Positions 1 through 64,000 of a stretch of DNA of 64,000 nt are shown piece by piece. Within the stretch, counting starts at the first letter, position 1. Each line of letters opens with the position of its first letter. The notes beneath the pieces are model-generated. The model was given only the letters and a program-made list of their open reading frames with translations, was not told where the DNA came from and ran no database searches. Source of the DNA: Vogesella sp. LIG4 (GTDB taxonomy: Bacteria; Pseudomonadota; Gammaproteobacteria; Burkholderiales; Chromobacteriaceae); contig NZ_LT607802.1 in the NCBI RefSeq assembly GCF_900090205.1, forward strand, positions 1,651,215-1,715,214, read 5' to 3'. The translations under genes and the position numbers were made by a program.

Positions 1-135
1 ACATTCCGCTTTTTCAGTTATTGAATAAGCAACGAAGAAATCCTTATTTTTCGAATAAGGGGCCGGCCAATATCCTGTGGCCAGTTATATAGCCACAGGA
101 CGCACCATGAACCCGACCACCCGAGGAGCCGCCGC
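1..135 (+). promoter_or_regulatory. Leader region upstream of cysT
   Basis: This AT-rich stretch precedes the sulfate transport genes. It holds two hairpins: CCTTATT/AATAAGG (42-48 with 54-60) and TCCTGTGGC/GCCACAGGA (73-81 with 92-100). The repeated GAATAAG words (23-29 and 53-59) resemble the AT-rich half-sites of CysB-activated promoters, but that is inference. An ATG at 107 opens a 10-codon reading frame ([10 protein letters not shown]) whose TGA at 137-139 overlaps the cysT ATG. A sulfate-binding protein gene could end just upstream, outside the window, which would make this an intercistronic region. Confidence 0.4.
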
Positions 136-975
136 ATGAGCCGTGCCGCTACCTTGCCCCGTGTGCTGCCCGGCTTCGGCCTGTCGCTGGGCTTTACCCT
201 CACTTATCTGTCGCTGATCGTGCTGATTCCGCTGTCGGCGGTGTTCTTCCGCGCCAGCGGCCTGAGCCTGGATGGCTTCTGGGCGGCGGTGAGCGCGCCG
301 CGCGTGCTGGCGTCCTACCGGCTCAGCTTCGGCATGGCGCTGCTGGCGGCGGCCATCAACAGCGTGTTCGGCCTGCTGCTGGCCTGGGCGCTGGTGCGCT
401 ACCGCTTTGCCGGCAAGAAGCTGGTGGATGCGCTGGTGGATCTGCCGTTCGCGCTGCCCACCGCGGTGGCCGGCATCGCGCTTACCGCCCTGTACGCCGG
501 CAACGGCTGGCTGGGGCGCTACCTGGAGCCGCTGGGCATCAAGGTGGCGTTCGGGCCGCTGGGGGTGCTGGTGGCGCTGGTGTTCATCGGCCTGCCCTTC
601 GTGGTGCGCACGGTGCAGCCGGTGCTGGAAGACCTGGAGACCGAGCTGGAGGAAGCCGCCTCCAGCCTGGGCGCGCACCGCTGGCAGACTTTCCGCCACG
701 TGATCCTGCCGGTGCTGCAGCCGGCGCTGATGACCGGTTTCGCGCTGGCCTTCGCCCGCGCGGTGGGCGAGTACGGCTCGGTGATCTTCATCGCCGGCAA
801 CATCCCCATGGTGTCGGAGATCACCCCGCTGATGATCATCAGCAAGCTGGAGCAGTACGACTATGCCGGCGCCACCGCCATTGCCGGGGTGATGCTGGTG
901 CTGTCCTTCCTGCTGCTGCTGGCTATCAACGGCCTGCAGGCCTGGCAGGCGAAACGTAGCGGAAGGAGTGCATGA
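136..975 (+). CDS. cysT: Sulfate/thiosulfate ABC transporter permease CysT (CysU)
   Basis: This is one of the two inner-membrane permeases of the sulfate/thiosulfate ABC importer; with CysW and CysA it brings sulfate in for cysteine synthesis. The 279-aa protein has six hydrophobic segments and the permease EAA loop near residue 175 ([15 protein letters not shown]), which docks on the ATPase. Length is normal for the family. The start is preceded by GAGGAG at 124-128 and overlaps the stop of a 10-codon reading frame. Its own stop overlaps the cysW start, so the two are translationally coupled. The neighbours cysW, cysA and cysB make the assignment firm. Confidence 0.95.
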
Positions 976-1850
976 TGGCCGGCGCCGTTTCCAATCTCTA
1001 TGCCCAGCACGACCGCGCAGCGCTGCTGGAAAGCCGCCAGGCCACCCGTGAGCCGGCGTGGGTGAAATACACCATTCTCGGCCTGGCACTGGGTTTCTTC
1101 GCCGTGTTTCTGCTGCTGCCGCTGGCAGTGGTGTTCGCCGAGGCGCTGGCCAAGGGCTGGGATACCTACCTTGCCGCGCTGCTGGAGCCGGACGCGCTGT
1201 CGGCGGTGAAGCTCACCCTGCTGGCGGCGCTGATCTCGGTGCCGCTGAACCTGGTGTTCGGCGTGGCGGCGGCGTGGGCGATCACCCGTTTCGATTTTCG
1301 CGGCAAGCAGCTCTTGATCACCCTGATCGACCTGCCGTTCTCGGTGTCTCCGGTGGTGGCGGGCCTGGTGTACGTGCTGGTGTTCAGCAGCCACGGCTGG
1401 GTAGGCCCCTGGCTGCTGGGCCACGACATCAAGATCATCTTCGCGGTGCCGGGCATCGTGCTGGCCACCGTGTTCGTCACCGTGCCCTTCGTTGCCCGCG
1501 AGCTGATTCCGCTGCTGCAGGCGCAGGGCCGCGAGGAGGAAGAAGCCGCGGTGGTGCTGGGCGCGCGCGGCTGGCAGGTGTTCTGGTATGTGACGCTGCC
1601 GAATGTGCGCTGGGCGCTGCTGTACGGCGTGATTCTCAGCAATGCGCGGGCGATGGGCGAATTCGGCGCGGTGTCGGTGGTGTCCGGCCATATCCGTGGC
1701 GAGACCAACACCCTGCCGCTGCACGTGGAGATTCTTTACAACGAGTACCAGTTCGCTGCCGCCTTCGCCGTGGCCAGCCTGCTGGCACTGCTGGCACTGG
1801 TGACGCTGGCGGTGAAGAGCTGGGTGGAGTGGCGCGCCACGCGCAATTGA
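972..1850 (+). CDS. cysW: Sulfate/thiosulfate ABC transporter permease CysW
   Basis: This is the second permease of the sulfate importer, paired with CysT. The 292-aa protein has six membrane segments and an EAA loop ([17 protein letters not shown], about residue 183). The N-terminal extension before the first membrane segment is about 35 residues. The ATG at 972 overlaps the cysT stop (ATGA), with a GGAAGGAG ribosome site at 961-968; the ATG at 975 is an equally placed alternative. A 66-nt gap separates it from cysA. Confidence 0.95.
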
Positions 1851-1916
1851 ATACATCACCCGGGCCAGTGAGCGCTCGGGACTAGGTTGGCCGCAAGACG
1901 GCAACGGAGAAACAAG

Positions 1917-2990
1917 ATGAGCATCCAGGTACAGAACATACACAAGGCATTCGGCGATTTCGTCGCCCTCGACAATCTCTCGCTGGATTTCCCCAGCGGC
2001 GAACTGGTGGCGCTGCTGGGGCCGTCCGGCTGCGGCAAGACCACGCTGCTGCGCGTCATCGCCGGGCTGGAGCAGGCCGACAGCGGCCGCGTGCTACTGG
2101 ATGGCGAGGACGCCTCCGACACCCACGTGCGCGAGCGCCAGGTGGGCTTCGTGTTCCAGCACTACGCGCTGTTCCGCCACATGACGGTGTTCGACAACGT
2201 GGCCTTCGGCCTGCGCATGAAGCCGCGCAGCCAGCGCCCGAGCGAGGCGGACATCAAGCGCAAGGTGCATGAGTTGCTGAGCCTGGTGCAGCTGGACTGG
2301 CTGGCGGACCGCTTCCCGGCGCAGCTGTCCGGCGGCCAGCGCCAGCGCATCGCCCTGGCGCGCGCGCTGGCGGTGGAGCCGCGCGTGCTGCTCTTGGACG
2401 AGCCGTTCGGCGCGCTGGATGCCAAGGTGCGCAAGGAGCTGCGCCGCTGGCTGCGCCGCCTGCACGACGAGCTGCACATCACCTCCATCTTCGTTACCCA
2501 CGACCAGGAAGAAGCGCTGGAAGTGGCCGACCGCGTGGTGCTGATGAACCACGGCCGCGTGGAGCAGATCGGCAGCCCGGGCGAGGTATACCGCCAGCCG
2601 GCCACGCCCTTCGTCTATGGCTTCCTGGGTGCGGCCAACCGTTTCGAGGGCAGCGGCAGTGCCGGCGGCATCGCGGTGGGCAGCGCCCGCCTGTCCAGCG
2701 AGCCGGGCTACGATGGCCGGGTGATCGCCTTCGTGCGGCCGCATGAACTGGATATCATCCCCAGGGAGGCGGGCGAGGGCATACCGGCGCGCATCAGCCG
2801 CGTGCTGACGCTGGGTGCGCTCACCCGCGTGGAGCTGGAGGGTCGCGACGAGCTGGCCGGCCAGCAGTTCGACGTGGAACTGCCGGCGGAAAGCCTCCTT
2901 GCCGCCGGCCTGCAGGCCGGGCAGCCGGTACGACTCAAGCCGCGCAGCGTGCGCGTGTTCGCCAACAACGAAACGGCAGGTGCCGCATGA
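1917..2990 (+). CDS. cysA: Sulfate/thiosulfate ABC transporter ATP-binding protein CysA
   Basis: This is the ATPase that powers the CysTW permease. The 357-aa protein shows Walker A (GPSGCGKTT, about residue 38), the Q-loop, the signature LSGGQRQR, Walker B (LLLDEPFG) and the switch His in [10 protein letters not shown]-terminal TOBE-like regulatory domain follows (about 240-355). I chose the ATG at 1917, not the open frame extending to 1887, because ACGGAGA sits just before it and MSIQVQNI matches the usual CysA start. Its last four bases overlap cysB. A copy of the dispersed GTTGGCCGCA word lies in the leader at 1886-1895 and another in the gene (2630-2639). Confidence 0.95.
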
Positions 2991-3916
2991 ATTTCCAGCA
3001 GCTACGCATCATCCGCGAGACAGTGCGGCAGAATTTCAACCTCACCGAGGTAGCCAATGCGCTGTTCACCTCGCAGTCCGGCGTCTCCAAGCACATCAAG
3101 GACCTGGAAGACGAGCTGGGCGTGGAGCTGTTCGTGCGCAAGGGCAAGCGCTTTCTCGGCCTGACCGACCCCGGCAAGGAGCTGCTCACCATCGTCGAGC
3201 GCATGCTGCTGGATGCCGGCAACATCAAGCGCCTGGCCGAGCAGTTCAGCCAGCGCGACGAAGGCCAGCTCACCATTGCCACCACCCATACCCAGGCGCG
3301 CTACGCGCTGCCCAAGGTGGTGACCGCGTTCAAGAAGGCCTTCCCCAAGGTACACCTGGTGCTGCACCAGGCCAGCCCGGACGAGCTGGTGCGCCTGCTC
3401 TTGGCCGGCGAAGCCGACATCGGCATCGCCACCGAGGCGGTGGCCGAGGTGCCGGAGCTGGTGTCCTTCCCCTACTACAGCTGGCACCACGCGGTGATCG
3501 CACCGCCGGAACACCCGCTGCATGGCCAGCCGCTGTCGCTGGAGACACTGGCCGATTACCCCATCGTCACCTACCACCAGGGCTTTACCGGCCGCGCGCA
3601 GATCGACCGCGCCTTCGCCGATGCCGGCCTGGCACCGGACATCGTGATGGCGGCACTGGATGCCGACGTGATCAAGACCTATGTGGAGCTGGAGCTGGGC
3701 GTGGGCATCATCGCCTCGATGGCGGTGGATGCGCAGCGCGACAGCCAGGTGCGGGTAGTGCCGGGCGAGCCGCTGTTCGGCCACCAGACCACCCGCGTCG
3801 CCATCCGCCGCGGCCACTACCTGCGCAGCTTCGCCTACCGCTTCATCGAGCTGTGCTCGGCGGCGCTGGACGAAGACACCGTGCGCCGGGCGCTGTCGCC
3901 GCTGGCGCAGGATTGA
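2987..3916 (+). CDS. cysB: LysR-type regulator CysB
   Basis: CysB is the activator of sulfur-assimilation genes; it senses N-acetylserine and sulfate or thiosulfate. The 309-aa protein begins [13 protein letters not shown], the hallmark CysB/Cbl start, followed by a winged helix-turn-helix ([19 protein letters not shown], residues about 20-40) and a substrate-binding domain that keeps TTHTQARY and TYHQGFTGR. It overlaps cysA by four bases (ATGA), so regulator and transporter are one operon. In enterobacteria cysB stands alone, so this linkage suggests it governs the operon it belongs to. Confidence 0.93.
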
Positions 3917-3963
3917 GCTGATTACGATCTTTGGCTCGCGAGGACGTGAGCCTGTTCTGCAAT

Positions 3964-3996
3964 GCTTGCGGCCAACTTTGAAGGTTGGCCGCAAGC
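3964..3996 (+). terminator. Hairpin terminator built from an inverted pair of the dispersed word
   Basis: GCTTGCGGCCAAC (3964-3976) and GTTGGCCGCAAGC (3984-3996) pair perfectly over 13 bp around a 7-nt loop, 47 nt after the cysB stop. There is no strong T-tract. The position at a 3' end and the two copies of GTTGGCCGCA parallel the uptake-sequence terminators known in Neisseria. Confidence 0.65.
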
Positions 3997-3997
3997 A

Positions 3998-4113
3998 CGT
4001 AGGTTGGGTTGAGCGTAGCGAGGCCCAACGTTTACCGGGTTGGTTTGGTGGTGTTGTCGGGTGTGGAATCCGCTGCGCGGATGATGTTTGAAGTAGCCGG
4101 TTCCGCCCGGCGC
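3998..4113 (+). repeat. Intergenic repeat R2, copy 1
   Basis: It starts CGTAGGTTGGGTTGAGCG and ends near GTAGCCGGTTCC. The GTTGGG/CCCAAC arms can form a hairpin, and a GCGCGGAT segment lies inside. The second copy is at 4435-4533. I name no published family. Confidence 0.6.
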
Positions 4114-4337
4114 ACGGGGTACTTTCTTTTGCTTTGCCAAAAGAAAGTACCCAAAGAAAAGGCGACCCGGGGCTGCTCGAAACCCCGTGCAAAAAGGCAC
4201 GCCCCAGGCGCCGCCGAACTCGTCCCTCGCTAACGGCTCGGGACTCAGACAGATCGGCGTCTTAAAACCTGGGGCGCACCATTTTGCCCGCGCTCGCGCC
4301 AACGGGATTGGGGCAAGTCGGTTCGGTTCAGCCGGCT

Positions 4338-4370
4338 CGTAGGGTGGGCAAAGCGCAGCGTGCCCACCAG
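4338..4370 (+). repeat. Intergenic repeat R1, partial copy
   Basis: Reads GTAGGGTGGGCAAAGCGCAG and then GTGCCCACCA. Fuller copies with both arms lie at 19113-19190 and 37790-37869. Confidence 0.6.
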
Positions 4371-4434
4371 TGTGATGTTGGCCGCATCCACCCAGGAGCA
4401 AGGCAGCCGTCAGCACGGCGTTGTGGTGCCAGCC

Positions 4435-4533
4435 CGTAGGTTGGGTTGAGCGTAGCGAAGCCCAACGTTTACCGCGTTATCCGGTTTTGTATCCGCTACG
4501 CGGATGATGTTTGAAGTCGCCGGTTCCGACCGG
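4435..4533 (+). repeat. Intergenic repeat R2, copy 2
   Basis: Matches 3998-4113 at the start (CGTAGGTTGGGTTGAGCG) and at the end (GATGATGTTTGAAGT), with a shorter and diverged middle. The ATCCGC-TAC-GCGGAT hairpin lies inside. Confidence 0.6.
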
Positions 4534-4553
4534 CATATGTGGATTGGCTCGCG

Positions 4554-4635
4554 GTAGGGCGGGTTGGCCGCAGGCCATACCCGCGCAGAGTTGGCGGCTT
4601 GCGCGGGGATGAACCGTTGCTTCAACCCGCCCTAC
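4554..4635 (+). repeat. Intergenic repeat R3, copy 1 (contains the dispersed word)
   Basis: Inverted-repeat element bounded by GTAGGGCGGGTTG and CAACCCGCCCTAC. It carries GTTGGCCGCA at 4563-4572. Related copies are at 10009-10045 (partial, without the word) and 37657-37744 (full, with the word). Confidence 0.6.
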
Positions 4636-4662
4636 TTGCTGGGAGAGCGGCTTTGCCACGCG

Positions 4663-4694
4663 GCGGCCAACCTTGTTGCGATAAGGTTGGCCGC
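4663..4694 (-). terminator. Word-pair hairpin after the DMT exporter gene
   Basis: GCGGCCAACCTT (4663-4674) and AAGGTTGGCCGC (4683-4694) form a perfect 12-bp stem with an 8-nt loop, 17 nt past the stop of the minus-strand exporter gene. One arm carries the exact 10-mer (4686-4695); the other differs at its last base. Confidence 0.6.
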
Positions 4695-4710
4695 AAGCAT
4701 TTTCTGCCCA

Positions 4711-5589
4711 TCAGCTACGCACCGCCCGTGCCGGCAGCGCCTGCCACAGCGCCGCGCCGGCGATCAGCAGGCCGCCGATCCAGCCGCTGCCGGCCAGCGG
4801 CTCGCCCAGCCAGGCCACCGCGAACAGCGCGCCCCACAGCGGCTCGCTGCCCAGCAGCAGCGCCACCTTGCTGGGGCTGGAGTCGGCCAGCGCGCGGTTC
4901 ATCGCCCAGAAGGCGAACAGGGTGCAGAACAGCACCAGGAAGGCAATGGCCAGCCAGAACGGCGCCACTGTCGGCAGCGGCGGCAGCCCGCCGGGCTGCA
5001 GTAGCGCGAGCAGTAGTGCCCCGACGCCCACCAGCGCGCTCTGCACGCCGGTGAGGCCCAGCATGTCGATACCCTTGCCGGCGGTAAGCCGGGTGGCAAG
5101 GCAGGTCTGCACGGCACGCAGCAGCGCCGCCAGCAGCATCAGCGCATCGCCGCTGGCAAAGCGGCCGGCCGCCATGCCGGTGAGCAGCCAGGTGCCCAGC
5201 AGCGACACGATGGCCGCCAGCCATAGCCGCGCCGCCGGGCGTTTGCCGAACCACAGCCATTCCACCGGCGGCGTCAGCAGCAGGCACAGGCTGATCAGGA
5301 AGGCGGCGTTGCCGGCGCTGGTGTGCGCCACGCCATAGGTTTCCACCAGGATCACCGTCAGCAGCCCGGCGCCTATCGGCAGCGCCGCTCGCAGCGTGGC
5401 AGCCTGCTGCGCGCGCGGCAGCCGCAACCAGTAGGGCAGCAGCAACAGCGCGCTCAGCAGAAAGCGCAGCGCGATGACGCCGGCTACCGGGTAGAAGGCC
5501 AGCGCGCTCTTCACCATGCTGTAGCTGCCGCCCCAGATGGCGGCGGTGAGCAGCAGCAACAGTTCGGCGGGAATCAGGATGCGGTTCAT
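4711..5589 (-). CDS. EamA/DMT-family transporter
   Basis: This is an inner-membrane permease of the drug/metabolite transporter superfamily, a group that exports amino acids, nucleosides or small metabolites; the substrate cannot be told from sequence. The 292-aa protein has about ten hydrophobic segments and the family opening AAIWGGSYSMVKSAL, plus the internal EamA duplication whose second half ends PLAGSGWIGGLLIAGAAL. A GGAG ribosome site lies just upstream of the ATG. It is divergent from a LysR regulator 87 nt away, which probably controls it. Confidence 0.88.
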   Translation of the reverse strand: MNRILIPAELLLLLTAAIWGGSYSMVKSALAFYPVAGVIALRFLLSALLLLPYWLRLPRAQQAATLRAALPIGAGLLTVILVETYGVAHTSAGNAAFLISLCLLLTPPVEWLWFGKRPAARLWLAAIVSLLGTWLLTGMAAGRFASGDALMLLAALLRAVQTCLATRLTAGKGIDMLGLTGVQSALVGVGALLLALLQPGGLPPLPTVAPFWLAIAFLVLFCTLFAFWAMNRALADSSPSKVALLLGSEPLWGALFAVAWLGEPLAGSGWIGGLLIAGAALWQALPARAVRS

Positions 5590-5676
5590 GGCGGGCTCCT
5601 TGCATGTGTTGGCTACCAGTATGAAACTGCATGCCGGTATTGATAATCGGCCATTCAGGCACAGGATTTTTGCGCC

Positions 5677-6603
5677 ATGAGAACAAGTGAGCTATTGCCG
5701 CTGCTGGCGGACCTGGCAGTGCTGGTGGAAGTGGTGGAGGCGGGTTCCTTCAGCGCCGCCGCGCGGCTGCAGGGCAGCACGCCGTCGGCGGTGAGCCGGC
5801 AGATTGCCCGGCTGGAGGCGGCGCTGGGGCTGAAGCTGCTGGAGCGCAGCACGCGGCGGCTGCGGCTGAGCAGTGGCGGGCAGGAGGTGCTGCGCCACGC
5901 CCGCGCCATGCTGGAGGCGGCCCGCGCCGCCTGCGACGGCGCTGCGCACCACGCCAGCAGCGTCAGCGGCCGGGTAAGGTTGGCCGCACCCAAGGCGGCG
6001 CTGCGGCAGCTGATTCATCCACAGCTGCCCGGCCTGCTGCAACTTTATCCACAGTTGTCGCTGGAGTTGCAGGTAACCGACCAGGTGGTGGACCTGATCG
6101 CCGACGGCGTGGACATCGCGCTGCGCCTGGGCGACCCGCCGCCCGGCTACGTGGCGCGGCCGTTCATGGAGGTGCGTACCCTGCTGTACGCCGCGCCGGC
6201 CTACCTGGCGGCCAACGGCACGCCGCAACATCCGGCCGAGCTGGTGCGCCACAGCTGCCTGCAGCTGGCGGAGCTGCCGGGCGACGACGAATGGTGCCTG
6301 ATGCGCGACAACGAGCGGGTGGTGGTGAATGTGCGCGGCCGCTATGCCAGCAACCACAGCGAGATGCGGCGCGAAGCAGCCGAGTGGGGGCTGGGCATCG
6401 CCTGCCTGCCGGATTTCTCGGTACGGCAGCAGCTGGCGGATGGCAGCCTGCAGCAGGTGCTGCCGGGCTGGCAGTTGCTGGGGCGCTACCAGGGCAGCTG
6501 CTGGCTGGTGTACCACGCCGACCGCTACCGCTCGCCACGGGTGCGCGCGGTGGTGGATTACCTGCTGCAGATTGCTGCCGATCTAGGCCAGCAGCGCGCG
6601 TAG
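5677..6603 (+). CDS. LysR-family transcriptional regulator
   Basis: 308-aa regulator with an N-terminal winged HTH (FSAAARLQGSTPSAVSRQIARLE, about residues 24-47) and a C-terminal substrate-binding domain of the AaeR/DsdC-like type often seen next to DMT exporters. It is divergent from the EamA gene and likely regulates it. Codons for RLAA around 5976-5988 are AGG TTG GCC GCA, rare choices here, and they spell the dispersed word. The last 21 nt overlap the 3' end of the convergent chrA gene. Confidence 0.88.
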   Translation: MRTSELLPLLADLAVLVEVVEAGSFSAAARLQGSTPSAVSRQIARLEAALGLKLLERSTRRLRLSSGGQEVLRHARAMLEAARAACDGAAHHASSVSGRVRLAAPKAALRQLIHPQLPGLLQLYPQLSLELQVTDQVVDLIADGVDIALRLGDPPPGYVARPFMEVRTLLYAAPAYLAANGTPQHPAELVRHSCLQLAELPGDDEWCLMRDNERVVVNVRGRYASNHSEMRREAAEWGLGIACLPDFSVRQQLADGSLQQVLPGWQLLGRYQGSCWLVYHADRYRSPRVRAVVDYLLQIAADLGQQRA

Positions 6604-7908
6604 CAGGCCGATGCCGGCACAGGCGGCAATCACCGGGATTACGCCGCGGCCGCCCTTTACCAGCGCCCACAGGCTGGCGGCGGCCAGCAGCGCGGCGAAC
6701 CAGTCGATGCCGGCGGCGAGTCCGTGCGGCCACAGCAGGTGCCGGCCGAAGAACAGCGCCAGGTTGACGATCACCCCCACCACCGCGGCGGTGATGGCGG
6801 TAAGCGGCGCGGTAAAGCCCAGCTTGCCGCGGGTGTGCTCCACCAGCGGTGCGCCGGCGAGAATGAACAGGAAGGATGGCAGGAAGGTGTACCAGGTGAC
6901 CCAGCTGGCGGCGACGATGCCGCTGATGCTCGCGCTGCCGGCGCCGAACAGCGGCGCGCCGTAGCCGCCGACAAAGGCGACGAAGGCCACCACCATGATC
7001 AGCGGCCCCGGCGTGGTTTCGCCCAGCGCCAGGCCGTCCATCATCTGCCCCGGGCTCAGCCAGCCGAAGTGCGTCACCGCGCCCTGGTAGACGTAGGGCA
7101 GCACCGCGTAGGCGCCGCCGAAGGTCAGCAGTGCCGCCTTGGTGAAGAACCAGCCCATCTGCGGCAGCGTGTGCTGGCTGCCGGCAAGGCTGACGGCCAG
7201 CAGCATCGGCAACCCCCACAACAGCGCACCGCTCAGGATCAGGCGCAGCAGCTTGCCGTGGCTGTAGGTGGCATGTGGCGGTGGCGGGGTGTGGTCGTTG
7301 ATCAGCGCCTGGCTGTCGTCCGGCGCGCCGCTGGCGGCGTGCCCCTTGCCGCCGGCAAATACCTGCGGCCAACGTCTGGCACCCAGCCAGCCGGCCATGC
7401 CGGCCAGCAGCACGATGGCCGGGAACGGCAGCGCGAATAGCGCCAGCGCCAGCAGCGCGGCGGCGGCGATGCCCCACAGCAGCGGGTGCTTCAGCGTGCG
7501 GCTGCCTATGCGCCAGGCGGCCTGCAGCACGATGGCCAGCACCGCCGCCTTGATGCCGGCAAAGGCGCCGGCCACCAGCGGCAGCTGGCCGAACACCATG
7601 TACAGCCAGGACAGCGCAATCAGGATCAGCAGCGAGGGCAGCACGAACAGCACCCCGGCCACCACGCCGCCGCGGGTACGGTGCATCAGCCAGCCCAGGT
7701 AGGTGGCCAGCTGCTGTGCCTCCGGCCCCGGCAGCAGCATGCAGTAGTTGAGTGCGTGCAGGAAACGCTGCTCGGAAATCCAGCGCTTGTTGTCCACCAG
7801 CTCACGGTGCATCAGCGCGATCTGTCCCGCGGGGCCGCCGAAGCTGAGCAAGCCCAGCTTCAGCCAGAAGCGCAGGGCATCGCGAAATGGCACGGCGGGG
7901 TGGGACAT
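6583..7908 (-). CDS. chrA: Chromate transporter ChrA (two-domain)
   Basis: Membrane protein of the CHR family; members expel chromate, giving resistance. The 441-aa protein carries two CHR halves: FWLKLGLLSFGGPAGQIALMH at the N-terminus and FFTKAALLTFGGAYAVLPYV from about residue 220. It is thus the long, bidomain type. I start it at 7908 (MSHPAVPF, with GGAG upstream) because the longer open frame to 7932 would run into the fpr terminator hairpin. It converges with and overlaps the LysR gene by 21 nt. Some ChrA-like proteins carry other anions, so chromate is inferred from the family. Confidence 0.88.
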   Translation of the reverse strand: MSHPAVPFRDALRFWLKLGLLSFGGPAGQIALMHRELVDNKRWISEQRFLHALNYCMLLPGPEAQQLATYLGWLMHRTRGGVVAGVLFVLPSLLILIALSWLYMVFGQLPLVAGAFAGIKAAVLAIVLQAAWRIGSRTLKHPLLWGIAAAALLALALFALPFPAIVLLAGMAGWLGARRWPQVFAGGKGHAASGAPDDSQALINDHTPPPPHATYSHGKLLRLILSGALLWGLPMLLAVSLAGSQHTLPQMGWFFTKAALLTFGGAYAVLPYVYQGAVTHFGWLSPGQMMDGLALGETTPGPLIMVVAFVAFVGGYGAPLFGAGSASISGIVAASWVTWYTFLPSFLFILAGAPLVEHTRGKLGFTAPLTAITAAVVGVIVNLALFFGRHLLWPHGLAAGIDWFAALLAAASLWALVKGGRGVIPVIAACAGIGLLRALLA

Positions 7909-7924
7909 GGCGGGCTCCGGACAG

Positions 7925-7953
7925 CAAAACACCCCGTACGGGACGGGGTGTTA
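7925..7953 (-). terminator. Intrinsic terminator of fpr
   Basis: AACACCCCGT (7928-7937) pairs with ACGGGGTGTT (7943-7952) around a 5-nt loop; read on the minus strand the stem is followed by a T-run. It lies about 50 nt after the fpr stop and just upstream of the chrA start. A single GTTGGCCGCA copy (7964-7973) sits between fpr and the hairpin. Confidence 0.8.
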
Positions 7954-7998
7954 CGGGAACAAGGTTGGCCGCAAGGGCCAGGCTTGTTGTTACTTCTA

Positions 7999-8778
7999 TT
8001 ACTTCTCGACGAAGGCGCGCTCGATGGCGTAGTGGCCCGGCTCGCCCATGCGCGGCGATTCGTGGAAGCCCAGTTCGTCCAGAATGTGGCAGGTGTCGTC
8101 CAGCATTGCCGGGCTGCCGCACAGCAGGGCGCGGTCGGTTTCCGGGTTCAGCTGCGGGATGCCCAGCTGCTTGGCCAGCTCGCCGCTCTTGATCAGGTCG
8201 GTCAGACGGCCCTGGTTGCGGAACGGCTCGCGGGTAACGGTCGGGTAGTAGACCAGCTTCTCGCGTACCAGCTCGCCCAGGTACTCGTGCTCGGCCAGTT
8301 CCTTGGTGATGTAGTCGTGGTAGCCCAGCTCGTTCACCCAGCGCACGCCGTGGATCAGGAAGATCTTGTCGTACAGGTCGTAGACTTCCGGGTCCTTGAT
8401 GATGGACATGAACGGTGCCAGGCCGGTGCCGGTGGACAGCAGGAACAGGTGCTTGGCGCCCGGCAGCAGGTTGTCCTGCACCAGGGTGCCGGTGGGCTTG
8501 CCGGAGATCACCACCTTGTCGCCCGGCTGCAGGTGCTGCAGGCGCGAGGTCAGCGGGCCGTTTGCCACCTTGATGGAGTAGAACTCTAGGTGTTCTTCCC
8601 AGTTGGCGCTGGCCACGGAGTAGGCGCGGATCAGCGGTTTGCCGTTCACCTCAAGACCGATCATCACGAACTGGCCGTTGATGAAACGCAGACCCGGGTC
8701 GCGGGTGCAGGTGAAGCTGAACAGGGTGTCGTTCCAGTGATGAACGGACTGGACGGTTTCGGTCGTGAGGGTAGCCAT
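7999..8778 (-). CDS. fpr: Ferredoxin--NADP reductase
   Basis: Cytosolic FAD enzyme that passes electrons between NADPH and ferredoxin or flavodoxin and serves in iron-sulfur repair and oxidative stress. The 259-aa protein shows the FAD-binding RAYSVAS motif (about residue 51), the NADP-binding STGTGLAPFMSI (about 115) and the C-terminal ending AFVEK typical of bacterial FNRs. Length is normal. Upstream lies a 244-nt AT-rich gap, so it has its own promoter. Homologues are often controlled by a LysR factor, but none adjoins it here. Confidence 0.93.
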   Translation of the reverse strand: MATLTTETVQSVHHWNDTLFSFTCTRDPGLRFINGQFVMIGLEVNGKPLIRAYSVASANWEEHLEFYSIKVANGPLTSRLQHLQPGDKVVISGKPTGTLVQDNLLPGAKHLFLLSTGTGLAPFMSIIKDPEVYDLYDKIFLIHGVRWVNELGYHDYITKELAEHEYLGELVREKLVYYPTVTREPFRNQGRLTDLIKSGELAKQLGIPQLNPETDRALLCGSPAMLDDTCHILDELGFHESPRMGEPGHYAIERAFVEK

Positions 8779-9022
8779 GTGTGTTTGTCTCTACATGCGG
8801 CAGTAATTCAACAGGCGCGTATTCTACCCCAGCTTCCAAATAACTGCTTGGACGGAAAGGTTCTGTCTTTATTGCTTTTTTGATATTACTCAATTTATGT
8901 AATGAGAGTAATTCTCGAAATTTGGCTAAACGCCGCCCTGGCGGGCGATCCGCCCGGCAACTTGCCGCCGCCGGACGCGCAGGTTATGTTGCTGTGCAAC
9001 AACAAGCGGGAGAGATCAGGGC
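8779..9022. promoter_or_regulatory. Divergent control region fpr / dehydrogenase
   Basis: AT-rich, gene-free. An inverted repeat ATTACTC (8885-8891) / GAGTAAT (8906-8912) with a 14-nt spacer could be an operator for either gene. No matching regulator adjoins it. Confidence 0.3.
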
Positions 9023-10012
9023 ATGAAACTGTGCGTGATAAACGGGGACGGCATCGGCCGCGAGGTGGTTCCACAGGCGCTGCGGGTGCTGCAAACGCTG
9101 CTGCCGGCGCTGCAAACGGTAGCGGCGGAAGCCGGATGGGACACATTCCGCCAGCACGGCACCGCGCTGCCGGCTGCCACGCTGGCGGCAGCGCGCGACT
9201 GCGGCGCGGTGATCTTCGGAGCGGTGAGTTCGCCGGCGCACAAGGTGGCCGGCTACCGCTCGCCCATCGTGCAGCTGCGCCGCGAGCTGGGCTGCCACGC
9301 CAACCTGCGGCCAACCCTGAGCCTGCCCGGCTGCGGCGTCGACGGCATCGACCTGCTGATCGTGCGCGAGAACACCGAGGACCTGTACATCGGCGAGGAG
9401 CAGTCCGACGGCGACACCGCCTCCGCCATCAAGCGCATCACCCGCGCCGCCTCGCAGCGGGTGGCGCAAAGCGCCTGCGAGCTGGCGGTGGCCGAGGGCC
9501 GGCGGCGGCTTACCATCGTGCACAAGGCCAATATCATGCCGCTCACCGACGGCCTGTTCCGCGACGTGGCGCGTGAGGTGGCGGCCGGCTACCCGCAGCT
9601 GGCGGTGGACGAGCTGCTGGTGGATACCGCCGCGCTGAAGCTGGCGCAGGCGCCGCAGGGCTTCGATATGTTGCTGGCGCCCAATCTGTACGGCGACATC
9701 CTGTCCGACCTGGCGGCGGCGTTCGGCGGCGGCCTGGGCGTGGCCGCCTCGCTGAACCTGGGCGCGCAGGCCGCCATTGCCGAGCCGGTGCATGGCTCGG
9801 CGCCGGACATCGCCGGGCAGGGCATTGCCAACCCGGTGGCCAGCCTGCTGTCGCTGGCCATGCTGCTGCGCCACTGGTGGCGGCTGCCAGAGTTGGCCGC
9901 ACGGCTGGAGCAGGCGGTGCGCGCCACGCTGGCGGCCGGCACCCGCACGCCGGATCTGGGCGGCAGTGCCGGTACGGTCAGCTTTTGCGATGCAGTGATT
10001 GCGCGGCTGTAG
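9023..10012 (+). CDS. Homoisocitrate/isocitrate/isopropylmalate dehydrogenase family protein
   Basis: NAD(P)-dependent beta-decarboxylating dehydrogenase of the IDH/IMDH/HICDH family, 329 aa. Seen: NGDGIG at the N-terminus, RSPIVQLRREL (substrate-contact helix), LLIVRENTEDLYIG, the Lys in VHKANIMPLTDGLF, YGDILSDLAAA with the two metal-binding Asp, and EPVHGSAPDIAGQGIANP. The RSPIVQLRR helix and PLTDGLF stretch look closest to homoisocitrate dehydrogenase, not leuB or icd, but no lysine-pathway or leucine genes adjoin it. The usual metal-site neighbour VDN is VDT here. True substrate (tartrate/malate-type is also possible) is unknown. Confidence 0.75.
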   Translation: MKLCVINGDGIGREVVPQALRVLQTLLPALQTVAAEAGWDTFRQHGTALPAATLAAARDCGAVIFGAVSSPAHKVAGYRSPIVQLRRELGCHANLRPTLSLPGCGVDGIDLLIVRENTEDLYIGEEQSDGDTASAIKRITRAASQRVAQSACELAVAEGRRRLTIVHKANIMPLTDGLFRDVAREVAAGYPQLAVDELLVDTAALKLAQAPQGFDMLLAPNLYGDILSDLAAAFGGGLGVAASLNLGAQAAIAEPVHGSAPDIAGQGIANPVASLLSLAMLLRHWWRLPELAARLEQAVRATLAAGTRTPDLGGSAGTVSFCDAVIARL

Positions 10013-10045
10013 GGCGGGTTGAGCCCGCGGTTCATACCCGCGTGG
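10009..10045 (+). repeat. Intergenic repeat R3, partial copy
   Basis: GTAGGGCGGGTTGAGCCCGC followed by GGTTCATACCCGCG, beginning in the stop codon of the dehydrogenase. It matches arms of R3 at 4554-4635 and 37657-37744 but lacks the GTTGGCCGCA word. Confidence 0.5.
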
Positions 10046-10071
10046 CTGGCCGGCAGCGTACCCGCGCCACT

Positions 10072-10086
10072 GCGACAAGGTGTCGC
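10072..10086. promoter_or_regulatory. Candidate RegA/RegR-type box upstream of regBA
   Basis: GCGAC-N5-GTCGC (10072-10086) is a perfect dyad about 170 nt before the regB start. It fits the RegA-type half-site pattern GCGNC/GNCGC and 13 of 15 positions of the RegR box as I recall it, which suggests autoregulation. The adjoining bases extend the dyad to 7 bp (TGCGACA/TGTCGCA). Confidence 0.45.
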
Positions 10087-10256
10087 ATTCCGCCGTCGCC
10101 GGTCACCCGCTACAGTGGCGGCTGCGGGAAGGCGTTCCCGCGCTCCAAGCGAACTGCCTGCCGCCCGCCTGTCGGGCGGCTTGTTTTTGCCGTGCGACAA
10201 AATGCCGCAAGCGGCAGTGGCAGTACTCGCGCAGCGGCAATGCTAAAGTGCCGGCC

Positions 10257-11525
10257 ATGACTTCCCCTGTTTCCCCTTTCCTGTCTGCCGGCCGGCTGGA
10301 GGCCGTGTCGCAGCGGCTGTACCTGCTGCGCTGGGCCATGCTGGGCAGCGCGCTATTGCTGCTGTTGCTGGCGTTTGCCCGCCAGCTGCAGCTGCCGTGG
10401 CTGCTGCTGTGGCAGGCGCTGACCACGCTGGCGCTGCTCAACCTGTCGCTGCCCTGGCTGGCGCGGCGCGCGCTCGGCCCGCGGCAGTTGCTGGCGCTGG
10501 GGCTGGCCGGCGATGTGCTGGTGCTGACCGAGCTGCTGGCGTTCAGCGGCGGTGCGGCCAACCCCTTGGCCTCGCTGTACCTGCTGCCGGTGCTGTTCGG
10601 CGCCTTGCTGCTGCCGGCGCGGCAGGCCTGGGGCCTGGCGCTGGCCAGCCTGGGCGCCTACGCGCAGCTGTTCGCCTGGCATCTGCCCTGGCCGCTGGCC
10701 GGCGACGATGCCGCCTACGCTTTCCGCCTGCACCAGGTCGGCATGTGGCTGACCTTCGCCGTGTCGGTGTTGCTGCTGACGCTGTTCGTGTCCTACCTGG
10801 TGGCGCAGTTGCAGCAGCGCGAGGCGGCGCTGGCGGCGGCGCGCGAAGCACAACTGCGCAACGAACAGCTGGTAGGGCTGGGGGTGCAGGCCGCGGCGGC
10901 GGCGCACATGCTGTCCACCCCGCTGGGCACGCTGACCCTGCTGTGCGACGAGATGCTGCACGACGCCAGCGGCGCGCAGCGCGACGACCTGCTGCTGATG
11001 CAGCGTCAGCTGCAGCTGTGCCGTGAGGCGCTGGTGCAGTTGCGTGCCGGCAGCAGCGGCGAGGGCGAAGTGCTGCCGGTGTGCCGCCAGCTGGAACTGC
11101 AGCTGCAGGGCTGGCACAGCACACGGCCGCAGGTGCGGCTGCTGCGGCTTGGCCTGCTGGAAGGCGGCCCGGCACTGCGGCTGGATGCACGCTTCTGGCC
11201 GGCGCTGTTCAACCTGCTCAACAACGCTGCCGATGCCGCCGGTAGCGGCGCGGCTGACAGCTGCGAGGTGGAGCTGAGCGTGGCGGTGGAGGGTGCCTGG
11301 CTGCGGCTGGATATCCACAACCGCCGCGGCAGCCTGAGCGCGGCGCAGCTGCAGCAGGCCGGCTTGGCGCCGCTGGATTCCGGCAAGCCGGCCGGGCTGG
11401 GCCTGGGCGTGCTGCTGTCGCATGCCACGCTGTCGCAGCTGGGTGGCGAACTGAAACTCGACAACGACCCGGCCGGCGGGGTGCGCGCCATCGTGCGCTT
11501 GCCGCTGGACGGGCAAAGCGGATAG
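10257..11525 (+). CDS. regB: Redox-sensing histidine kinase, RegB/PrrB/RoxS family
   Basis: Membrane kinase that senses the quinone pool and phosphorylates RegA to tune respiration, carbon and nitrogen metabolism. The 422-aa protein has an N-terminal bundle of about six membrane segments holding the quinone-site motif GGAANPLASLYLLP (about residue 97), the H-box AAAAHMLSTPLGTL (His near 217), a Cys in LCREAL that could match the redox Cys of RegB, and an ATPase domain with NLLNNAADAA and GLGLGVLLSH. I start at 10257, where hydrophobic sequence soon begins, since the open frame upstream is unlike the family. It precedes regA by 3 nt. Confidence 0.85.
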   Translation: MTSPVSPFLSAGRLEAVSQRLYLLRWAMLGSALLLLLLAFARQLQLPWLLLWQALTTLALLNLSLPWLARRALGPRQLLALGLAGDVLVLTELLAFSGGAANPLASLYLLPVLFGALLLPARQAWGLALASLGAYAQLFAWHLPWPLAGDDAAYAFRLHQVGMWLTFAVSVLLLTLFVSYLVAQLQQREAALAAAREAQLRNEQLVGLGVQAAAAAHMLSTPLGTLTLLCDEMLHDASGAQRDDLLLMQRQLQLCREALVQLRAGSSGEGEVLPVCRQLELQLQGWHSTRPQVRLLRLGLLEGGPALRLDARFWPALFNLLNNAADAAGSGAADSCEVELSVAVEGAWLRLDIHNRRGSLSAAQLQQAGLAPLDSGKPAGLGLGVLLSHATLSQLGGELKLDNDPAGGVRAIVRLPLDGQSG

Positions 11526-11528
11526 CGC

Positions 11529-12053
11529 ATGAACAGCATCCTGATCATCGACGACGACGCCACCTTTGCCACGGTGCTGGCGCGTAGCCTGGCCCGCCGT
11601 GGCTTGACCGTGACGCATGTCGCCAGCGCAGCGGCGGCGCTGGACGCGCTGCAAGCGGCGCCGGACGGCATCATCCTCGACCTCAACCTGGCCGGCGACA
11701 GCGGCCTGCGCCTGCTGCCGCAGCTGCTGGCCGCCGCGCCGGCGGCGCGGGTGCTGGTGCTCACCGGCTATGCCAGCATTGCCACCGCGGTGGAGGCGGT
11801 GAAACTGGGGGCGGTGAACTACCTGGCCAAACCGGCCACGGTGGACGACATCCTGGCGGCGCTGGGGCAGCTTGCGGCCAACCCGGAGGCGCCGCTGGCC
11901 TGCGCGCCGATGTCGCTGAAGCGGGTGAGCTGGGAGTATCTGCAGCGGGTGCTGGCCGAACACGGCGGCAATGTGTCGGCCACCGCGCGGGCGCTGGGCA
12001 TGCACCGGCGCAGCCTGCAGCGGATGCTGGCAAAACGGCCGGTAAAGGAATGA
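11529..12053 (+). CDS. regA: Response regulator RegA/PrrA/RoxR
   Basis: Partner of RegB. The 174-aa protein has a receiver domain (acidic D8-D9-D10, phospho-acceptor D51 in ILDLNL, Lys in LAKPATVDD) and a C-terminal Fis-type HTH (GNVSATARALGMHRRSLQRML, about 147-167), which is the exact RegA build. Codons for LAAN at 11871-11882 are CTT GCG GCC AAC and spell the dispersed word in reverse. It forms a two-gene operon with regB and ends in a hairpin terminator. Confidence 0.88.
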   Translation: MNSILIIDDDATFATVLARSLARRGLTVTHVASAAAALDALQAAPDGIILDLNLAGDSGLRLLPQLLAAAPAARVLVLTGYASIATAVEAVKLGAVNYLAKPATVDDILAALGQLAANPEAPLACAPMSLKRVSWEYLQRVLAEHGGNVSATARALGMHRRSLQRMLAKRPVKE

Positions 12054-12225
12054 ACGGCAGCGCTGCGAGCGTACGCAACGTTACCTAAGTACCTGATGAA
12101 GCAATGGACAAGCTAGAGCAATTACGCTAAATTGTGCAGCGCACTCAAACCGAAAGGTTTTTGTGGTGTTAGCCCCTCGAAGCATCTGCCGGCCCCTCGC
12201 CGGTGTGATGTTTCTTCCTCGTGTT

Positions 12226-12258
12226 GGCCCCTGTGGAAACCCTCAGGGGATTTTTTTT
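12226..12258 (+). terminator. Intrinsic terminator after regA
   Basis: CCCCTG and CAGGGG arms (within 12230-12250) are followed by eight T residues. The T-run lies over the last codons of the convergent minus-strand gene, so the two 3' ends share it. The 170 nt before it (12054-12225) show a GCCGGCCCCTCGCCGG hairpin and no gene. Confidence 0.65.
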
Positions 12259-14696
12259 GCCTGCTCGCCGGGCGTATCCCCGCCACCATTGCGCTGCTCC
12301 CAGTCGGCCAGGTAGGCCACCAGCGCGTCCGGCGCCAGCGGTCTGGCAAACAGGTAGCCCTGCGCGGTGTCGCAGCCGATCTTGGACAGGAAGTTCGCCT
12401 GTTCCGCCGTTTCCACCCCCTCGGCAGTGATGCTCAGCATCAGGCTGTGCGCCAGGGTGACGATGGCGCGGCAGATGGCGCAGTCGCGCACCGCTTCCGG
12501 GGTGTCCTTCACGAAGGAGCGGTCTATCTTCAGCCGGTCTATGGTCAGGTGCTTGAGCAGTGCCATCGAGGAATAGCCGGTGCCGAAGTCGTCGATGGCG
12601 ATGCTCACCCCCAGCGCCTTCAATTCGCCCAGCACCCGCTGGCTGTCTTCCATGATCTGCAGCGTGCTCTCGGTGACTTCCAGCTCCAGCAGGTGCGGGT
12701 ACAGCCCGGTTTCCAGCAGGATCAGCCCCACCCGCCGCACGAAATCCGGCGCCGCGAACTGCCGTGCCGACACGTTCACCGCCACCCGCAGCGGCAGCTG
12801 GTAGCGTTCCTGCCACTCGCAGGCCTGGGTGCAGGCGCTGCGCAGCACCCACTCGCCGATGTCGTGGATCAGCCCGCATTCCTCCGCCACCGGAATGAAC
12901 TGGTCCGGCATGATCAGCTGCTCGCCGTCGCGCCAGCGCACCAGCGCCTCGAAGCCGGCCAGCGCGTCATCGCCCAGCGTCACCAGCGGCTGGTAATGCA
13001 GCTCGAAGGACTGGCGGCGCACCGCCTGGCGCAGATGCTGCTCGGTCTGCATGCGCAGCCGTACCTTGTCGGCCATGCCGTCGTTGAACAGGCACCAGCG
13101 GCGCTTGCCCTGGATCTTGGCCTCGTACATGGCGCTGTCGGCGGCGCGCAGCAGCTTGTCGATTTCCTGGCCGTTATGCGGGAACAGCGCAATGCCGATG
13201 CTGCAGCTGATCACCACCGGCTCGTCGGTGAGCAGGATGGGCTCTTCCAGCCGGTTGATCAGCCGGTTGGCCAGCTGGATGCATTCGTTCTCGCCGCTGC
13301 CGGGGCAGACGATGAAGAATTCGTCGCCGCCGAAGCGGGTGGCCAGGTCGCCGCGGCGGATGGTTTCCTTGATGCGCGCCGCCACGATCTGCAGCAGGCG
13401 GTCGCCGGCGGCATGGCCCAGGCTGTCGTTCACCAGCTTGAAGCCATCCAGGTCGATGAACACCAGGCCCAGCGGCTGCTGGTGGCACAGCGCGCGGTCC
13501 AGCTCCACTTCCAGCTGCTCCTGCAGCAGGTGGCGGTTGCCCAGGCCGGTGAGCGCGTCGTGAAACGCCATGTGGTTGAGTTCGCGCTGCGCATTGTGGA
13601 TGCCGGAGATATCCGAGCAGGCAATGATGAAGTGCGACAGCTGCTGGTATTCGTCGTGCACCGCGCAGATGTGCTCCCACACCGGGAACAGCTCGCCGCC
13701 GTTGCGCCGGCACAGGATCTCGCCGTTCCACAGGCCGTTGATCTGTTCGGCCAGTTGCAGGTAGAACTCGCCGCTGTGGCGGCGCTCGTGCAGCAGCTCG
13801 TCGATATCCTGCCCCATCACCTCGGCAAAGCCGTAGCCGGTCATGCGCAGAAAGGCCGGGTTGACGATCTGTATCGTCCGCTGCGGCGACACGATGGCAA
13901 TGCCCTCGGCGGTGGTGTGGAACACCGCGCTGGCCTGGCGCAGTTTTTCTTCCATCTGCACCCGCTCGGTCACGTCACGCAGCACGCCCACCAGCTTGGT
14001 CTGGCCCTGGTTCTGCCCCTGGAACTGCTTGGCATTCAGCTCCACCCACGCCGCTTCGCCGTCCGGGCGCTGCATGCTGGCTACCATTTCCACCTGGCCG
14101 CGCTGCTGCAGCATGGTCAGCAGCTTATCGCGGTCGTTCTTGGCCAGCAGGCGCATGAACGACGGCGCGTTGTCGCGCAGGGTGCCGGGGTGGATGCCGG
14201 TGAGCTGCTGGAGATGCCCCTGGCTGAAGAAGGTGGATTGCTGGTCGTCCCATTCCCAGATGCCCAGCTTGGCGGTGTCGATGGCCATCTGCAGCCGGCG
14301 GTGCTGGTCGCGGGTTTCCGCCTCGGCGGCGCGGCAGGAAAACGCCATGCGCAGCGTGGCGTTCAGTTCGCGCAGCTCGAAGGGCTTGAGCAGGTAGCCG
14401 TAGGGGGCGCTTTCCTCTGCCGCCTTGAGGGTGTTTTCCTCGGCGTAGGCGGTCAGGAACACCACCGGGATGTCCAGCTCCTGGCGCAGCACGGCGGCGG
14501 CCTCGGTGCCGCTCATCTCGCCATCCAGGTGGATGTCCATCAGGGTGAGGTCAGGGCGCAGCTCGCGGGCGCGGGCGATGGCGCGCTCGCCGGAGGCGCT
14601 GATGTCCACCACCTCGAAGCCCAGGCTGCGGATGCACTCCTTCAGGTCCAGCGCCACGATGCGCTCGTCTTCCACGATCTGTATGCGGTGGCTCAT
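12243..14696 (-). CDS. Response regulator with PAS-PAS-GGDEF-EAL output
   Basis: 817-aa c-di-GMP enzyme driven by phosphorylation. Order: receiver (1-125, phospho-Asp D54 in LMDIHL, Lys in LLKPFE), two PAS domains (about 135-385), GGDEF with intact FGGDEF and an RRGD inhibitory site just before it, and EAL with FEALVRW, NVSARQF, IDDFGTGYSS, LKIDRSFV and AEGVETAEQ. All catalytic residues look intact, so it may both make and break c-di-GMP. I start at 14696 (MSHRIQIVEDER); the frame is open to 15434 but that part only shadows the kinase. Four-base overlap with the kinase upstream marks them as partners. Confidence 0.9.
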   Translation of the reverse strand: MSHRIQIVEDERIVALDLKECIRSLGFEVVDISASGERAIARARELRPDLTLMDIHLDGEMSGTEAAAVLRQELDIPVVFLTAYAEENTLKAAEESAPYGYLLKPFELRELNATLRMAFSCRAAEAETRDQHRRLQMAIDTAKLGIWEWDDQQSTFFSQGHLQQLTGIHPGTLRDNAPSFMRLLAKNDRDKLLTMLQQRGQVEMVASMQRPDGEAAWVELNAKQFQGQNQGQTKLVGVLRDVTERVQMEEKLRQASAVFHTTAEGIAIVSPQRTIQIVNPAFLRMTGYGFAEVMGQDIDELLHERRHSGEFYLQLAEQINGLWNGEILCRRNGGELFPVWEHICAVHDEYQQLSHFIIACSDISGIHNAQRELNHMAFHDALTGLGNRHLLQEQLEVELDRALCHQQPLGLVFIDLDGFKLVNDSLGHAAGDRLLQIVAARIKETIRRGDLATRFGGDEFFIVCPGSGENECIQLANRLINRLEEPILLTDEPVVISCSIGIALFPHNGQEIDKLLRAADSAMYEAKIQGKRRWCLFNDGMADKVRLRMQTEQHLRQAVRRQSFELHYQPLVTLGDDALAGFEALVRWRDGEQLIMPDQFIPVAEECGLIHDIGEWVLRSACTQACEWQERYQLPLRVAVNVSARQFAAPDFVRRVGLILLETGLYPHLLELEVTESTLQIMEDSQRVLGELKALGVSIAIDDFGTGYSSMALLKHLTIDRLKIDRSFVKDTPEAVRDCAICRAIVTLAHSLMLSITAEGVETAEQANFLSKIGCDTAQGYLFARPLAPDALVAYLADWEQRNGGGDTPGEQAKKIP

Positions 14697-16498
14697 GGCG
14701 TTTCTCCCGCCGCCAGCGAGGGAAAGTGCACCACGAAGCGGGTGCCCTGCTGCGGCTGGCTGTGTACCGTCAGCCGGCCCTGCAGCTGGTCGGCCAGCAT
14801 GGGCAGCAGCTGGAAGCCCAGGGTGCGGCTTTCGCCCAGCTCCACGCCGGCGGGAAGGCCCACGCCGTCGTCGGCCACTTCCAGGCTGTTGTCCGGGCTG
14901 CCCGGCTGCAGCTGCAGCCGCAGCGTGCCCTGTTCGCGCCCGGCAAAGGCGTGCTTGAAGGCATTGGTGACGATCTCGTTCACCAGCAGCCCCAGCGGAA
15001 TGCTCTGCTGCAGCTCCAGGAACACTTCCTCCGGTGGCGGCGCGAACTGCACCGAGATCTTGCGGTTGTCGGCAAAGGAGTGCTGCAGCAGCATCAGCAA
15101 TCGCTCCAGGTAGGTGGTGAGCGGCACGCGCGAGAAGTCGCTGCGTTCGTACAGCAGCTGGTGGATCAGTGCCATCGATTTGACGTGGTTCTGGCTTTCC
15201 ACCAGCGCCACGCGCACCGGCGCGGCGGCATTGCGCGCCTGCAGGTTGAGCATGCTGGAGATCACCTGCAGATTGTTTTTCACCCGGTGGTGCACCTCGC
15301 CCAGCAGCACGGTTTTTTCCGCCAGCGCCTTTTCCATGGCCTGCTGCGCCTGGTAGCGCGCGGTGACGTTGGTGATGGAGGCCAGCGTCAGCAGCTGGCC
15401 GTCGATTTCCAGCGGGTTGAGGCCGATCTCGCACGGAAAGCCGGAGCCGTCGCGGCGCAGCGCGAACAGCGGCTTGCGGTTGGCCATGTCGCGGGTGGAG
15501 GGGCTGGCGAAGAAATGCTTCACCAGCGACTGGTGCTGGTTGCGCACGCTGTCCGGCAGCAGGTGTTCGAAGCCCTGGCCGACCAGTTCCTCGCGGGTAT
15601 AGCCGAACAGCTCTTCCATGCGGCCGTTCACCAGCCGGATCACGCCGTGGCGGTCCACCATCATCAGTGCGTCCGGGGTGGCTTCCACTACCTGGCGGAA
15701 GTGGGTTTCGCTCTGGCGCAGCGCGTTTTCGCTGCGGGTGCGGTCACTGACATCGTTGGCCGAACCCACCAGGTGGGTGATCTCGCCGCTGTCGTCGCGC
15801 AGCGGCGCCAGCATGAAGTCCAGCGTCACGCGGCTGTCGTCCAGCATGCGCACGCGGATGTCGCGGCGCACCGTCTCGCCGCTGGCGGCGGTGGCCACCA
15901 CTTCGTGCGCCAGCTGGCGCATTTCCTCGCTGAAGCTCCACCAGAAGGTGTCCCACAGCTTCTGGCCGCGCACGCTGTCCAGGCTGATGCCGGCGGCCTC
16001 CAGCGGGGCGCGGTTCACTTCCAGCACCGTGCCATCCGGCGCCAGCACGCCAACGAAGGTAAACAGCTTGTCCAGCACCCGGCGCACGTGCTGCTCGCTC
16101 TGGCGCAGGCGGCGCTCGGTGTCGCGGGCGTGAGTGACGTCTTCCACCATGGCGACGATGCCGGCGATGCGGCCCTGCTGGAGGTAAGGATGGTAGCTGG
16201 CGTTCCACAGCCGGAAATGGCCGGAGCCCGGCGGCACCTCGGCGCGCGCCTCGAAGTTGCAGCGCGCCTGGCCGCTGGCCATCACGTCGCGCATGATGGC
16301 CTCCAGCCGTTCGCCCACGTCCGGCAGCACGTCGCGCGGGGTGCGGCCCAGGTGATAGGCCACGGGGTGGCCGTTGGAATCGGCCAGCAGCTGGTTGATA
16401 TGGCAGTAGCGCAGCGCCAGATCCAGCACCGCGATGCCGATGGGGGCGCTGTCCAGCAGTGCCGCCAGCAGCGGGTCGCTGGCGAGGGATGAGGTCAT
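14693..16498 (-). CDS. PAS sensor histidine kinase, HisKA_2 type
   Basis: 601-aa kinase without obvious membrane segments, so probably cytosolic. Three PAS-like domains (about 10-125, 140-255, 265-385) precede a HisKA_2 phospho-acceptor helix (LLGEVHHRVKNNLQVISSML, about 405-425) and a HATPase (NEIVTNAFKHAF, DDGVGLPAGV, GFQLLPMLADQL). Its stop overlaps the start of the REC-PAS-PAS-GGDEF-EAL gene (ATGA), so it very likely phosphorylates that protein. Ligand unknown. The 5.1-kb block 11883-17070 is the longest stretch in the window without the dispersed word. Confidence 0.9.
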   Translation of the reverse strand: MTSSLASDPLLAALLDSAPIGIAVLDLALRYCHINQLLADSNGHPVAYHLGRTPRDVLPDVGERLEAIMRDVMASGQARCNFEARAEVPPGSGHFRLWNASYHPYLQQGRIAGIVAMVEDVTHARDTERRLRQSEQHVRRVLDKLFTFVGVLAPDGTVLEVNRAPLEAAGISLDSVRGQKLWDTFWWSFSEEMRQLAHEVVATAASGETVRRDIRVRMLDDSRVTLDFMLAPLRDDSGEITHLVGSANDVSDRTRSENALRQSETHFRQVVEATPDALMMVDRHGVIRLVNGRMEELFGYTREELVGQGFEHLLPDSVRNQHQSLVKHFFASPSTRDMANRKPLFALRRDGSGFPCEIGLNPLEIDGQLLTLASITNVTARYQAQQAMEKALAEKTVLLGEVHHRVKNNLQVISSMLNLQARNAAAPVRVALVESQNHVKSMALIHQLLYERSDFSRVPLTTYLERLLMLLQHSFADNRKISVQFAPPPEEVFLELQQSIPLGLLVNEIVTNAFKHAFAGREQGTLRLQLQPGSPDNSLEVADDGVGLPAGVELGESRTLGFQLLPMLADQLQGRLTVHSQPQQGTRFVVHFPSLAAGETP

Positions 16499-16596
16499 GA
16501 CATGCGGCTCCCGGACGGACTTCTATAAATTCAGGGTAGTCGCAAAGCCCGACAAAACAATGTCATTGCCGCATGTTCATGCGGCAGGCGTGCCGC

Positions 16597-17982
16597 TTAC
16601 AGCCATTTGCCGGGGTTCATGATGCCTTGCGGGTCGATGGCGCGTTTCACGCTGCGCATCAGCGCCAGCGCCGCCGGGTCCTTGTAGCGCGCCAGCCAGT
16701 GGCCCTTGAGCTGGCCCACGCCGTGCTCGGCGGCCAGCGTGCCGCGGTGGCGGTACACATGCTGGTAGACGATGGCGTTCACCGCGTCCTCGTCGTCGAA
16801 CAGCGCGGCATTGCCCGGCCGGGTGTAGCTGATGTTGTAGTGCAGGTTGCCGTCGCCGGCGTGGCCGAAGGCGATGATGCGCACGCCGGGGAAGGCCGCC
16901 TGCAGCGCCGCGTCGCAATCGGCCAGGAAGGCGGGTATTGCCGAGCTGGGCACGCCGATGTCGTGCTTGATGCTGGAGCCGTCGCGCTTCTGCGTTTCCG
17001 ACATGTCCTCGCGCAGCTGCCACAGCCGCACGCGCTCCGCCTCGCTGTGCGCCAGCACGCCGTCGCAAAGGTTGGCCGCATGCGCCAGCCAGCCCTCGAA
17101 CGCCGCCTGCAGCGTGGCCGGCGCACCGCTGTCCGACAGTTCCACCAGCAGCGCCCACGGTGCAAAGAACGGCACCTTACCCGGCTGGTATTTGTCCAGC
17201 AGCCGCTGGCAGGCTTCCGACATCATTTCAAAGGTGGTGAGCCGGTCGCCAAAGGCGTTCTGCAGCGCGGTAAGGGTGGCGATGGCCTGCTCGGCACTGT
17301 CCACCGCCAGCATGGCGGTGGCGCGGGCGGTGGGCTGCGGGTAGAGCTTGAGCGTGGCGGCGGTGATCAGCCCCAGCTGGCCTTCGGCTCCGATGAACAG
17401 CTGCTTCACGTCCAGGCCGCTGGTGTCCTTGCGCAGGCTGGACAGCGCATCCAGCACCGTGCCGTCCGGCAGCACCACCTCCAGCCCCAGCGCCAGCTCG
17501 CGCATGGTGCCGTAGCGCAGCACCGCCAGCCCGCCGGCATTGGTGGCCAGGTTGCCGCCGATCTGGCAGCTGCCTTCCGACGCCAGCGACAGCGGGAACA
17601 GGCAGCCGGCATCCGCCGCCGCCTGCTGCACCGCCGCCAGCGTCATGCCGGCTTCCACGGTGATGGCGCGGCCCGCCACGTCCACCGCGCGCAGCCGGTT
17701 CAGCCGCCGCAGCGCAATCACCAGCTGGCGGCCGCTGCTGTCCGGCGTGGCGGCGCCGCAGGTGGAGGTATTGCCGCCCTGCGGCACGATGGCGAGGTGC
17801 TCCGCCGCGCACAGTTTGACCAGCGCCGCCACCTCGGCAGTGCTGGCCGGCAGCGCCACCGCCAGCGGGCGGCCGTGGTAGCGGCCGCGGTAGTCGGTGA
17901 CGAAGGGCGCCACTTCGTGTTCGGCGGTGAGCAGGTTGGCCGCACCGACGATGGCGGCAAGGCGGGAGACGAGATCGGTCAT
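16597..17982 (-). CDS. FAD-linked oxidase, D-2-hydroxyacid dehydrogenase type
   Basis: 461-aa flavoenzyme of the VAO/PCMH group, related to D-2-hydroxyglutarate and D-lactate dehydrogenases and GlcD. Seen: PCMH FAD-binding half (VPQGGNTSTCGAA, about 65-80; LASEGSCQIGGNLATNAGG, about 130-150) and the C-terminal half with GHAGDGNLHYN and EHGVGQLKG, the His and Glu of the active site. The family passes electrons to quinone or an electron-transfer flavoprotein. No glcE/glcF partners adjoin it, so it acts alone. It runs from its own promoter, in line with the Cys-cluster and GST genes upstream. Confidence 0.85.
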   Translation of the reverse strand: MTDLVSRLAAIVGAANLLTAEHEVAPFVTDYRGRYHGRPLAVALPASTAEVAALVKLCAAEHLAIVPQGGNTSTCGAATPDSSGRQLVIALRRLNRLRAVDVAGRAITVEAGMTLAAVQQAAADAGCLFPLSLASEGSCQIGGNLATNAGGLAVLRYGTMRELALGLEVVLPDGTVLDALSSLRKDTSGLDVKQLFIGAEGQLGLITAATLKLYPQPTARATAMLAVDSAEQAIATLTALQNAFGDRLTTFEMMSEACQRLLDKYQPGKVPFFAPWALLVELSDSGAPATLQAAFEGWLAHAANLCDGVLAHSEAERVRLWQLREDMSETQKRDGSSIKHDIGVPSSAIPAFLADCDAALQAAFPGVRIIAFGHAGDGNLHYNISYTRPGNAALFDDEDAVNAIVYQHVYRHRGTLAAEHGVGQLKGHWLARYKDPAALALMRSVKRAIDPQGIMNPGKWL

Positions 17983-18006
17983 CGCAGGGCTTTCACAGGG
18001 AAAGAG

Positions 18007-18351
18007 TCAATCGGCGGCATCATCCGCCGCTTGCGGCCAGGCTTCAACCGCCGCGTCGCAGCCGTGGCCTATTGCCAGGTAGCGCCGCGCCAGGCGGCCG
18101 AATGCCGGCAGCAGCGCGGCGGGCAGCCAGTGCAGATACTGCCGTGGCGCCGTCAGCAGGCCGCAGTGGTAGCGCGCGGCATCCGCCTGCCAGATGAGGG
18201 CGGGGCAGGGGCCGTGGCGGTGGCGCAGCAACAGCCGCGACAGCGGGCAGGGCGCACTGGCGCAGCACACGCCGCAGCCGTTGCACGGCGCGCCGAAGGC
18301 CGGCTTGGCCGGGGCCGCGCGCTGCAGCCAGATGCGCTGCGTGGCGGGCAT
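18007..18351 (-). CDS. Small Cys-cluster protein (CxxCxxCC, YkgJ-like)
   Basis: 114-aa protein with the cluster CNGCGVCC near residue 24 and further Cys in APC, GPC, YHCGLL and GHGCDAA; such proteins are predicted to bind iron or zinc, function unknown. The start at 18351 lies 2 nt beyond the GST stop, which points to translational coupling. The open frame continues upstream to 18777 but only as a shadow of the GST gene. Related proteins are rich in Arg, as is this one. Biochemical role not inferable. Confidence 0.7.
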   Translation of the reverse strand: MPATQRIWLQRAAPAKPAFGAPCNGCGVCCASAPCPLSRLLLRHRHGPCPALIWQADAARYHCGLLTAPRQYLHWLPAALLPAFGRLARRYLAIGHGCDAAVEAWPQAADDAAD

Positions 18352-18353
18352 GG

Positions 18354-18998
18354 CTAGTCGGCGGCTTCCGCTTCCGGCTCGGCGATATCCGGCGCCATCA
18401 GCGTGTCCGGGTGTTCCCAGCCGGGCTGGGCGGCGATGCGCGCCAGCCAGGCGGCGATATGCGGCCAAGCTTGCACATCGATGCCGGCATCGGCGGCCCA
18501 CCACAGGTAGGCGCTGGCGGAGACGTCGACAATGCTGAAGCCGCTGGCCAGCAGGTAGTCCTGACCGGCGAGATGGCTGTTCAGGGTGTCCAGATCGTGC
18601 TGGCAGCGCGCCGCCAGCCAGTCCAGCACCGCCGGTGGCTGTGGCTCGAACTTGCGGGCAAAGCGCAGGTTGGGCAGCGACAGGCCGATGCGGTTGGCCT
18701 CCCAGCACAGCCATTCGCGGATTGCTTGCTTGTCGCCGGGGCGGCCGGCCAGCACGCCTTCGCTTTCCGCCAGCCACTGCAGGATGGCGTCCGACTGCAC
18801 CATGGCCACGCCGTCCACCACCAGCGCCGGCACTTCGCTCCAGCGGCTGGCGGCACGAAACTCCTCCGGCCGCGCCTCGCGCGCGGTGGCCAGATCGACA
18901 TGGCGGTATTCATGGGATACATCGCCCAGCACCAGCGCCAGGCGCACTTTGTAGCTGTGGCCGGAGTCGCGGTTGCCGTACAGGATCAGATTGCTCAT
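18354..18998 (-). CDS. Glutathione S-transferase family protein
   Basis: 214-aa cytosolic protein with an N-terminal thioredoxin-fold domain (LILYGNRDSGHSYKVRLAL; SEVPALVVDG, the cis-Pro; QSDAILQWLAE, glutathione contact) and an all-helical C-terminal domain (FSIVDVSASAYLWWA). Likely Ser or Cys at the catalytic position is uncertain; the residue after DSGH is Ser. The start MSNLILYG at 18998 has GTGAAAGG nearby; a longer open frame to 19169 overlaps repeat sequence and is rejected. It is followed at once by the Cys-cluster gene. Confidence 0.85.
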   Translation of the reverse strand: MSNLILYGNRDSGHSYKVRLALVLGDVSHEYRHVDLATAREARPEEFRAASRWSEVPALVVDGVAMVQSDAILQWLAESEGVLAGRPGDKQAIREWLCWEANRIGLSLPNLRFARKFEPQPPAVLDWLAARCQHDLDTLNSHLAGQDYLLASGFSIVDVSASAYLWWAADAGIDVQAWPHIAAWLARIAAQPGWEHPDTLMAPDIAEPEAEAAD

Positions 18999-19112
18999 GG
19001 TGAAAGGCCGTCGGGCTGCAAAACGGCGATGATACGGGGCGCGCCGGCTGGCGGCCAACTGTCTTGTGACGGCGGCATGGGCAGGCTTGCGGCCAACGTG
19101 TACTTCGTCACA

Positions 19113-19190
19113 CGCAGGGTGGGCAAAGGCCATGGGCCATGCCCACCGGCGGGAGTCACTGGCGGGCACGCTACGCTTTGCCCACCCTGG
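19113..19190. repeat. Intergenic repeat R1, full copy
   Basis: Inverted element CGCAGGGTGGGCAAAGGC ... GCTTTGCCCACCCTGG, about 78 nt, at the 3' end of the aldehyde dehydrogenase gene. Matches 37790-37869 and part of 4338-4370. A single dispersed word lies beside it (19088-19097), and a one-mismatch copy at 19051-19060. Confidence 0.65.
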
Positions 19191-19203
19191 CCTGGCCCGG
19201 TAG

Positions 19204-20559
19204 CTACTTCTGCCAGTAGGTCTTCACGTTGACGAATTCGTACAGGCCGAACTCGGACAGCTCGCGGCCGTAGCCGGAGGCTTTTACCCCACCGAAGGGC
19301 AGGCGCAGGTCGGAGCTGGTGTAGCGGTTGATGAACACCGCGCCGGCTTCGATGTCGCGGCCCAGTTGCCAGGCGCGTTCGGTATCGGCGCTGAAGATGG
19401 TGGCGCCGAGGCCGAACGGGGTGTCGTTGGCCAGGCGAATGGCGTCGGCTTCGTCGCGGGCGCGCAGGATGCTGGCTACCGGGCCGAACACTTCCTCGTG
19501 GTAGACGCGGCAAGCCGGGGTAACGTCGTCCAGTACCGTGGCGGGGTAGTAGAAGCCCACGCCGTGCGGCATCACGCCGCCACTGAGCAGGCGCGCGCCG
19601 TTGTGCGCCGCGTCCAGCACCTGGGCGTGCAGCGCCTCGCGCAGGTCGGCGCGGGTGAGCGGCGCCAGCGTGGTGGCGGTATCCGCCGGGTGGCCGGGCA
19701 CCAGCGCCTGCACATGCGCCATGAAGGCTTCGATGAAGGCATCGGCCACCTGCGGCACCACGATCATGCGCTTGGCGGCGTTGCAGCTCTGGCCAGCGTC
19801 GCGAAAGCGCGAGTGCGCGGCCTCGGTGGCGGCGGTTTCCACGTCGGCATCGGCCAGTACGATGAAGGGGTTGCTGCCGCCCAGCTCCAGCACCGATTTT
19901 TTCAGGTGGCGCCCGGCCATGGCCGCCACCTGGCGGCCGGTGCCGGTGGAGCCGGTGAAGGCCACCGCGTCCACGCCGCGGATGGCGTCGTCCACCGCAT
20001 CGTGGTTGATCCACGCCACGTCCAGCACGTCCAGCCCGGCATCTCGCACGATGTCCAGCAGCAGCGCGGTGCTCTGCGGCACCGACGGCGCCGGTTTCAC
20101 CAGGCAGGCATTGCCGGCCATCAGCGCCGGCACCGCGAAGCGCAGCACCTGCCACACCGGGTAGTTCCACGGCATGATGGCCAGTACCAGACCCAGCGGC
20201 TCGAAGGCCACGCCGCTCTTGCTGGCGCCGGTGGCGATGTCCTGCGGCGCCAGCAGGCGCGGCGCCAGTTCGGCGTAGTAGCGGATCAGCTGTACCGATT
20301 TGTCGATCTCGGCCAGGCATTCGCGCAGCAGCTTGCCCACTTCCAGCGATACCAGTTCCGCCAGCGCGTGGCGCTGCGCCGCCAGGCGGTCGGCCAGCAG
20401 CAGCATGCGCTCGGTGCGAGCCACGGTATCCAGCCGCGACCAGCGGTGCTGCGCCTGGCGCAGGCCGGTGAGCAATGGTGGCAGGCAGTCGGCATCGAGG
20501 GCGGGGCGGGTGAAGACCACTTCGCCGGAGGCAGGGTTACAGCTGGTGAAGGCGTTCAT
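19204..20559 (-). CDS. NAD(P)-dependent aldehyde dehydrogenase, Sad/YneI-like
   Basis: 451-aa aldehyde dehydrogenase, close in length and motifs to the succinate-semialdehyde dehydrogenase Sad. Seen: MPWNYPVWQVLRF (NAD-binding), FTGSTGTGRQV, VLELGGSNPFIV (catalytic Glu), GQSCNAAKRMIV (catalytic Cys) and EEVFGPVASIL. The AAKR after the Cys is typical of the Sad group. Start at 20559 (MNAFTSCNPASGE) sits inside a longer open frame. It could take succinate semialdehyde from GABA breakdown, overlapping with GabD 30 kb away, or another aldehyde. Confidence 0.82.
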   Translation of the reverse strand: MNAFTSCNPASGEVVFTRPALDADCLPPLLTGLRQAQHRWSRLDTVARTERMLLLADRLAAQRHALAELVSLEVGKLLRECLAEIDKSVQLIRYYAELAPRLLAPQDIATGASKSGVAFEPLGLVLAIMPWNYPVWQVLRFAVPALMAGNACLVKPAPSVPQSTALLLDIVRDAGLDVLDVAWINHDAVDDAIRGVDAVAFTGSTGTGRQVAAMAGRHLKKSVLELGGSNPFIVLADADVETAATEAAHSRFRDAGQSCNAAKRMIVVPQVADAFIEAFMAHVQALVPGHPADTATTLAPLTRADLREALHAQVLDAAHNGARLLSGGVMPHGVGFYYPATVLDDVTPACRVYHEEVFGPVASILRARDEADAIRLANDTPFGLGATIFSADTERAWQLGRDIEAGAVFINRYTSSDLRLPFGGVKASGYGRELSEFGLYEFVNVKTYWQK

Positions 20560-20605
20560 GGCAGCAGGGGTAGCAGGGCAATGACAGTCGTTAGACTGTA
20601 ACAAA

Positions 20606-20642
20606 TGCGGCCAACCCTGACCATGCTGCAAGGTTGGCCGCA
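20606..20642 (-). terminator. Word-pair hairpin after the nitronate monooxygenase gene
   Basis: TGCGGCCAAC (20606-20615) and GTTGGCCGCA (20633-20642) form an 11-bp stem with a 15-nt loop, 17 nt after the stop of the gene at 20660 and ahead of the aldehyde dehydrogenase start. Confidence 0.6.
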
Positions 20643-20659
20643 AGTAGCGCGGGGCCGGC

Positions 20660-21835
20660 TCAGGCGTTGAGATCCAGTGGCTGCTCGCCGCTGAGGAAGT
20701 AGCGAATGGTGTCCTGCACGCTCTTGATGGCATCGCCGAACGGCAGCGGTTCGCTGCCGCGGAAGAACAGCCCCTTGCTGACTTCGCCGCGGAAGGCGGC
20801 TGCCAGCTTGAGGTCGATGCAGAACTGGCCGACCTTGGCCAGGCCGTCGCGCAGGCCGCATACCGACAGGCAGTTCAGCGCCTGGGTGCAGCGTTGCGGG
20901 TCGGCGCGGGCTGCCGCTTGCAGCTTGTCCTCGCGCTTGAGGTAGCTTTTCAGGAACGGGGTGAGGATGCCGCGCGCCGGCAGGCCGGCCACCGACATGA
21001 ATTCCACGATGTCTTCCTGTTTGGCCCCGGCCAGAGTGCGTTTGAAGTCGATGTGGGCATCGCCTTCCTCGGTCACCGCGAAGGCGGTGCCGATCTGCAC
21101 GCCGCTGGCGCCGTATTCGCCCAGGTAGGTCTGCACTTTTTCATGGCTGTTCACGCCACCGGCCACGATCAGCGGAATGCGTTCGCGCTCCAGCCCCAGG
21201 CCGCGGAACAGCTCGAAGGTTTCCTCCAGCACGCGCTTGAAATCGAACTTGCCGTCGCTGACGCCGGCGATGCTGGCGGCGCCCAGGTGGCCGCCGGCAT
21301 GGTTGGGATGCTCGATGACGATGGCGTCCGGCAGGCGGCCCTTTTTCATCCAGCGCTTGAGCACGATGCCGATGCCGCGCGATTCGGACAGGATGGGGAT
21401 CAGCGCCACCTCCGGGTGGTCGGCGGTCATCTCCGGCAGGTCCAGCGGCAGGCCGGCGCCCATCACCACCGCGTGCGCGCCGGATTCGCAGGCCTGGCGC
21501 ACCAGCGCGGCGTGGTCGTCCACCGCTTTCATCACGTTCACCGCCACCAGGCCGTGGCCGTCTGCGGCTGCCAGCGCGGCGCGCACTTCGCGGTCCAGCG
21601 CGATGCGGTTCAGGCGGTTGATGGCGTCCTGGCCCTGCAGGTTGGCCGCATCGGCCAGCAGGTCGTCGTGCAGGTGGCGCAGGTCCACGCTGGCAATGGT
21701 GCCCACGCCGCCCTGGCGCGCCACCGCGCCGGCCAGGCGCTTGGCGGAAATGCCCACCCCCATGCCGCCCTGCACGATGGGCAGCAGCTGGCGATCACGG
21801 ATGATCAACGGGGAAAAAGTATGCGAGATGGTCAT
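20660..21835 (-). CDS. Nitronate monooxygenase family protein
   Basis: 391-aa FMN enzyme of the 2-nitropropane dioxygenase/NMO family, which oxidises alkyl nitronates such as propionate 3-nitronate. The TIM-barrel shows LPIVQGGMGVGIS at the N-terminus, VVMGAGLPLDLPE, IEHPNHAGGHLGA (the glycine-rich phosphate loop with a His), IVAGGVNSHEKV and GVQIGTAFAVTEE. Four Cys cluster in the C-terminal part (C..ALNCLSVCG), as in a subgroup whose substrate is unsettled. Start at 21835 with MTISHTFSP. A word-pair hairpin follows the stop. Confidence 0.83.
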   Translation of the reverse strand: MTISHTFSPLIIRDRQLLPIVQGGMGVGISAKRLAGAVARQGGVGTIASVDLRHLHDDLLADAANLQGQDAINRLNRIALDREVRAALAAADGHGLVAVNVMKAVDDHAALVRQACESGAHAVVMGAGLPLDLPEMTADHPEVALIPILSESRGIGIVLKRWMKKGRLPDAIVIEHPNHAGGHLGAASIAGVSDGKFDFKRVLEETFELFRGLGLERERIPLIVAGGVNSHEKVQTYLGEYGASGVQIGTAFAVTEEGDAHIDFKRTLAGAKQEDIVEFMSVAGLPARGILTPFLKSYLKREDKLQAAARADPQRCTQALNCLSVCGLRDGLAKVGQFCIDLKLAAAFRGEVSKGLFFRGSEPLPFGDAIKSVQDTIRYFLSGEQPLDLNA

Positions 21836-21921
21836 GCCGGTTCCAGCGTCAAAAAAGCAAAGGCAGGATTGTCGGCAGGGAAGGCGCACCCGGCGTTGAC
21901 CGTGGTCAAGCGGGGCCGGAT

Positions 21922-21957
21922 GAAAAACGGGGCGCCGTGCCTGGCACGGGCGCCCCG
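21922..21957 (-). terminator. Intrinsic terminator of the LuxR-type gene
   Basis: CGGGGCGCC+GTGCC (21928-21941) pair with GGCAC+GGCGCCCCG (21943-21957) with one bulged base; on the minus strand a T5 run follows. It lies about 20 nt after the regulator stop. Confidence 0.8.
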
Positions 21958-21978
21958 CTGGTGTGGCGGCCTGGCGTG

Positions 21979-22650
21979 TTAAGCCGCCAGGCCTTTCTGC
22001 AGTCCAAGCACGATGGCGTGGATGCGGTTGTTGGCGTCCAGCTTGCGGATGATGTTGGCCGCATGGAATTTCACCGTGCGCTCGCTGATGTCGAGAATGG
22101 TGGCGATTTCCCAGTTGGTCTTGCCGTGCATCATCCAGTAGAAGATGTCGCGTTCACGGTGCGACAGCGGGTTGCTGCCGCTGCTGGGCGCCGGGCTGAT
22201 GCGCTGCAGCGCGCGGTGCAGGTGCGGCAGCAGGCTGCCCAGCATGCGCAGCTCGGCGCCGGGCAGGGTGCTGTCCACGCGCAGCTGCGTCAGGTGGCCG
22301 TCGTTGTGCAGCGACAGGCAGGCAACGGTCTCGCCGTTTTCCGCACCGAAGAACTGCACCTCGCTGCCCAGGCCCACGCCCTGGCAATCCGGCCCGTGGC
22401 TGAGTAGCGGCACGGTGCCGGCACAGAAGCGGCGCGGCGTGCCCAGCCAGCCCTGGTTGGCTACCGGGCCATGATGAATCTGCAGGGTGCCGGTACCACT
22501 CTCCTCGGCCAGGCTGTCCAGGTAGCATTGCAGCTGCTGTTCAGAATCCAGTTGCGGCAAGGTGTGGAACCATTGCAGCAAGGTAGTCAACTGTGTGTGC
22601 GTCAAGCCGTTGGAGACATGGCCACAGGCAAACGGAATACCCTTTGTCAC
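21979..22650 (-). CDS. LuxR-type (GerE HTH) transcriptional regulator
   Basis: 223-aa protein with a C-terminal GerE/LuxR HTH (LSHRERDIFYWMMHGKTNWEIATILDISERTVKFHAANIIRKL, about 163-205) and an N-terminal sensory part of about 150 residues that lacks the usual Trp/Tyr/Asp pattern of acyl-homoserine-lactone receptors, although its length would fit. I choose GTG at 22650: AGAGGAGAG lies 5 nt before it. The longer frame (to 22713) would need TTG and has no such site. Ligand and targets unknown. No luxI is seen. Confidence 0.78.
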   Translation of the reverse strand: MTKGIPFACGHVSNGLTHTQLTTLLQWFHTLPQLDSEQQLQCYLDSLAEESGTGTLQIHHGPVANQGWLGTPRRFCAGTVPLLSHGPDCQGVGLGSEVQFFGAENGETVACLSLHNDGHLTQLRVDSTLPGAELRMLGSLLPHLHRALQRISPAPSSGSNPLSHRERDIFYWMMHGKTNWEIATILDISERTVKFHAANIIRKLDANNRIHAIVLGLQKGLAA

Positions 22651-23044
22651 CTGGCTCTCCTCTGTATGGTTATTTTGAACAGCTATCTTAGCGAAGCAAT
22701 GTGGGCGTCCCAACGGAATTTCTTCATTGCATGAGTTTTTTGCATGGATGCCATCGCAGATTATCGGGGCTCAACACAAAACAAGGCTGGCAGCGGGAAC
22801 TTGTTGTTGCAAAACGGCATCACTTTGCAAACTGGCCGGAAGGCCGGTAAATCAGCAAATCTGTCCTATGTGTCATTTACGCTGCTGGCATTTATCAGCT
22901 GATCCTTAAATATCTTTAAGCAATGCTTTTTTTCACTTATATTTGACAGAGAAGTTGTAAATTGCATCCGCTTTTGTGTATGACACGTTTTCAAATGGCG
23001 TGCACAAGGCGCACTGCCTTACCTCTGTTACGAGATCAACCCTG
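22651..23044. promoter_or_regulatory. Divergent control region between LuxR-type and LysR-type genes
   Basis: 394 nt without a gene and clearly AT-richer than the flanks. A TTGACA at 22943-22948 could be a -35 element for the LysR gene, but I find no well-spaced -10. There is a poly-T stretch at 22927-22932. No repeat of the window's families occurs in it. Confidence 0.35.
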
Positions 23045-24013
23045 ATGGATACTTTAAAAGCCCTGATGGTCTTCATGACCACTGCCGAGAACGGCAGCTT
23101 TTCCGATGCTGCCCGCAAGCTTGGGGTGTCGCCGGCGGCCGTCAGCCAAAGCATTGCCCGCCTGGAGCAGGAACTGGAAGTGCGGCTGTTCAATCGCACC
23201 ACCCGCCAGCTCACCCTTACCGAGGACGGCCGCCGCTTCTACGCGCAGTGCCGCGGCCCGGTAAACAATCTTGATTCCGCCATCCAGCAACTGAAGGCCA
23301 GCCGCGATGAACCGGCCGGCCATCTGCGCATCAGCCTGCCCAATGCCTTTGGCCGCCGCTTCATCCTGCCGCTGATGGAGGAGTTCTGCTCCCGCTTCCC
23401 GAAGATCCGCGTGTTCTTCGGCATGGACGACCACTTCAGCGACCTGATCGAGGACGGCTACGACGTGGGCGTGCGCGTGGGCATGATGCCGGACAGCCGC
23501 ATGGTGGCGCGCCACCTGGCGCACATTCCGCAGTATGTAGTGGCTGCGCCGGGCTACTGGGACGAGCACGGCAAGCCGCGCAACCCGGAAGAGCTGTCGG
23601 CACACGACTGCATCAACTTCCAGTTCCCCACCTCCGGCCGCCTGTACAAGTGGGAATTCGAGCGTAGCGGCGAGCGCATTCCGCTGGAAGTGTCCGGCAC
23701 CTACACCGTGAACGATGTGGATGCGGTGATCGAACTGGCGCGCCTGGGCCTGGGCGTGGCGCAGCTGCCGGCGCACGAGGTGCTGGCCGATGTGCGTGCC
23801 GGCCGGCTGGAGGCGGTGCTCACCGACTTCGTATCGATGGAACGTTCCATCTATATCTGCTTCCCGCATCGCGACCACATTGCACCGCGTACCCGCGTGT
23901 TCGTGGATTTCGTGCTGGAAAAACTGCTGGAACACCCGGATATCGTCGGCGATCTGCCCGGCGTGGACCTGTCCGCCAAGCGCGCGGCGCTGGGTGATTC
24001 GCACGAAGTGTAA
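23045..24013 (+). CDS. LysR-family regulator upstream of puuB
   Basis: 322-aa LysR regulator with a winged HTH (FSDAARKLGVSPAAVSQSIARLE, about 20-42) and a substrate-binding domain of the DsdC/CrgA-like type (GHLRISLPNAFGRRFI, LGLGVAQLPAHEV). I place the start at 23045 (MDTLKALMVF), the usual LysR opening, not at 22976. It precedes puuB in the same direction, with a strong terminator between, and a T-N11-A dyad lies in front of puuB, so control of polyamine breakdown is a reasonable guess only. Confidence 0.85.
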   Translation: MDTLKALMVFMTTAENGSFSDAARKLGVSPAAVSQSIARLEQELEVRLFNRTTRQLTLTEDGRRFYAQCRGPVNNLDSAIQQLKASRDEPAGHLRISLPNAFGRRFILPLMEEFCSRFPKIRVFFGMDDHFSDLIEDGYDVGVRVGMMPDSRMVARHLAHIPQYVVAAPGYWDEHGKPRNPEELSAHDCINFQFPTSGRLYKWEFERSGERIPLEVSGTYTVNDVDAVIELARLGLGVAQLPAHEVLADVRAGRLEAVLTDFVSMERSIYICFPHRDHIAPRTRVFVDFVLEKLLEHPDIVGDLPGVDLSAKRAALGDSHEV

Positions 24014-24031
24014 GCGAGAGCAATCGCACAC

Positions 24032-24055
24032 GCCCGGCTTGCCGGGCTTTTTTTT
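24032..24055 (+). terminator. Intrinsic terminator of the LysR gene
   Basis: GCCCGGC-TT-GCCGGGC (24032-24047) followed by eight T, about 20 nt past the LysR stop. Textbook form. Confidence 0.9.
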
Positions 24056-24080
24056 GTCTGCTATGTTTAACATATTAGAC
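24056..24080. promoter_or_regulatory. Dyad with T-N11-A core upstream of puuB (LysR-type operator candidate)
   Basis: Symmetric site GTCT-N2-TATGTT-N-AACATA-N2-AGAC (24056-24080). The core TATGTTTAACATA is a perfect T-N11-A LysR motif. It lies 85 nt before the puuB ATG and right after the LysR terminator. Confidence 0.45.
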
Positions 24081-24164
24081 GTAAGGCGGCATTTATTGCA
24101 TAATGATTCAACACAAGCCGCCGTGCTGCACTGCAATGTTTAAGAAATAATACGAGGAGCTGTC

Positions 24165-25451
24165 ATGAACCAGACCATCGACCACACCGGGTCCTACTAC
24201 GCGTATTCGGCCAACCCGTCGCCGGAACGCCCGGCGCTGCGTGGCAGCCTGCGTGCCGATGTCTGCGTGATCGGCGCCGGCTACACCGGTATTTCCACCG
24301 CGCTGCACCTGGCCGAAGCCGGCTTCAAGGTCGTGGTGCTGGAAGCCGCCCGCGTGGGCTGGGGCGCATCCGGCCGCAACGGCGGCCAGATCGTCAACAG
24401 CTATAGCCGCGATATCGATGTGATCGAAGCCCGCCACGGTGCCGAGGCCGCCCGCAAACTGGGTGCCATGGCCTTCGAAGGTGGCAAGATCATCCGCGAA
24501 CGCATCGCAAAATACGATATCCAGTGTGATCTGAAAGACGGCAACGTATTTGCCGCCTTCACCCAGAAGCAGCTGGACGAAATGGCGGCCAAGAAGGCGC
24601 TGTGGGAGCGCTACGGCCACACCGGCCTCAAGCTGATCGACCGGGCCGGCATGAAGAACATCGTGTCCAGCGACCAGTACGCCGGCGCGCTGCTGGATAC
24701 CTGGGGCGGCCACATCCACCCGCTGAACCTGGCGCTGGGCGAAGCTGCTGCCTTCGAATCGCTGGGTGGCCAGATTTTTGAACAGTCCGCCGTAGTGGAC
24801 GTGGTGAAGGGCAAGCCCGCCAAGGTGAAAACCGCGCAGGGCGAGGTGGTGGCCGACACCGTGGTGGTGGCCGGCAATGCCTACCTGGGCAACCTGATTC
24901 CGCAGCTGGCGGAAAAAACCCTACCGTGCGGCACCCAGGTGGTGACTACCGAGCGCCTGGACCCGGCGCTGGCCAAGACCCTGCTGCCGGGCGACAACTG
25001 CGTGGAAGACTGCAACTTCCTGCTCGACTACTACCGCCTGACCGGCGACAACCGCCTGCTGTACGGTGGCGGCACCGTGTACGGCGCCCGCGACCCGGGC
25101 GAGATCGAGCGCCTGGTGCGCCCGAAGCTGCTGAAAACCTTCCCGCAGCTGGAAAACGTCAAGATCGAGTTCGGCTGGACCGGCAACTTCTCGCTGACTC
25201 TGTCGCGCCTGCCGCAGGTTGGCCGCGTGGACAGCAACATCTACTACTCGCAGGGCTGCAGCGGCCACGGCGTGACCTACACCCACCTGGCCGGCCGCAT
25301 CATCTCCGAGGCCATTCGTGGCCAGAGCGAGCGTTTCGACGCCTTTGCCAACCTGCCGCACTACCCGTTCCCGGGTGGCCGCCTGTTCCGTGTGCCGATG
25401 CTGACCATGGGTGCCTGGTGGTACGGCATGCGCGACCGCCTGGGCGTGTAA
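24165..25451 (+). CDS. puuB: Gamma-glutamylputrescine oxidase
   Basis: FAD oxidase that turns gamma-glutamylputrescine into the aldehyde in the Puu route from putrescine to GABA. The 428-aa protein has the family start (HTGSYYAYSAN), the FAD motif VIGAGYTGISTALHLAE (about residue 35) with SGRNGGQIVNSYSRDID right after, and the C-terminal GCSGHGVTYTHLAGRI. Length matches PuuB (about 426). A GAGGAG site precedes the ATG. The other puu genes are not next to it; gabD and gabT, which would take the product on, lie 25 kb away. DadA-like oxidases are relatives but diverge in the opening motif. Confidence 0.85.
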   Translation: MNQTIDHTGSYYAYSANPSPERPALRGSLRADVCVIGAGYTGISTALHLAEAGFKVVVLEAARVGWGASGRNGGQIVNSYSRDIDVIEARHGAEAARKLGAMAFEGGKIIRERIAKYDIQCDLKDGNVFAAFTQKQLDEMAAKKALWERYGHTGLKLIDRAGMKNIVSSDQYAGALLDTWGGHIHPLNLALGEAAAFESLGGQIFEQSAVVDVVKGKPAKVKTAQGEVVADTVVVAGNAYLGNLIPQLAEKTLPCGTQVVTTERLDPALAKTLLPGDNCVEDCNFLLDYYRLTGDNRLLYGGGTVYGARDPGEIERLVRPKLLKTFPQLENVKIEFGWTGNFSLTLSRLPQVGRVDSNIYYSQGCSGHGVTYTHLAGRIISEAIRGQSERFDAFANLPHYPFPGGRLFRVPMLTMGAWWYGMRDRLGV

Positions 25452-25552
25452 AGCTTTGCCGCGCCAGCTGCGGCTGGCGCGCTACCGAAAGCAAGATGGC
25501 AGCACCGGGGGGCGCTGCCGACTTGTGAGTTTGACCTGCTATTGTCCATTGG

Positions 25553-25585
25553 GGCCGGTTCACTGCGAACCGGCCGCTTTTTTTT
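25553..25585 (+). terminator. Intrinsic terminator downstream of puuB
   Basis: GGCCGGTTC (25553-25561) pairs with GAACCGGCC (25567-25575) around ACTGC, followed by GC and eight T. Another hairpin without a T-run, GCGCCAGCTGCGGCTGGCGC, lies nearer the stop (about 25461-25481). The gap 25452-25726 holds no gene. Confidence 0.85.
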
Positions 25586-25726
25586 GTGGCGGCGAAAACG
25601 ATCCGGCGGCCAGGGCGGCAGTGTGTGCTTTAAAATGACAATGGCAAATGTTAATGTCTTGAGCGGCCCGGACATGGGCCGGCCCCGCTACACACAATGC
25701 CCGCACAACACACGGAGAGGCTGAAC

Positions 25727-25999
25727 ATGAAGAAACGACTGAGCAAGATTTCGCCGCTGCAATCGGCCAAGACCCTGGCCGTGCTGTATTTCCTGATTTC
25801 CCTGCCCATGCTGCTGATCATGGTGCCGGTGATGCTGCTGGTCCCGGGCGAGCATCAGCCGGTGGGCATCATGGTGGTGGTGCTGCCGCTGCTGTACGCG
25901 GTAGGGGGCTTCATCGGCACCCTCATCGCCGCCTGGCTGTACAACCTGGCCGCCAGCTGGACTGGCGGCATCGAAATCACGGTGTCCGAACAGCGCTGA
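25727..25999 (+). CDS. Small two-helix membrane protein, unknown function
   Basis: 90-aa protein, MKKRLSKISPLQSAKTLAV, then two hydrophobic helices (about 18-40 and 45-75) and the C-terminal phrase WTGGIEITV. The pattern KISPLQ..K....Y and GGIE near the end recalls a widespread family of short membrane proteins without a known role. I start at 25727 because CGGAGAGG precedes it; a GTG or ATG 30 nt upstream is less likely. A word-pair terminator follows. Confidence 0.75.
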   Translation: MKKRLSKISPLQSAKTLAVLYFLISLPMLLIMVPVMLLVPGEHQPVGIMVVVLPLLYAVGGFIGTLIAAWLYNLAASWTGGIEITVSEQR

Positions 26000-26024
26000 T
26001 CGCCGCACGCCGTTGCGGTGAGTG

Positions 26025-26065
26025 ACAAGTTGGCCGCATGCCCGCCGGGCGTGCGGCCAACTTGT
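26025..26065. terminator. Bidirectional word-pair terminator between convergent genes
   Basis: ACAAGTTGGCCGCA (26025-26038) pairs perfectly over 14 bp with TGCGGCCAACTTGT (26052-26065). The 13-nt loop region holds a further GCCC/GGGC stem. It lies 25 nt after the small membrane gene and 16 nt before the convergent sirB2 stop. Confidence 0.8.
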
Positions 26066-26080
26066 TTATGGCCGGCAGGC

Positions 26081-26458
26081 TCAGAACGGCCACACCATCT
26101 TGGTCTTGGCCACTGCGATGATGTAGATCGGCATCGCCAGCGCCAGCAGCAGCACCGGCCCGCGCAGCGGCGAGCCCTGCAGCCGCTTCAGCCCCAGCGT
26201 ACCCAGAATGATGTAGGCGATCAGCGCCACGATCTTGGCGGCCAGCCACGGCTGCTCCAGCGGCGACAGCCCGGCCCACACTGCCAGGGTGATGGCGGCA
26301 GCCAGCAGGCCGGTGTCCACCACGTGCGGCGCGATGCGCAGCAGCTTGCTCTGCAGCAGTGCCGGCTTCAGGTAGGACAGCGCCGCGCGCAGCGCGAACA
26401 GCGTCACCGACAGGTAGGCGAGGCCGGCGTGGGTGTGTTTCAGCGTCTGGTAATCCAT
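26081..26458 (-). CDS. SirB2 family membrane protein
   Basis: 125-aa protein with four hydrophobic helices, beginning MDYQTLKHTHAGLAYLSVTLFALRA, the SirB/SirB2 family pattern, and a His in APHVVDTGLL. Family role is unclear (named from an invasion-gene screen in Salmonella). A reductase- or haem-related role has been discussed only by guess, so I give none. It converges on the small membrane gene. Confidence 0.8.
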   Translation of the reverse strand: MDYQTLKHTHAGLAYLSVTLFALRAALSYLKPALLQSKLLRIAPHVVDTGLLAAAITLAVWAGLSPLEQPWLAAKIVALIAYIILGTLGLKRLQGSPLRGPVLLLALAMPIYIIAVAKTKMVWPF

Positions 26459-26569
26459 GTGTTCCCCTAGAAATGATGGCGCTGGGCGCCGCCACGGATG
26501 ATAGCGGCTCGGCGTGCAACGGTGGAATGCTAAACTGCCGTGTCCTGATGACTACGCCATCATCGCGCC

Positions 26570-29500
26570 ATGCCGCTCAACTTGTATCAATCCAACCGCC
26601 TGGAAGCGCTGGGCATCCTCTACCGCCACCTGACTGACAGCCCGCTGGACGATCCGTTCGCGCCGGAAGTGGTGATGGTGCAAAGCCGCGGCATGGGGCG
26701 CTGGCTCACCTTGCAGCTGGCGCGCGCGCGCGGGCTGACGGCGAATATGGAGTTCGTGCTGCCGGCCGGCTTTGGCTGGCGGCTGATGAAAACCGTGCTG
26801 CCGGAGCTGCCGCCCAAGTCCGCCTTCGCGCCCGAGGTGCTCACCTGGCGGCTGATGGCGCTGCTGCCCACCCTGCACGGCGAGCCGTTCACCCCGCTGA
26901 CGCGCTACCTGCAGGGCGGCGCGCTGGCCTGCCACGAACTGGCCGGCAAGATCGCCGACATCTACGACCAATACCTGGTGTTCCGCCCGGAGTGGATACG
27001 CGCCTGGCAGGCCGGCCAGCGGCTGGACCTGGGCGAGGATGAAGCCTGGCAGGCGGCGCTGTGGCAGCAGCTGGCCGCCAGTGTGCCCGGTCGCCACCGC
27101 GTGGCGATGCTGGACGACTTCTTTGCCGCGCTGCGCCGCGAGCACCTGCCGCAGCGGGTGTCGGTATTCGGCATCGCCACCCTGGCGCCGATGTACCTGG
27201 CGCTGCTCAAGCGCATGGCCGAGCTCACCGAGGTCAACGTGTTCCTGCTCAACCCCAGCGAAGCCTACTGGGGCGACATCATCGATGCCCGCGGCCAGCT
27301 CAAGCTGTTCGCCCACGGCGAGCAGGCCGACAGCGGCCACCCGCTGCTGGCCTCGTTGGGGCAGCAGGGGCGCGACTTCTTCGATGAAATCGCCGGCGGC
27401 ATCCACGAGCCGGTATCCGCCTTCGTGGCGCCGGAGGGCAATGCACTGCTGCCGCGGCTGCAACGCGACATCCTGCAGCTGGCGGCGCCTGCGGCCAACC
27501 TTGTGCCACCGGCAGACGAGCGCTCCATCGTCTGCCACATCGCGCACAGCCCGATGCGCGAGCTGGAAGTGCTCAAGGACCAGCTGCTGGCGATGCTGGC
27601 CGCCGACCCCACGCTCACCCCGGCCGATATCGCGGTGCTGACGCCGGACATCAACAGCTACGCACCGTATATCGATGCGGTATTCGGCTACCGCGCCGAC
27701 GCGCCGTCCATCCCCTACAGCATCGCCGACCGCCGCATCGCGCGCGAAGTGCCGCTGCTGGCCACCTTCGGCGCGGTGCTGGAACTGGCCGACTCGCGCT
27801 TTGCCGCCGCCGACGTGCTGGCACTGCTGGACTGCCAGCCGCTGCTGGCGCGCTTCGGCCTGCGCGACGAAGACGTGACCCTGCTCACCGACTGGGTGCG
27901 CGGCGCCGGCATCCGCTGGGGGCGCGATGCCGCCCACAAGGCGGAACTGGGGCTGCCGGACGAAGCGGCACATACCTGGCGCTGGGGGCTGGACCGCCTG
28001 CTGCTGGGCACCGTGCTGCCGGCCGGCCTCGCCGGCGACGGCATGCCACTGTTCGGCGACCTGCTGCCGGACAGCGCCGCCCAGGGCCAGGTGGCCGCGC
28101 GGCTGGCCAGCCTGGCCGCGCTGTTCGAGCAGCTGGATGGCCTGGCGCGGCTGTGGGCGCAGCCGGCATCCATCGCCGACTGGGCCGAGCGCCTGCGCAA
28201 CGCCGCCGCGCAGCTGTTCCAGGTGGACGAAGACGGCGAGGCGGCGCTGCAGCTACTGCACCAGATTGCCGACGAACTGGCCGCCGATGCCGCGTTGGCC
28301 GGTTTCGACGGCAGCGTGCCGCTGCCGGTGGTGCGCGACGCAGTGCTGCGCCAGCTGGAAATGTCCTCCAGCGGCGGCTTCCTCACCGGCGGCCTCACCT
28401 TCTGCGCCATGGTGCCGATGCGCTCCATCCCGTTCCGCGTACTGTGCCTGGTGGGCATGAACGACGGCGCCTACCCGCGCGACGAGCGCCCGGTGAGCTT
28501 CGACCTGGTGGCGCGGCACCCGAAAAAGGGCGACCGCTCGCGCCGCTTCGACGACCGCTACCTGTTCCTGGAAGCCATCCTCTCCGCCCGCGACACCCTG
28601 TACCTGAGCTGGGTTGGCCGCAGCGTGCGCAGCGACGAGCCGTTGCCGCCATCGCCGCTGGTGGCCGAGCTGCTGGATACGCTGGCGGCGATGCGCGGCG
28701 GCGACATCTCCACCGCCATCACCACCCGCCACCCGCTGCAGCCGTTCTCGCGCCGCTACTACGACGGCACGCTGCCCAGCTACGAGCCACTGTGGGCCGA
28801 CGCACTGCTGCAGCCGCCGGCCACGCCGCAGCCGTTTGCTGCCGAGCTGGATGCCCCGCCACCGCCGGTGGTGCACATCGCCGACTTCTTGCGCTTCTGG
28901 CAGAACCCGGTGCGCGCCTGGCTGGCGGACAGGCTGGGGCTGAAGCTGGAGCGACTGGCCGACGAACTGCCGGGGCGCGAGCCATTCAGCATCGAGCGCG
29001 ACAGTCGTGGCGAAGTGCGCGACACCCTGGTGCAGGCCATGCTGGCCGGCAAACCGCTGCGCGTGGCCGAGGCGCGGCTGCAGGGCCAGGGGCTGCTGCC
29101 GGATGCCGCGCTGGGCGACGCCTGCCTGACGCAGGAACGCGCCGCCAGCGCCCGCTTCGCCAGCCGCCTGCCGCAGAGCCTGCTGTCCGCGCCGCTGCCG
29201 CCGCAGCCGGTGCGGCTGGACATCGGCGGCGTCACCCTGCTGGGCGAGCTGGCCGGCCTGCGCCCGGAAGGGCTGCAGCGCGTGGTGCCGCGCAAGGCCT
29301 ACGCCACCGAAATCATCCGCCTGTGGCTGGAGCACCTGATCAGGTTGGCCGCAGCGGTGCCCGGCGTGGCGGCGGACAGCCGGCTGTATGCCGACGACGG
29401 CGTGCACGGCTTTGGCGCGGCGGACGGGGAGGGCATGCCGCTGGAGGCGCCCGCGCTGCTGGCGGCCTGGCTGGCGCGCTATCTGCAGGGCCAGCGCCAG

Positions 29501-29746
29501 CCGCTGCCGCTGTTCGCCCGCACCTCGCTGGCCTATGCCCGCGCCAAGCCGGGCGAGGAAATGAAGAAAGCGCAGGCGGAGTGGGACCCGGATTTCGTCG
29601 GCGACTACAGCGCGCCGCAAAGCCAGGATGCGGCCAACTTGCTGGCCTTCCGCCACCTGGAGCCACTGTCCGACCCGCTGTTCACCCAGCTGGCGGAAAC
29701 GCTGCTGCGGCCGCTGGTGGCCGCTCTTGAAAGCCATAACGACTGA
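26570..29746 (+). CDS. recC: Exodeoxyribonuclease V gamma subunit RecC
   Basis: Chi-recognising subunit of the RecBCD helicase-nuclease, which repairs double-strand breaks and destroys linear foreign DNA. The 1058-aa protein opens with the RecC phrase MPLNLYQSNRLEAL, then VQSRGMGRWLTLQLA, TFGAVLELADSRF and CLVGMNDGAYPRDERP..FDL (about 630-645). Four copies of the dispersed word lie in it; at 29338-29353 RLAA is spelled AGG TTG GCC GCA. recB follows one nucleotide after the stop. Confidence 0.95.
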   Translation: MPLNLYQSNRLEALGILYRHLTDSPLDDPFAPEVVMVQSRGMGRWLTLQLARARGLTANMEFVLPAGFGWRLMKTVLPELPPKSAFAPEVLTWRLMALLPTLHGEPFTPLTRYLQGGALACHELAGKIADIYDQYLVFRPEWIRAWQAGQRLDLGEDEAWQAALWQQLAASVPGRHRVAMLDDFFAALRREHLPQRVSVFGIATLAPMYLALLKRMAELTEVNVFLLNPSEAYWGDIIDARGQLKLFAHGEQADSGHPLLASLGQQGRDFFDEIAGGIHEPVSAFVAPEGNALLPRLQRDILQLAAPAANLVPPADERSIVCHIAHSPMRELEVLKDQLLAMLAADPTLTPADIAVLTPDINSYAPYIDAVFGYRADAPSIPYSIADRRIAREVPLLATFGAVLELADSRFAAADVLALLDCQPLLARFGLRDEDVTLLTDWVRGAGIRWGRDAAHKAELGLPDEAAHTWRWGLDRLLLGTVLPAGLAGDGMPLFGDLLPDSAAQGQVAARLASLAALFEQLDGLARLWAQPASIADWAERLRNAAAQLFQVDEDGEAALQLLHQIADELAADAALAGFDGSVPLPVVRDAVLRQLEMSSSGGFLTGGLTFCAMVPMRSIPFRVLCLVGMNDGAYPRDERPVSFDLVARHPKKGDRSRRFDDRYLFLEAILSARDTLYLSWVGRSVRSDEPLPPSPLVAELLDTLAAMRGGDISTAITTRHPLQPFSRRYYDGTLPSYEPLWADALLQPPATPQPFAAELDAPPPPVVHIADFLRFWQNPVRAWLADRLGLKLERLADELPGREPFSIERDSRGEVRDTLVQAMLAGKPLRVAEARLQGQGLLPDAALGDACLTQERAASARFASRLPQSLLSAPLPPQPVRLDIGGVTLLGELAGLRPEGLQRVVPRKAYATEIIRLWLEHLIRLAAAVPGVAADSRLYADDGVHGFGAADGEGMPLEAPALLAAWLARYLQGQRQPLPLFARTSLAYARAKPGEEMKKAQAEWDPDFVGDYSAPQSQDAANLLAFRHLEPLSDPLFTQLAETLLRPLVAALESHND

Positions 29747-29747
29747 T

Positions 29748-32700
29748 ATGCATCCCCTGGACGCCCTCAACTGCCCGCTCGCGGGCGTGAATCTGATCGA
29801 AGCCTCGGCCGGTACCGGCAAGACCTGGACCATCGCCGCGCTGTACACCCGGCTGCTGCTGGAGGACGCGCCGGATGGCTCGCCGCCGCCGTCGCTGGAC
29901 AAGCTGCTGGTGGTTACCTACACCAAGGCTGCTACCGCCGAGCTGCGCGAGCGCTTGCGGCGGCGGCTGGTGGAACTGGCGCTGGTACTGGACGGCGGGC
30001 AGACCGACGACGGCTTCCTGCGCGCGCTGGCCGACAGGTTGGCCGCAGGCGATCCGGCGCTGACGCGCGAGCGGCTGCGCGCCGCCATCAACGGCTTCGA
30101 CGCTGCCGCCATCTACACCATCCACGGCTTCTGCCAGCGCGTGCTCACCGATGCGGCGTTCGACAGCGGCCAGACCTTTGCCGCCACGCTGGAGGTGGAC
30201 AAGCAGGCCGACCTGCAGCAGCTGGCGGATGACTTCTGGCGCCAGCACATCGTGGGCCAGCCGCAGTTGGCGCAGGTGCTGGCCGAAAACGGCGACACCC
30301 CGGACGCCTGGCTGGCCGAGGTGCGGCCCTATCTGTCCAAGCCCTATTTGCAGTTGCCGGCGCTGGACAGCGGCGAGCTGCTGGCGCTGCGCGATGCCGC
30401 CGCCGCGGCCTGGGCGCCGTTGCAGGCGGACAGCACGGCGCTGGCCGACGGCGGCGAGCTGCTGCTGGCCGCGCAGGGGCTGAAGCAGACCAGCTACAAA
30501 CCGGCGCAGTGCCAGCGCTACCTGCGCCTGCTGCAGCTGCTGGTGGCCGATGCCAGCCTGCCGCAGCTGTCGTCCAGCCAGGCCAAGGACCTGGGGCGGC
30601 TCGGCCAGAGCCAGCTCGACGCCGGCGCCAGCAAGGGCGCCACCGCGCCGCAGCACCGGCTGTACCGGCTGGTGGAAGACTGGCTGATGGCGTGGGAGCG
30701 CTACGCTGCCGCGCTGGATCGCCACCTTGCCGGCCTCAAGCTGCAGCTGATCCAGTGGATAGACCGCCACGCGGTAGAGCAGCGCCGCGCCAGCCGCAGC
30801 CGTGGCTTTGATGACCTGCTCACCGATCTGGCCGCGGCGCTGGACGATGCCGAACACGGCCCAAGGTTGGCCGCACGCATCGCCGGCGATTTCGCCATCG
30901 CGCTGATCGACGAATTCCAGGATACCGACCCGCTGCAGTACCGCATCTTCCGCCGTGCCTTTGTGCAGCAGGGGAGGCCGGTGTTCATGGTGGGCGACCC
31001 CAAGCAGGCCATCTACAGCTTTCGCGGCGCCGACATCTTTGCCTACCTGAGTGCGCGCGACGACGCGCCGGCCGAGCGCCAGTACACGCTGGACACCAAC
31101 CGCCGCTCGCAGCAGCCGCTGGTGGACGCGGTGAACCGGCTGTTCGCGCGGCCACAGCCCTTCCTGCTGGACGGCATCGGCTACCACCCGGTGGCGGCGG
31201 CGCCGGCTGGCGGCAGCCGGCTGCTGCTGGACGACGGCGATGCCGCCTTCAACCTGCTCACCTTTCCTGCCAGCGACAACCCCAAGGGCATCAACAAGGG
31301 CGATGCCACCGCCTACGCCGCCGAGGCCACCGCGCACGAGATTGCGCGGCTGCTGGCGCTGGCGCGCGACGGCAGGGCGCAGCTGGAGAAGGGCGGCCAG
31401 GCACGGCCGCTGGCCGGCGGCGACATGGCGGTGCTGGTGGCCACCCACCGCCAGGGCGACGCGGTGCGCGCGGCACTGGGCGCCCGTGGCGTGCAGGCGG
31501 TGGCGCTGACGCAGGAAAGCGTGTTTGCCAGCGCCGAGGCCGGCGAGCTGCTGGTGCTGCTGCGCGCCTGGGCCGAGCCGGCGGCGGAGGGCCGGCTCAA
31601 GGTGCTGTGCGCCAGCGAGCTGGTGGGGCTGAATGCCGCCCAACTGCTGGCGCTGACCGAGGACGAGGCGGCGTGGGAAGTGCGGCTTGCGGCCAACCAG
31701 CAGGATCACAAACAGTGGCAGCAACGCGGCTTCATGTCCGCCTGGCGCGGCTTCATGGCGCGCGAGCAGCTGGCGGCGCGGCTGCTGCCGCTGCCGGACG
31801 GCGAGCGCCGGCTCACCAACCTCGGCCACCTGGCCGAGCTGCTGCAGCAGGAAAGCGAGCGCGTGGCCGGCATTGCGCCGCTGCTGGCGTGGTTCGAAGG
31901 CCAGGTGGCCAGCCCGCCGGCCGGCGAGGAGGCGTTGCTGCGGCTGGAAAGCGATGCAGAGCTGGTGAAGATCGTCACCATCCATACTTCCAAGGGCCTA
32001 CAGTACCCGCTGGTGTTCTGCCCCTTCTTGTGGGACGGCGCGCTGGAGCGCCGCGACACCACCTTCTGGCGCTACCGCGACGGCGACTCCTCCTGGCTGG
32101 CGCCGCAGGCGCTGGTGAGCGACGAGGCGCGGCAGGCGGCGCGCAGTGAAATGCTGGCCGAGAAACTGCGCCTGCTGTACGTGGCGCTGACCCGCGCCGA
32201 GCACCGCCAGTACCTGCTGTGGGGCCATGTGCAGAAGATGCAGACCGCGGCGCTGTCCTGGCTGCTGCACGGCGGCGCAGCGGCGGATCTGGCCGCGCTG
32301 GAGCAGGGCGAGCTGTCCGATGCTGCCATCCATGCCGACCTGGCGGCGTTCGCTGCCGGCATTGCCGGCGCGGCGGCCTGCCGCGAAGTGGATGTGGCGC
32401 TCAACCCGCTGCCTGCCTTGCAGCAGGCGGGCTTCCAGCCGCAGCTGGCGCGTGTAGAGCGCCCGCTGTACACGCCGTGGCGCATCAGCAGCTTCACCCA
32501 CCTGACCAGCCACCTGCACGGCAGCGCGCCGTTGCCGGCGGCAGCGGAGGCGCCGGACCACGACCACGGCCCGCTGCAGGAACCGGATGCCGAGCTGGCG
32601 CGGGACCGTTTCAGCTTCCCGCGCGGCGCCCGCGCCGGTACCTGCCTGCACGATATGTTCGAGCGCGTGGACTTCACCCGGCCGGAAGGTTGGCCGCAAG

Positions 32701-33305
32701 CGGTGGCCGAGGCGCTGCAGAAGCACGGCTTCGACCCGCTGTGGCAGGACGCGGCATTGGCGATGCTGGCCAGCAGCATCAACAGCGAGATCGCCCCCGG
32801 CGTGCGGCTGGCGGACATTCCGCCGGCGCGGCGGCGGGTGGAGATGGAGTTCACCCTGCCGGCCGATGGCCTGAACCTGCCGGCCCTCAAGCGCATCCTC
32901 GCCGACCCGGCTAACGGCCTGGCCGAGCCGCTGCGCGCTGCCGCCGCCACGCTCAGCTTCGAGCGGGTGCAGGGCTATCTGAAAGGCTTCATCGACCTGG
33001 CCTTCATCGCCGGCGACGCGCTGTGGCTGGTGGATTACAAGTCCAACCACCTGGGCGACGGCTACGCGGCCTATGGCCAGCCGGCGCTGGCCGCCTCCAT
33101 CGCCCGCGAACACTACTACCTGCAATACCTGATCTACAGCGTGGCGCTGCGCCGCTACCTGGCGCAGCGCGCACCGCAGCTGCGCCTGGGCGGCGTGCGC
33201 TACCTCTACCTGCGCGGGGTGGACGGCAGCGGCAAGGGCGTGTGGTGCGATGCGCCGTCCGATGCGCTGCTGGATGCGCTGGACGGGCTGTTCCGCGCCG
33301 GGTAG
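29748..33305 (+). CDS. recB: Exodeoxyribonuclease V beta subunit RecB
   Basis: 3'-5' helicase and nuclease subunit of RecBCD. The 1185-aa protein has Walker A (EASAGTGKTWTIAAL, about 18-32), TIHGFCQRVL, the helicase motif LIDEFQDTDPLQYRIF, GDPKQAIYSFRGAD, VTIHTSKGLQYPLVF and the C-terminal nuclease motif LVDYKSN. Start at 29748, just after the recC stop; the longer open frame overlaps recC. Four copies of the word fall in it (30038, 30866, 31688, 32689), two as AGG TTG GCC GCA. recD is not next but 2.6 kb on, after pap. Confidence 0.95.
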   Translation: MHPLDALNCPLAGVNLIEASAGTGKTWTIAALYTRLLLEDAPDGSPPPSLDKLLVVTYTKAATAELRERLRRRLVELALVLDGGQTDDGFLRALADRLAAGDPALTRERLRAAINGFDAAAIYTIHGFCQRVLTDAAFDSGQTFAATLEVDKQADLQQLADDFWRQHIVGQPQLAQVLAENGDTPDAWLAEVRPYLSKPYLQLPALDSGELLALRDAAAAAWAPLQADSTALADGGELLLAAQGLKQTSYKPAQCQRYLRLLQLLVADASLPQLSSSQAKDLGRLGQSQLDAGASKGATAPQHRLYRLVEDWLMAWERYAAALDRHLAGLKLQLIQWIDRHAVEQRRASRSRGFDDLLTDLAAALDDAEHGPRLAARIAGDFAIALIDEFQDTDPLQYRIFRRAFVQQGRPVFMVGDPKQAIYSFRGADIFAYLSARDDAPAERQYTLDTNRRSQQPLVDAVNRLFARPQPFLLDGIGYHPVAAAPAGGSRLLLDDGDAAFNLLTFPASDNPKGINKGDATAYAAEATAHEIARLLALARDGRAQLEKGGQARPLAGGDMAVLVATHRQGDAVRAALGARGVQAVALTQESVFASAEAGELLVLLRAWAEPAAEGRLKVLCASELVGLNAAQLLALTEDEAAWEVRLAANQQDHKQWQQRGFMSAWRGFMAREQLAARLLPLPDGERRLTNLGHLAELLQQESERVAGIAPLLAWFEGQVASPPAGEEALLRLESDAELVKIVTIHTSKGLQYPLVFCPFLWDGALERRDTTFWRYRDGDSSWLAPQALVSDEARQAARSEMLAEKLRLLYVALTRAEHRQYLLWGHVQKMQTAALSWLLHGGAAADLAALEQGELSDAAIHADLAAFAAGIAGAAACREVDVALNPLPALQQAGFQPQLARVERPLYTPWRISSFTHLTSHLHGSAPLPAAAEAPDHDHGPLQEPDAELARDRFSFPRGARAGTCLHDMFERVDFTRPEGWPQAVAEALQKHGFDPLWQDAALAMLASSINSEIAPGVRLADIPPARRRVEMEFTLPADGLNLPALKRILADPANGLAEPLRAAAATLSFERVQGYLKGFIDLAFIAGDALWLVDYKSNHLGDGYAAYGQPALAASIAREHYYLQYLIYSVALRRYLAQRAPQLRLGGVRYLYLRGVDGSGKGVWCDAPSDALLDALDGLFRAG

Positions 33306-33358
33306 GGCATTTCGTCGCCCGGATGCGCTGCGCGTATCCGGGCTGCGCTACACGGGCA
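33306..33358. repeat. Short palindromic intergenic element
   Basis: CGCCCGGATGCGCTGC and GCGTATCCGGGC form an imperfect REP-like hairpin between recB and the convergent secreted-protein gene. Other copies were not found in this window. Confidence 0.4.
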
Positions 33359-34162
33359 TCAATTCGTGCTGCTGATATTTTCGTGCTGCAGGAATTGCAG
33401 CAGGGGCGGCACGTCGCTGAAGGCGTCCTCATGCCTGCCGAAGGCCGCGTTCATGTGAACCTGTACGTTTTGTGCCCACTCGCTCAGCCGGGCAACGAAG
33501 GCCACGCGCCTGGGGTCCTGGCCGATGAAGTCCTTGTACCAGCCGCTGGCGCCCCAGATCGGTTCCGCGTCGCGTGGCAGGCCAAAGTATTCGGGGTTGA
33601 CCTCTATCTTGTAGCTCAGTCGGCGCCCCTTGCTGGCATAGCGGGTAAATTCGGCTTTGAGCACAGTCGGGGGAAGCTGGATGTGTTTTGCCCGCAACCA
33701 GACCAGGTATTGCTGAAACTGGCCGGTGGGCGAGCTGAAAAATCGCACGTTATGGTTGATGGTGGCGCAGTTGACGTTGCTGAAGTCGCCGCCCAGCGAC
33801 TGCTTCCACAAGTAGTCGTTCCGCTTGCAGGGCTCGTCGGTCCAGTTGTCGTACGATGAGTTGGTACCCAGGTTGGCCGACATATCGACGGTTGCCACCA
33901 GTGTGTGGTTGGCAACCACGATCAGGTAGGCGCGACCGGAAGGTATGAAGTTGGGGGACGAGCCCCAACTGCCTTTGAACAGCCCCAGCAACTGGGTGTC
34001 GCCGACGGGCAGCAAGGGGTAGCCGCCAAGGCTCGCATCAGCGGGAATCGGCTTGAACGGAACCAGCTCGGCCGAGTTGTCGCTATCAAACAGTTCGTAT
34101 GCGCTGGCCATGGTGGCGCAGGCAGCGAGACAACATCCAACAAGCAGGCTGCTGATTTTCAT
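33359..34162 (-). CDS. Secreted protein of unknown function, visibly lower GC
   Basis: 267-aa protein with a signal peptide (MKISSLLVGCCLAACATMASA). The mature part keeps PSGRAYLIVVANHTLVATVDMSA, WTDEPCKRNDYLW and WGASGWYKDFIGQ, with Cys pair CKR/NCA that could form a disulfide. I recognise no family. Codon use is mixed (TTG, AAA, GTA, AGT are common), GC is below that of neighbours, and no copy of the dispersed word is present, all as expected of a recent arrival. It sits, in reverse, between recB and pap-recD. Confidence 0.75.
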   Translation of the reverse strand: MKISSLLVGCCLAACATMASAYELFDSDNSAELVPFKPIPADASLGGYPLLPVGDTQLLGLFKGSWGSSPNFIPSGRAYLIVVANHTLVATVDMSANLGTNSSYDNWTDEPCKRNDYLWKQSLGGDFSNVNCATINHNVRFFSSPTGQFQQYLVWLRAKHIQLPPTVLKAEFTRYASKGRRLSYKIEVNPEYFGLPRDAEPIWGASGWYKDFIGQDPRRVAFVARLSEWAQNVQVHMNAAFGRHEDAFSDVPPLLQFLQHENISSTN

Positions 34163-34456
34163 GGTTATCCATCTTTGCGGGTTGCGTGGGGAGGCCCTGC
34201 GGGGCAGCGCTGTAGGGGATGCACTGTAGCTGGCAGCCTATATCCGCCAGGCACGCATCAGCCGGTTTTGTAGAGACTTGCTTGATCGATGACAAGCGAT
34301 TGTATCTGCCGTGTGGTTTTATGTCGTACCGCTGGGCAGGCAGGGGGGGGGCTTCACACCGCCACCACCGTCTGCCGCCACACTGCGTCCCGTTCTACAA
34401 TCACGTCATCATTGCCGCCAGCCTCATGCGGCCAACCTAATACCGGGAAGACCACC
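34163..34456. promoter_or_regulatory. Divergent gap with a G9 tract and a leader copy of the dispersed word
   Basis: 294 nt without a gene. A run of nine G lies at 34343-34351, about 105 nt upstream of pap, and a GTTGGCCGCA copy (reverse) at 34427-34436, 21 nt before the pap ATG. The base composition is lower in GC, like the orphan gene beside it. Confidence 0.4.
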
Positions 34457-35937
34457 ATGTTCGAATCCGCCGAGCTGGGCCACGTTATCGACAAGAGCAC
34501 CTACAAGGCCGAGGAGGCTGCGCTGCGCGAGGCACTGCTGGATGCGCAGTACGAATTGAAGCAGCGTGCCGACTGCCCGGTGCTGATCCTGATCCACGGC
34601 ATGGACGGCGCCGGCCGCGGCGAGACGCTGAACCAGATCAACGAATGGCTGGACCCGCGGCTGATTCACACCGCCGCCTTCGACAAGCCCAATGACGACG
34701 CGCGCGAGCGGCCGTGGATGTGGCGCTACTGGCGTGAGCTGCCGCAGAAGGGCCGCATCGGCATGTTCTTTGGCAGCTACTACTCCGACGCCATGTTCGA
34801 GCGCGTGGATGGCGGCAGCCGCGACGGGCTGGACCGCAAGCTGTTCGACATCCTGCGCCTGGAGCGCATGCTCACCAACGATGGCGTGCTGGTGCTCAAG
34901 TTCTGGCTGCACCTGACACGCGATGCGCAGAAAAAACGCTTCAAGGCGCTGGAGAAGGACCCAGCCACCGCCTGGCGCGTGCGCGAGGCGGACTGGAAGC
35001 ACTTCGAGCAGTACGACCGCATCAAGAAGGCGGCCGAGCACATCATGCGCCTCACCAACACCTCCAATTCGCCGTGGCTGGTGGTGAACGGCGAGGACGC
35101 CAACTACCGCAGCCTTACCGTTGGCCGCGCGCTGCTGTCGGCGCTGAAGCAACGGCTGGAGATGGACCACAACTGGCAGCCGCGCTCGGATGCGGCGCCG
35201 ATCACCCCGCCGCTGGACAACAAGCTGCTGCTGGAATCGCTGCCGCTAGACCAGCAGCTGTCCAAGAACGACTACCTGCAGCAGCTGGAAGCGCTGCAGG
35301 GGCGGCTGAACAAGCTCACCCGCCACCCGAAGTTTGCCGAGCATTCGCTGGTGCTGGTGTTCGAAGGCAACGACGCGGCGGGCAAGGGTGGGGCGATTCG
35401 CCGCATCACCCAGGCGCTGGATGCGCGGCGCTACCGCGTGGTGCCCATCGCCGCCCCCACCGAGGAGGAGCGTGCGCAGCCGTGGCTGTGGCGCTTCTGG
35501 CGCCACGTGCCGGGCAAGGGCAAGGTCACCATCTTCGACCGCTCCTGGTACGGCCGCGTGCTGGTGGAGCGGGTGGAAGGCTTTGCCGCCACGCCGGACT
35601 GGATGCGTGGCTATTACGAGATCAACGACTACGAGCACCAGCTGCACGAGAACGGCGCCGTGGTGCTCAAGTTCTGGCTGGCGATCAGCGCCGAGGAACA
35701 GCTGACGCGTTTCAAGGCGCGCGAGGATACCGGCTTCAAGCGCTTCAAGATCACCGACGAAGACTGGCGCAACCGCGACAAGTGGGACGACTACAAGCTG
35801 GCGGTGTGCGACATGATAGACCGCACCAGCACCACCGCCGTGCCGTGGACGCTGGTGCCGGCCAACAACAAGTACTACGCGCGCATCAAGGTGCTGACCA
35901 CGGTGTGCGAGGCGCTGGAAGCACGGCTGGGTAACTG

Positions 35938-35938
<1 letters not shown>
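34457..35938 (+). CDS. pap: Polyphosphate:AMP phosphotransferase (two-domain PPK2, class II)
   Basis: Transfers a phosphate from polyphosphate to AMP to give ADP. The 493-aa protein has two PPK2 halves. The C-terminal half is the catalytic type (VFEGNDAAGKGGAIRRI, about 305-321; FDRSWYGRVLVERVEGF). The N-terminal half has the variant HGMDGAGRGETLNQI and YWRELPQKGRIGMFFGSYYS. Length matches two-domain PAPs (about 475-500). Start at 34457 (MFESAELGH) is chosen over the frame open to 34289. Its TGA overlaps the recD ATG, so recD is made with it. Confidence 0.92.
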
Positions 35939-37644
<1,706 letters not shown>

Positions 37645-37656
37645 CCCGACCACATC

Positions 37657-37744
37657 CGTAGGGAGGGTTGGCCGCAGGCCATACCCGCGCGAGCTGGCAG
37701 CTGGCTGGGCGCGGGTATGAACCGCTGGTTCAACCCGCCCTACG
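37657..37744. repeat. Intergenic repeat R3, full copy (contains the dispersed word)
   Basis: CGTAGGGAGGGTTGGCCGCA ... GGTTCAACCCGCCCTACG, with GTTGGCCGCA at 37667-37676. Same arms as 4554-4635. Confidence 0.65.
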
Positions 37745-37789
37745 CATCCATCTATCCCCGCCAGTGGCGCCGGTAGCCGCAGGGGCACA

Positions 37790-37869
37790 CGTAGGGTGGG
37801 CAAAGGCCACTGGCCGTGCCCACCACCGCGATGGCTCTGGTGGGCACGCTGCGCTTTGCCCACCCTACG
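37790..37869. repeat. Intergenic repeat R1, full copy
   Basis: CGTAGGGTGGGCAAAGGCCA ... CGCTTTGCCCACCCTACG forms long inverted arms between recD and the DinB-like gene, likely ending transcription from both sides. Confidence 0.65.
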
Positions 37870-37872
37870 AAT

Positions 37873-38415
37873 CTACAGCGCCAGCAGATCCGGTATCCGT
37901 GGCAGCAAATCGGTCACACCCACGTCCACGCCGGCCTGGCTCAGCAGGGTGGTGGCCTGGCCGCGGTGGTGGGTCTGGTGGTTGAAGACGTGCAGCAGCA
38001 CGCTGCCGAACGGCCGCTGTGCGGCCACGCCTTTCATATTGTGGTAAGTCAGCGGCTGGGCCAGGTCGTCTTCGCTCACCTCGACCAGCAGCGCGCTGAT
38101 GATGGCATCCAGTTCGCTGCGGCGCGCCTGCATGGCGGCGAAGTCGGCGTACAGCGGCTGGTCCAGCTGTTGTGGCATTGCGGTGTCGGCCAGTGGCGCC
38201 AGCGCCTTGAAACGGGCTGGGTGGGCGGCGAAGCGCTTCAGCCACACGGTATCGGCCACCAGCAGGTGGTTGAGCGTGCCTTGCAGCGAGCCGAAGAAGG
38301 CGCCGCGCGCAGCGTTAAGCTCGTCCGCCGGCAGCGTGGCGGCGGCGTGGTACAGCTTGTCGTTCATCCACTGGTTGTAATCGGCCAGCAGGCGCAGGTG
38401 GTAGAGCAGGGACAT
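37873..38415 (-). CDS. DinB family protein
   Basis: 180-aa four-helix-bundle protein of the DinB/YfiT group, metal-dependent and often thiol-handling; true function unknown. The three metal-ligand His are likely H in LNHLLVADTVWL (about residue 49) and the two in FNHQTHHRGQATTLL (about 145-150). Starts MSLLYHLRLLADYNQWMNDKLY, typical. It runs in line with the DUF523 and MocR genes but after a 132-nt gap. Confidence 0.85.
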   Translation of the reverse strand: MSLLYHLRLLADYNQWMNDKLYHAAATLPADELNAARGAFFGSLQGTLNHLLVADTVWLKRFAAHPARFKALAPLADTAMPQQLDQPLYADFAAMQARRSELDAIISALLVEVSEDDLAQPLTYHNMKGVAAQRPFGSVLLHVFNHQTHHRGQATTLLSQAGVDVGVTDLLPRIPDLLAL

Positions 38416-38432
38416 GGCTTACTCCAGGGCCG

Positions 38433-38514
38433 CTCGAAAAACGCCCGCTTTCGATGCGATACGGCGTGACTCAGGAAATACGCCTTGTCGCGCCTGGCAA
38501 TCGGGCTTTTCGAG
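38433..38514. repeat. Long imperfect hairpin between the DUF523 and DinB-like genes
   Basis: CTCGAAAA-AC-GCCCG (38433-38447) pairs with CGGGC-TTTTCGAG (38502-38514), with inner GGCGT/ACGCC arms. About 80 nt. Found once here; it may be a mobile intergenic repeat. A GTTGGCCGCA copy follows (38526-38535). Confidence 0.4.
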
Positions 38515-38547
38515 GCACCCTCCGGGTTGGCCGCAAGGCGGCGGGGG

Positions 38548-39027
38548 TCAATCAAGCAGCTTATCCAGCTGCGTCTCGTTGTACACGGTAATGCCATGCG
38601 CGCTCAGCAGCGCGGCGGTGACGCCTTGGCCCTCCACCAGCTGGCCGTCGAAGCGGCCGCTGTAGTGCTGCAGATTGCCGCAGGACGGGCTGTTGGCCTT
38701 CAGCAGCGCCAGCCGGCAGTGCTGTTCCTGCGCCAGTTGCAGCGCCAGCTGCGCGCCGGCGATAAATTCGGCGCTGACATCGCCGCCGGCCGCGGTGCGC
38801 ACCGTGGCGGCCTGGCGCAGCACGGCATGGCCGTCGCCACCGGCCAGTTCCGCCGGCGGGCGCGGCGTGGGCAGGCCTCCGGCCACTTCCGGGCAGATGA
38901 CGACCAAACGATAGCGTGCGGCCAACGTTTCGCGCAGTGTGACCGGCAGGCCCTTGCTGTGGCCGTCGTAGCGAACCGGCTGGCCCAGCAGGCAGGCGCT
39001 GACCAGCAGGGTGGGGCGTTGGTTCAT
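38548..39027 (-). CDS. DUF523 family protein
   Basis: 159-aa protein with the family marks SACLLGQPVRYDG (residues 10-22), VICPEVAGGLPTPRPPAE, and LLKANSPSCGNLQHYSG. Cys and Ser-Pro-Ser-Cys-Gly look like a metal or active site. Function unknown. Overlaps the MocR gene by four bases (ATGA) and is made with it. Confidence 0.88.
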   Translation of the reverse strand: MNQRPTLLVSACLLGQPVRYDGHSKGLPVTLRETLAARYRLVVICPEVAGGLPTPRPPAELAGGDGHAVLRQAATVRTAAGGDVSAEFIAGAQLALQLAQEQHCRLALLKANSPSCGNLQHYSGRFDGQLVEGQGVTAALLSAHGITVYNETQLDKLLD

Positions 39028-40505
39028 GCTTGCTCCTTGCTATTCAATACTTGTGCCATTACCGCCACGCCGTGGCGGATGGCCGCTTCGTCCACGCCGG
39101 CATAGCCCAGCACGAAGCCACGCTGCTGCGGCGCGGCCAGGTAGTGGCGGCTCAGCGGCCGCAGCCATACCTGCTGCCGCGCGGCGGCGGCGGACAGCGC
39201 GTCCTCGTCGCAATCCGGCGGCAGTGTGGCCACCAGGTGCAGGCCGGCCTCACCGGGCGACAGCGCCAGGTGCTCGGCGCCGCTGGCGGCCAGCGCGCTG
39301 CGCAGGCAGTGCTGGCGCTCGCGGTACAGCTCGCGCATGCGCCGCACGTGGCGTGCGAACAGCCCGCTGCTGAAGAATTCGGCCAGCGCGGCCTGCACCG
39401 GCAGCGGCCCTTCGCGATACAGCCGCGCATTGCAGCCGCGGAACGGGTCGATCAGCGCATCCGGCACCACCAGGTAGCCCACGCGCAGGCCGGGGTACAT
39501 CACCTTGGCCAGGGTGCCGACGTAGATCACCCGCTCGTCCTGCGCCAGGCCCTGCAGCGCCGGCTGCGGCTGGCTCACGTAGCGGAATTCGCTGTCGTAG
39601 TCGTCCTCGATGATCCAGGCGCCGTGCTGCTGCGCGGCGGCCAGCAGCGCGAGCCGGCGCGGCAGGCTCATCACCACGCCGCTGGGGTACTGGTGCGAGG
39701 GCGTGGTGTAGATCAGCTTTGGCGGGCGCGCATCGGCCACCAGCGCCGGGTTCAGGCCGTCGTGGTCCACCGGCGCCGGCACCAGCTGCAGCGCCGCGCC
39801 GCGCATGGCGGCATGGGCGCCGACGTAGCCCGGCTCCTCCACCCAGGCCACGTCGCCGGGGTCGGCCAGCAGCCGTGCGGCCAACTCCAGCGCCTGCTGC
39901 GCGCCCTGGGTGACGATGATCTGCTCCGGCCGGCAGCGCACGCCGCGCGACAGTTGCAGGTAGTCGGCCAGCGCCTCGCGCAGCGCCGGCAGGCCGCCGC
40001 CTGCGCAGTAGCACAGGTCTTCCGCGGTGGCGCGGCGCTGCTGCCGCGACAGCAGCTGCTGCCAGGCATGGTGCGGAAACTGGCGGATCTCCGGCACGCC
40101 GGGCGCGAAGGCGCCGAACAGCCCCACCGGCAGGCCGCTGGTGGCGAACAGTTCATGGCCGCGCTGCGACAGCCCCAGCGGCTGGCCGCGCGCCGGGGCG
40201 GGTTGCTCCGGTGCCGGCGGGGCGAACAGCCGGGTGACGTAGCTGCCGCTGCCGGCGCGGGTGGCGATATAGCCTTCCGCCTGCAGCTGCTCGTAGGCGT
40301 CCAGCACCGTGTTGCGGCCCAGGCCCAGGCTGCGCGCCAGGTCGCGGCTGGCCGGCAGGCGGCTGTCGCCGGCCAGGCGGCCGCTGCCTATCCATTGCCG
40401 CAGCAGGCGTGCCAGCTGCCGCGACAGCCCTTCCTTGCCGTCGCGCGCCAGCGCTGCCTGCAGCGCATCGATGATCCACAGTTCCTGCTTGCGGCTGTCC
40501 GGCAA
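39024..40505 (-). CDS. MocR/PdxR-type regulator (GntR HTH + aminotransferase fold)
   Basis: 493-aa regulator. N-terminal GntR-type HTH (ASRDLARSLGLGRNTVLDAYEQLQAEGYI, about 50-78), a linker rich in Pro/Ala/Gln, then a fold-I aminotransferase domain with PLP-binding Lys in YVGTLAKVMYPGLRVGYLV (about 335) and IIEDDYDSEFRY. Relatives control PLP, GABA or taurine genes. It is divergent from the rhodanese gene (97-nt gap) and overlaps DUF523, so it may govern one or both. Codons at 39876-39885 and in DUF523 (38917) carry the word. Confidence 0.88.
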   Translation of the reverse strand: MPDSRKQELWIIDALQAALARDGKEGLSRQLARLLRQWIGSGRLAGDSRLPASRDLARSLGLGRNTVLDAYEQLQAEGYIATRAGSGSYVTRLFAPPAPEQPAPARGQPLGLSQRGHELFATSGLPVGLFGAFAPGVPEIRQFPHHAWQQLLSRQQRRATAEDLCYCAGGGLPALREALADYLQLSRGVRCRPEQIIVTQGAQQALELAARLLADPGDVAWVEEPGYVGAHAAMRGAALQLVPAPVDHDGLNPALVADARPPKLIYTTPSHQYPSGVVMSLPRRLALLAAAQQHGAWIIEDDYDSEFRYVSQPQPALQGLAQDERVIYVGTLAKVMYPGLRVGYLVVPDALIDPFRGCNARLYREGPLPVQAALAEFFSSGLFARHVRRMRELYRERQHCLRSALAASGAEHLALSPGEAGLHLVATLPPDCDEDALSAAAARQQVWLRPLSRHYLAAPQQRGFVLGYAGVDEAAIRHGVAVMAQVLNSKEQA

Positions 40506-40532
40506 AGTGGTTCCCTTTCGTGCTGATGATCT

Positions 40533-40549
40533 GGCCCTGTTGCAGGGCC
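40533..40549. promoter_or_regulatory. Dyad in the MocR/rhodanese divergent gap
   Basis: GGCCCTG (40533-40539) TTG CAGGGCC (40543-40549), a perfect 7-3-7 dyad 54 nt before the rhodanese start; a possible operator for the MocR protein. Confidence 0.35.
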
Positions 40550-40602
40550 GCCTGTCTTTTTACCATCAATGCCATCGTGATGTCTGTACAGGAGAACATG
40601 GT

Positions 40603-41004
40603 ATGGATCAGCTTGCCTTTTACCGCGCCAAACTGGCGTACGAGATCGACAGCTGGGATGTGGCGGAACAGCAGAAGCAGGGCAAGCCGCTGCTGCTGGT
40701 GGATGGCCGCTCGCCGGCTGCCTACGCCGCCGAAACCCTGCCCGGCGCCATCAATCTGCCGCATCGCGGCATTACTGCCGACAGCACCGCGCAGCTGCCG
40801 CGCGATGTGCTGCTGGTTACCTTCTGCGACGGCATCGGCTGCAACGCTTCCACCAAGACCGCGCTGAAGCTGGCCGAGCTGGGCTTTAGCGTGAAGGAGC
40901 TGCAGGGCGGGGTGGACTGGTGGAAGCGCGACGGCTACCCCACGGTAGCGGGCGGCGCCAGCTGCGATATCAACACGGCGGCCGATTGCGGCTGCGGAGG
41001 CTGA
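40603..41004 (+). CDS. Rhodanese-like sulfurtransferase
   Basis: 133-aa single-domain rhodanese. The likely catalytic Cys is in TFCDGIGCNASTKTALKLAELG (about residues 75-88), where a Cys follows VTF and another follows GIG, and the domain ends LQGGVDWWKRDGYP. The C-terminal tail CDINTAADCGCGG adds three Cys. An AGGAG site (40591) precedes the ATG. It is followed by the GNAT gene after 3 nt, so they form an operon divergent from the MocR gene. Confidence 0.85.
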   Translation: MDQLAFYRAKLAYEIDSWDVAEQQKQGKPLLLVDGRSPAAYAAETLPGAINLPHRGITADSTAQLPRDVLLVTFCDGIGCNASTKTALKLAELGFSVKELQGGVDWWKRDGYPTVAGGASCDINTAADCGCGG

Positions 41005-41007
41005 AAC

Positions 41008-42180
41008 ATGAGCATGCAATACGATCAATACGACCGCCCGCTGGGCGTGACGGTGGACAACTGGCAGGGCGCCACGCCGCCGCAGCGCATCACCCTGCAG
41101 GGGCGCTATTGCCGGATGGAGCCGTTCAGCCAGGCGCAGCATGGCGCCGGCTTGCGCGCGGCGCTGGAGCTGGACGTGGAGGGCCGCGACTGGGCCTACC
41201 TGATGCCGCGTCCGCAGAACGATGCCGACTGGAGCAGCTGGTTCGGCATGATGGAAGACAGCCGCGACCCGTTGTTCTTCGCCATCGTCGATCAGGCCAG
41301 CGGCCAGGCCATCGGCAGCTGCAGCTACCTGCGCATCGACCCGGCCGGCGGGGTGATCGAAGTGGGCTGGCTGCGCTTCTCGCCGCTGCTGCAGCGCACC
41401 GCCGCCGCCACCGAGGCGATGTACCTGCTGATGCGCCAGGCTTTCGACTGGGGCTACCGCCGCTACGAGTGGAAGTGCAATGCGCTGAATACGCCGTCGA
41501 TGCGCGCCGCGCCGCGGCTGGGCTTCACTTACGAAGGCATCTTCCGCCAGGCGCGGGTGAACTGGGGCCTGAACCGCGACACCGCCTGGTTCAGCCTGCT
41601 GGACAGCGAATGGCCGGCCAATCGCGCCGCCATGGAGGCGTGGCTGGATGCGGCCAACTTCGATGCCGAGGGCAGGCAGCGCCGCAGCCTGGACGAGTGC
41701 CGCCGCGCGCTGGCTGCCGCCACCGGCCAGCACGGCGTACGGCTGGCCACGCTGGCCGATCTGCCACAGCTGGCTGAACTGTTCGACGGCTACCGCCAGT
41801 TCTACGGCCGCCACGACGATGCCGCCACCTCGCATGATTTCATCCGCCAGCGGCTGGTGCAGGGCGATTCCACCATCCTGGTGTATGAGCAGGATGGCGC
41901 GCTGCAGGGCTTCACCCAGCTCTACCCGCTGTACACCTCGGTAGCCGCGGCGCCGGCCTGCCTGCTCAACGATCTGTTCGTGGCGCCCACCGCGCGCCGC
42001 GGCGGGGTTGGCCGCAAGCTGCTGGCTGCCGCCGGCGAGCTGGCGCTGGCGCGCGGCCTGGCGCGGCTGGAGCTGGCCACCGCGCATGACAACCTTACCG
42101 CGCAGGCGCTGTACGAGAGCATGGGCTGGCAGCGCGAAACCCAGTTCTATCGCTACCGGCTGCCGCTGCCGCAGCGATAA
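41008..42180 (+). CDS. Fused double GNAT acetyltransferase
   Basis: 390-aa protein with two GNAT folds. N-terminal half (about 1-225) is RimJ/RimL-like (EVGWLRFSPLLQRTAAATEAMYLLMRQAFD, KCNALNTPSMRAAPRLGF, EGIFRQARV); C-terminal half (about 235-390) is a separate GNAT with LNDLFVAPTARRGGVGRKLLAAA, the acetyl-CoA loop, and YESMGWQRETQFYRY. Substrates unknown. The dispersed word at 42007-42016 encodes VGR of the CoA loop. Coupled to the rhodanese gene. Confidence 0.82.
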   Translation: MSMQYDQYDRPLGVTVDNWQGATPPQRITLQGRYCRMEPFSQAQHGAGLRAALELDVEGRDWAYLMPRPQNDADWSSWFGMMEDSRDPLFFAIVDQASGQAIGSCSYLRIDPAGGVIEVGWLRFSPLLQRTAAATEAMYLLMRQAFDWGYRRYEWKCNALNTPSMRAAPRLGFTYEGIFRQARVNWGLNRDTAWFSLLDSEWPANRAAMEAWLDAANFDAEGRQRRSLDECRRALAAATGQHGVRLATLADLPQLAELFDGYRQFYGRHDDAATSHDFIRQRLVQGDSTILVYEQDGALQGFTQLYPLYTSVAAAPACLLNDLFVAPTARRGGVGRKLLAAAGELALARGLARLELATAHDNLTAQALYESMGWQRETQFYRYRLPLPQR

Positions 42181-42250
42181 GAGCACACCATACGGCGGCG
42201 TCGGGGTAGAATACCCAGTTGTTTTACGAGGCAGCCTCGACGTCAGCCGT

Positions 42251-43687
42251 ATGAAATCGCACCCCCGCAATGCCCGCATCAAGGGCGACCCTTTCGTTCC
42301 CAGTCGTTTCGTCTTCGGCGATGCCGTGGAAGAACAAGGCCTGGAGCCGTACGAGTATGTGATCCATACCGAAGCCCCGGCCTTTGTCTGCCGGCTGGTG
42401 GGCATGGATCAGACCCCGTTCGACGGTCGCGACAAGGAAGGCTTTGCCAGCGCGGTGCTGTACGACGAGCGCGACAACCTCACCCATTACGTCACCAATA
42501 CCGGCTTTCGCCTGTTCGACTTCAATTTCTGGGGCGACATCCCCACCGCCGCCGAGCTGCAGAAAATCTGCGACGAGGCCATGGTGGTGTACCAGCGCCT
42601 GCAGAAAGCCTATGCCGAGCGCGAAGTGGCGCCCAAGGAGCGTGACTTCCGCGTGCTGCCCACCGAACCGCTGCCGCCGGCCGAACGCCAGCGCCGCATC
42701 GGCGAGCTGAGCAGCGTGGCGGCCGAGGCGCTGGCCAACCCGATCAAGAAAATGCAGCTGCCGGCGCTGGTGCAGCAGGCGCTGCTGGGCGGCGACCAGG
42801 CGGTGTTCACCGAGGCGCAGCTGGCGCTTTCCGCGCAGCCGGAAGCACGCGAGCTGCTGCTGGGCATGGCGCGCGACAATATCGCCTTCCCCGAAGTGAT
42901 GCGCCCGGACGGCACCGTGGTGTCCTACGAGCTGTGGGCGCTGCCGCTGATCTTCTCGCGGGCGCAGGGCGGCTTCTGGTGGCACTTCCCGCTGCTGGAG
43001 CGGGTGGAGCCGGTACTGGCCGATGCGCTGCAGCTGCCGGAAAACACCGTGCTGTGGCTGTCGCCCACCATTTTCAGCTCCGACATGCTGGCCGAGCGTT
43101 CCTGCCAGTCGCTGGTGCACCTGGCGGCGGTGATGGACGCCGGCTGCGACCTGGCGCCGCAGGAAGTGGAAGCTGCGCGCGCCACCTACCAGGCCGCCAG
43201 CAAGACGGTGGAGCCGCAGCTGATCCTGTGCTGGCTGCCCTTCATCGTGGAGCGCGGCAAGCTGGACATGGACCGTGTGCGCAGCCATGCGCGCCCGGCG
43301 CTGGATGCCGCCATGCCGCTGGTACAGCAGGCGCTGGCCGGCGAGATGACCTTCGGCGAGGCCGAGCTGTTCGCACCGCTGCCGTGGTGGGAAGCGTTGG
43401 CCGCAGGCGTGCACGCCTACAACCGCAAGCGCTTGGGGCTGAGCGTGGCGGTGGCCACCGGCGTCAACGGCAAGGCCGAAGGGCTGGAGGCGGTGGCGGA
43501 ATACCTGCCGGAGCACCAGGCCTACGAGGTACAGCTGCAAGCGCGCGACGGCAGCCCGCTGGGGCGTACGCCGTGGCTGCTGGTGCCGGACCTGGCACCC
43601 AGCCGCATCCAGGCCTGGCATGAGCTGTCGGAATGCCTGCGCGCCGCCGGTATTGCGCTGCGCGAACAGGCGCCGCGCTTCCATTGA
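42251..43687 (+). CDS. Protein of unknown function (478 aa)
   Basis: 478-aa, soluble, acidic protein. I do not recognise it. Visible parts: an N-terminal RNARIKGDPFVPSRFVFGDAVEEQG, a helix-rich middle with AEREVAPKERDFRVLPTEPLPP, a FWWHFPLLERVEPVLADAL stretch, and a C-terminal RAWHEL-type ending. No signal peptide or membrane helix. Start at 42251 (MKSHPRNARIKG) follows the GNAT gene by 70 nt. It sits between the GNAT operon and siaA. The word at 43396-43405 lies in it as TTG GCC GCA. Confidence 0.7.
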   Translation: MKSHPRNARIKGDPFVPSRFVFGDAVEEQGLEPYEYVIHTEAPAFVCRLVGMDQTPFDGRDKEGFASAVLYDERDNLTHYVTNTGFRLFDFNFWGDIPTAAELQKICDEAMVVYQRLQKAYAEREVAPKERDFRVLPTEPLPPAERQRRIGELSSVAAEALANPIKKMQLPALVQQALLGGDQAVFTEAQLALSAQPEARELLLGMARDNIAFPEVMRPDGTVVSYELWALPLIFSRAQGGFWWHFPLLERVEPVLADALQLPENTVLWLSPTIFSSDMLAERSCQSLVHLAAVMDAGCDLAPQEVEAARATYQAASKTVEPQLILCWLPFIVERGKLDMDRVRSHARPALDAAMPLVQQALAGEMTFGEAELFAPLPWWEALAAGVHAYNRKRLGLSVAVATGVNGKAEGLEAVAEYLPEHQAYEVQLQARDGSPLGRTPWLLVPDLAPSRIQAWHELSECLRAAGIALREQAPRFH

Positions 43688-43714
43688 TTACGCGCTATTT
43701 TCTATAGTTTGAAT

Positions 43715-43748
43715 TTGTAAATCCCACGCATTTTTTACAAGGGATTTA
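43715..43748. promoter_or_regulatory. AT-rich leader of siaA with competing hairpins
   Basis: TTGTAAA (43715-43721) can pair with TTTACAA (43734-43740), or TAAATCCC (43718-43725) with GGGATTTA (43741-43748); the two overlap and exclude each other. It lies 71 nt before the siaA start, in a 131-nt gap without a gene. Confidence 0.35.
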
Positions 43749-43818
43749 TATTGGCATTGTCCTGCCAACAGGCAGGCTGCATAATTGCCGGCCTGCTGTT
43801 ACGCGACCGAGGCAAGGC

Positions 43819-45804
43819 ATGGCATTACTGGGGCTACGAGGCAAATCCCTGCTGGCATTGTTGCTGGCCTGCTTGATCGCCCTGGTGCCGGCGGCACTGA
43901 TAGGCTGGCAGGTGCTGGACAGCATCCGCAACCATTTCGGCGAAGCCTTCGTGCGCAACAGTACCTTGCTGCAGCGCGAACGCATCTTCGCGCCGGTTTC
44001 GCGCGAACTGGCGCTGTCGCGGCGCCTGGCCGACTCGGTGCTCAGCCGCCAGTTCCTGCGCGACGAAGCCAACTCCGGCAAACGCGCGCAATTCTTCGAG
44101 GAAGCCGAAGGCTACCGCCGCGACTTCCGCGACCATTCCTATTTCCTGATCAGCAACCAGAGCCTGGGCTACTACTTCAACGACAGCAAGGCCCTGCACA
44201 GCGAGGCGCCGCGCTACAGCCTGAGCAGCAGCAAGGCCGATGACAACTGGTATTTCGCCACCCTGCGCGACCCGCGGCCATTCAACATCAACGTCAACTA
44301 CGACCGCGAACTGAAGGCCACCAAGGCGTGGATCAATGTCATCGTGCAGGACGGCGACCGCCGCATCGGCCTGGCCGGCACCGGCATCACGCTGACTTCC
44401 TTCCTGGACGACTTCATCCGCCAGCGCGAGGCCGGCGTCACGCCGATGATCCTGGACCGCACCGGCGCCATCCAGGCGCATCCGGATTCGCGCCTGATCT
44501 CCCTCAACTCGGTGGGGCAGAAGCAAAACGCCGACAACGGCCTGCAGCGGCTGCTGGACACGGCGGGCGCCAGCGCGTTGCAGCAGGCGATGCATGCCGG
44601 CGCAGCCCGCCCCGGCGAGGTGCGCACCTTCTGGGCGCAGCTGGACGGCAAGCACCAGCTGCTGGCACTGAGCTTCATTCCGGAGCTGGGCTGGTACGTG
44701 GTGACCGCAGTGGACCTCAACGTGGCGCAGGTGCTGAATGGCCCGTGGCTGACCCCGGCGCTGATCGCGCTGGCGGTACTGTTGGCCGCATTGCTGCTGG
44801 GCTTTGCCTGGACGGTGGAGCGCCTGGTGCTGCGTCCGATCAGCCAGCTGCGCCGCTCGGCGCAGGCAATGGCTGCCGGCCAGTACGAAGTGGCGCTGCC
44901 GGCCGAGCGTGATGACGAGATCGGTGAACTCAGCGCCGCCTTCGGCGTGATGGCGCACAAGGTGCGCAGCCACACCACCGAACTGGAACAGCGCGTGCGC
45001 GAGCGCACCCGCGAGCTGGAAGAAGCCAATCGCCAGATGGCGGCGGCGCACAAGAAGATCGACGACTCCATCGACTACGCCAGCCTGATCCAGCGCGCCA
45101 TGCTGCCGGATCGCCAGCTGGTGCAGGCGCTGGGCGCCAAGCACGCGGTACTGTGGCACCCGCGCGACGTGGTGGGCGGCGATTTCTATGTCTATCGCGC
45201 CGGCGAGCAGCACTGCTTGTTCGGCGTGGTGGATTGCGCCGGCCACGGCGTACCGGGCGCGCTGATGACCATGCTGGCACATGCCGCCATCGACCAGGCC
45301 ATCAGCGATATCGGCATGGAAGACCCGGCTGCCATCCTGGCGCGCTGCGACCGCATCCTGCGCAGCATGCGCCGCGACGATGCCAACGGGCAGATGCTGG
45401 CCACCAATATGGACGTAGGGCTGGCATTTGTTGATCTGACTACAAGACAGGTGACCTTTGCCGGTGCCAAGATTGCGCTGTACTACAGCGACGGCGGCGA
45501 GGTGGCGGAGCTGCGCGGTGCGCGCCGCGCCATCGGCGACAAGCGCGTGGGCGAGTACCACAACGCCACGCTGCCGCTGCAGGTTGGCCGCAGCTTCTAC
45601 ATGACCACCGACGGCTTCCTCGACCAGGCCGGTGGCGAGCAGGGCTTCGGCTTTGGCAATAGCCGTTTTATCGATATGATCCGCAGCCATGCCGGCGTGC
45701 CACTGACCGAGCAGGGCGAGGCGTTCCGCGCCACCCTGGCCGCTTACCAAGGCGGGCACGCCCAACGAGACGACATTACCTTGCTGTGTTTCCGCTTTGA
45801 CTGA
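43819..45804 (+). CDS. siaA: SiaA-like membrane PP2C phosphatase
   Basis: In Pseudomonas aeruginosa SiaA dephosphorylates SiaC and so turns on c-di-GMP synthesis and aggregation. The 661-aa protein has a membrane helix at 10-35, a periplasmic sensory (dCache-like) domain of about 270 residues, a second helix (about 310-330), HAMP, a coiled coil and a SpoIIE/PP2C domain with RDVVGGDFY, VVDCAGHGVPGALMTML and QRDDITLLCFRFD carrying the metal Asp. First gene of siaABCD. LLAALLL at 44777-44795 and VGRS at 45583-45592 carry the dispersed word. Confidence 0.88.
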   Translation: MALLGLRGKSLLALLLACLIALVPAALIGWQVLDSIRNHFGEAFVRNSTLLQRERIFAPVSRELALSRRLADSVLSRQFLRDEANSGKRAQFFEEAEGYRRDFRDHSYFLISNQSLGYYFNDSKALHSEAPRYSLSSSKADDNWYFATLRDPRPFNINVNYDRELKATKAWINVIVQDGDRRIGLAGTGITLTSFLDDFIRQREAGVTPMILDRTGAIQAHPDSRLISLNSVGQKQNADNGLQRLLDTAGASALQQAMHAGAARPGEVRTFWAQLDGKHQLLALSFIPELGWYVVTAVDLNVAQVLNGPWLTPALIALAVLLAALLLGFAWTVERLVLRPISQLRRSAQAMAAGQYEVALPAERDDEIGELSAAFGVMAHKVRSHTTELEQRVRERTRELEEANRQMAAAHKKIDDSIDYASLIQRAMLPDRQLVQALGAKHAVLWHPRDVVGGDFYVYRAGEQHCLFGVVDCAGHGVPGALMTMLAHAAIDQAISDIGMEDPAAILARCDRILRSMRRDDANGQMLATNMDVGLAFVDLTTRQVTFAGAKIALYYSDGGEVAELRGARRAIGDKRVGEYHNATLPLQVGRSFYMTTDGFLDQAGGEQGFGFGNSRFIDMIRSHAGVPLTEQGEAFRATLAAYQGGHAQRDDITLLCFRFD

Positions 45805-45825
45805 AGCCCACCCAGGAGAGCCACT

Positions 45826-46368
45826 ATGGAATCGCTAGACCTGTTCGGCATGCGCGAGAGCTTCAACCGGCAGCAGATCATGCTGTGCTTCAACGGCCCG
45901 ATTTCGCGCAGCCTGATCGAGGAAATCGGCAATGCGCTGCGCAACTACCTGCTGGCGGACCATGCCCACCCGTCGTCGGCCATGGACGTGTTCGGCGTCT
46001 ACATCGAGCTGACGCAGAACATTCGCCACTACAGCCAGCAGCAAGGCTGGAGCGAGCAGGATTCCACCGCCACCGTGGTGGTGGCGCGCGATGCCGAAGG
46101 CCATTACGTGGTGAGCGCCGGCAACATCATTCTGCAGCGCGATGGCGAGGCACTGCTGGCGCGCATCCAGTCGCTGTCCGGCCTGGACAAGGTCGAGCTG
46201 AAAGCACGTTACAAGGAGCAGCTGCGCATGCCGCGCGAAGCCGGCACCAGCAGCGGGGCGGGCCTGGGGCTGATCGATATCGCCCGCAAGTCCAGCGCGC
46301 CGCTGCAGGCCAGCCTGCGCCAGCTGACCGATGGCCGCGCCTTTGTCAGCGTGCGCGCCGTGATCTGA
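45826..46368 (+). CDS. siaB: SiaB-like kinase of SiaC
   Basis: 180-aa protein matching SiaB of the sia operon, which phosphorylates SiaC. It has GHKL-type pieces: ELTQNIRHYSQQQG (N-box like, about 60) and SSGAGLGLIDIARKSS (about 140). It follows siaA by 21 nt with AGGAGAG before the start. The assignment rests on order and length as well as motifs. Confidence 0.82.
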   Translation: MESLDLFGMRESFNRQQIMLCFNGPISRSLIEEIGNALRNYLLADHAHPSSAMDVFGVYIELTQNIRHYSQQQGWSEQDSTATVVVARDAEGHYVVSAGNIILQRDGEALLARIQSLSGLDKVELKARYKEQLRMPREAGTSSGAGLGLIDIARKSSAPLQASLRQLTDGRAFVSVRAVI

Positions 46369-46388
46369 GTTTTTAGCGAGCATTCGTC

Positions 46389-46763
46389 ATGAATCAACTT
46401 TCCATTTCCGGCACCCAATCCTCCCCGGCCATCGAGGCCGACTGGAACAATGGCGTGCTGTCCATGCAGGGCGACTCCTACCCGGAGAACTCGTTCGAAC
46501 TGTTCCAGCAGGTCATCGACTGGGTGGACCGCTACCTGGCCGAGGCGCAGCGCCCGCTGACGCTGGAACTGCGCCTGCTGTACCTGAATACCAGCAGCAT
46601 CAAGGCAATGATGGACATCTTCGACCTGCTGGAAGAGGCGCACCGCGATGGCCGGCAGGTGGCGGTAAACTGGCGCTACGACCCGCGCAACGAGCGCGTG
46701 GCGGAACTGGCCGAGGAATTCAAGGAAGACTGTACCTTCCCGTTCGCCATCCTCAGCCACTGA
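46389..46763 (+). CDS. siaC: SiaC-like switch protein (DUF1987)
   Basis: 124-aa protein; in P. aeruginosa unphosphorylated SiaC binds and activates the cyclase SiaD, and Thr68 is the site that SiaB phosphorylates. Here residue 68 is Thr in YLNTSSIKAMMDIFDLLEEA, the same number. No membrane segment. Sits between siaB and siaD with 20- and 10-nt gaps. Confidence 0.85.
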   Translation: MNQLSISGTQSSPAIEADWNNGVLSMQGDSYPENSFELFQQVIDWVDRYLAEAQRPLTLELRLLYLNTSSIKAMMDIFDLLEEAHRDGRQVAVNWRYDPRNERVAELAEEFKEDCTFPFAILSH

Positions 46764-46773
46764 GGGGAGCAGC

Positions 46774-47559
46774 ATGCGCGGCAGTAGTGAACTCGAAGCC
46801 TACATCCAGGCCCTGCTGGCCGACCCGCACCAGCGGCAACAGCCGCTGGGCGAGGCGCTGGGCGAACTGTGGCAGCAGTACCAGGACCTGCTGGAGCGCA
46901 TGGAGCGCATCACCCGCGTGTCCGATGCCTACCAGAGCATGGCGCGGCAGCGCGAACTGAGCCTGGCCGAGCGCTTCGACAAGCAGCTGCGGCAGCTGGA
47001 AAAAGTGGCACGCATTTCCGACCGCTACCAGAAGATGATGCGCGAACTGAACCAGGCGCTGAAGGAAGCGGCAATGCACGACCCGCTGACCGCGCTGGTC
47101 AACCGCCGCCCGCTGCTGGAGCGGCTGCGCGCCGAGGTGGAGCGCAGCCAGAGTCGCGGGCATTCCTTCTGCGTGGCGATGCTGGACATCGACAACTTCA
47201 AGCCGATCAACGATCTGTACGGCCACGATGTGGGCGACACGGTGCTGATCGAGGCCTCGCGGCTGATGGAAGGCGAAGTGCGCGAGTACGATCTGTGCGG
47301 GCGCTGGGGCGGCGAGGAGTTCCTGATCATCCTGCCGGAAACCACGCTGCCGGAGGCCGAGATCATCGTACAGCGCGTGCGCGAGGCTATCGGCGCGCTG
47401 CGCATCCGCACCGGGGCGGCCACGCTGTCGATCACCATCAGCGCTGGCATTGCCGAATACCACGCCGGCGAGCGCGATGCCGACCTGCTCAACCGCGCCG
47501 ACAGCGCGCTGCTGCAAGCCAAGCGCGCCGGCCGCGACCGCCAGCACGTAGCTCGGTAG
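46774..47559 (+). CDS. siaD: SiaD-like diguanylate cyclase
   Basis: 261-aa cytosolic cyclase. N-terminal helical stalk (1-100, coiled coil with QLEKVARISDRYQKMMREL), then GGDEF domain with MLDIDNFKPINDLYGHDVGDTVL, the REYD inhibitory site five residues before an intact GGEEF, and RADSALLQAKRAGRD. The stalk is where SiaC docks in the Pseudomonas protein. Last gene of siaABCD; it makes c-di-GMP when SiaC is unphosphorylated. Confidence 0.88.
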   Translation: MRGSSELEAYIQALLADPHQRQQPLGEALGELWQQYQDLLERMERITRVSDAYQSMARQRELSLAERFDKQLRQLEKVARISDRYQKMMRELNQALKEAAMHDPLTALVNRRPLLERLRAEVERSQSRGHSFCVAMLDIDNFKPINDLYGHDVGDTVLIEASRLMEGEVREYDLCGRWGGEEFLIILPETTLPEAEIIVQRVREAIGALRIRTGAATLSITISAGIAEYHAGERDADLLNRADSALLQAKRAGRDRQHVAR

Positions 47560-47606
47560 TTGCCGTCGCCGGGGCGATGGCAGCGCCGCAAATGTAAGGA
47601 TTTTCC

Positions 47607-49934
47607 GTGTTGCAAACCTTCTGGCCAGGCTCGCTGCAGGCGCGCCTGGCTTTGTTCTGTTCCGTTGCCATCCTGCTGGTATCGCTGCTGCTGAGCGGCG
47701 TGGGCTACCTGCAGGACTGCGCGCGCCTGCGCCGGCTGCAGCTGCAGCACGCCGAGGACACCGTGTCGCGGCTGGCCGACGACATCGACGAGCGCGTGCG
47801 CAGCCGCCAGGTGCAGCTGGAGCAGGCTGCGGCCAACCTGCAGCCCAGTGCGGCGGAGGTGCGCAGCCAGGCGGAGGACATCATCCGCCGCTTCCGCCTG
47901 CTCAAAGGCAGCTTCAACAGCATCGAACTGTACAGCGCCGACGGGCGCATCGTTGCCGACTACCCGGCGCTGCCCGGCCGCGTGGGCGTGGATGCCAGCG
48001 ACCGCGACTACTTTGCCCGCACCCGCCAGCTGCTGCGCCCGGTGGTGTCCGGCCCGCTGCAGGCGCGTGGCAGCCTGCAGCGCAATGTGGTGATGTTCAC
48101 CGCGCCCATTCTCGACGCCCACGGCCAGTTTGCCGGCATGCTCGGCGGCAGCCTGGAGCTGAGCGCGACGGAATTCTTCGGCGACCTGCGCGGCATGAGC
48201 CTGGGCAACAGCGGCTACATCACGCTGACGGCGCGCCCGTCGCGCCAGCTGATCCTGCATCCGCAGCGCGAGCAACTGCTGCGCGTGGTGCAGCCTGCGG
48301 CCAACTCCACCCTGGCGCGGGCACTGCGTGGCGAAAACGGCAGCGAGGTAAGCGACGGTGACGGCGGCAACCTGCTGGTGTACCGCAACCTGCACAATGT
48401 GGACTGGCTGCTCACCGGCGTTGAGCCGACACAGGAGGCCTACGCGCCACTGGCCGATATCGGCAACGAATACCTGGTGCTGCTGGCGCTGGCGCTGCTG
48501 CTGGCGGTGCCGCTGGCCTGGCGCGGCGCACAGCGCCTGCTGCAGCCGCTGACTGCGCTGCAGCGCAAGATCCGGGCCATGCCGGCCGGCGAGGATGCCG
48601 CCATCGCCGTGGAAGGCTGCGACGAGCTGCAGACGCTGGCCACTACCGTGGCCGATGTCTATGCCGAGCGGCGCAGCATGGCTGACAAGCTGGCGATGCG
48701 CGAGGCCATGTTCCGCGCGCTGCACAATACCTCGCCGCTGGGCGTGTTCGTCTGCGATGCCGACGGCGTGCTCAGCTACGGCAACAAGGCCATGCTGGCG
48801 ATGGCCGGCATGGAGCGCAGCGCGTCCTACTGGTTCGGTCGCCGCTGGCTGGAGGCGGTGCACAGCAGCGATTACCAGCAGCTGCAGGCCGACTGGCGGC
48901 AGTGGAGCCGCGATGGCGGCAGCGGCGAGTTCCGCCGCCAGTTCCGCCTCAACCACGTACGGCACGAGCCGCTGCGGGTGGCGCTGCGCTGCAGCCGCCT
49001 GGGGGAGGGCGGCGCGCCGCGCTACCTGGCGGTGCTGGAGGACATCAGCGAACGCGAGACCACCCGCAGCGCGCTGCAGGCCGAGCGCGAGCGGCTGCAG
49101 GGACTGCTGCAGGGCGTGGGCGACGCGGTGATCCTGACCAGCCAGCACGACGAAGTGCTGCAGCTGAACATGCCGGCGCGGCAGCTGCTGGGCGTGAAGC
49201 TGGAAGAAGCGCAGGGGCGCAGCCTGTCGCTGTTCGTGGCGCTGAACCTGCCGGAGCGCGGCCAGCCGGTATCGCTGGCCATGCTCACCGAACTGCACCG
49301 CGAGGAAACCCTGGCGCTGGACCTGCTGGGCCGCGACCTGCGCCGGCTGCCGGTGCTGCTGAACCTGTCGGTGGTGGCTGCGACCGGCGACATGCAGGGC
49401 TACAAGGTATGGGTACTGCGTGAAGATGCCGCGCGGCGCCGGCTGCTCAGCCAGCCGGGCGAGGCGGAGCGCGACAGCGGCACCGGCCTCGCCAACCGCC
49501 GTGGCATGTTGGCCGCATTGGCCGGCCTGCTGGCCGATGACCTGGGCAGCACCCAGCCGCATTGCGTGGCCTGGCTGGAGCTGAAACAGGATGGCGTGCC
49601 GCTGGACAATACCCAGCAGGGCAGCGAGGCGCAGCTGCAGCTGGTGGCCGCGGTACTGCAACGGCGGCTGCGCAACAGCGACTGCATCGCCCACCTGGAA
49701 GGTGGTGCCTTTGCGCTGCTGCTGTACCGCTGCCAGACCGGCCATGCCGAACGCATCCTGCAGAGCATCTGCGGTGAAATCGCCAGGCTGCACCCGGCGG
49801 CGGCGGACAGCAGTGCGCTGACGGCCAGCGTGGGCATTACCGCGCTGCAGGCCGGCGATGCCGTGGCGCAGGAGGTATTGCAGCGCGCAGAGCGCCGCAG
49901 CCGGCAGGCACGAGTGGCGGCGGCCGACAAATAA
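47607..49934 (+). CDS. dCache-PAS sensor with a decayed GGDEF domain
   Basis: 775-aa membrane protein. Helix at 13-33, periplasmic dCache-type domain (about 50-285, with DYPALPGRVGVDASDRDYF), second helix (about 290-310), HAMP-like link, PAS (about 365-485), second PAS-like part (about 490-610), then a C-terminal GGDEF-like fold with LANRRGMLAALAG but EGGAF in place of GGDEF and no DxDxFK. It can hardly be a cyclase; it may bind a partner or GTP. It follows siaD by 47 nt, so it may report into the Sia circuit. Three copies of the word occur in it. Confidence 0.85.
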   Translation: MLQTFWPGSLQARLALFCSVAILLVSLLLSGVGYLQDCARLRRLQLQHAEDTVSRLADDIDERVRSRQVQLEQAAANLQPSAAEVRSQAEDIIRRFRLLKGSFNSIELYSADGRIVADYPALPGRVGVDASDRDYFARTRQLLRPVVSGPLQARGSLQRNVVMFTAPILDAHGQFAGMLGGSLELSATEFFGDLRGMSLGNSGYITLTARPSRQLILHPQREQLLRVVQPAANSTLARALRGENGSEVSDGDGGNLLVYRNLHNVDWLLTGVEPTQEAYAPLADIGNEYLVLLALALLLAVPLAWRGAQRLLQPLTALQRKIRAMPAGEDAAIAVEGCDELQTLATTVADVYAERRSMADKLAMREAMFRALHNTSPLGVFVCDADGVLSYGNKAMLAMAGMERSASYWFGRRWLEAVHSSDYQQLQADWRQWSRDGGSGEFRRQFRLNHVRHEPLRVALRCSRLGEGGAPRYLAVLEDISERETTRSALQAERERLQGLLQGVGDAVILTSQHDEVLQLNMPARQLLGVKLEEAQGRSLSLFVALNLPERGQPVSLAMLTELHREETLALDLLGRDLRRLPVLLNLSVVAATGDMQGYKVWVLREDAARRRLLSQPGEAERDSGTGLANRRGMLAALAGLLADDLGSTQPHCVAWLELKQDGVPLDNTQQGSEAQLQLVAAVLQRRLRNSDCIAHLEGGAFALLLYRCQTGHAERILQSICGEIARLHPAAADSSALTASVGITALQAGDAVAQEVLQRAERRSRQARVAAADK

Positions 49935-49955
49935 AAGCAGTAGGCGCACAAAATC

Positions 49956-49988
49956 AAACCGCCGCCATCTTGCGATGGCGGCGGTTTT
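49956..49988 (+). terminator. Intrinsic terminator of the sia region
   Basis: AAACCGCCGCCATC (49956-49969) pairs over 14 bp with GATGGCGGCGGTTT (49974-49987), loop TTGC, short T-run. It follows the sensor stop by 20 nt and faces gabD. Confidence 0.85.
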
Positions 49989-50054
49989 GCCGTTGGCGGG
50001 CAGCCGGTTTACCCCTGTTGTATTCCGGCTGCCAGTCTGACTGTCTGTCGCGGC

Positions 50055-51515
50055 TTATTTATCAATGCCACCCAGCAGCACGTACTTGATTTCCAGGTAG
50101 TCTTCGATGCCGTACTTGGAGCCTTCGCGGCCCAGGCCGGACTGCTTCACGCCACCGAACGGTGCGGCTTCGTTGGACAGGATGCCGCTGTTCACGGCAA
50201 CCATGCCGTATTCCAGGCCTTCGGACACGCGGAAGATACGGCCGATGTCGCGGGCGTAGAAGTAGGACGCCAGGCCGAACTCGGTGTCGTTGGCCATCTG
50301 GATCGCTTCTTCTTCGGTCTTGAAGCGGAACAGCGGGGCCAGCGGGCCGAAGGTTTCTTCCTTCGCCACTTTCATTTCCGGGGTCACGCCGGTGATCACG
50401 GTCGGTTCGAAGAAGCTGTAGCCCAGTGCGTGGCGCTTGCCGCCGGTTACCAGGTTGCCGCCCTTGGCCAGTGCGTCGGCAATGTGCTCTTCCACCTTGC
50501 TTACCGCGTTTTCGTCGATCATCGGGCCCTGGGTCACGCCGGCTTCCAGGCCGTTACCCACGTTCAGCTTGGCCACGGCGTCGGCGAACTTGGCGGCGAA
50601 GGCATCGTACACACCGTCCTGCACCAGCAGGCGGTTGGCGCACACGCAGGTCTGGCCGGCGTTGCGGTACTTGGAGATCATCGCGCCTTCCACGGCGGCG
50701 TCCAGGTCGGCATCGTCGAACACGATGAACGGTGCGTTGCCGCCCAGTTCCATCGATACCTTCTTCACGGTTTCGGCACACTGGCTGATCAGCTTGCGGC
50801 CAACCTCGGTGGAGCCGGTGAAGGAGAATTTCTTCACGGTGTCGCTACCGGTGAGCACGCCGCCGATTTCGGTGGAGCCGCCGGTGAGCACCGAGAACAC
50901 GCCAGCCGGAATGCCGGCGCGCTCGGCCAGCACGGCGATGGCCAGTGCGGACAGCGGGGTCTGGCTGGCCGGGCGTACCACCATCGGGCAGCCGGCGGCC
51001 AGGGCCGGGGCAGCCTTGCGGGTGATCATGGCGTTGGGGAAGTTCCACGGCGTGATCGCGGCGGTTACACCGATAGGCTCCTTGGTCACCAAGATGCGCT
51101 TGTCGGCGCCGGTGGACGGAATGGTGTCGCCGTAGATGCGCTTGGCTTCTTCGGCGTACCACTCGATGTAGCTGGCGCCGTAGGCGATTTCGCCCTTGGC
51201 CTCGGCCAGCGGCTTGCCCTGTTCGCAGGTCAGGATCACCGCCAGGTCGTCCTGGTTCGCCATCATCAGGTCGAACCACTTGCGCAGGATGCCGGCGCGC
51301 TCCTTGGCGGATTTCTTCTTCCAGCTCTTGAAGGCTTCGGCGGCGCCGTCCACGGCGCGCTGGGCTTCGGCACTGCCCATCTTCGGCACGTGGGCGATGG
51401 TTTCGCCGGTGGCCGGGTTGGTTACCGCAATGGTCTGGCCGCTATCGGCATCCAGCCACTGGCCGTTGATGTAGCACTGCTGACGCAGCAGGGAAGGATC
51501 TTTCAGGTTCAGCAT
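50055..51515 (-). CDS. gabD: NADP-dependent succinate-semialdehyde dehydrogenase
   Basis: Oxidises succinate semialdehyde to succinate, the last step from GABA. The 486-aa protein has ITPWNFPNAMITRKAAPALA (about 150), FTGSTEVGRKL, SMELGGNAPFIVFDDADLD (catalytic Glu), and GQTCVCANRLLVQDGVYD with two Cys, as in the redox-switched GabD. Length is normal (E. coli 482). It is the second gene after gabT, 77 nt apart, with a word pair in the gap. The word also encodes VGRK at 50795-50804. Confidence 0.93.
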   Translation of the reverse strand: MLNLKDPSLLRQQCYINGQWLDADSGQTIAVTNPATGETIAHVPKMGSAEAQRAVDGAAEAFKSWKKKSAKERAGILRKWFDLMMANQDDLAVILTCEQGKPLAEAKGEIAYGASYIEWYAEEAKRIYGDTIPSTGADKRILVTKEPIGVTAAITPWNFPNAMITRKAAPALAAGCPMVVRPASQTPLSALAIAVLAERAGIPAGVFSVLTGGSTEIGGVLTGSDTVKKFSFTGSTEVGRKLISQCAETVKKVSMELGGNAPFIVFDDADLDAAVEGAMISKYRNAGQTCVCANRLLVQDGVYDAFAAKFADAVAKLNVGNGLEAGVTQGPMIDENAVSKVEEHIADALAKGGNLVTGGKRHALGYSFFEPTVITGVTPEMKVAKEETFGPLAPLFRFKTEEEAIQMANDTEFGLASYFYARDIGRIFRVSEGLEYGMVAVNSGILSNEAAPFGGVKQSGLGREGSKYGIEDYLEIKYVLLGGIDK

Positions 51516-51537
51516 GGTGTGTGTCCTTGTTATGCAA

Positions 51538-51572
51538 TGCGGCCAACGTTGCGTGGTGCAAGGTTGGCCGCA
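51538..51572 (-). terminator. Word-pair hairpin between gabT and gabD
   Basis: TGCGGCCAAC (51538-51547) and GTTGGCCGCA (51563-51572), 10 bp plus an inner TTGC/GCAA, in the intercistronic gap. It may trim or stabilise the gabT transcript and lower gabD. Confidence 0.55.
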
Positions 51573-51592
51573 ATTCAGCTCAATTCAATTGA

Positions 51593-52858
51593 TCAGGCCT
51601 TGATGGCGGCAACCAGCTTCTGCAGCGCTTCTTCGAAGATGGCGTCTTCGATGGTCAGCGGGAACAGGAAGCGGACAACGTTGCCGTACACGCCGCAGGT
51701 CAGCAGGATCAGGCCGGCTTCCAGCGCCTTGGTCTGCACTTTCTTGGTGAAGTCGGCATCGGCTTCGTGGCTGCCGGCCTTGTTGAACTCCACGGCGATC
51801 ATGGCGCCCAGGCCGCGTACTTCGGCGATCTGCGGTACTTCGGCTTTCAGACCGTTGATGGTTTCCTTCAGCTGGTTGCCCAGCTGGTTGGCGCGCTCCA
51901 GCAGTTTTTCTTCCTGGATGGCCTGGATCACGGCCTTGGAAGCGGCCAGTGCCAGCGGGCTGCCGGCGTAGGTGCCGCCCAGGCCGCCCGGTGCCGGTGC
52001 GTCCATGTATTCGGCCTTGCCTACCACGGCGGAGATCGGGAAACCGCCGGCCATGGATTTGGCCATGGTCATCAGGTCCGGTGCCACGTCGTAGTGTTCC
52101 ATGGCGAAGAACTTGCCGGTACGGGCAAAGCCAGCCTGTACTTCGTCGGCGATCATCAGGATGCCGTGCTTGTCGCACAGGGCGCGTACGGCGCGTACCC
52201 ATTCGGCCGGCGCGGCGTAGAAGCCGCCTTCGCCCTGAACCGGTTCGAAGATGATGGCGGCCACGCGGGTGGCTTCGATGTCGTACTTGAACAGGTGCTC
52301 GATGCTGGCGATGGAGTCTTCAACCGATACGCCGTGCAGCGGGTTCGGGAACAGTGCGTGGTACACGTCGGACGGGAACGGGCCGAAACCGATCTTGTAC
52401 GGTGCTACCTTGCCGGTCAGCGCCATGCCCATCAGGGTGCGGCCGTGGAAGCCGCCGCCGAAGGCGATGATGCCCGGACGGCCGGTGGCGGCGCGGGCGA
52501 TTTTCACGGCGTTCTCCACGGCTTCGGCGCCGGTGGTGTAGAACGCGGTTTTCTTGGCGTAGTTGCCCGGGGTCAGCTGGTTCAGCTTTTCGGCAACTTC
52601 GATATACAGTTCGTACGGCACCACCTGGTAGCAGGTGTGGCTGAATTTGTTCAGTTGCTCGGCAACGGCAGCCTGAACCTTGTCATGCAGGTGACCGGTG
52701 TTCAGCACGCCGATACCACCGGCAAAGTCGATGTAACGCTTGCCTTCGGTGTCCCAGATCTCGGCGTTCTTCGCGCGCTCGGCGAAGAAGGAACACATTA
52801 CGCCTACACCGCGCGGGGTAGCGTTGGCTTTACGTTGCATCAGTTCTTGCGGGCTCAT
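51593..52858 (-). CDS. gabT: 4-aminobutyrate aminotransferase
   Basis: PLP enzyme that moves the amino group of GABA to 2-oxoglutarate. The 421-aa protein has the cofactor stretch TTGAEAVENAVKIARAATGRPGIIAFGGGFHGRT (in parts), EPVQGEGGFYAAP, IADEVQAGFARTGKFFAMEH and the PLP-Lys in TMAKSMAGGFPISAV. Starts MSPQELMQRKANATPRGVG, with GGAGAG upstream. It leads gabD. Together with puuB it can move putrescine to succinate. Confidence 0.93.
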   Translation of the reverse strand: MSPQELMQRKANATPRGVGVMCSFFAERAKNAEIWDTEGKRYIDFAGGIGVLNTGHLHDKVQAAVAEQLNKFSHTCYQVVPYELYIEVAEKLNQLTPGNYAKKTAFYTTGAEAVENAVKIARAATGRPGIIAFGGGFHGRTLMGMALTGKVAPYKIGFGPFPSDVYHALFPNPLHGVSVEDSIASIEHLFKYDIEATRVAAIIFEPVQGEGGFYAAPAEWVRAVRALCDKHGILMIADEVQAGFARTGKFFAMEHYDVAPDLMTMAKSMAGGFPISAVVGKAEYMDAPAPGGLGGTYAGSPLALAASKAVIQAIQEEKLLERANQLGNQLKETINGLKAEVPQIAEVRGLGAMIAVEFNKAGSHEADADFTKKVQTKALEAGLILLTCGVYGNVVRFLFPLTIEDAIFEEALQKLVAAIKA

Positions 52859-53179
52859 TGAATCTCTCCTTGTAGACGACGGTTCCGGCTAGCGCCGGAC
52901 GGGGGGCGCCGGCGGGGCTAGAGCATGTGTTGCATTCTAGACCCGTGTTTAGCAAAAAGCCACATGCGATTGATAAATTAAACACCCATGATTTTGCGGG
53001 TGCTTGTTTGTTTCGCTATGCGGTTTTGCGTGCCGCATTGCGGCCGACGTGTAAGTAAAAACGCTCCCGCCGGCCTTGGCAAGACCCGCGGGAGCGTTTG
53101 CTGAAAATTAGGGCTCAGCCCGTCATTCCGTTGTGCTTTGTGCAGCGCCGGCACGGCCTGGCGCCATGTTGCGCGCCGC
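52859..53179. promoter_or_regulatory. gabT promoter region and tolC 3' end, no gene
   Basis: 321 nt without a gene. An inverted repeat GTGTTTA (52945-52951) / TAAACAC (52979-52985) could be an operator for the gab genes; the intrinsic terminator of the efflux operon is at 53057-53100. Low-GC part at 52940-53010. Confidence 0.4.
53057..53100 (-). terminator. Intrinsic terminator of the efflux operon
   Basis: AAACGCTCCCGC (53059-53070) pairs with GCGGGAGCGTTT (53088-53099); on the minus strand the stem ends in a T-run. It lies about 80 nt after the tolC-like stop. Confidence 0.8.
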
Positions 53180-54484
53180 TCAGAAGAAGCGGTTCACGCT
53201 GGCTACTGCCTGGTCGTCCAGTTCGCCGGCCGCCAGCGCCAGGGCGAGGCGTGCATACAACAGGTTGTAACGTGCCGAGGCCAGTGCGCGTACCGCGTCC
53301 TGATAGCTGCTTTCGGCGTTCAACAGGTCGAGGTTGGTGCGCACGCCGACTTCGCGCCCCAGGCGGGTGGCGTCCAGCTTACTCTTGGCGGAGACCAGCA
53401 GCTGTTCCTGCGCCTTCACCTGCGCGGCGCCGTTGCTGACGCCCAGCCAGGCGCTGCGCACTGCCAGTGCCACTTCGCGGCGGGACAGTTCCAGGTCGTC
53501 GCGCGATTTCTCCAGGTTGGCCGCAGCCTCGCGCACCTGCGAGTTGATGCCGCCGCCGGCGTACAGCGGCAGCGTCAGGTTGACGCCCACGCTGTTGCCG
53601 GCGGTGCTGCCGCGGCCGCTCAGGCGGCTGGCGGGGTCGGTGGCGTGGTTGATGCTGTAGCCGGCGGATAGATCCACGGTGGGCAGGTGCTTGCCGCGGG
53701 CGGCGGTGAGGTTTTCCTCGGCCAGCTGTACCTGCTGCCGCGCGCTCTTGATGTTGAGGCTGCCGGCTTCGGCGCGATCCAGCCACGCTTGCAGGGTGCC
53801 CAGTTCGTTGCCCAGATCGACGCGGCCCTTGAGGTGGTTGATCTGCTCCGGCTTCAGGCCGGTGAGCTTGGCCAGGGTGTTGCGCTTGATTTCCAGGTCG
53901 CTCATGGCGGCAATTTCGCTGGCCAGGGCGCCGTCGAAGCCGGCTTGCGCTTCATGGGTGTCGGTAATGGTGGCGGTGCCGACTTCGAAGGCCTTCTTCG
54001 CCTGCGCCAGCTGGTGCTCGAACGCCTTCTTGGTGGCCTGGGTGGCGCTCAGCACGTCCTCGGCCAGCAGCACGTCCAGATAGGCGCGTGCCACGTCGGC
54101 GATCAGCTGCTGGCCGCTGGCACTGTATTGCACCTCGGCCAGCTCGCTGCTGATGCGGCCTTTCTTGTAGCCGGTGTAGCTGGCCACGTCGAACAGCGGC
54201 TGGTTCAGCTGCACGCCGACACTGCTGCTGTGGTAGGGGTCGGCATCCGGCCGGATCGGGTCGGTGCGGGTGATGCCGGCGGACAGCCCCACGCTGGGCA
54301 GCAGCAGGGCGCGGCCCTGTACCGCTTTTTCCTGGCCGGCCAGCAGGCTCTGCCGCGCACCGGCATAGCCGGCATCGTAGTCGCGGGCGGCCTGTACCGC
54401 GGCGGCCAGATCGAAGGCGGCGGCCGGCAGGCTGCCGCACAGGGCCAGCATGCCGGCAACTATCAGCTGGGTTTGCACTTTCAT
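53180..54484 (-). CDS. TolC-family outer membrane efflux channel
   Basis: 434-aa outer-membrane protein with a signal peptide (MKVQTQLIVAGMLALCGSLPAAAF) and the duplicated TolC pattern: N-half YDAGYAGARQSLLAGQEKAVQGRALLLPSVGLSAG, C-half repeated with LTLPLYAGGGINSQVREAAANLEKSRDDLELSRREV and the helical coiled coils. Length is that of TolC (about 430-470). It is the last gene of the tetR-MFP-RND operon, 102 nt after the pump gene, and serves it. Confidence 0.92.
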   Translation of the reverse strand: MKVQTQLIVAGMLALCGSLPAAAFDLAAAVQAARDYDAGYAGARQSLLAGQEKAVQGRALLLPSVGLSAGITRTDPIRPDADPYHSSSVGVQLNQPLFDVASYTGYKKGRISSELAEVQYSASGQQLIADVARAYLDVLLAEDVLSATQATKKAFEHQLAQAKKAFEVGTATITDTHEAQAGFDGALASEIAAMSDLEIKRNTLAKLTGLKPEQINHLKGRVDLGNELGTLQAWLDRAEAGSLNIKSARQQVQLAEENLTAARGKHLPTVDLSAGYSINHATDPASRLSGRGSTAGNSVGVNLTLPLYAGGGINSQVREAAANLEKSRDDLELSRREVALAVRSAWLGVSNGAAQVKAQEQLLVSAKSKLDATRLGREVGVRTNLDLLNAESSYQDAVRALASARYNLLYARLALALAAGELDDQAVASVNRFF

Positions 54485-54586
54485 CGAATTACCTGCATCG
54501 AGTTATCTATCAGTTCTGAAGCGGGCTGAAACCGAGACCATAACGCATAGTCGTCCACCTTTCAGCCCAGAGTTTATTAATAGTCG

Positions 54587-57500
54587 CTAACCCGGGCGTT
54601 TTACCCGGAACCAGGCGGCGTACAGCGCCGGCAGGAACAGCAGCGTGAGTACGGTGGCGATCAGCAGGCCGCCCATGATGGCTACCGCCATCGGCCCCCA
54701 GAAGGTACTGCGCGTCAGCGGCACCATTGCCAGGATGGCGGCCAGCGCGGTGAGCATGATGGGGCGGAAGCGGCGCACGGTGGAGCCGACCACCGCCTCG
54801 AAGCGGTCTATGCCCTCGGCGATGTCGCTTTCGATCTGGTCCACCAGGATCACCGAGTTGCGCATGATCATGCCCGCCAGCGCGATCACCCCCAGCATGG
54901 CCACGAAGCCGAACGGCGCGCCGAACAGGATCAGCGTCAGGGTGACGCCTATCATGCCCAGCGGTGCGGTAAGCACCACCAGCAGCGTGCGCTGGAAGCT
55001 CTTGAGCTGCAGCATCAGCAGGGTGAACACGATGATCAGCATCAGCGGCTGCACCTTGGCGATGGCGCCCTGCGACTTCTGGCTGGCTTCCAGCGAGCCG
55101 CCCAGCTCGATGTGGTAGCCCAGCGGCAGCGTCTGCTCCATGGCCTGCAACTTGGGCCACAGCGCCAGCGAGATATCGGAGGCCTGCACGCCGTCGGCGG
55201 CATCGGCGCGCACCGAGATGGTGGGCAGCCGGTTGCGGCGCCAGATGATGCTGTCTTCCGGCGTGTAGCGGATATGGCCGATCTGCGCCACCGGTACGTA
55301 CTTGCCGCTGGCGGTCTGGATCATGAGGCTGCCCAGAGCGGCCACGTTGCGGCGCTCGTCGTTGGACAGCCGCGCCACCACGGCGATGGCCTTGTCGCCC
55401 TCGCGCCACTCGGTCACGCTGCTGCCGGTGAGCAGCAGCTGCAGCTGGCGCGCCAAGCCCTGGCTGGAGATGCCCAGTGCACGTGCCTTGTCCTGGTCGA
55501 TGTCCACGCGCAGCGCCTTCACCTGCTCGCCCCAGTCATTGTTGACGTGGCGCACCGCCGGGTGGCTGCGCAGCAGGTCTTCCACCCGGGCGGCAATGGC
55601 GCGCACCTGGTCGTGGTCGGGGCCCATCACGCGGAACTGCACGGCGTAGCCCACCGGCGGGCCGTTCTCCAGCCGGGTGACGCGGCCGCGCACCAGCGGG
55701 AAATCGTTTTCGAACAGCTGCTCCAGCTTCTGTTTCACGTTTTCGCGCACGTGTTCGTCGCGGGTCATCACCATCAGCTGCGCGTAGTTCAAGTGCTGCT
55801 GCTGCTGGTCCAGCGGCAGGTAGAAGCGCGGGCTGCCGCCGCCGACATAGCTGGTGACGCTGACAACATTACCGTCGCCGTGCAGCTTCTGCTCCAGCCT
55901 GGCCACTTCGCGCTGGGTGGCGGCGTAGTTGGCGCCCTGCGGCAGCCACATGTCCACCAGCAGCTCCGGCCGGTTGGAGGAGGGGAAGAACTGCTGCTGC
56001 ACGAACAGCTTGAACGCCACCATGGACAGCAGGAATGCGGCCAGGGTCAGCGTGATCACCGTCTTGCGGTGGTCCAGGCTCCATTCCACCGCGCGGCGGA
56101 AGCGGCGGTAGAACGGCTTCTGGTACACGTCGCCATGTTCATGCCCGGCCAGGCTGGCCGGCAGCAGGTGGAAGCCGAGGTAGGGGGTGAACACCACCGC
56201 GACGATCCACGACAGCAGCAGCGCCAGCGATACCACGGCGAACAGGCTGAACACGTATTCGCCGGCGTTGGATTTGGCCAGCCCCACCGGCAGGAAGGTG
56301 GCGGCGGTGATCAGCGTGCCGGTCAACATCGGGAAGGCGGTGCTGGTGTAGGCGTAGGTGGCGGCCTGGAACTTGTTCCAGCCCTGTTCCAGCTTCAGCG
56401 CCATCATTTCCACCGCGATGATGGCATCGTCCACCAGCAGGCCCAGTGCAATGATCAGCGAGCCCAGCGAGATGCGCTGCAGGTCGATATTGAAGAAGTA
56501 CATGGCGAGGAAGGTCATCGCCAGCACCAGCGGAATCGACAGCGCCACCACCACGCCGGTGCGCAGGCCGAGGCTGAAGAAGCTCACCGCCAGCACGATT
56601 ACCACCGCCTCCACCAGCGAGTGCATGAATTCGCTTACCGCGTTCTTCACCACCTTGGGCTGGTCGGATACCGCGTCCACCTGCACCCCTACCGGCAGCT
56701 TGGCGTGCAACTGCGCCATTACCTGCTCCAGGTTCTGCCCCAGTTTCAGCACGTCGCCGCCGGTTTTCATGCTCACCGCCAGGCCGATGGCCGGCTTGCC
56801 GTCAAAGCGCATGCCGAAGCTGGGCGGGTCGACGAACTGGCGCTCTACCTTGGCCACGTCACCCAGGCGGAAGCTCCTGCCGCCGGCGGAGAGCGGGGTG
56901 TCGGCAATGGCCTGCACCGAGTTGTAGCTGCCGCTGACGCGCACCCAGATGCGCTCGCCGGCGGTGTCGTAGCTGCCGGCCGGGGTCATGGCGTTCTGTG
57001 CGGCCAACGTTGCCCACAGCGTGCTGGCATCCAGCTGCATGGCGGCCAGCTTGGCGCTGTCCAGCGTCACGTAGATGCGCTCTTCCTGCTCGCCGACGAT
57101 GTCCACCTTGCCCACGTCCGGTACGCGCAGCACTTCCAGCTTGGCCTGCTCCACGTACTTGCGCAGGTCCTCGTAGCTGAAGCCGTCGCCGGTGAAGGCG
57201 TACAGGTTGCCGAAGGTGTCGCCGAATTCATCGTTGAAATATGGCCCCTGCACGCCGGCGGGCAGGGTGTACTGCATGTCGCTGATCTTCTTGCGCACTG
57301 TGTACCACAGCTGCTGCACGTTCTTCGGCGGCACTTCCTCGCGAATGGACAGGATCAGCGTGGCCTCGCCCGGCTTGGTGTAGCTCTTCACATATTCGAG
57401 CTCGCCCATTTCCTGCAGCTTCTTTTCGATCTTGTCGGTGACCTGCTGCTCGGTTTCCTGCGCGCTGGCGCCGGGCCACAGCACGCGCACCATCATGGCC

Positions 57501-57637
57501 TTGAAGGTGAATTCCGGGTCTTCCTTCTGCCCCAGCTGGGTGTAGGAGAACAGCCCGGCCAGCATCAGCACGATCATCAGGTAGCGCACCAGCGAGCTGT
57601 TGCGCAGCGCCCATTCCGACAGGTTGAGTTTCTTCAT
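54587..57637 (-). CDS. RND-family inner membrane efflux pump (AcrB-like)
   Basis: 1016-aa pump. Twelve membrane helices in two halves, opening ALRNSSLVRYLMIVLMLAGLFSYTQLGQKEDPEFTFKAM in parts, proton-relay Asp pair in GLLVDDAIIAVEMM (TM4), and large periplasmic loops. Closest by feel to TriC/MexK/VmeC-like pumps; substrates unknown (triclosan, dyes, detergents are typical). Follows the MFP gene by 10 nt. One copy of the word at 56999-57008 in a 3.5-kb stretch otherwise without it. Confidence 0.92.
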   Translation of the reverse strand: MKKLNLSEWALRNSSLVRYLMIVLMLAGLFSYTQLGQKEDPEFTFKAMMVRVLWPGASAQETEQQVTDKIEKKLQEMGELEYVKSYTKPGEATLILSIREEVPPKNVQQLWYTVRKKISDMQYTLPAGVQGPYFNDEFGDTFGNLYAFTGDGFSYEDLRKYVEQAKLEVLRVPDVGKVDIVGEQEERIYVTLDSAKLAAMQLDASTLWATLAAQNAMTPAGSYDTAGERIWVRVSGSYNSVQAIADTPLSAGGRSFRLGDVAKVERQFVDPPSFGMRFDGKPAIGLAVSMKTGGDVLKLGQNLEQVMAQLHAKLPVGVQVDAVSDQPKVVKNAVSEFMHSLVEAVVIVLAVSFFSLGLRTGVVVALSIPLVLAMTFLAMYFFNIDLQRISLGSLIIALGLLVDDAIIAVEMMALKLEQGWNKFQAATYAYTSTAFPMLTGTLITAATFLPVGLAKSNAGEYVFSLFAVVSLALLLSWIVAVVFTPYLGFHLLPASLAGHEHGDVYQKPFYRRFRRAVEWSLDHRKTVITLTLAAFLLSMVAFKLFVQQQFFPSSNRPELLVDMWLPQGANYAATQREVARLEQKLHGDGNVVSVTSYVGGGSPRFYLPLDQQQQHLNYAQLMVMTRDEHVRENVKQKLEQLFENDFPLVRGRVTRLENGPPVGYAVQFRVMGPDHDQVRAIAARVEDLLRSHPAVRHVNNDWGEQVKALRVDIDQDKARALGISSQGLARQLQLLLTGSSVTEWREGDKAIAVVARLSNDERRNVAALGSLMIQTASGKYVPVAQIGHIRYTPEDSIIWRRNRLPTISVRADAADGVQASDISLALWPKLQAMEQTLPLGYHIELGGSLEASQKSQGAIAKVQPLMLIIVFTLLMLQLKSFQRTLLVVLTAPLGMIGVTLTLILFGAPFGFVAMLGVIALAGMIMRNSVILVDQIESDIAEGIDRFEAVVGSTVRRFRPIMLTALAAILAMVPLTRSTFWGPMAVAIMGGLLIATVLTLLFLPALYAAWFRVKRPG

Positions 57638-57647
57638 CGCCGGCCCC

Positions 57648-58718
57648 TTACTGCTGCAGCAGGGTGATGTGCTGGCCGTCGCGCAGCAGGTGCACGCCGG
57701 CGGTCACCACCTTTTCGCCGCCGGCAAGGCCGCGGGTGATGGCAATGCTGTCGCCGTCGATGTCGCCGACTTCCACCGCCTTGCGGCCAACCTGCTGCTG
57801 GCCGTTGATCACCCACACGTAATGCTTGCCCTGGGTGTCGAGCATGGCGGCCAGCGGCAGGCGCAGCGTGCTGCCCTGGCCGGCCAGCTGCGCGCGCACG
57901 CTGGCGGTCATGCCCAGGCGTACGTTGCTGTCCGCCTGCGGCAGGGTGAGGCGCGCGGCGTAGGTGCGGGTGGCGCTGTCGGCATCGGCGGACAGCTCGC
58001 GCAGGCGTGCATCCAGCTCGCGGCCGTCGGCCCACAGTTTCACCTTGAAGCCGCTGGCCTGACGCACTGCGGCCACGGCGTTTTCCGGCACCTGGAAAGC
58101 CACTTCGCGCTCACCGTTGGCCGCAAGCCGTGCCACTGCCTGGCCGGCGGCAACCACCATGCCCGGCTCGGCGCTGATGCTGCCGATCACGCCATCGCTG
58201 TCGGCCAGCAGCGCGGTGTAGCTGCCCTGGTTGCGGCTGGCGGACAGCGCGGCTTGCGCCTGCTGCAGGCTGGCGCGCGCGGCGTTCACCGTGGTCTGCT
58301 GGCGCTCCACCTGGGCGGAGCTGATGAAGTTCTGTGCCAGCAGTTCGCGCGAGCGTTTCAGGTCGGCCTCCTGCTGCCCCAGTTCCGCCTGTGCGGCGCT
58401 GAGCTGCGCCTGCTTGGCGGCGGTGTCCAGCCGGTAGTCGCTGGCATCCAGCAGCGCCAGCACCTGGCCCTTCTTCACGCTGTCGCCGGCATTCACGCGG
58501 CGCTCCATGATCTTGCCGGCCACGCGGAAGGCGAGCTGGCTTTCGTGGCGGGCGCGGATCTCGCCGCTGAACTGGCGGCTGTTGCCGGCGCTGTCGCTGC
58601 CGGCCACCACGTAGCGCACCGGGCGGATTTCCTCCACCGGTTGGACTTCCTGTTTGCAGCCGGCCAGCGCCAGCAGCGTCAGGCTGGCCAGCGCCAGCGT
58701 GCGGTATTGCGGGGTCAT
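57648..58718 (-). CDS. Membrane fusion lipoprotein of the RND pump
   Basis: 356-aa periplasmic adaptor with a lipoprotein signal (SLTLLALAGC, Cys about residue 21), a barrel-sandwich (HESQLAFRVAGKIMERRVNAGDSVKKGQVLALLDASDY), coiled hairpin and beta-barrel (RLGMTASVRAQLAGQ). It links the RND pump to TolC. Start at 58718; the long open frame upstream shadows tetR. The word appears at 57782 (VGRK) and 58116 (LAAN). Confidence 0.9.
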   Translation of the reverse strand: MTPQYRTLALASLTLLALAGCKQEVQPVEEIRPVRYVVAGSDSAGNSRQFSGEIRARHESQLAFRVAGKIMERRVNAGDSVKKGQVLALLDASDYRLDTAAKQAQLSAAQAELGQQEADLKRSRELLAQNFISSAQVERQQTTVNAARASLQQAQAALSASRNQGSYTALLADSDGVIGSISAEPGMVVAAGQAVARLAANGEREVAFQVPENAVAAVRQASGFKVKLWADGRELDARLRELSADADSATRTYAARLTLPQADSNVRLGMTASVRAQLAGQGSTLRLPLAAMLDTQGKHYVWVINGQQQVGRKAVEVGDIDGDSIAITRGLAGGEKVVTAGVHLLRDGQHITLLQQ

Positions 58719-58756
58719 GATGATTCCTCGTGGATCTTGTTTTTTGTGTGGCTTGC

Positions 58757-59407
58757 TCAATCGGCCTTGAGGCCGTTCAGCATCAGGTCCAGTGCGATTT
58801 CCAGGTAGTCCAGCGGCGGCAGGTTGCGGTGCTGGTCGTGTTCCAGCACGCGGCCCAGCGAGCATTGCCAGGTCATGCTCAGCAGCATCGGCGCCACCAG
58901 GGTGTCCACCACCGCGTGCGGGTGCAGGCTGCGGAATTCGCCGCTGGCCACGCCGCGCTCCAGGATGCGCAGCAGCATGTTGTGGCTGGGTTCGATCACT
59001 TCGCGGTAGTAGAAGCGCGCCAGGTCGGGAAAGTTGGTGGCCTCGGCGAACATCAGCTTGCAGATGCCGGCCAGCGGCGATTCGCCTACCTCCTGCCACC
59101 AGCGCCGCATCATCAGTCGCAGCAGCTCGGCACTGCTGCCGTCGTACTGCTTGGCCAGCTCGGCAAACCCCGCCAGGCGGGTTACCAGGTTCTCGCGCAC
59201 CACCGCCTTGAAGATGTCTTCCTTGTTCTCGAAGTACAGGTAGGGCGTGCCCTTGGTGACACCGGCGGCCTTGGCGATGTCTTCCATCTTGGTGGCCTTG
59301 AAACCCTTGTCGACGAACAGCTGCAGCGCGGCGTCGAGGATCTCGGCCGGGCGCACTTCCTTGCGGCGGCGCCAGCGGGCGATCGGGCAGTTCGATTCCT
59401 GACTCAT
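58757..59407 (-). CDS. TetR-family repressor of the efflux operon
   Basis: 216-aa TetR regulator; N-terminal HTH ILDAALQLFVDKGFKATKMEDIAKAAGVTKGTPYLYFENKEDIF in parts (about 22-65), helical ligand domain with a TetR_C-like tail. First gene of the operon with the adaptor, pump and TolC, so it very likely represses them. It is divergent from argB. Name not assigned. Confidence 0.9.
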   Translation of the reverse strand: MSQESNCPIARWRRRKEVRPAEILDAALQLFVDKGFKATKMEDIAKAAGVTKGTPYLYFENKEDIFKAVVRENLVTRLAGFAELAKQYDGSSAELLRLMMRRWWQEVGESPLAGICKLMFAEATNFPDLARFYYREVIEPSHNMLLRILERGVASGEFRSLHPHAVVDTLVAPMLLSMTWQCSLGRVLEHDQHRNLPPLDYLEIALDLMLNGLKAD

Positions 59408-60446
<1,039 letters not shown>

Positions 60447-60469
60447 GCCTGACTCTGCGCATTGCTACC

Positions 60470-60494
60470 AGGGCCGCCGCGTGCGGCCCTTTTC
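60470..60494 (+). terminator. Intrinsic terminator of argB
   Basis: AGGGCCGC (60470-60477) and GCGGCCCT (60483-60490) with loop CGCGT, then a T-run. It follows the argB stop by 24 nt. Confidence 0.85.
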
Positions 60495-60621
60495 GTTATG
60501 ACTGTCTGACAATTGCTGCGCCTTGCACCGGGTTTTCCTGTAGGGGCGACCGTATGCTATCTATAGTGTTAAGGCCGCTAGCCGGCGTTGACTTGTCTTT
60601 TCCCGCAAGAGGAGAGGTGGC

Positions 60622-61050
60622 ATGCAGACTGTGCGACAGTTGTTGGCGCAAAAAAAGGGTGGCCTGATTACGGTAGGGCCGGACGCTACGGTATTCCAGG
60701 CCTTGCAGATCATGGCCGAGCACGATATCGGCGCGGTGCTGGTGATGGACATGGGTGATGTGCTGGGGATTTTCTCCGAGCGCGACTACGCCCGGCGCAT
60801 CGTGCTGCAGGGGCGTACCTCGGCCGGCACCAAGGTGCGCGACATCATGACCAGCAAGGTGGTGTACGTGAGGCCGGAGCAGACGGTGGCCGAGTGCATG
60901 GCGCTGATGACCGAGAAGCGCTTTCGCCACCTGCCGGTGCTGGAAGAAGACAAGGTGCTGGGCTTGCTGTCGATCGGTGATCTGGTGCGCGCCACCATAG
61001 ACGAACAGCAGTTCGTGATCGAGCAGCTGGTGAATTACATCCGCGCCTGA
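60622..61050 (+). CDS. Tandem CBS-domain protein
   Basis: 142-aa protein made of two CBS domains (about 5-70 and 75-140: FSERDYARRIVLQGR, VRDIMTSKVVYVRPEQTVAECMALMTEKRFRHLPVLEEDKVLGLLSIGDLV in parts). CBS pairs bind adenosyl ligands such as AMP, ATP or S-adenosylmethionine. No enzyme domain is attached, so it is a stand-alone sensor of unknown target. AGAGGAGAGG-like site precedes the ATG. Confidence 0.85.
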   Translation: MQTVRQLLAQKKGGLITVGPDATVFQALQIMAEHDIGAVLVMDMGDVLGIFSERDYARRIVLQGRTSAGTKVRDIMTSKVVYVRPEQTVAECMALMTEKRFRHLPVLEEDKVLGLLSIGDLVRATIDEQQFVIEQLVNYIRA

Positions 61051-61069
61051 ATCCGCTGGCGCAGACAAG

Positions 61070-61099
61070 AAAAAGGTTGGCCATGCGGCCAACCTTTTT
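61070..61099. terminator. Bidirectional word-pair terminator
   Basis: AAAAAGGTTGGCC (61070-61082) pairs over 13 bp with GGCCAACCTTTTT (61087-61099), loop ATGC. T-runs on both strands, between the convergent CBS and IclR genes. One arm carries the full word (61084-61093); the other keeps GGTTGGCC. Confidence 0.9.
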
Positions 61100-61123
61100 G
61101 CTTTTTGACGGCAGCTGGCCTGC

Positions 61124-61909
61124 TCAGTGGCCGGGCACCAGTTGCCGTGCCAGCTGCATCAGCGCCGGGGCGATCTGGCCGCGCATCAGCTCCGGGCTGA
61201 AGGCGAAGGCCGGGCCGCTGGCGTTCAGGCACAGCGCCGGCATGCCGGGGGCGGGCGAGGGCAGTGCCACGCCTACCGCCATCACGTCGCGTTCGAACTC
61301 GCCGAACGATTCGCTGTAGCCGCGCTGCAGGTATTGCTGCCGCGCCTGCTCCAGCCGCTCCTGCATTGCCGGCCAGTCCTTGCCGTAGCGGGCGGCCAGG
61401 TCGCTGTCCAGCTGCGCACGCTCGGTATGGTTCAGCGCGGCATAGCAGGCACGGCCGATGGCGGTGCTGGCCAGCGGCACGCGCGAGCCTACGGTGAGCT
61501 GTACCGATACCCGCGCCTGGCTGCGACAGGTTTCCAGGTACACGATGTCGGTGCCGTCACGCATGCCCAGGCTGATGGAGATGGTGTTCTTCAGTGCGAA
61601 CTCGCGCATCAGCGGTGCGGCGATGCGGCGGATGTCGTAGCTGCCCAGCACCGCCGAGCCCAGCGCCAGCACGGCCAGCCCCAGCCGGTAGTAGCCGGTT
61701 TCGCCATCCTGCGACAGATAGCCCAGCTTGGTCAGGGTGTAGGTCAAACGCGACACCGTGGATTTGGGCAGCCCGGTACGTTGCGCCAGCACCTGGTTGG
61801 ACAGCGCGCTTTCCCCTGGCTGGAAGGCCGCCAGCACGCGCAGACCGCGCGCCAGCGCCACCACGAACAGGCGGTCCTTTTCTTCGTCTTCCTGCGGTAA
61901 CAACGACAT
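61124..61909 (-). CDS. IclR-family transcriptional regulator
   Basis: 261-aa regulator: N-terminal winged HTH (LSNQVLAQRTGLPKSTVSRLTYTLTKLGYL, about 35-65) and a C-terminal effector domain (VYLETCRSQARVSVQLTVGSRVPLASTAIGRA). Start at 61909 (MSLLPQEDEEK) is preferred to the frame reaching 61951. Divergent from gcdH, which it likely controls through the palindrome at 62022-62046. Confidence 0.88.
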   Translation of the reverse strand: MSLLPQEDEEKDRLFVVALARGLRVLAAFQPGESALSNQVLAQRTGLPKSTVSRLTYTLTKLGYLSQDGETGYYRLGLAVLALGSAVLGSYDIRRIAAPLMREFALKNTISISLGMRDGTDIVYLETCRSQARVSVQLTVGSRVPLASTAIGRACYAALNHTERAQLDSDLAARYGKDWPAMQERLEQARQQYLQRGYSESFGEFERDVMAVGVALPSPAPGMPALCLNASGPAFAFSPELMRGQIAPALMQLARQLVPGH

Positions 61910-62021
61910 TGCTTCCAGTCCCTTCTCAACAGAGTGGCAAGAATAGATCACCGCCTGCCGTGGTCAAAGAAAAAAACTTTACACACCGCATCCGGCTTGT
62001 TAGTCTATTTTGCATTGTAGA

Positions 62022-62046
62022 ACTGAATTCCGCAACGCGGAACAGT
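62022..62046. promoter_or_regulatory. IclR-type operator candidate upstream of gcdH
   Basis: Perfect TTCCGC-AAC-GCGGAA (62028-62042), with flanking ACTG/CAGT. It lies 20 nt before the gcdH ATG, where bound protein would block transcription or translation. Confidence 0.5.
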
Positions 62047-62062
62047 ACAGAGGAGAAACGCA

Positions 62063-63250
62063 ATGGCCGCCAATTCCGCTCGTGCACCCTTCATGTGGGA
62101 CGATGCACTTCTGCTTAACGATCAGCTCACCGAAGAAGAACGCATGGTGCGCGAAGCCGCTTACGCCTACTGTCAGGAACGCCTGCTGCCGCGCGTGCTG
62201 ACTGCCAACCGCGAAGAGCGCTTCGACCGCGAAATCATGAGCGAGATGGGTGAACTGGGCCTGCTGGGCTGCACCATCGACACCCACGGCTGCGCCGGCC
62301 TGTCGCACGTGGCCTACGGCCTGATCGCCCGCGAAGTGGAGCGTGTCGACTCCGGCTACCGCTCCGCCATGTCGGTACAGTCCAGCCTGGTGATGCACCC
62401 GATCTGGGCCTACGGTACCGAAGCGCAGAAAGACAAATACCTGCCCAAGCTGGCTACCGGCGAATGGGTTGGCTGTTTCGGCCTGACCGAGCCGGATGCC
62501 GGCTCCGACCCGGCCGGCATGAAGACCCGTGCCCGCAAGACCGACGGTGGCTACATCCTCAAAGGCAGCAAGATGTGGATCACCAACAGCCCGATCGCCG
62601 ACGTGTTCGTGGTGTGGGCCAAGGATGACGAAGGCGAGATCCGCGGCTTCGTGCTGGAAAAGGGCATGAAAGGCCTGTCCGCGCCGAAGATCGAAGGCAA
62701 GTTCTCGCTGCGCGCCTCCATCACCGGCGAAATCGTGATGGACGACGTGTTCGTGCCGGAAGAAAACGCCTTCCCGGAAGTTCGCGGTCTGAAAGGCCCG
62801 TTCGGCTGCCTGAACAAGGCACGCTACGGTATCGCCTGGGGCGCGATGGGTGCCGCCGAGTTCTGCTGGCACGGCGCCCGCCAGTACACCCTGGATCGCA
62901 AGCAGTTCAACCGCCCGCTGGCCGCTACCCAGCTGGTACAGCTGAAGCTGGCCAATATGCAGACCGAAATCAGCCTGGGCCTGCAGGCCGCGCTGCGCGT
63001 AGGCCGCCTGATGGACGAAGGCCGCGCCGCACCGGAAATGATCAGCCTGATCAAGCGCAACAACTGCGGCAAGGCGCTGGACATCGCCCGCATCGCCCGT
63101 GATATGCATGGCGGTAATGGTATCAGCGACGAATTCCACATCATCCGCCACGTGATGAACCTGGAAGCTGTCAACACTTATGAAGGCACGCACGATGTGC
63201 ATGCCCTGATTCTGGGCCGAGCCCAGACCGGTATTCAGGCATTCGCCTGA
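62063..63250 (+). CDS. gcdH: Glutaryl-CoA dehydrogenase
   Basis: FAD enzyme that turns glutaryl-CoA into crotonyl-CoA in lysine, tryptophan and glutarate breakdown. The 395-aa protein has [87 protein letters not shown] and the catalytic Glu in [16 protein letters not shown], the typical GCDH signature. Start at 62063 with AGAGGAGAAAC ahead. The CoA-transferase downstream would make its substrate. Confidence 0.94.
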
Positions 63251-63309
63251 TGTAATGTTCCGCCGGCGGCCTCCACCCCGGCGGAATGTTGGTTCCTGTC
63301 TGTCCTTGA

Positions 63310-63336
63310 GGCCCGGTGCGACCGGGCCGTTTTTTT
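63310..63336 (+). terminator. Intrinsic terminator after gcdH
   Basis: GGCCCGGT (63310-63317) and ACCGGGCC (63321-63328), loop GCG, then seven T. A second hairpin, TTCCGCCGG/CCGGCGGAA, precedes it at about 63258-63286. Confidence 0.9.
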
Positions 63337-63417
63337 GTATCCATGCCGGTGGGACCGCCCAGCGGCATGGATATCCGGCCCTTGCGGCCAACGTTGAACA
63401 CATTAAGGAGTGGCGTT

Positions 63418-64000
63418 ATGTCTGGAGCACTGTCCGGTATCAAGGTTCTGGATCTCACCCGCGTACTGGCTGGCCCGTGGACCGGCCAGCTGCTGGCCGA
63501 TCTCGGTGCCGAAGTCATCAAGGTGGAGCGCCCGGGCAGCGGCGACGACACCCGCCAGTGGGCGCCGCCCAGCCTGGCGGACGGCACCGCCGCCTACTAC
63601 CTGGCGGCCAACCGTGGCAAACAGTCGCTGACCGTGGACATCACCACCGCTGCCGGCCAGGAAATCGTGCGCAAGTTGGCCGCACAGGCCGACGTGCTGC
63701 TGGAGAACTACAAGGTGGGCGGGCTGAAGAAATACGGCCTCGACTACGACAGCCTGCGCAAGGTGAACTCGCGGCTGGTGTACTGCTCCATCACCGGTTT
63801 CGGCCAGGACGGCCCGTATGCCGAGCTGCCGGGCTACGACTATATCGTGCAGGGCATGTCCGGCCTGATGAGCATCACCGGCCCGGCCGATGGCGAGCCG
63901 CACAAGGTGGGTGTGGCGGTTACCGACCTGTTCACCGGCCTGTATGCGGCCAACGCGGTGCAAGCGGCGCTGATCGCGCGCAACCGCACCGGCGAGGGCC
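63418..64000 (+). CDS. CaiB/BaiF class III CoA-transferase (partial, runs off the end)
   Basis: Open to the window's end (at least 194 codons). N-terminal part SGIKVLDLTRVLAGPWTGQLLADLGAEVIKVERPGSGDDTR and SITGFGQDGPYAELPGYD (active-site Asp) mark the class III family. Next to gcdH it is likely a succinyl-CoA:glutarate CoA-transferase that forms glutaryl-CoA. AAGGAG precedes the ATG. Words at 63675 (TTG GCC GCA) and 63945 lie in it. The rest is outside the window. Confidence 0.9.
   Translation, partial: MSGALSGIKVLDLTRVLAGPWTGQLLADLGAEVIKVERPGSGDDTRQWAPPSLADGTAAYYLAANRGKQSLTVDITTAAGQEIVRKLAAQADVLLENYKVGGLKKYGLDYDSLRKVNSRLVYCSITGFGQDGPYAELPGYDYIVQGMSGLMSITGPADGEPHKVGVAVTDLFTGLYAANAVQAALIARNRTGEG

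Follow-up and report, generated by a model that had tools for sequence, protein, structure and literature searches.

The window, a 64-kb stretch of the genome of Vogesella sp. LIG4, a member of a freshwater genus, contains 59 exact copies of the 10-mer GTTGGCCGCA, a putative uptake word, 32 on the forward and 27 on the reverse strand. Single forward copies occur at positions 1886–1895, 4377–4386, 4563–4572, 4686–4695, 5979–5988, 7964–7973, 9892–9901, 17071–17080, 17935–17944, 21641–21650, 22054–22063, 28613–28622, 29344–29353, 30038–30047, 30866–30875, 32689–32698, 36333–36342, 37667–37676, 38526–38535, 42007–42016, 43396–43405, 44781–44790, 45583–45592, 49508–49517, 53516–53525, 58116–58125, 59523–59532, and 63675–63684. 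Single reverse copies are located at 2630–2639, 7364–7373, 9306–9315, 10553–10562, 11873–11882, 19088–19097, 27490–27499, 29629–29638, 31688–31697, 34427–34436, 36633–36642, 36978–36987, 38917–38926, 39876–39885, 41649–41658, 47828–47837, 48296–48305, 50795–50804, 56999–57008, 57782–57791, 61084–61093, 63383–63392, and 63945–63954. The other copies are arranged as inverted pairs at 3967–3976 (reverse) and 3984–3993 (forward, intergenic), 20606–20615 (reverse) and 20633–20642 (forward), 26029–26038 (forward, intergenic) and 26052–26061 (reverse), and 51538–51547 (reverse, intergenic) and 51563–51572 (forward). A preliminary description had reported at least 58 copies spread from 1886 to 63954, and the exact count bears this out, with the first copy starting at 1886 and the last ending at 63954; its strand count was right for the 32 forward copies and too low for the reverse ones (26 given, 27 found). 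PADLOC analysis of six open reading frames of the window yielded no matches.

Abundance, orientation, and gene context of the 10-mer

GTTGGCCGCA was the top over-represented 10-mer of the window, exceeding the 0.45 copies expected from a third-order Markov model 130-fold. In 100 dinucleotide-preserving shuffles, a mean of 0.50 and a maximum of 3 copies were obtained, in line with the large excess over chance claimed earlier on the basis of an estimate of 0.3 copies. In the whole genome, the word occurred 2,895 times (1,458 copies on the forward and 1,437 on the reverse strand), a density of 0.70 per kb, whereas the reversed word, used as a control, occurred 8 times, and an excess was also observed over the Markov expectation for 864 kb. 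An over-represented 10–12-mer in such exceptional numbers is likewise the mark of a neisserial DNA uptake sequence (DUS). Alignment of 606 copies resulted in the extended consensus AAG-GTTGGCCGCA-(A/T)G(C/G), corroborating the longer consensus suspected from the window, and the base preference was almost gone beyond approximately 3 bases on either side of the word. One-mismatch variants were rare. The fuller form of the Vogesella word is AAGGTTGGCCGCA.

When GC skew was used to locate the origin and the terminus, 305 copies within the 864 kb were found in leading and 302 in lagging orientation (binomial p = 0.94), and the split by gene strand was similarly unbiased (213/214). Eleven of the 607 copies straddled a gene border and were left out of the classification; 427 of the 596 classified copies were intragenic, in both directions. 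The density between genes (1.45 per kb) was 2.5 times higher than that within genes (0.57 per kb; 864 kb), and the copies thus occupy both genes and gaps as initially noticed. Inverted pairs occurred 56 times in the 864 kb, commonly with a spacing of 10–30 bp. Neisserial DUS occur in both orientations without replication-strand bias, are enriched between genes, and often form inverted pairs; GTTGGCCGCA displays all of these properties.

Sister words in the Chromobacteriaceae and their relation to neisserial DUS

At high copy number, GTTGGCCGCA was confined to Vogesella (13/13 versus 0/48 genomes): each of the 13 Vogesella genomes contained 1,871–2,895 copies, while the 48 genomes of other Chromobacteriaceae had only 8–58 copies each. 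Ten of these 48 genomes, spanning six genera, carried a sister word, GTTGGCCGAA or GTTGGCCGAG, with low counts in G293 (183 copies) and G282 (579 copies). No other abundant word was detected in the wordless genera g2, g3, g121, and g125, as judged from 100–140 kb of one genome each and, for g125, another 40 kb from a second genome. The highest-ranking 10-mers in 140 kb of G264 had no more than 16 copies (2.5 expected), corresponding to approximately 0.1 per kb compared to 0.3–0.7 per kb for the abundant words of word-bearing samples.

The published DUS dialects belong to Neisseriaceae, and the words described here to Chromobacteriaceae. In both, copy numbers reach the thousands on both strands; 943 to 5,918 copies per genome are given for neisserial DUS in the part of the 2013 survey considered here (PMC3630211). 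The form AGGTTGGCCGAA aligned to the neisserial AGGTCGTCTGAA without gaps and with 9 of 12 places identical. In register with AG-mucDUS and AG-simDUS, the sister form shares 9 of 12 letters and the Vogesella form 8 of 12, and AG is preferred 5' of the 10-mer in our word as in neisserial dialects such as these. Together with the sister dialects in six other genera, this fit in register, which is of only moderate significance, makes the initial label of a 'different dialect' apt. The A/C change at +9 among our words equals that between kingDUS and king3DUS (AA-king3DUS) in the relevant parts of PMC3630211 and PMC10715097. In contrast to the CTG at +6 to +8 of the eight published neisserial dialects, all three words of the Chromobacteriaceae have CCG, and none of the published dialects compared has a G at +5 or a C at +7. 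The same part of the survey describes CTG at +6 to +8 and A at +10 as invariant across neisserial dialects (PMC3630211); A at +10 is present in GTTGGCCGCA and GTTGGCCGAA and absent in GTTGGCCGAG.

The 2013 survey also included five genomes of other genera, which we take to belong to the Chromobacteriaceae. According to the survey, these five genomes have no obvious DUS, and DUS arose only once the lineage had separated from Chromobacterium; its Table S1D gives 10-mers over-represented in Pseudogulbenkiania, Lutiella, Laribacter, and Chromobacterium (PMC3630211). Among the literature matches listed (titles and start of abstracts), none tied the letters of these words to DNA uptake. Should Table S1D contain one of these words or a relative without recognising it, the letters, though not their interpretation, would already be in print. 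The USS of Pasteurellaceae similarly acts as a self-tag for DNA uptake with dialects by clade, comparable to the putative role of GTTGGCCGCA, and its receptor is a predicted minor pilin, ComN/PpdA; the USS letters, AAGTGCGGT and ACAAGCGGT (PMC12616744), are unrelated to GTTGGCCGCA, and the hosts form a gammaproteobacterial lineage.

Competence genes and a ComP orthologue

The genome encodes ComEC (346.6 bits; cut-off 190.05) and DprA (258.4 bits; cut-off 191.15), both matches being free of internal stops, as well as a PilQ-like secretin. As controls showed, the ComEC and DprA families are both widespread. A literature search for competence, natural transformation, or an uptake sequence of Vogesella found no reports on the subject, judging by titles and the start of abstracts.

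A gene for a minor pilin, similarly without internal stops, is located at genome positions 1,559,002–1,559,421 beside aroB-aroK-pilQ, approximately 92 kb before the window. Its product has a type IV prepilin signal and a pilin domain, and by sequence, profile, and Foldseek search with the predicted fold, its best solved matches were the Neisseria DUS receptor ComP (PDB 2m3k, 5hz7, and 2nba). In VIA, one ComP entry was clearly first and two ComP entries were placed among other minor pilins. Vogesella-side and neisserial ComP share 20–25% identity over the aligned domain. The stretch [YF]K..(S/T)..WP.LP is mostly conserved between the orthologues and neisserial ComP, and a C-terminal cysteine pair, similar to one in 2nba, is invariant in the orthologues. 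Of the loci examined, only those of Vogesella have comP next to aroB and preceded by a gene for a FimT-like pilin. Based on sequence and modelled fold, we regard this pilin as a ComP orthologue and as the putative cognate receptor of the word.

With the Pfam family ComP_DUS (PF16732), ComP of Vogesella LIG4 scored 23.8 bits, below the curated cut-off of 27.3, while 22 of 23 ComP orthologues matched at E 1e-3 (best 8.8e-18). PF16732 neither proves nor excludes ComP, because PilE-type pilins of the same genome also pass its cut-off. The NCBIfam names of ten pilins were mostly unspecific. Two PilE-type pilins (L028:11883–12281 and L031:18980–19393) were set aside as readers of the word, since their solved matches were PilE, PilA, geopilin, and similar chains with no ComP among the matches listed, and so was a PilA-like pilin (L026:9965–10399).

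A putative ComP/DUS system outside the Neisseriaceae

DNA binding by FimT-type pilins occurs in other bacteria, and an uptake sequence might be read by a FimT/GspH-like pilin (L027:10470–11006), whose gene directly precedes comP in all 13 Vogesella loci and is equally divergent, or by a PilE-type minor pilin passing the ComP_DUS cut-off. However, the 10 word-bearing genomes outside Vogesella had no clear FimT-like match within approximately 1.5 kb of comP; the weak matches in L081 and L087 fell on comP itself, and a pilin-like stretch before comP in L088 (G291) matched at E 0.011. Together with the PilE-side matches of the two PilE-type pilins, this makes a different reader unlikely. The word might also be a relic of DUS-dependent transformation lost in living Vogesella, for which the missing reports on competence and the few-copy genomes G293 and G282, as possible decaying systems, could be taken. 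We consider this very unlikely, because one-mismatch variants are rare where decay should leave many; the intact comP, ComEC, and DprA matches also speak against it.

Chi and KOPS are likewise short, non-palindromic words with hundreds to thousands of copies, and GTTGGCCGCA might similarly serve chromosome maintenance, as a chi-like or KOPS-like motif or a nucleoid-protein site. Their orientation is biased by replichore, and since no such bias was found for GTTGGCCGCA, the reading was rejected as highly improbable; the higher density between genes with close inverted pairs and the change of letters from genus to genus within the family also argue against it. There is similarly very little probability that the word owes its maintenance chiefly to transcription terminators or to a REP-like repeat. 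Closely spaced inverted pairs are indeed common, and T-runs were more frequent near those within 40 bp than near single copies (6/48 versus 17/511; Fisher 0.0096). However, by the same rule 42 of the 48 close pairs had no T-run. Terminators as the main reason were rejected because of the copies within genes, and a mobile repeat because of the flanks, in which conservation stops.

The initial reading as an uptake sequence is supported by the genome-wide excess, the relatives, the strand balance, the competence genes, and the ComP-like pilin, the uptake role itself being putative. We consider it highly probable that GTTGGCCGCA is the DUS of Vogesella, read by a ComP-type minor pilin, and that with GTTGGCCGAA and GTTGGCCGAG it forms a set of three or more dialects of a DUS system in the Chromobacteriaceae, homologous to the neisserial system. 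On our best reading, this dialect group of the ComP/DUS system is previously undescribed. The observations behind it are the word statistics, the sister dialects, the ComP orthologue (recognised from its sequence and modelled fold), ComEC, DprA, and the PilQ-like secretin. ComP homologues are also present in wordless Chromobacterium and g3 genomes, which counts against this interpretation, as does the moderate significance of the letter match to neisserial DUS.

In the proposed mechanism, Vogesella would be competent, and its ComP, on the surface of the type IV pilus, would bind GTTGGCCGCA and prefer double-stranded DNA with the word. Retraction of the pilus through PilQ would bring in the bound DNA, ComEC would pass one strand inwards, and DprA and RecA would mediate its recombination. 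Because kin DNA with the word would be favoured in uptake and recombination, the word would spread and persist in the genome, and this molecular drive may explain the sharp 10-mer, its two-way orientation, and its genus-wide presence. We lean slightly towards a ComP/DUS system older than the Neisseriaceae, present in an ancestor common with the Chromobacteriaceae with a C-pyrimidine-G core from which CTG and CCG branches later arose. The word would have been lost in Chromobacterium and most of g3 while the pilin was kept, and in Paludibacterium the word would likewise have been lost; ComP without DUS would thus be a natural, still-encoded state.

A 2025 paper still recognises selection of DNA through uptake words in no families other than Neisseriaceae and Pasteurellaceae (PMC12616744), and the 2013 survey regards the CTG core as conserved in all DUS dialects and dates DUS after the separation from Chromobacterium (PMC3630211). 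If true, a CCG branch in the sister family, which would have dialects of its own and a ComP orthologue, would revise these statements. Work on ComP would gain receptor-word pairs distant enough to map residues to bases, Vogesella as a non-neisserial host for testing them, and wordless genera keeping ComP.

Copy number and distribution of the word

The preliminary description had reported at least 58 copies of the 10-mer GTTGGCCGCA in the window (32 plus, 26 minus), spread both ways and in large excess over an estimated 0.3 for random DNA. We found 59 copies (32 forward, 27 reverse), compared to 0.50 expected from 100 dinucleotide shuffles, and GTTGGCCGCA topped the over-represented 10-mers of the window. 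The genome (4,147,242 bp, one contig) contains 1,458 forward and 1,437 reverse copies (2,895 altogether) and 8 of a control with the same letters read backwards. In an 864-kb sample (40 stretches of 20 kb plus the window), 607 copies occurred where a third-order Markov model predicted 6.6. In this sample, 28 of 30 single-letter variants stayed below three times expectation, the exceptions being G at +10 (36 vs. 9.5 expected) and T at +8 (4 vs. 1.1); C at +10 occurred 26 times (13.4 expected). With nearly all single-letter variants this low, GTTGGCCGCA is a sharp word. AAG is preferred upstream and (A/T)G(C/G) downstream, with little preference beyond.

The sign of the GC skew switches at about 1.15 and 3.25 Mb, positions that we took as origin and terminus. 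With respect to these, 305 copies in the 864 kb lie on leading and 302 on lagging strands; the strong strand bias that the preliminary description had named as evidence against an uptake sequence was thus absent. According to a simple purpose-made gene caller, 213 copies within genes are sense and 214 antisense, and the word occurs, as described before, both in genes (0.57 per kb) and between them (1.45 per kb). Neighbouring copies at most 80 bp apart were found 62 times vs. 34 expected, and 56 of the 62 are inverted. Of the 48 inverted pairs no more than 40 bp apart, 6 have a T-run close by, compared to 17 of 511 single words (Fisher p 0.0096). Replichore balance, intergenic enrichment and inverted pairs do not fit chi or KOPS; these habits are those of an uptake sequence, as had been proposed.

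The density of GTTGGCCGCA is lower where GC is low (Spearman 0.54, 86 bins), perhaps partly due to composition. Long word-free stretches (L061:1-11957, L035:10892-20000, L031:12176-19641, and in L059), most of them with a GC content below that of the rest, could mark imported or fast-evolving DNA; the stretch in L031 includes a minor-pilin cluster. At 26570-33305, the window holds two long overlapping ORFs, by reading putative RecC and RecB; a PADLOC scan of the first gave no defence match.

Occurrence in Vogesella and sister words in the family

Of 250 genomes sampled from the order, the four belonging to the genus had 1,936 to 2,895 copies and the remaining 246 at most 52 each (table read by eye). 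The near relatives, which the preliminary description had singled out for counting, showed the same division: among 61 genomes from 10 genera of the family, all 13 of the genus contain 1,871 to 2,895 copies and the 48 others 8 to 58. Over 845 bp, the aroB stretch of one member (G027) shows 100% identity with Vogesella indigofera DSM 3303, and the word counts agree, identifying the genus as Vogesella. Judged by matching counts, G263 is Chromobacterium haemolyticum and G286 Paludibacterium purpuratum; we therefore equated genus g2 with Chromobacterium, g125 with Paludibacterium and the family with Chromobacteriaceae.

For each of the other genera, 40 kb of one genome was scanned blindly for 10-mers. 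The top word was GTTGGCCGAA (GAA/AA form) in g123, g124, g126, and g127 and GTTGGCCGAG (GAG form) in g122; no such word appeared in the genomes scanned from Chromobacterium, g3, Paludibacterium, and g121. Exact counts over the 61 genomes showed GTTGGCCGAA to be abundant in eight (G283, 2,168; G291, 1,851; G117, 1,368; G284, 1,245; G292, 1,104; G294, 893; G282, 579; G293, 183) and GTTGGCCGAG in two (G280, 1,940; G281, 1,590), with GAA as minority word in the latter (77 and 78, respectively). Thus, 23 of 61 genomes, from 7 of 10 genera, have one main dialect each, and 38 are without. Word-bearing genomes number 0 of 19 in Chromobacterium, 0 of 6 in Paludibacterium, 0 of 4 in g121, and 1 of 10 in g3. 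With one mismatch allowed across 399 genomes of the order, GTTGGCCGAA reached about five to eight times the control in the eight word-bearing family genomes and up to about three times elsewhere (both by eye). An abundant word of another kind was not found when the four wordless genera were sampled more widely (100-140 kb from one genome each, plus 40 kb of a second Paludibacterium genome). Counting GTTGGCCGCA and GTTGGCCGAA together in named genomes gave 2,065 in V. indigofera (control 18), 63 in C. haemolyticum (32), 89 in P. purpuratum (30), 32 in Chitinibacter sp. GC72 (31), and 9 in Snodgrassella communis (11).

Two genomes have fewer copies than their congeners: G282 (579 vs. 2,168), which with its additional 165 GAG words looks as if between dialects, and G293 (183 vs. 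893 and 1,104), whose assembly is 84% complete. A modest excess over controls (11-21) occurs in P. purpuratum (GTTGGCCGAA 62, GTTGGCCGAG 92) and G289 (45 and 85), which may reflect an uptake word that is recent, in decay or acquired from elsewhere; a scan of 100 kb of P. purpuratum yielded no outstanding word.

Comparison with neisserial uptake sequences

As positive control, the same k-mer scan was applied to 10 genomes of family f44. AG/AT-, muc- or king/sim-DUS were found in 9, so that f44 is very probably Neisseriaceae; the scans of the tenth (G089) and of a single genome of family f41 gave no DUS. The 12-letter AA form, AGGTTGGCCGAA, shares 9 of its 12 letters with AG-mucDUS and with AG-simDUS, ungapped and in the same register; 0.8-1.1% of random or shuffled 12-mers equal this when compared with the eight dialects on both strands and at nine offsets. 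Agreement is 8 of 12 for the Vogesella form (reached by 6-7% of random 12-mers) and 7 or 6 of 10 for the bare 10-mers (15% and 58%). A at -3 is common in the neisserial samples too; with it added, agreement is 10 of 13 places for the AA form and 9 of 13 for the Vogesella form, values that 0.06% and 0.7% of random 13-mers attain in a post hoc test against two dialects. The change from the AA sisters to the Vogesella dialect, A to C at +9, is also the step separating king3DUS from kingDUS (PMC10715097, PMC3630211).

In contrast, CTG at +6 to +8, kept in all eight published dialects (PMC3630211), is replaced by CCG in the Chromobacteriaceae words. Since this published defining feature is absent, the group is not a plain member of the neisserial DUS. 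The earlier proposal of a different dialect is supported by the sister dialects and by the in-register match, which is of moderate significance.

ComP, other pilins and a probable uptake system

The window genome encodes ComEC and DprA, so that the competence genes whose absence would have spoken against uptake are present, though control genomes indicate that such genes are widespread. Its own ComP lies below the Pfam cut-off, which speaks against the proposed system. Also against it, ComP homologues are kept in wordless Chromobacterium and g3 genomes (e.g. G267, G260, G074, G251, G252), so that having ComP is not enough for a word; a 2013 survey by BLAST found no ComP in C. violaceum (PMC3630211). 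Another abundant 10-mer was sought in G264, G254, and G251 of these ComP-encoding wordless genera and not found, and ComP may act there without a word.

A FimT/GspH-like pilin gene (L027:10470-11006; genome 1,558,469-1,559,005) overlaps the start of comP. It precedes comP in 13 of 13 Vogesella loci, with similar divergence, and possibly encodes a second DNA-binding pilin. Two nearly identical pilA-like genes lie in tandem at L026:10438-10893 and 11066-11521, just behind a third, more divergent pilin gene (L026:9965-10399). The mucDUS-bearing f44 genome G315 encodes a pair of comP-like genes (C130:31972-32268 and 45065-45361), which are oppositely oriented and separated by about 13 kb. In f41, the ComP domain profile gives pilins of G127, G165, and G199 scores of 67-74 bits; 40 kb of G199 contained no abundant word.

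In the literature searched, which extends to PMC3630211 apart from its Table S1D, no description of this group was found. The best reading of GTTGGCCGCA and its sisters is an undescribed DUS dialect group of the Chromobacteriaceae with a CCG core, in all likelihood read by a ComP orthologue. The word system of this family probably works like that of the Neisseriaceae and is probably homologous to it.
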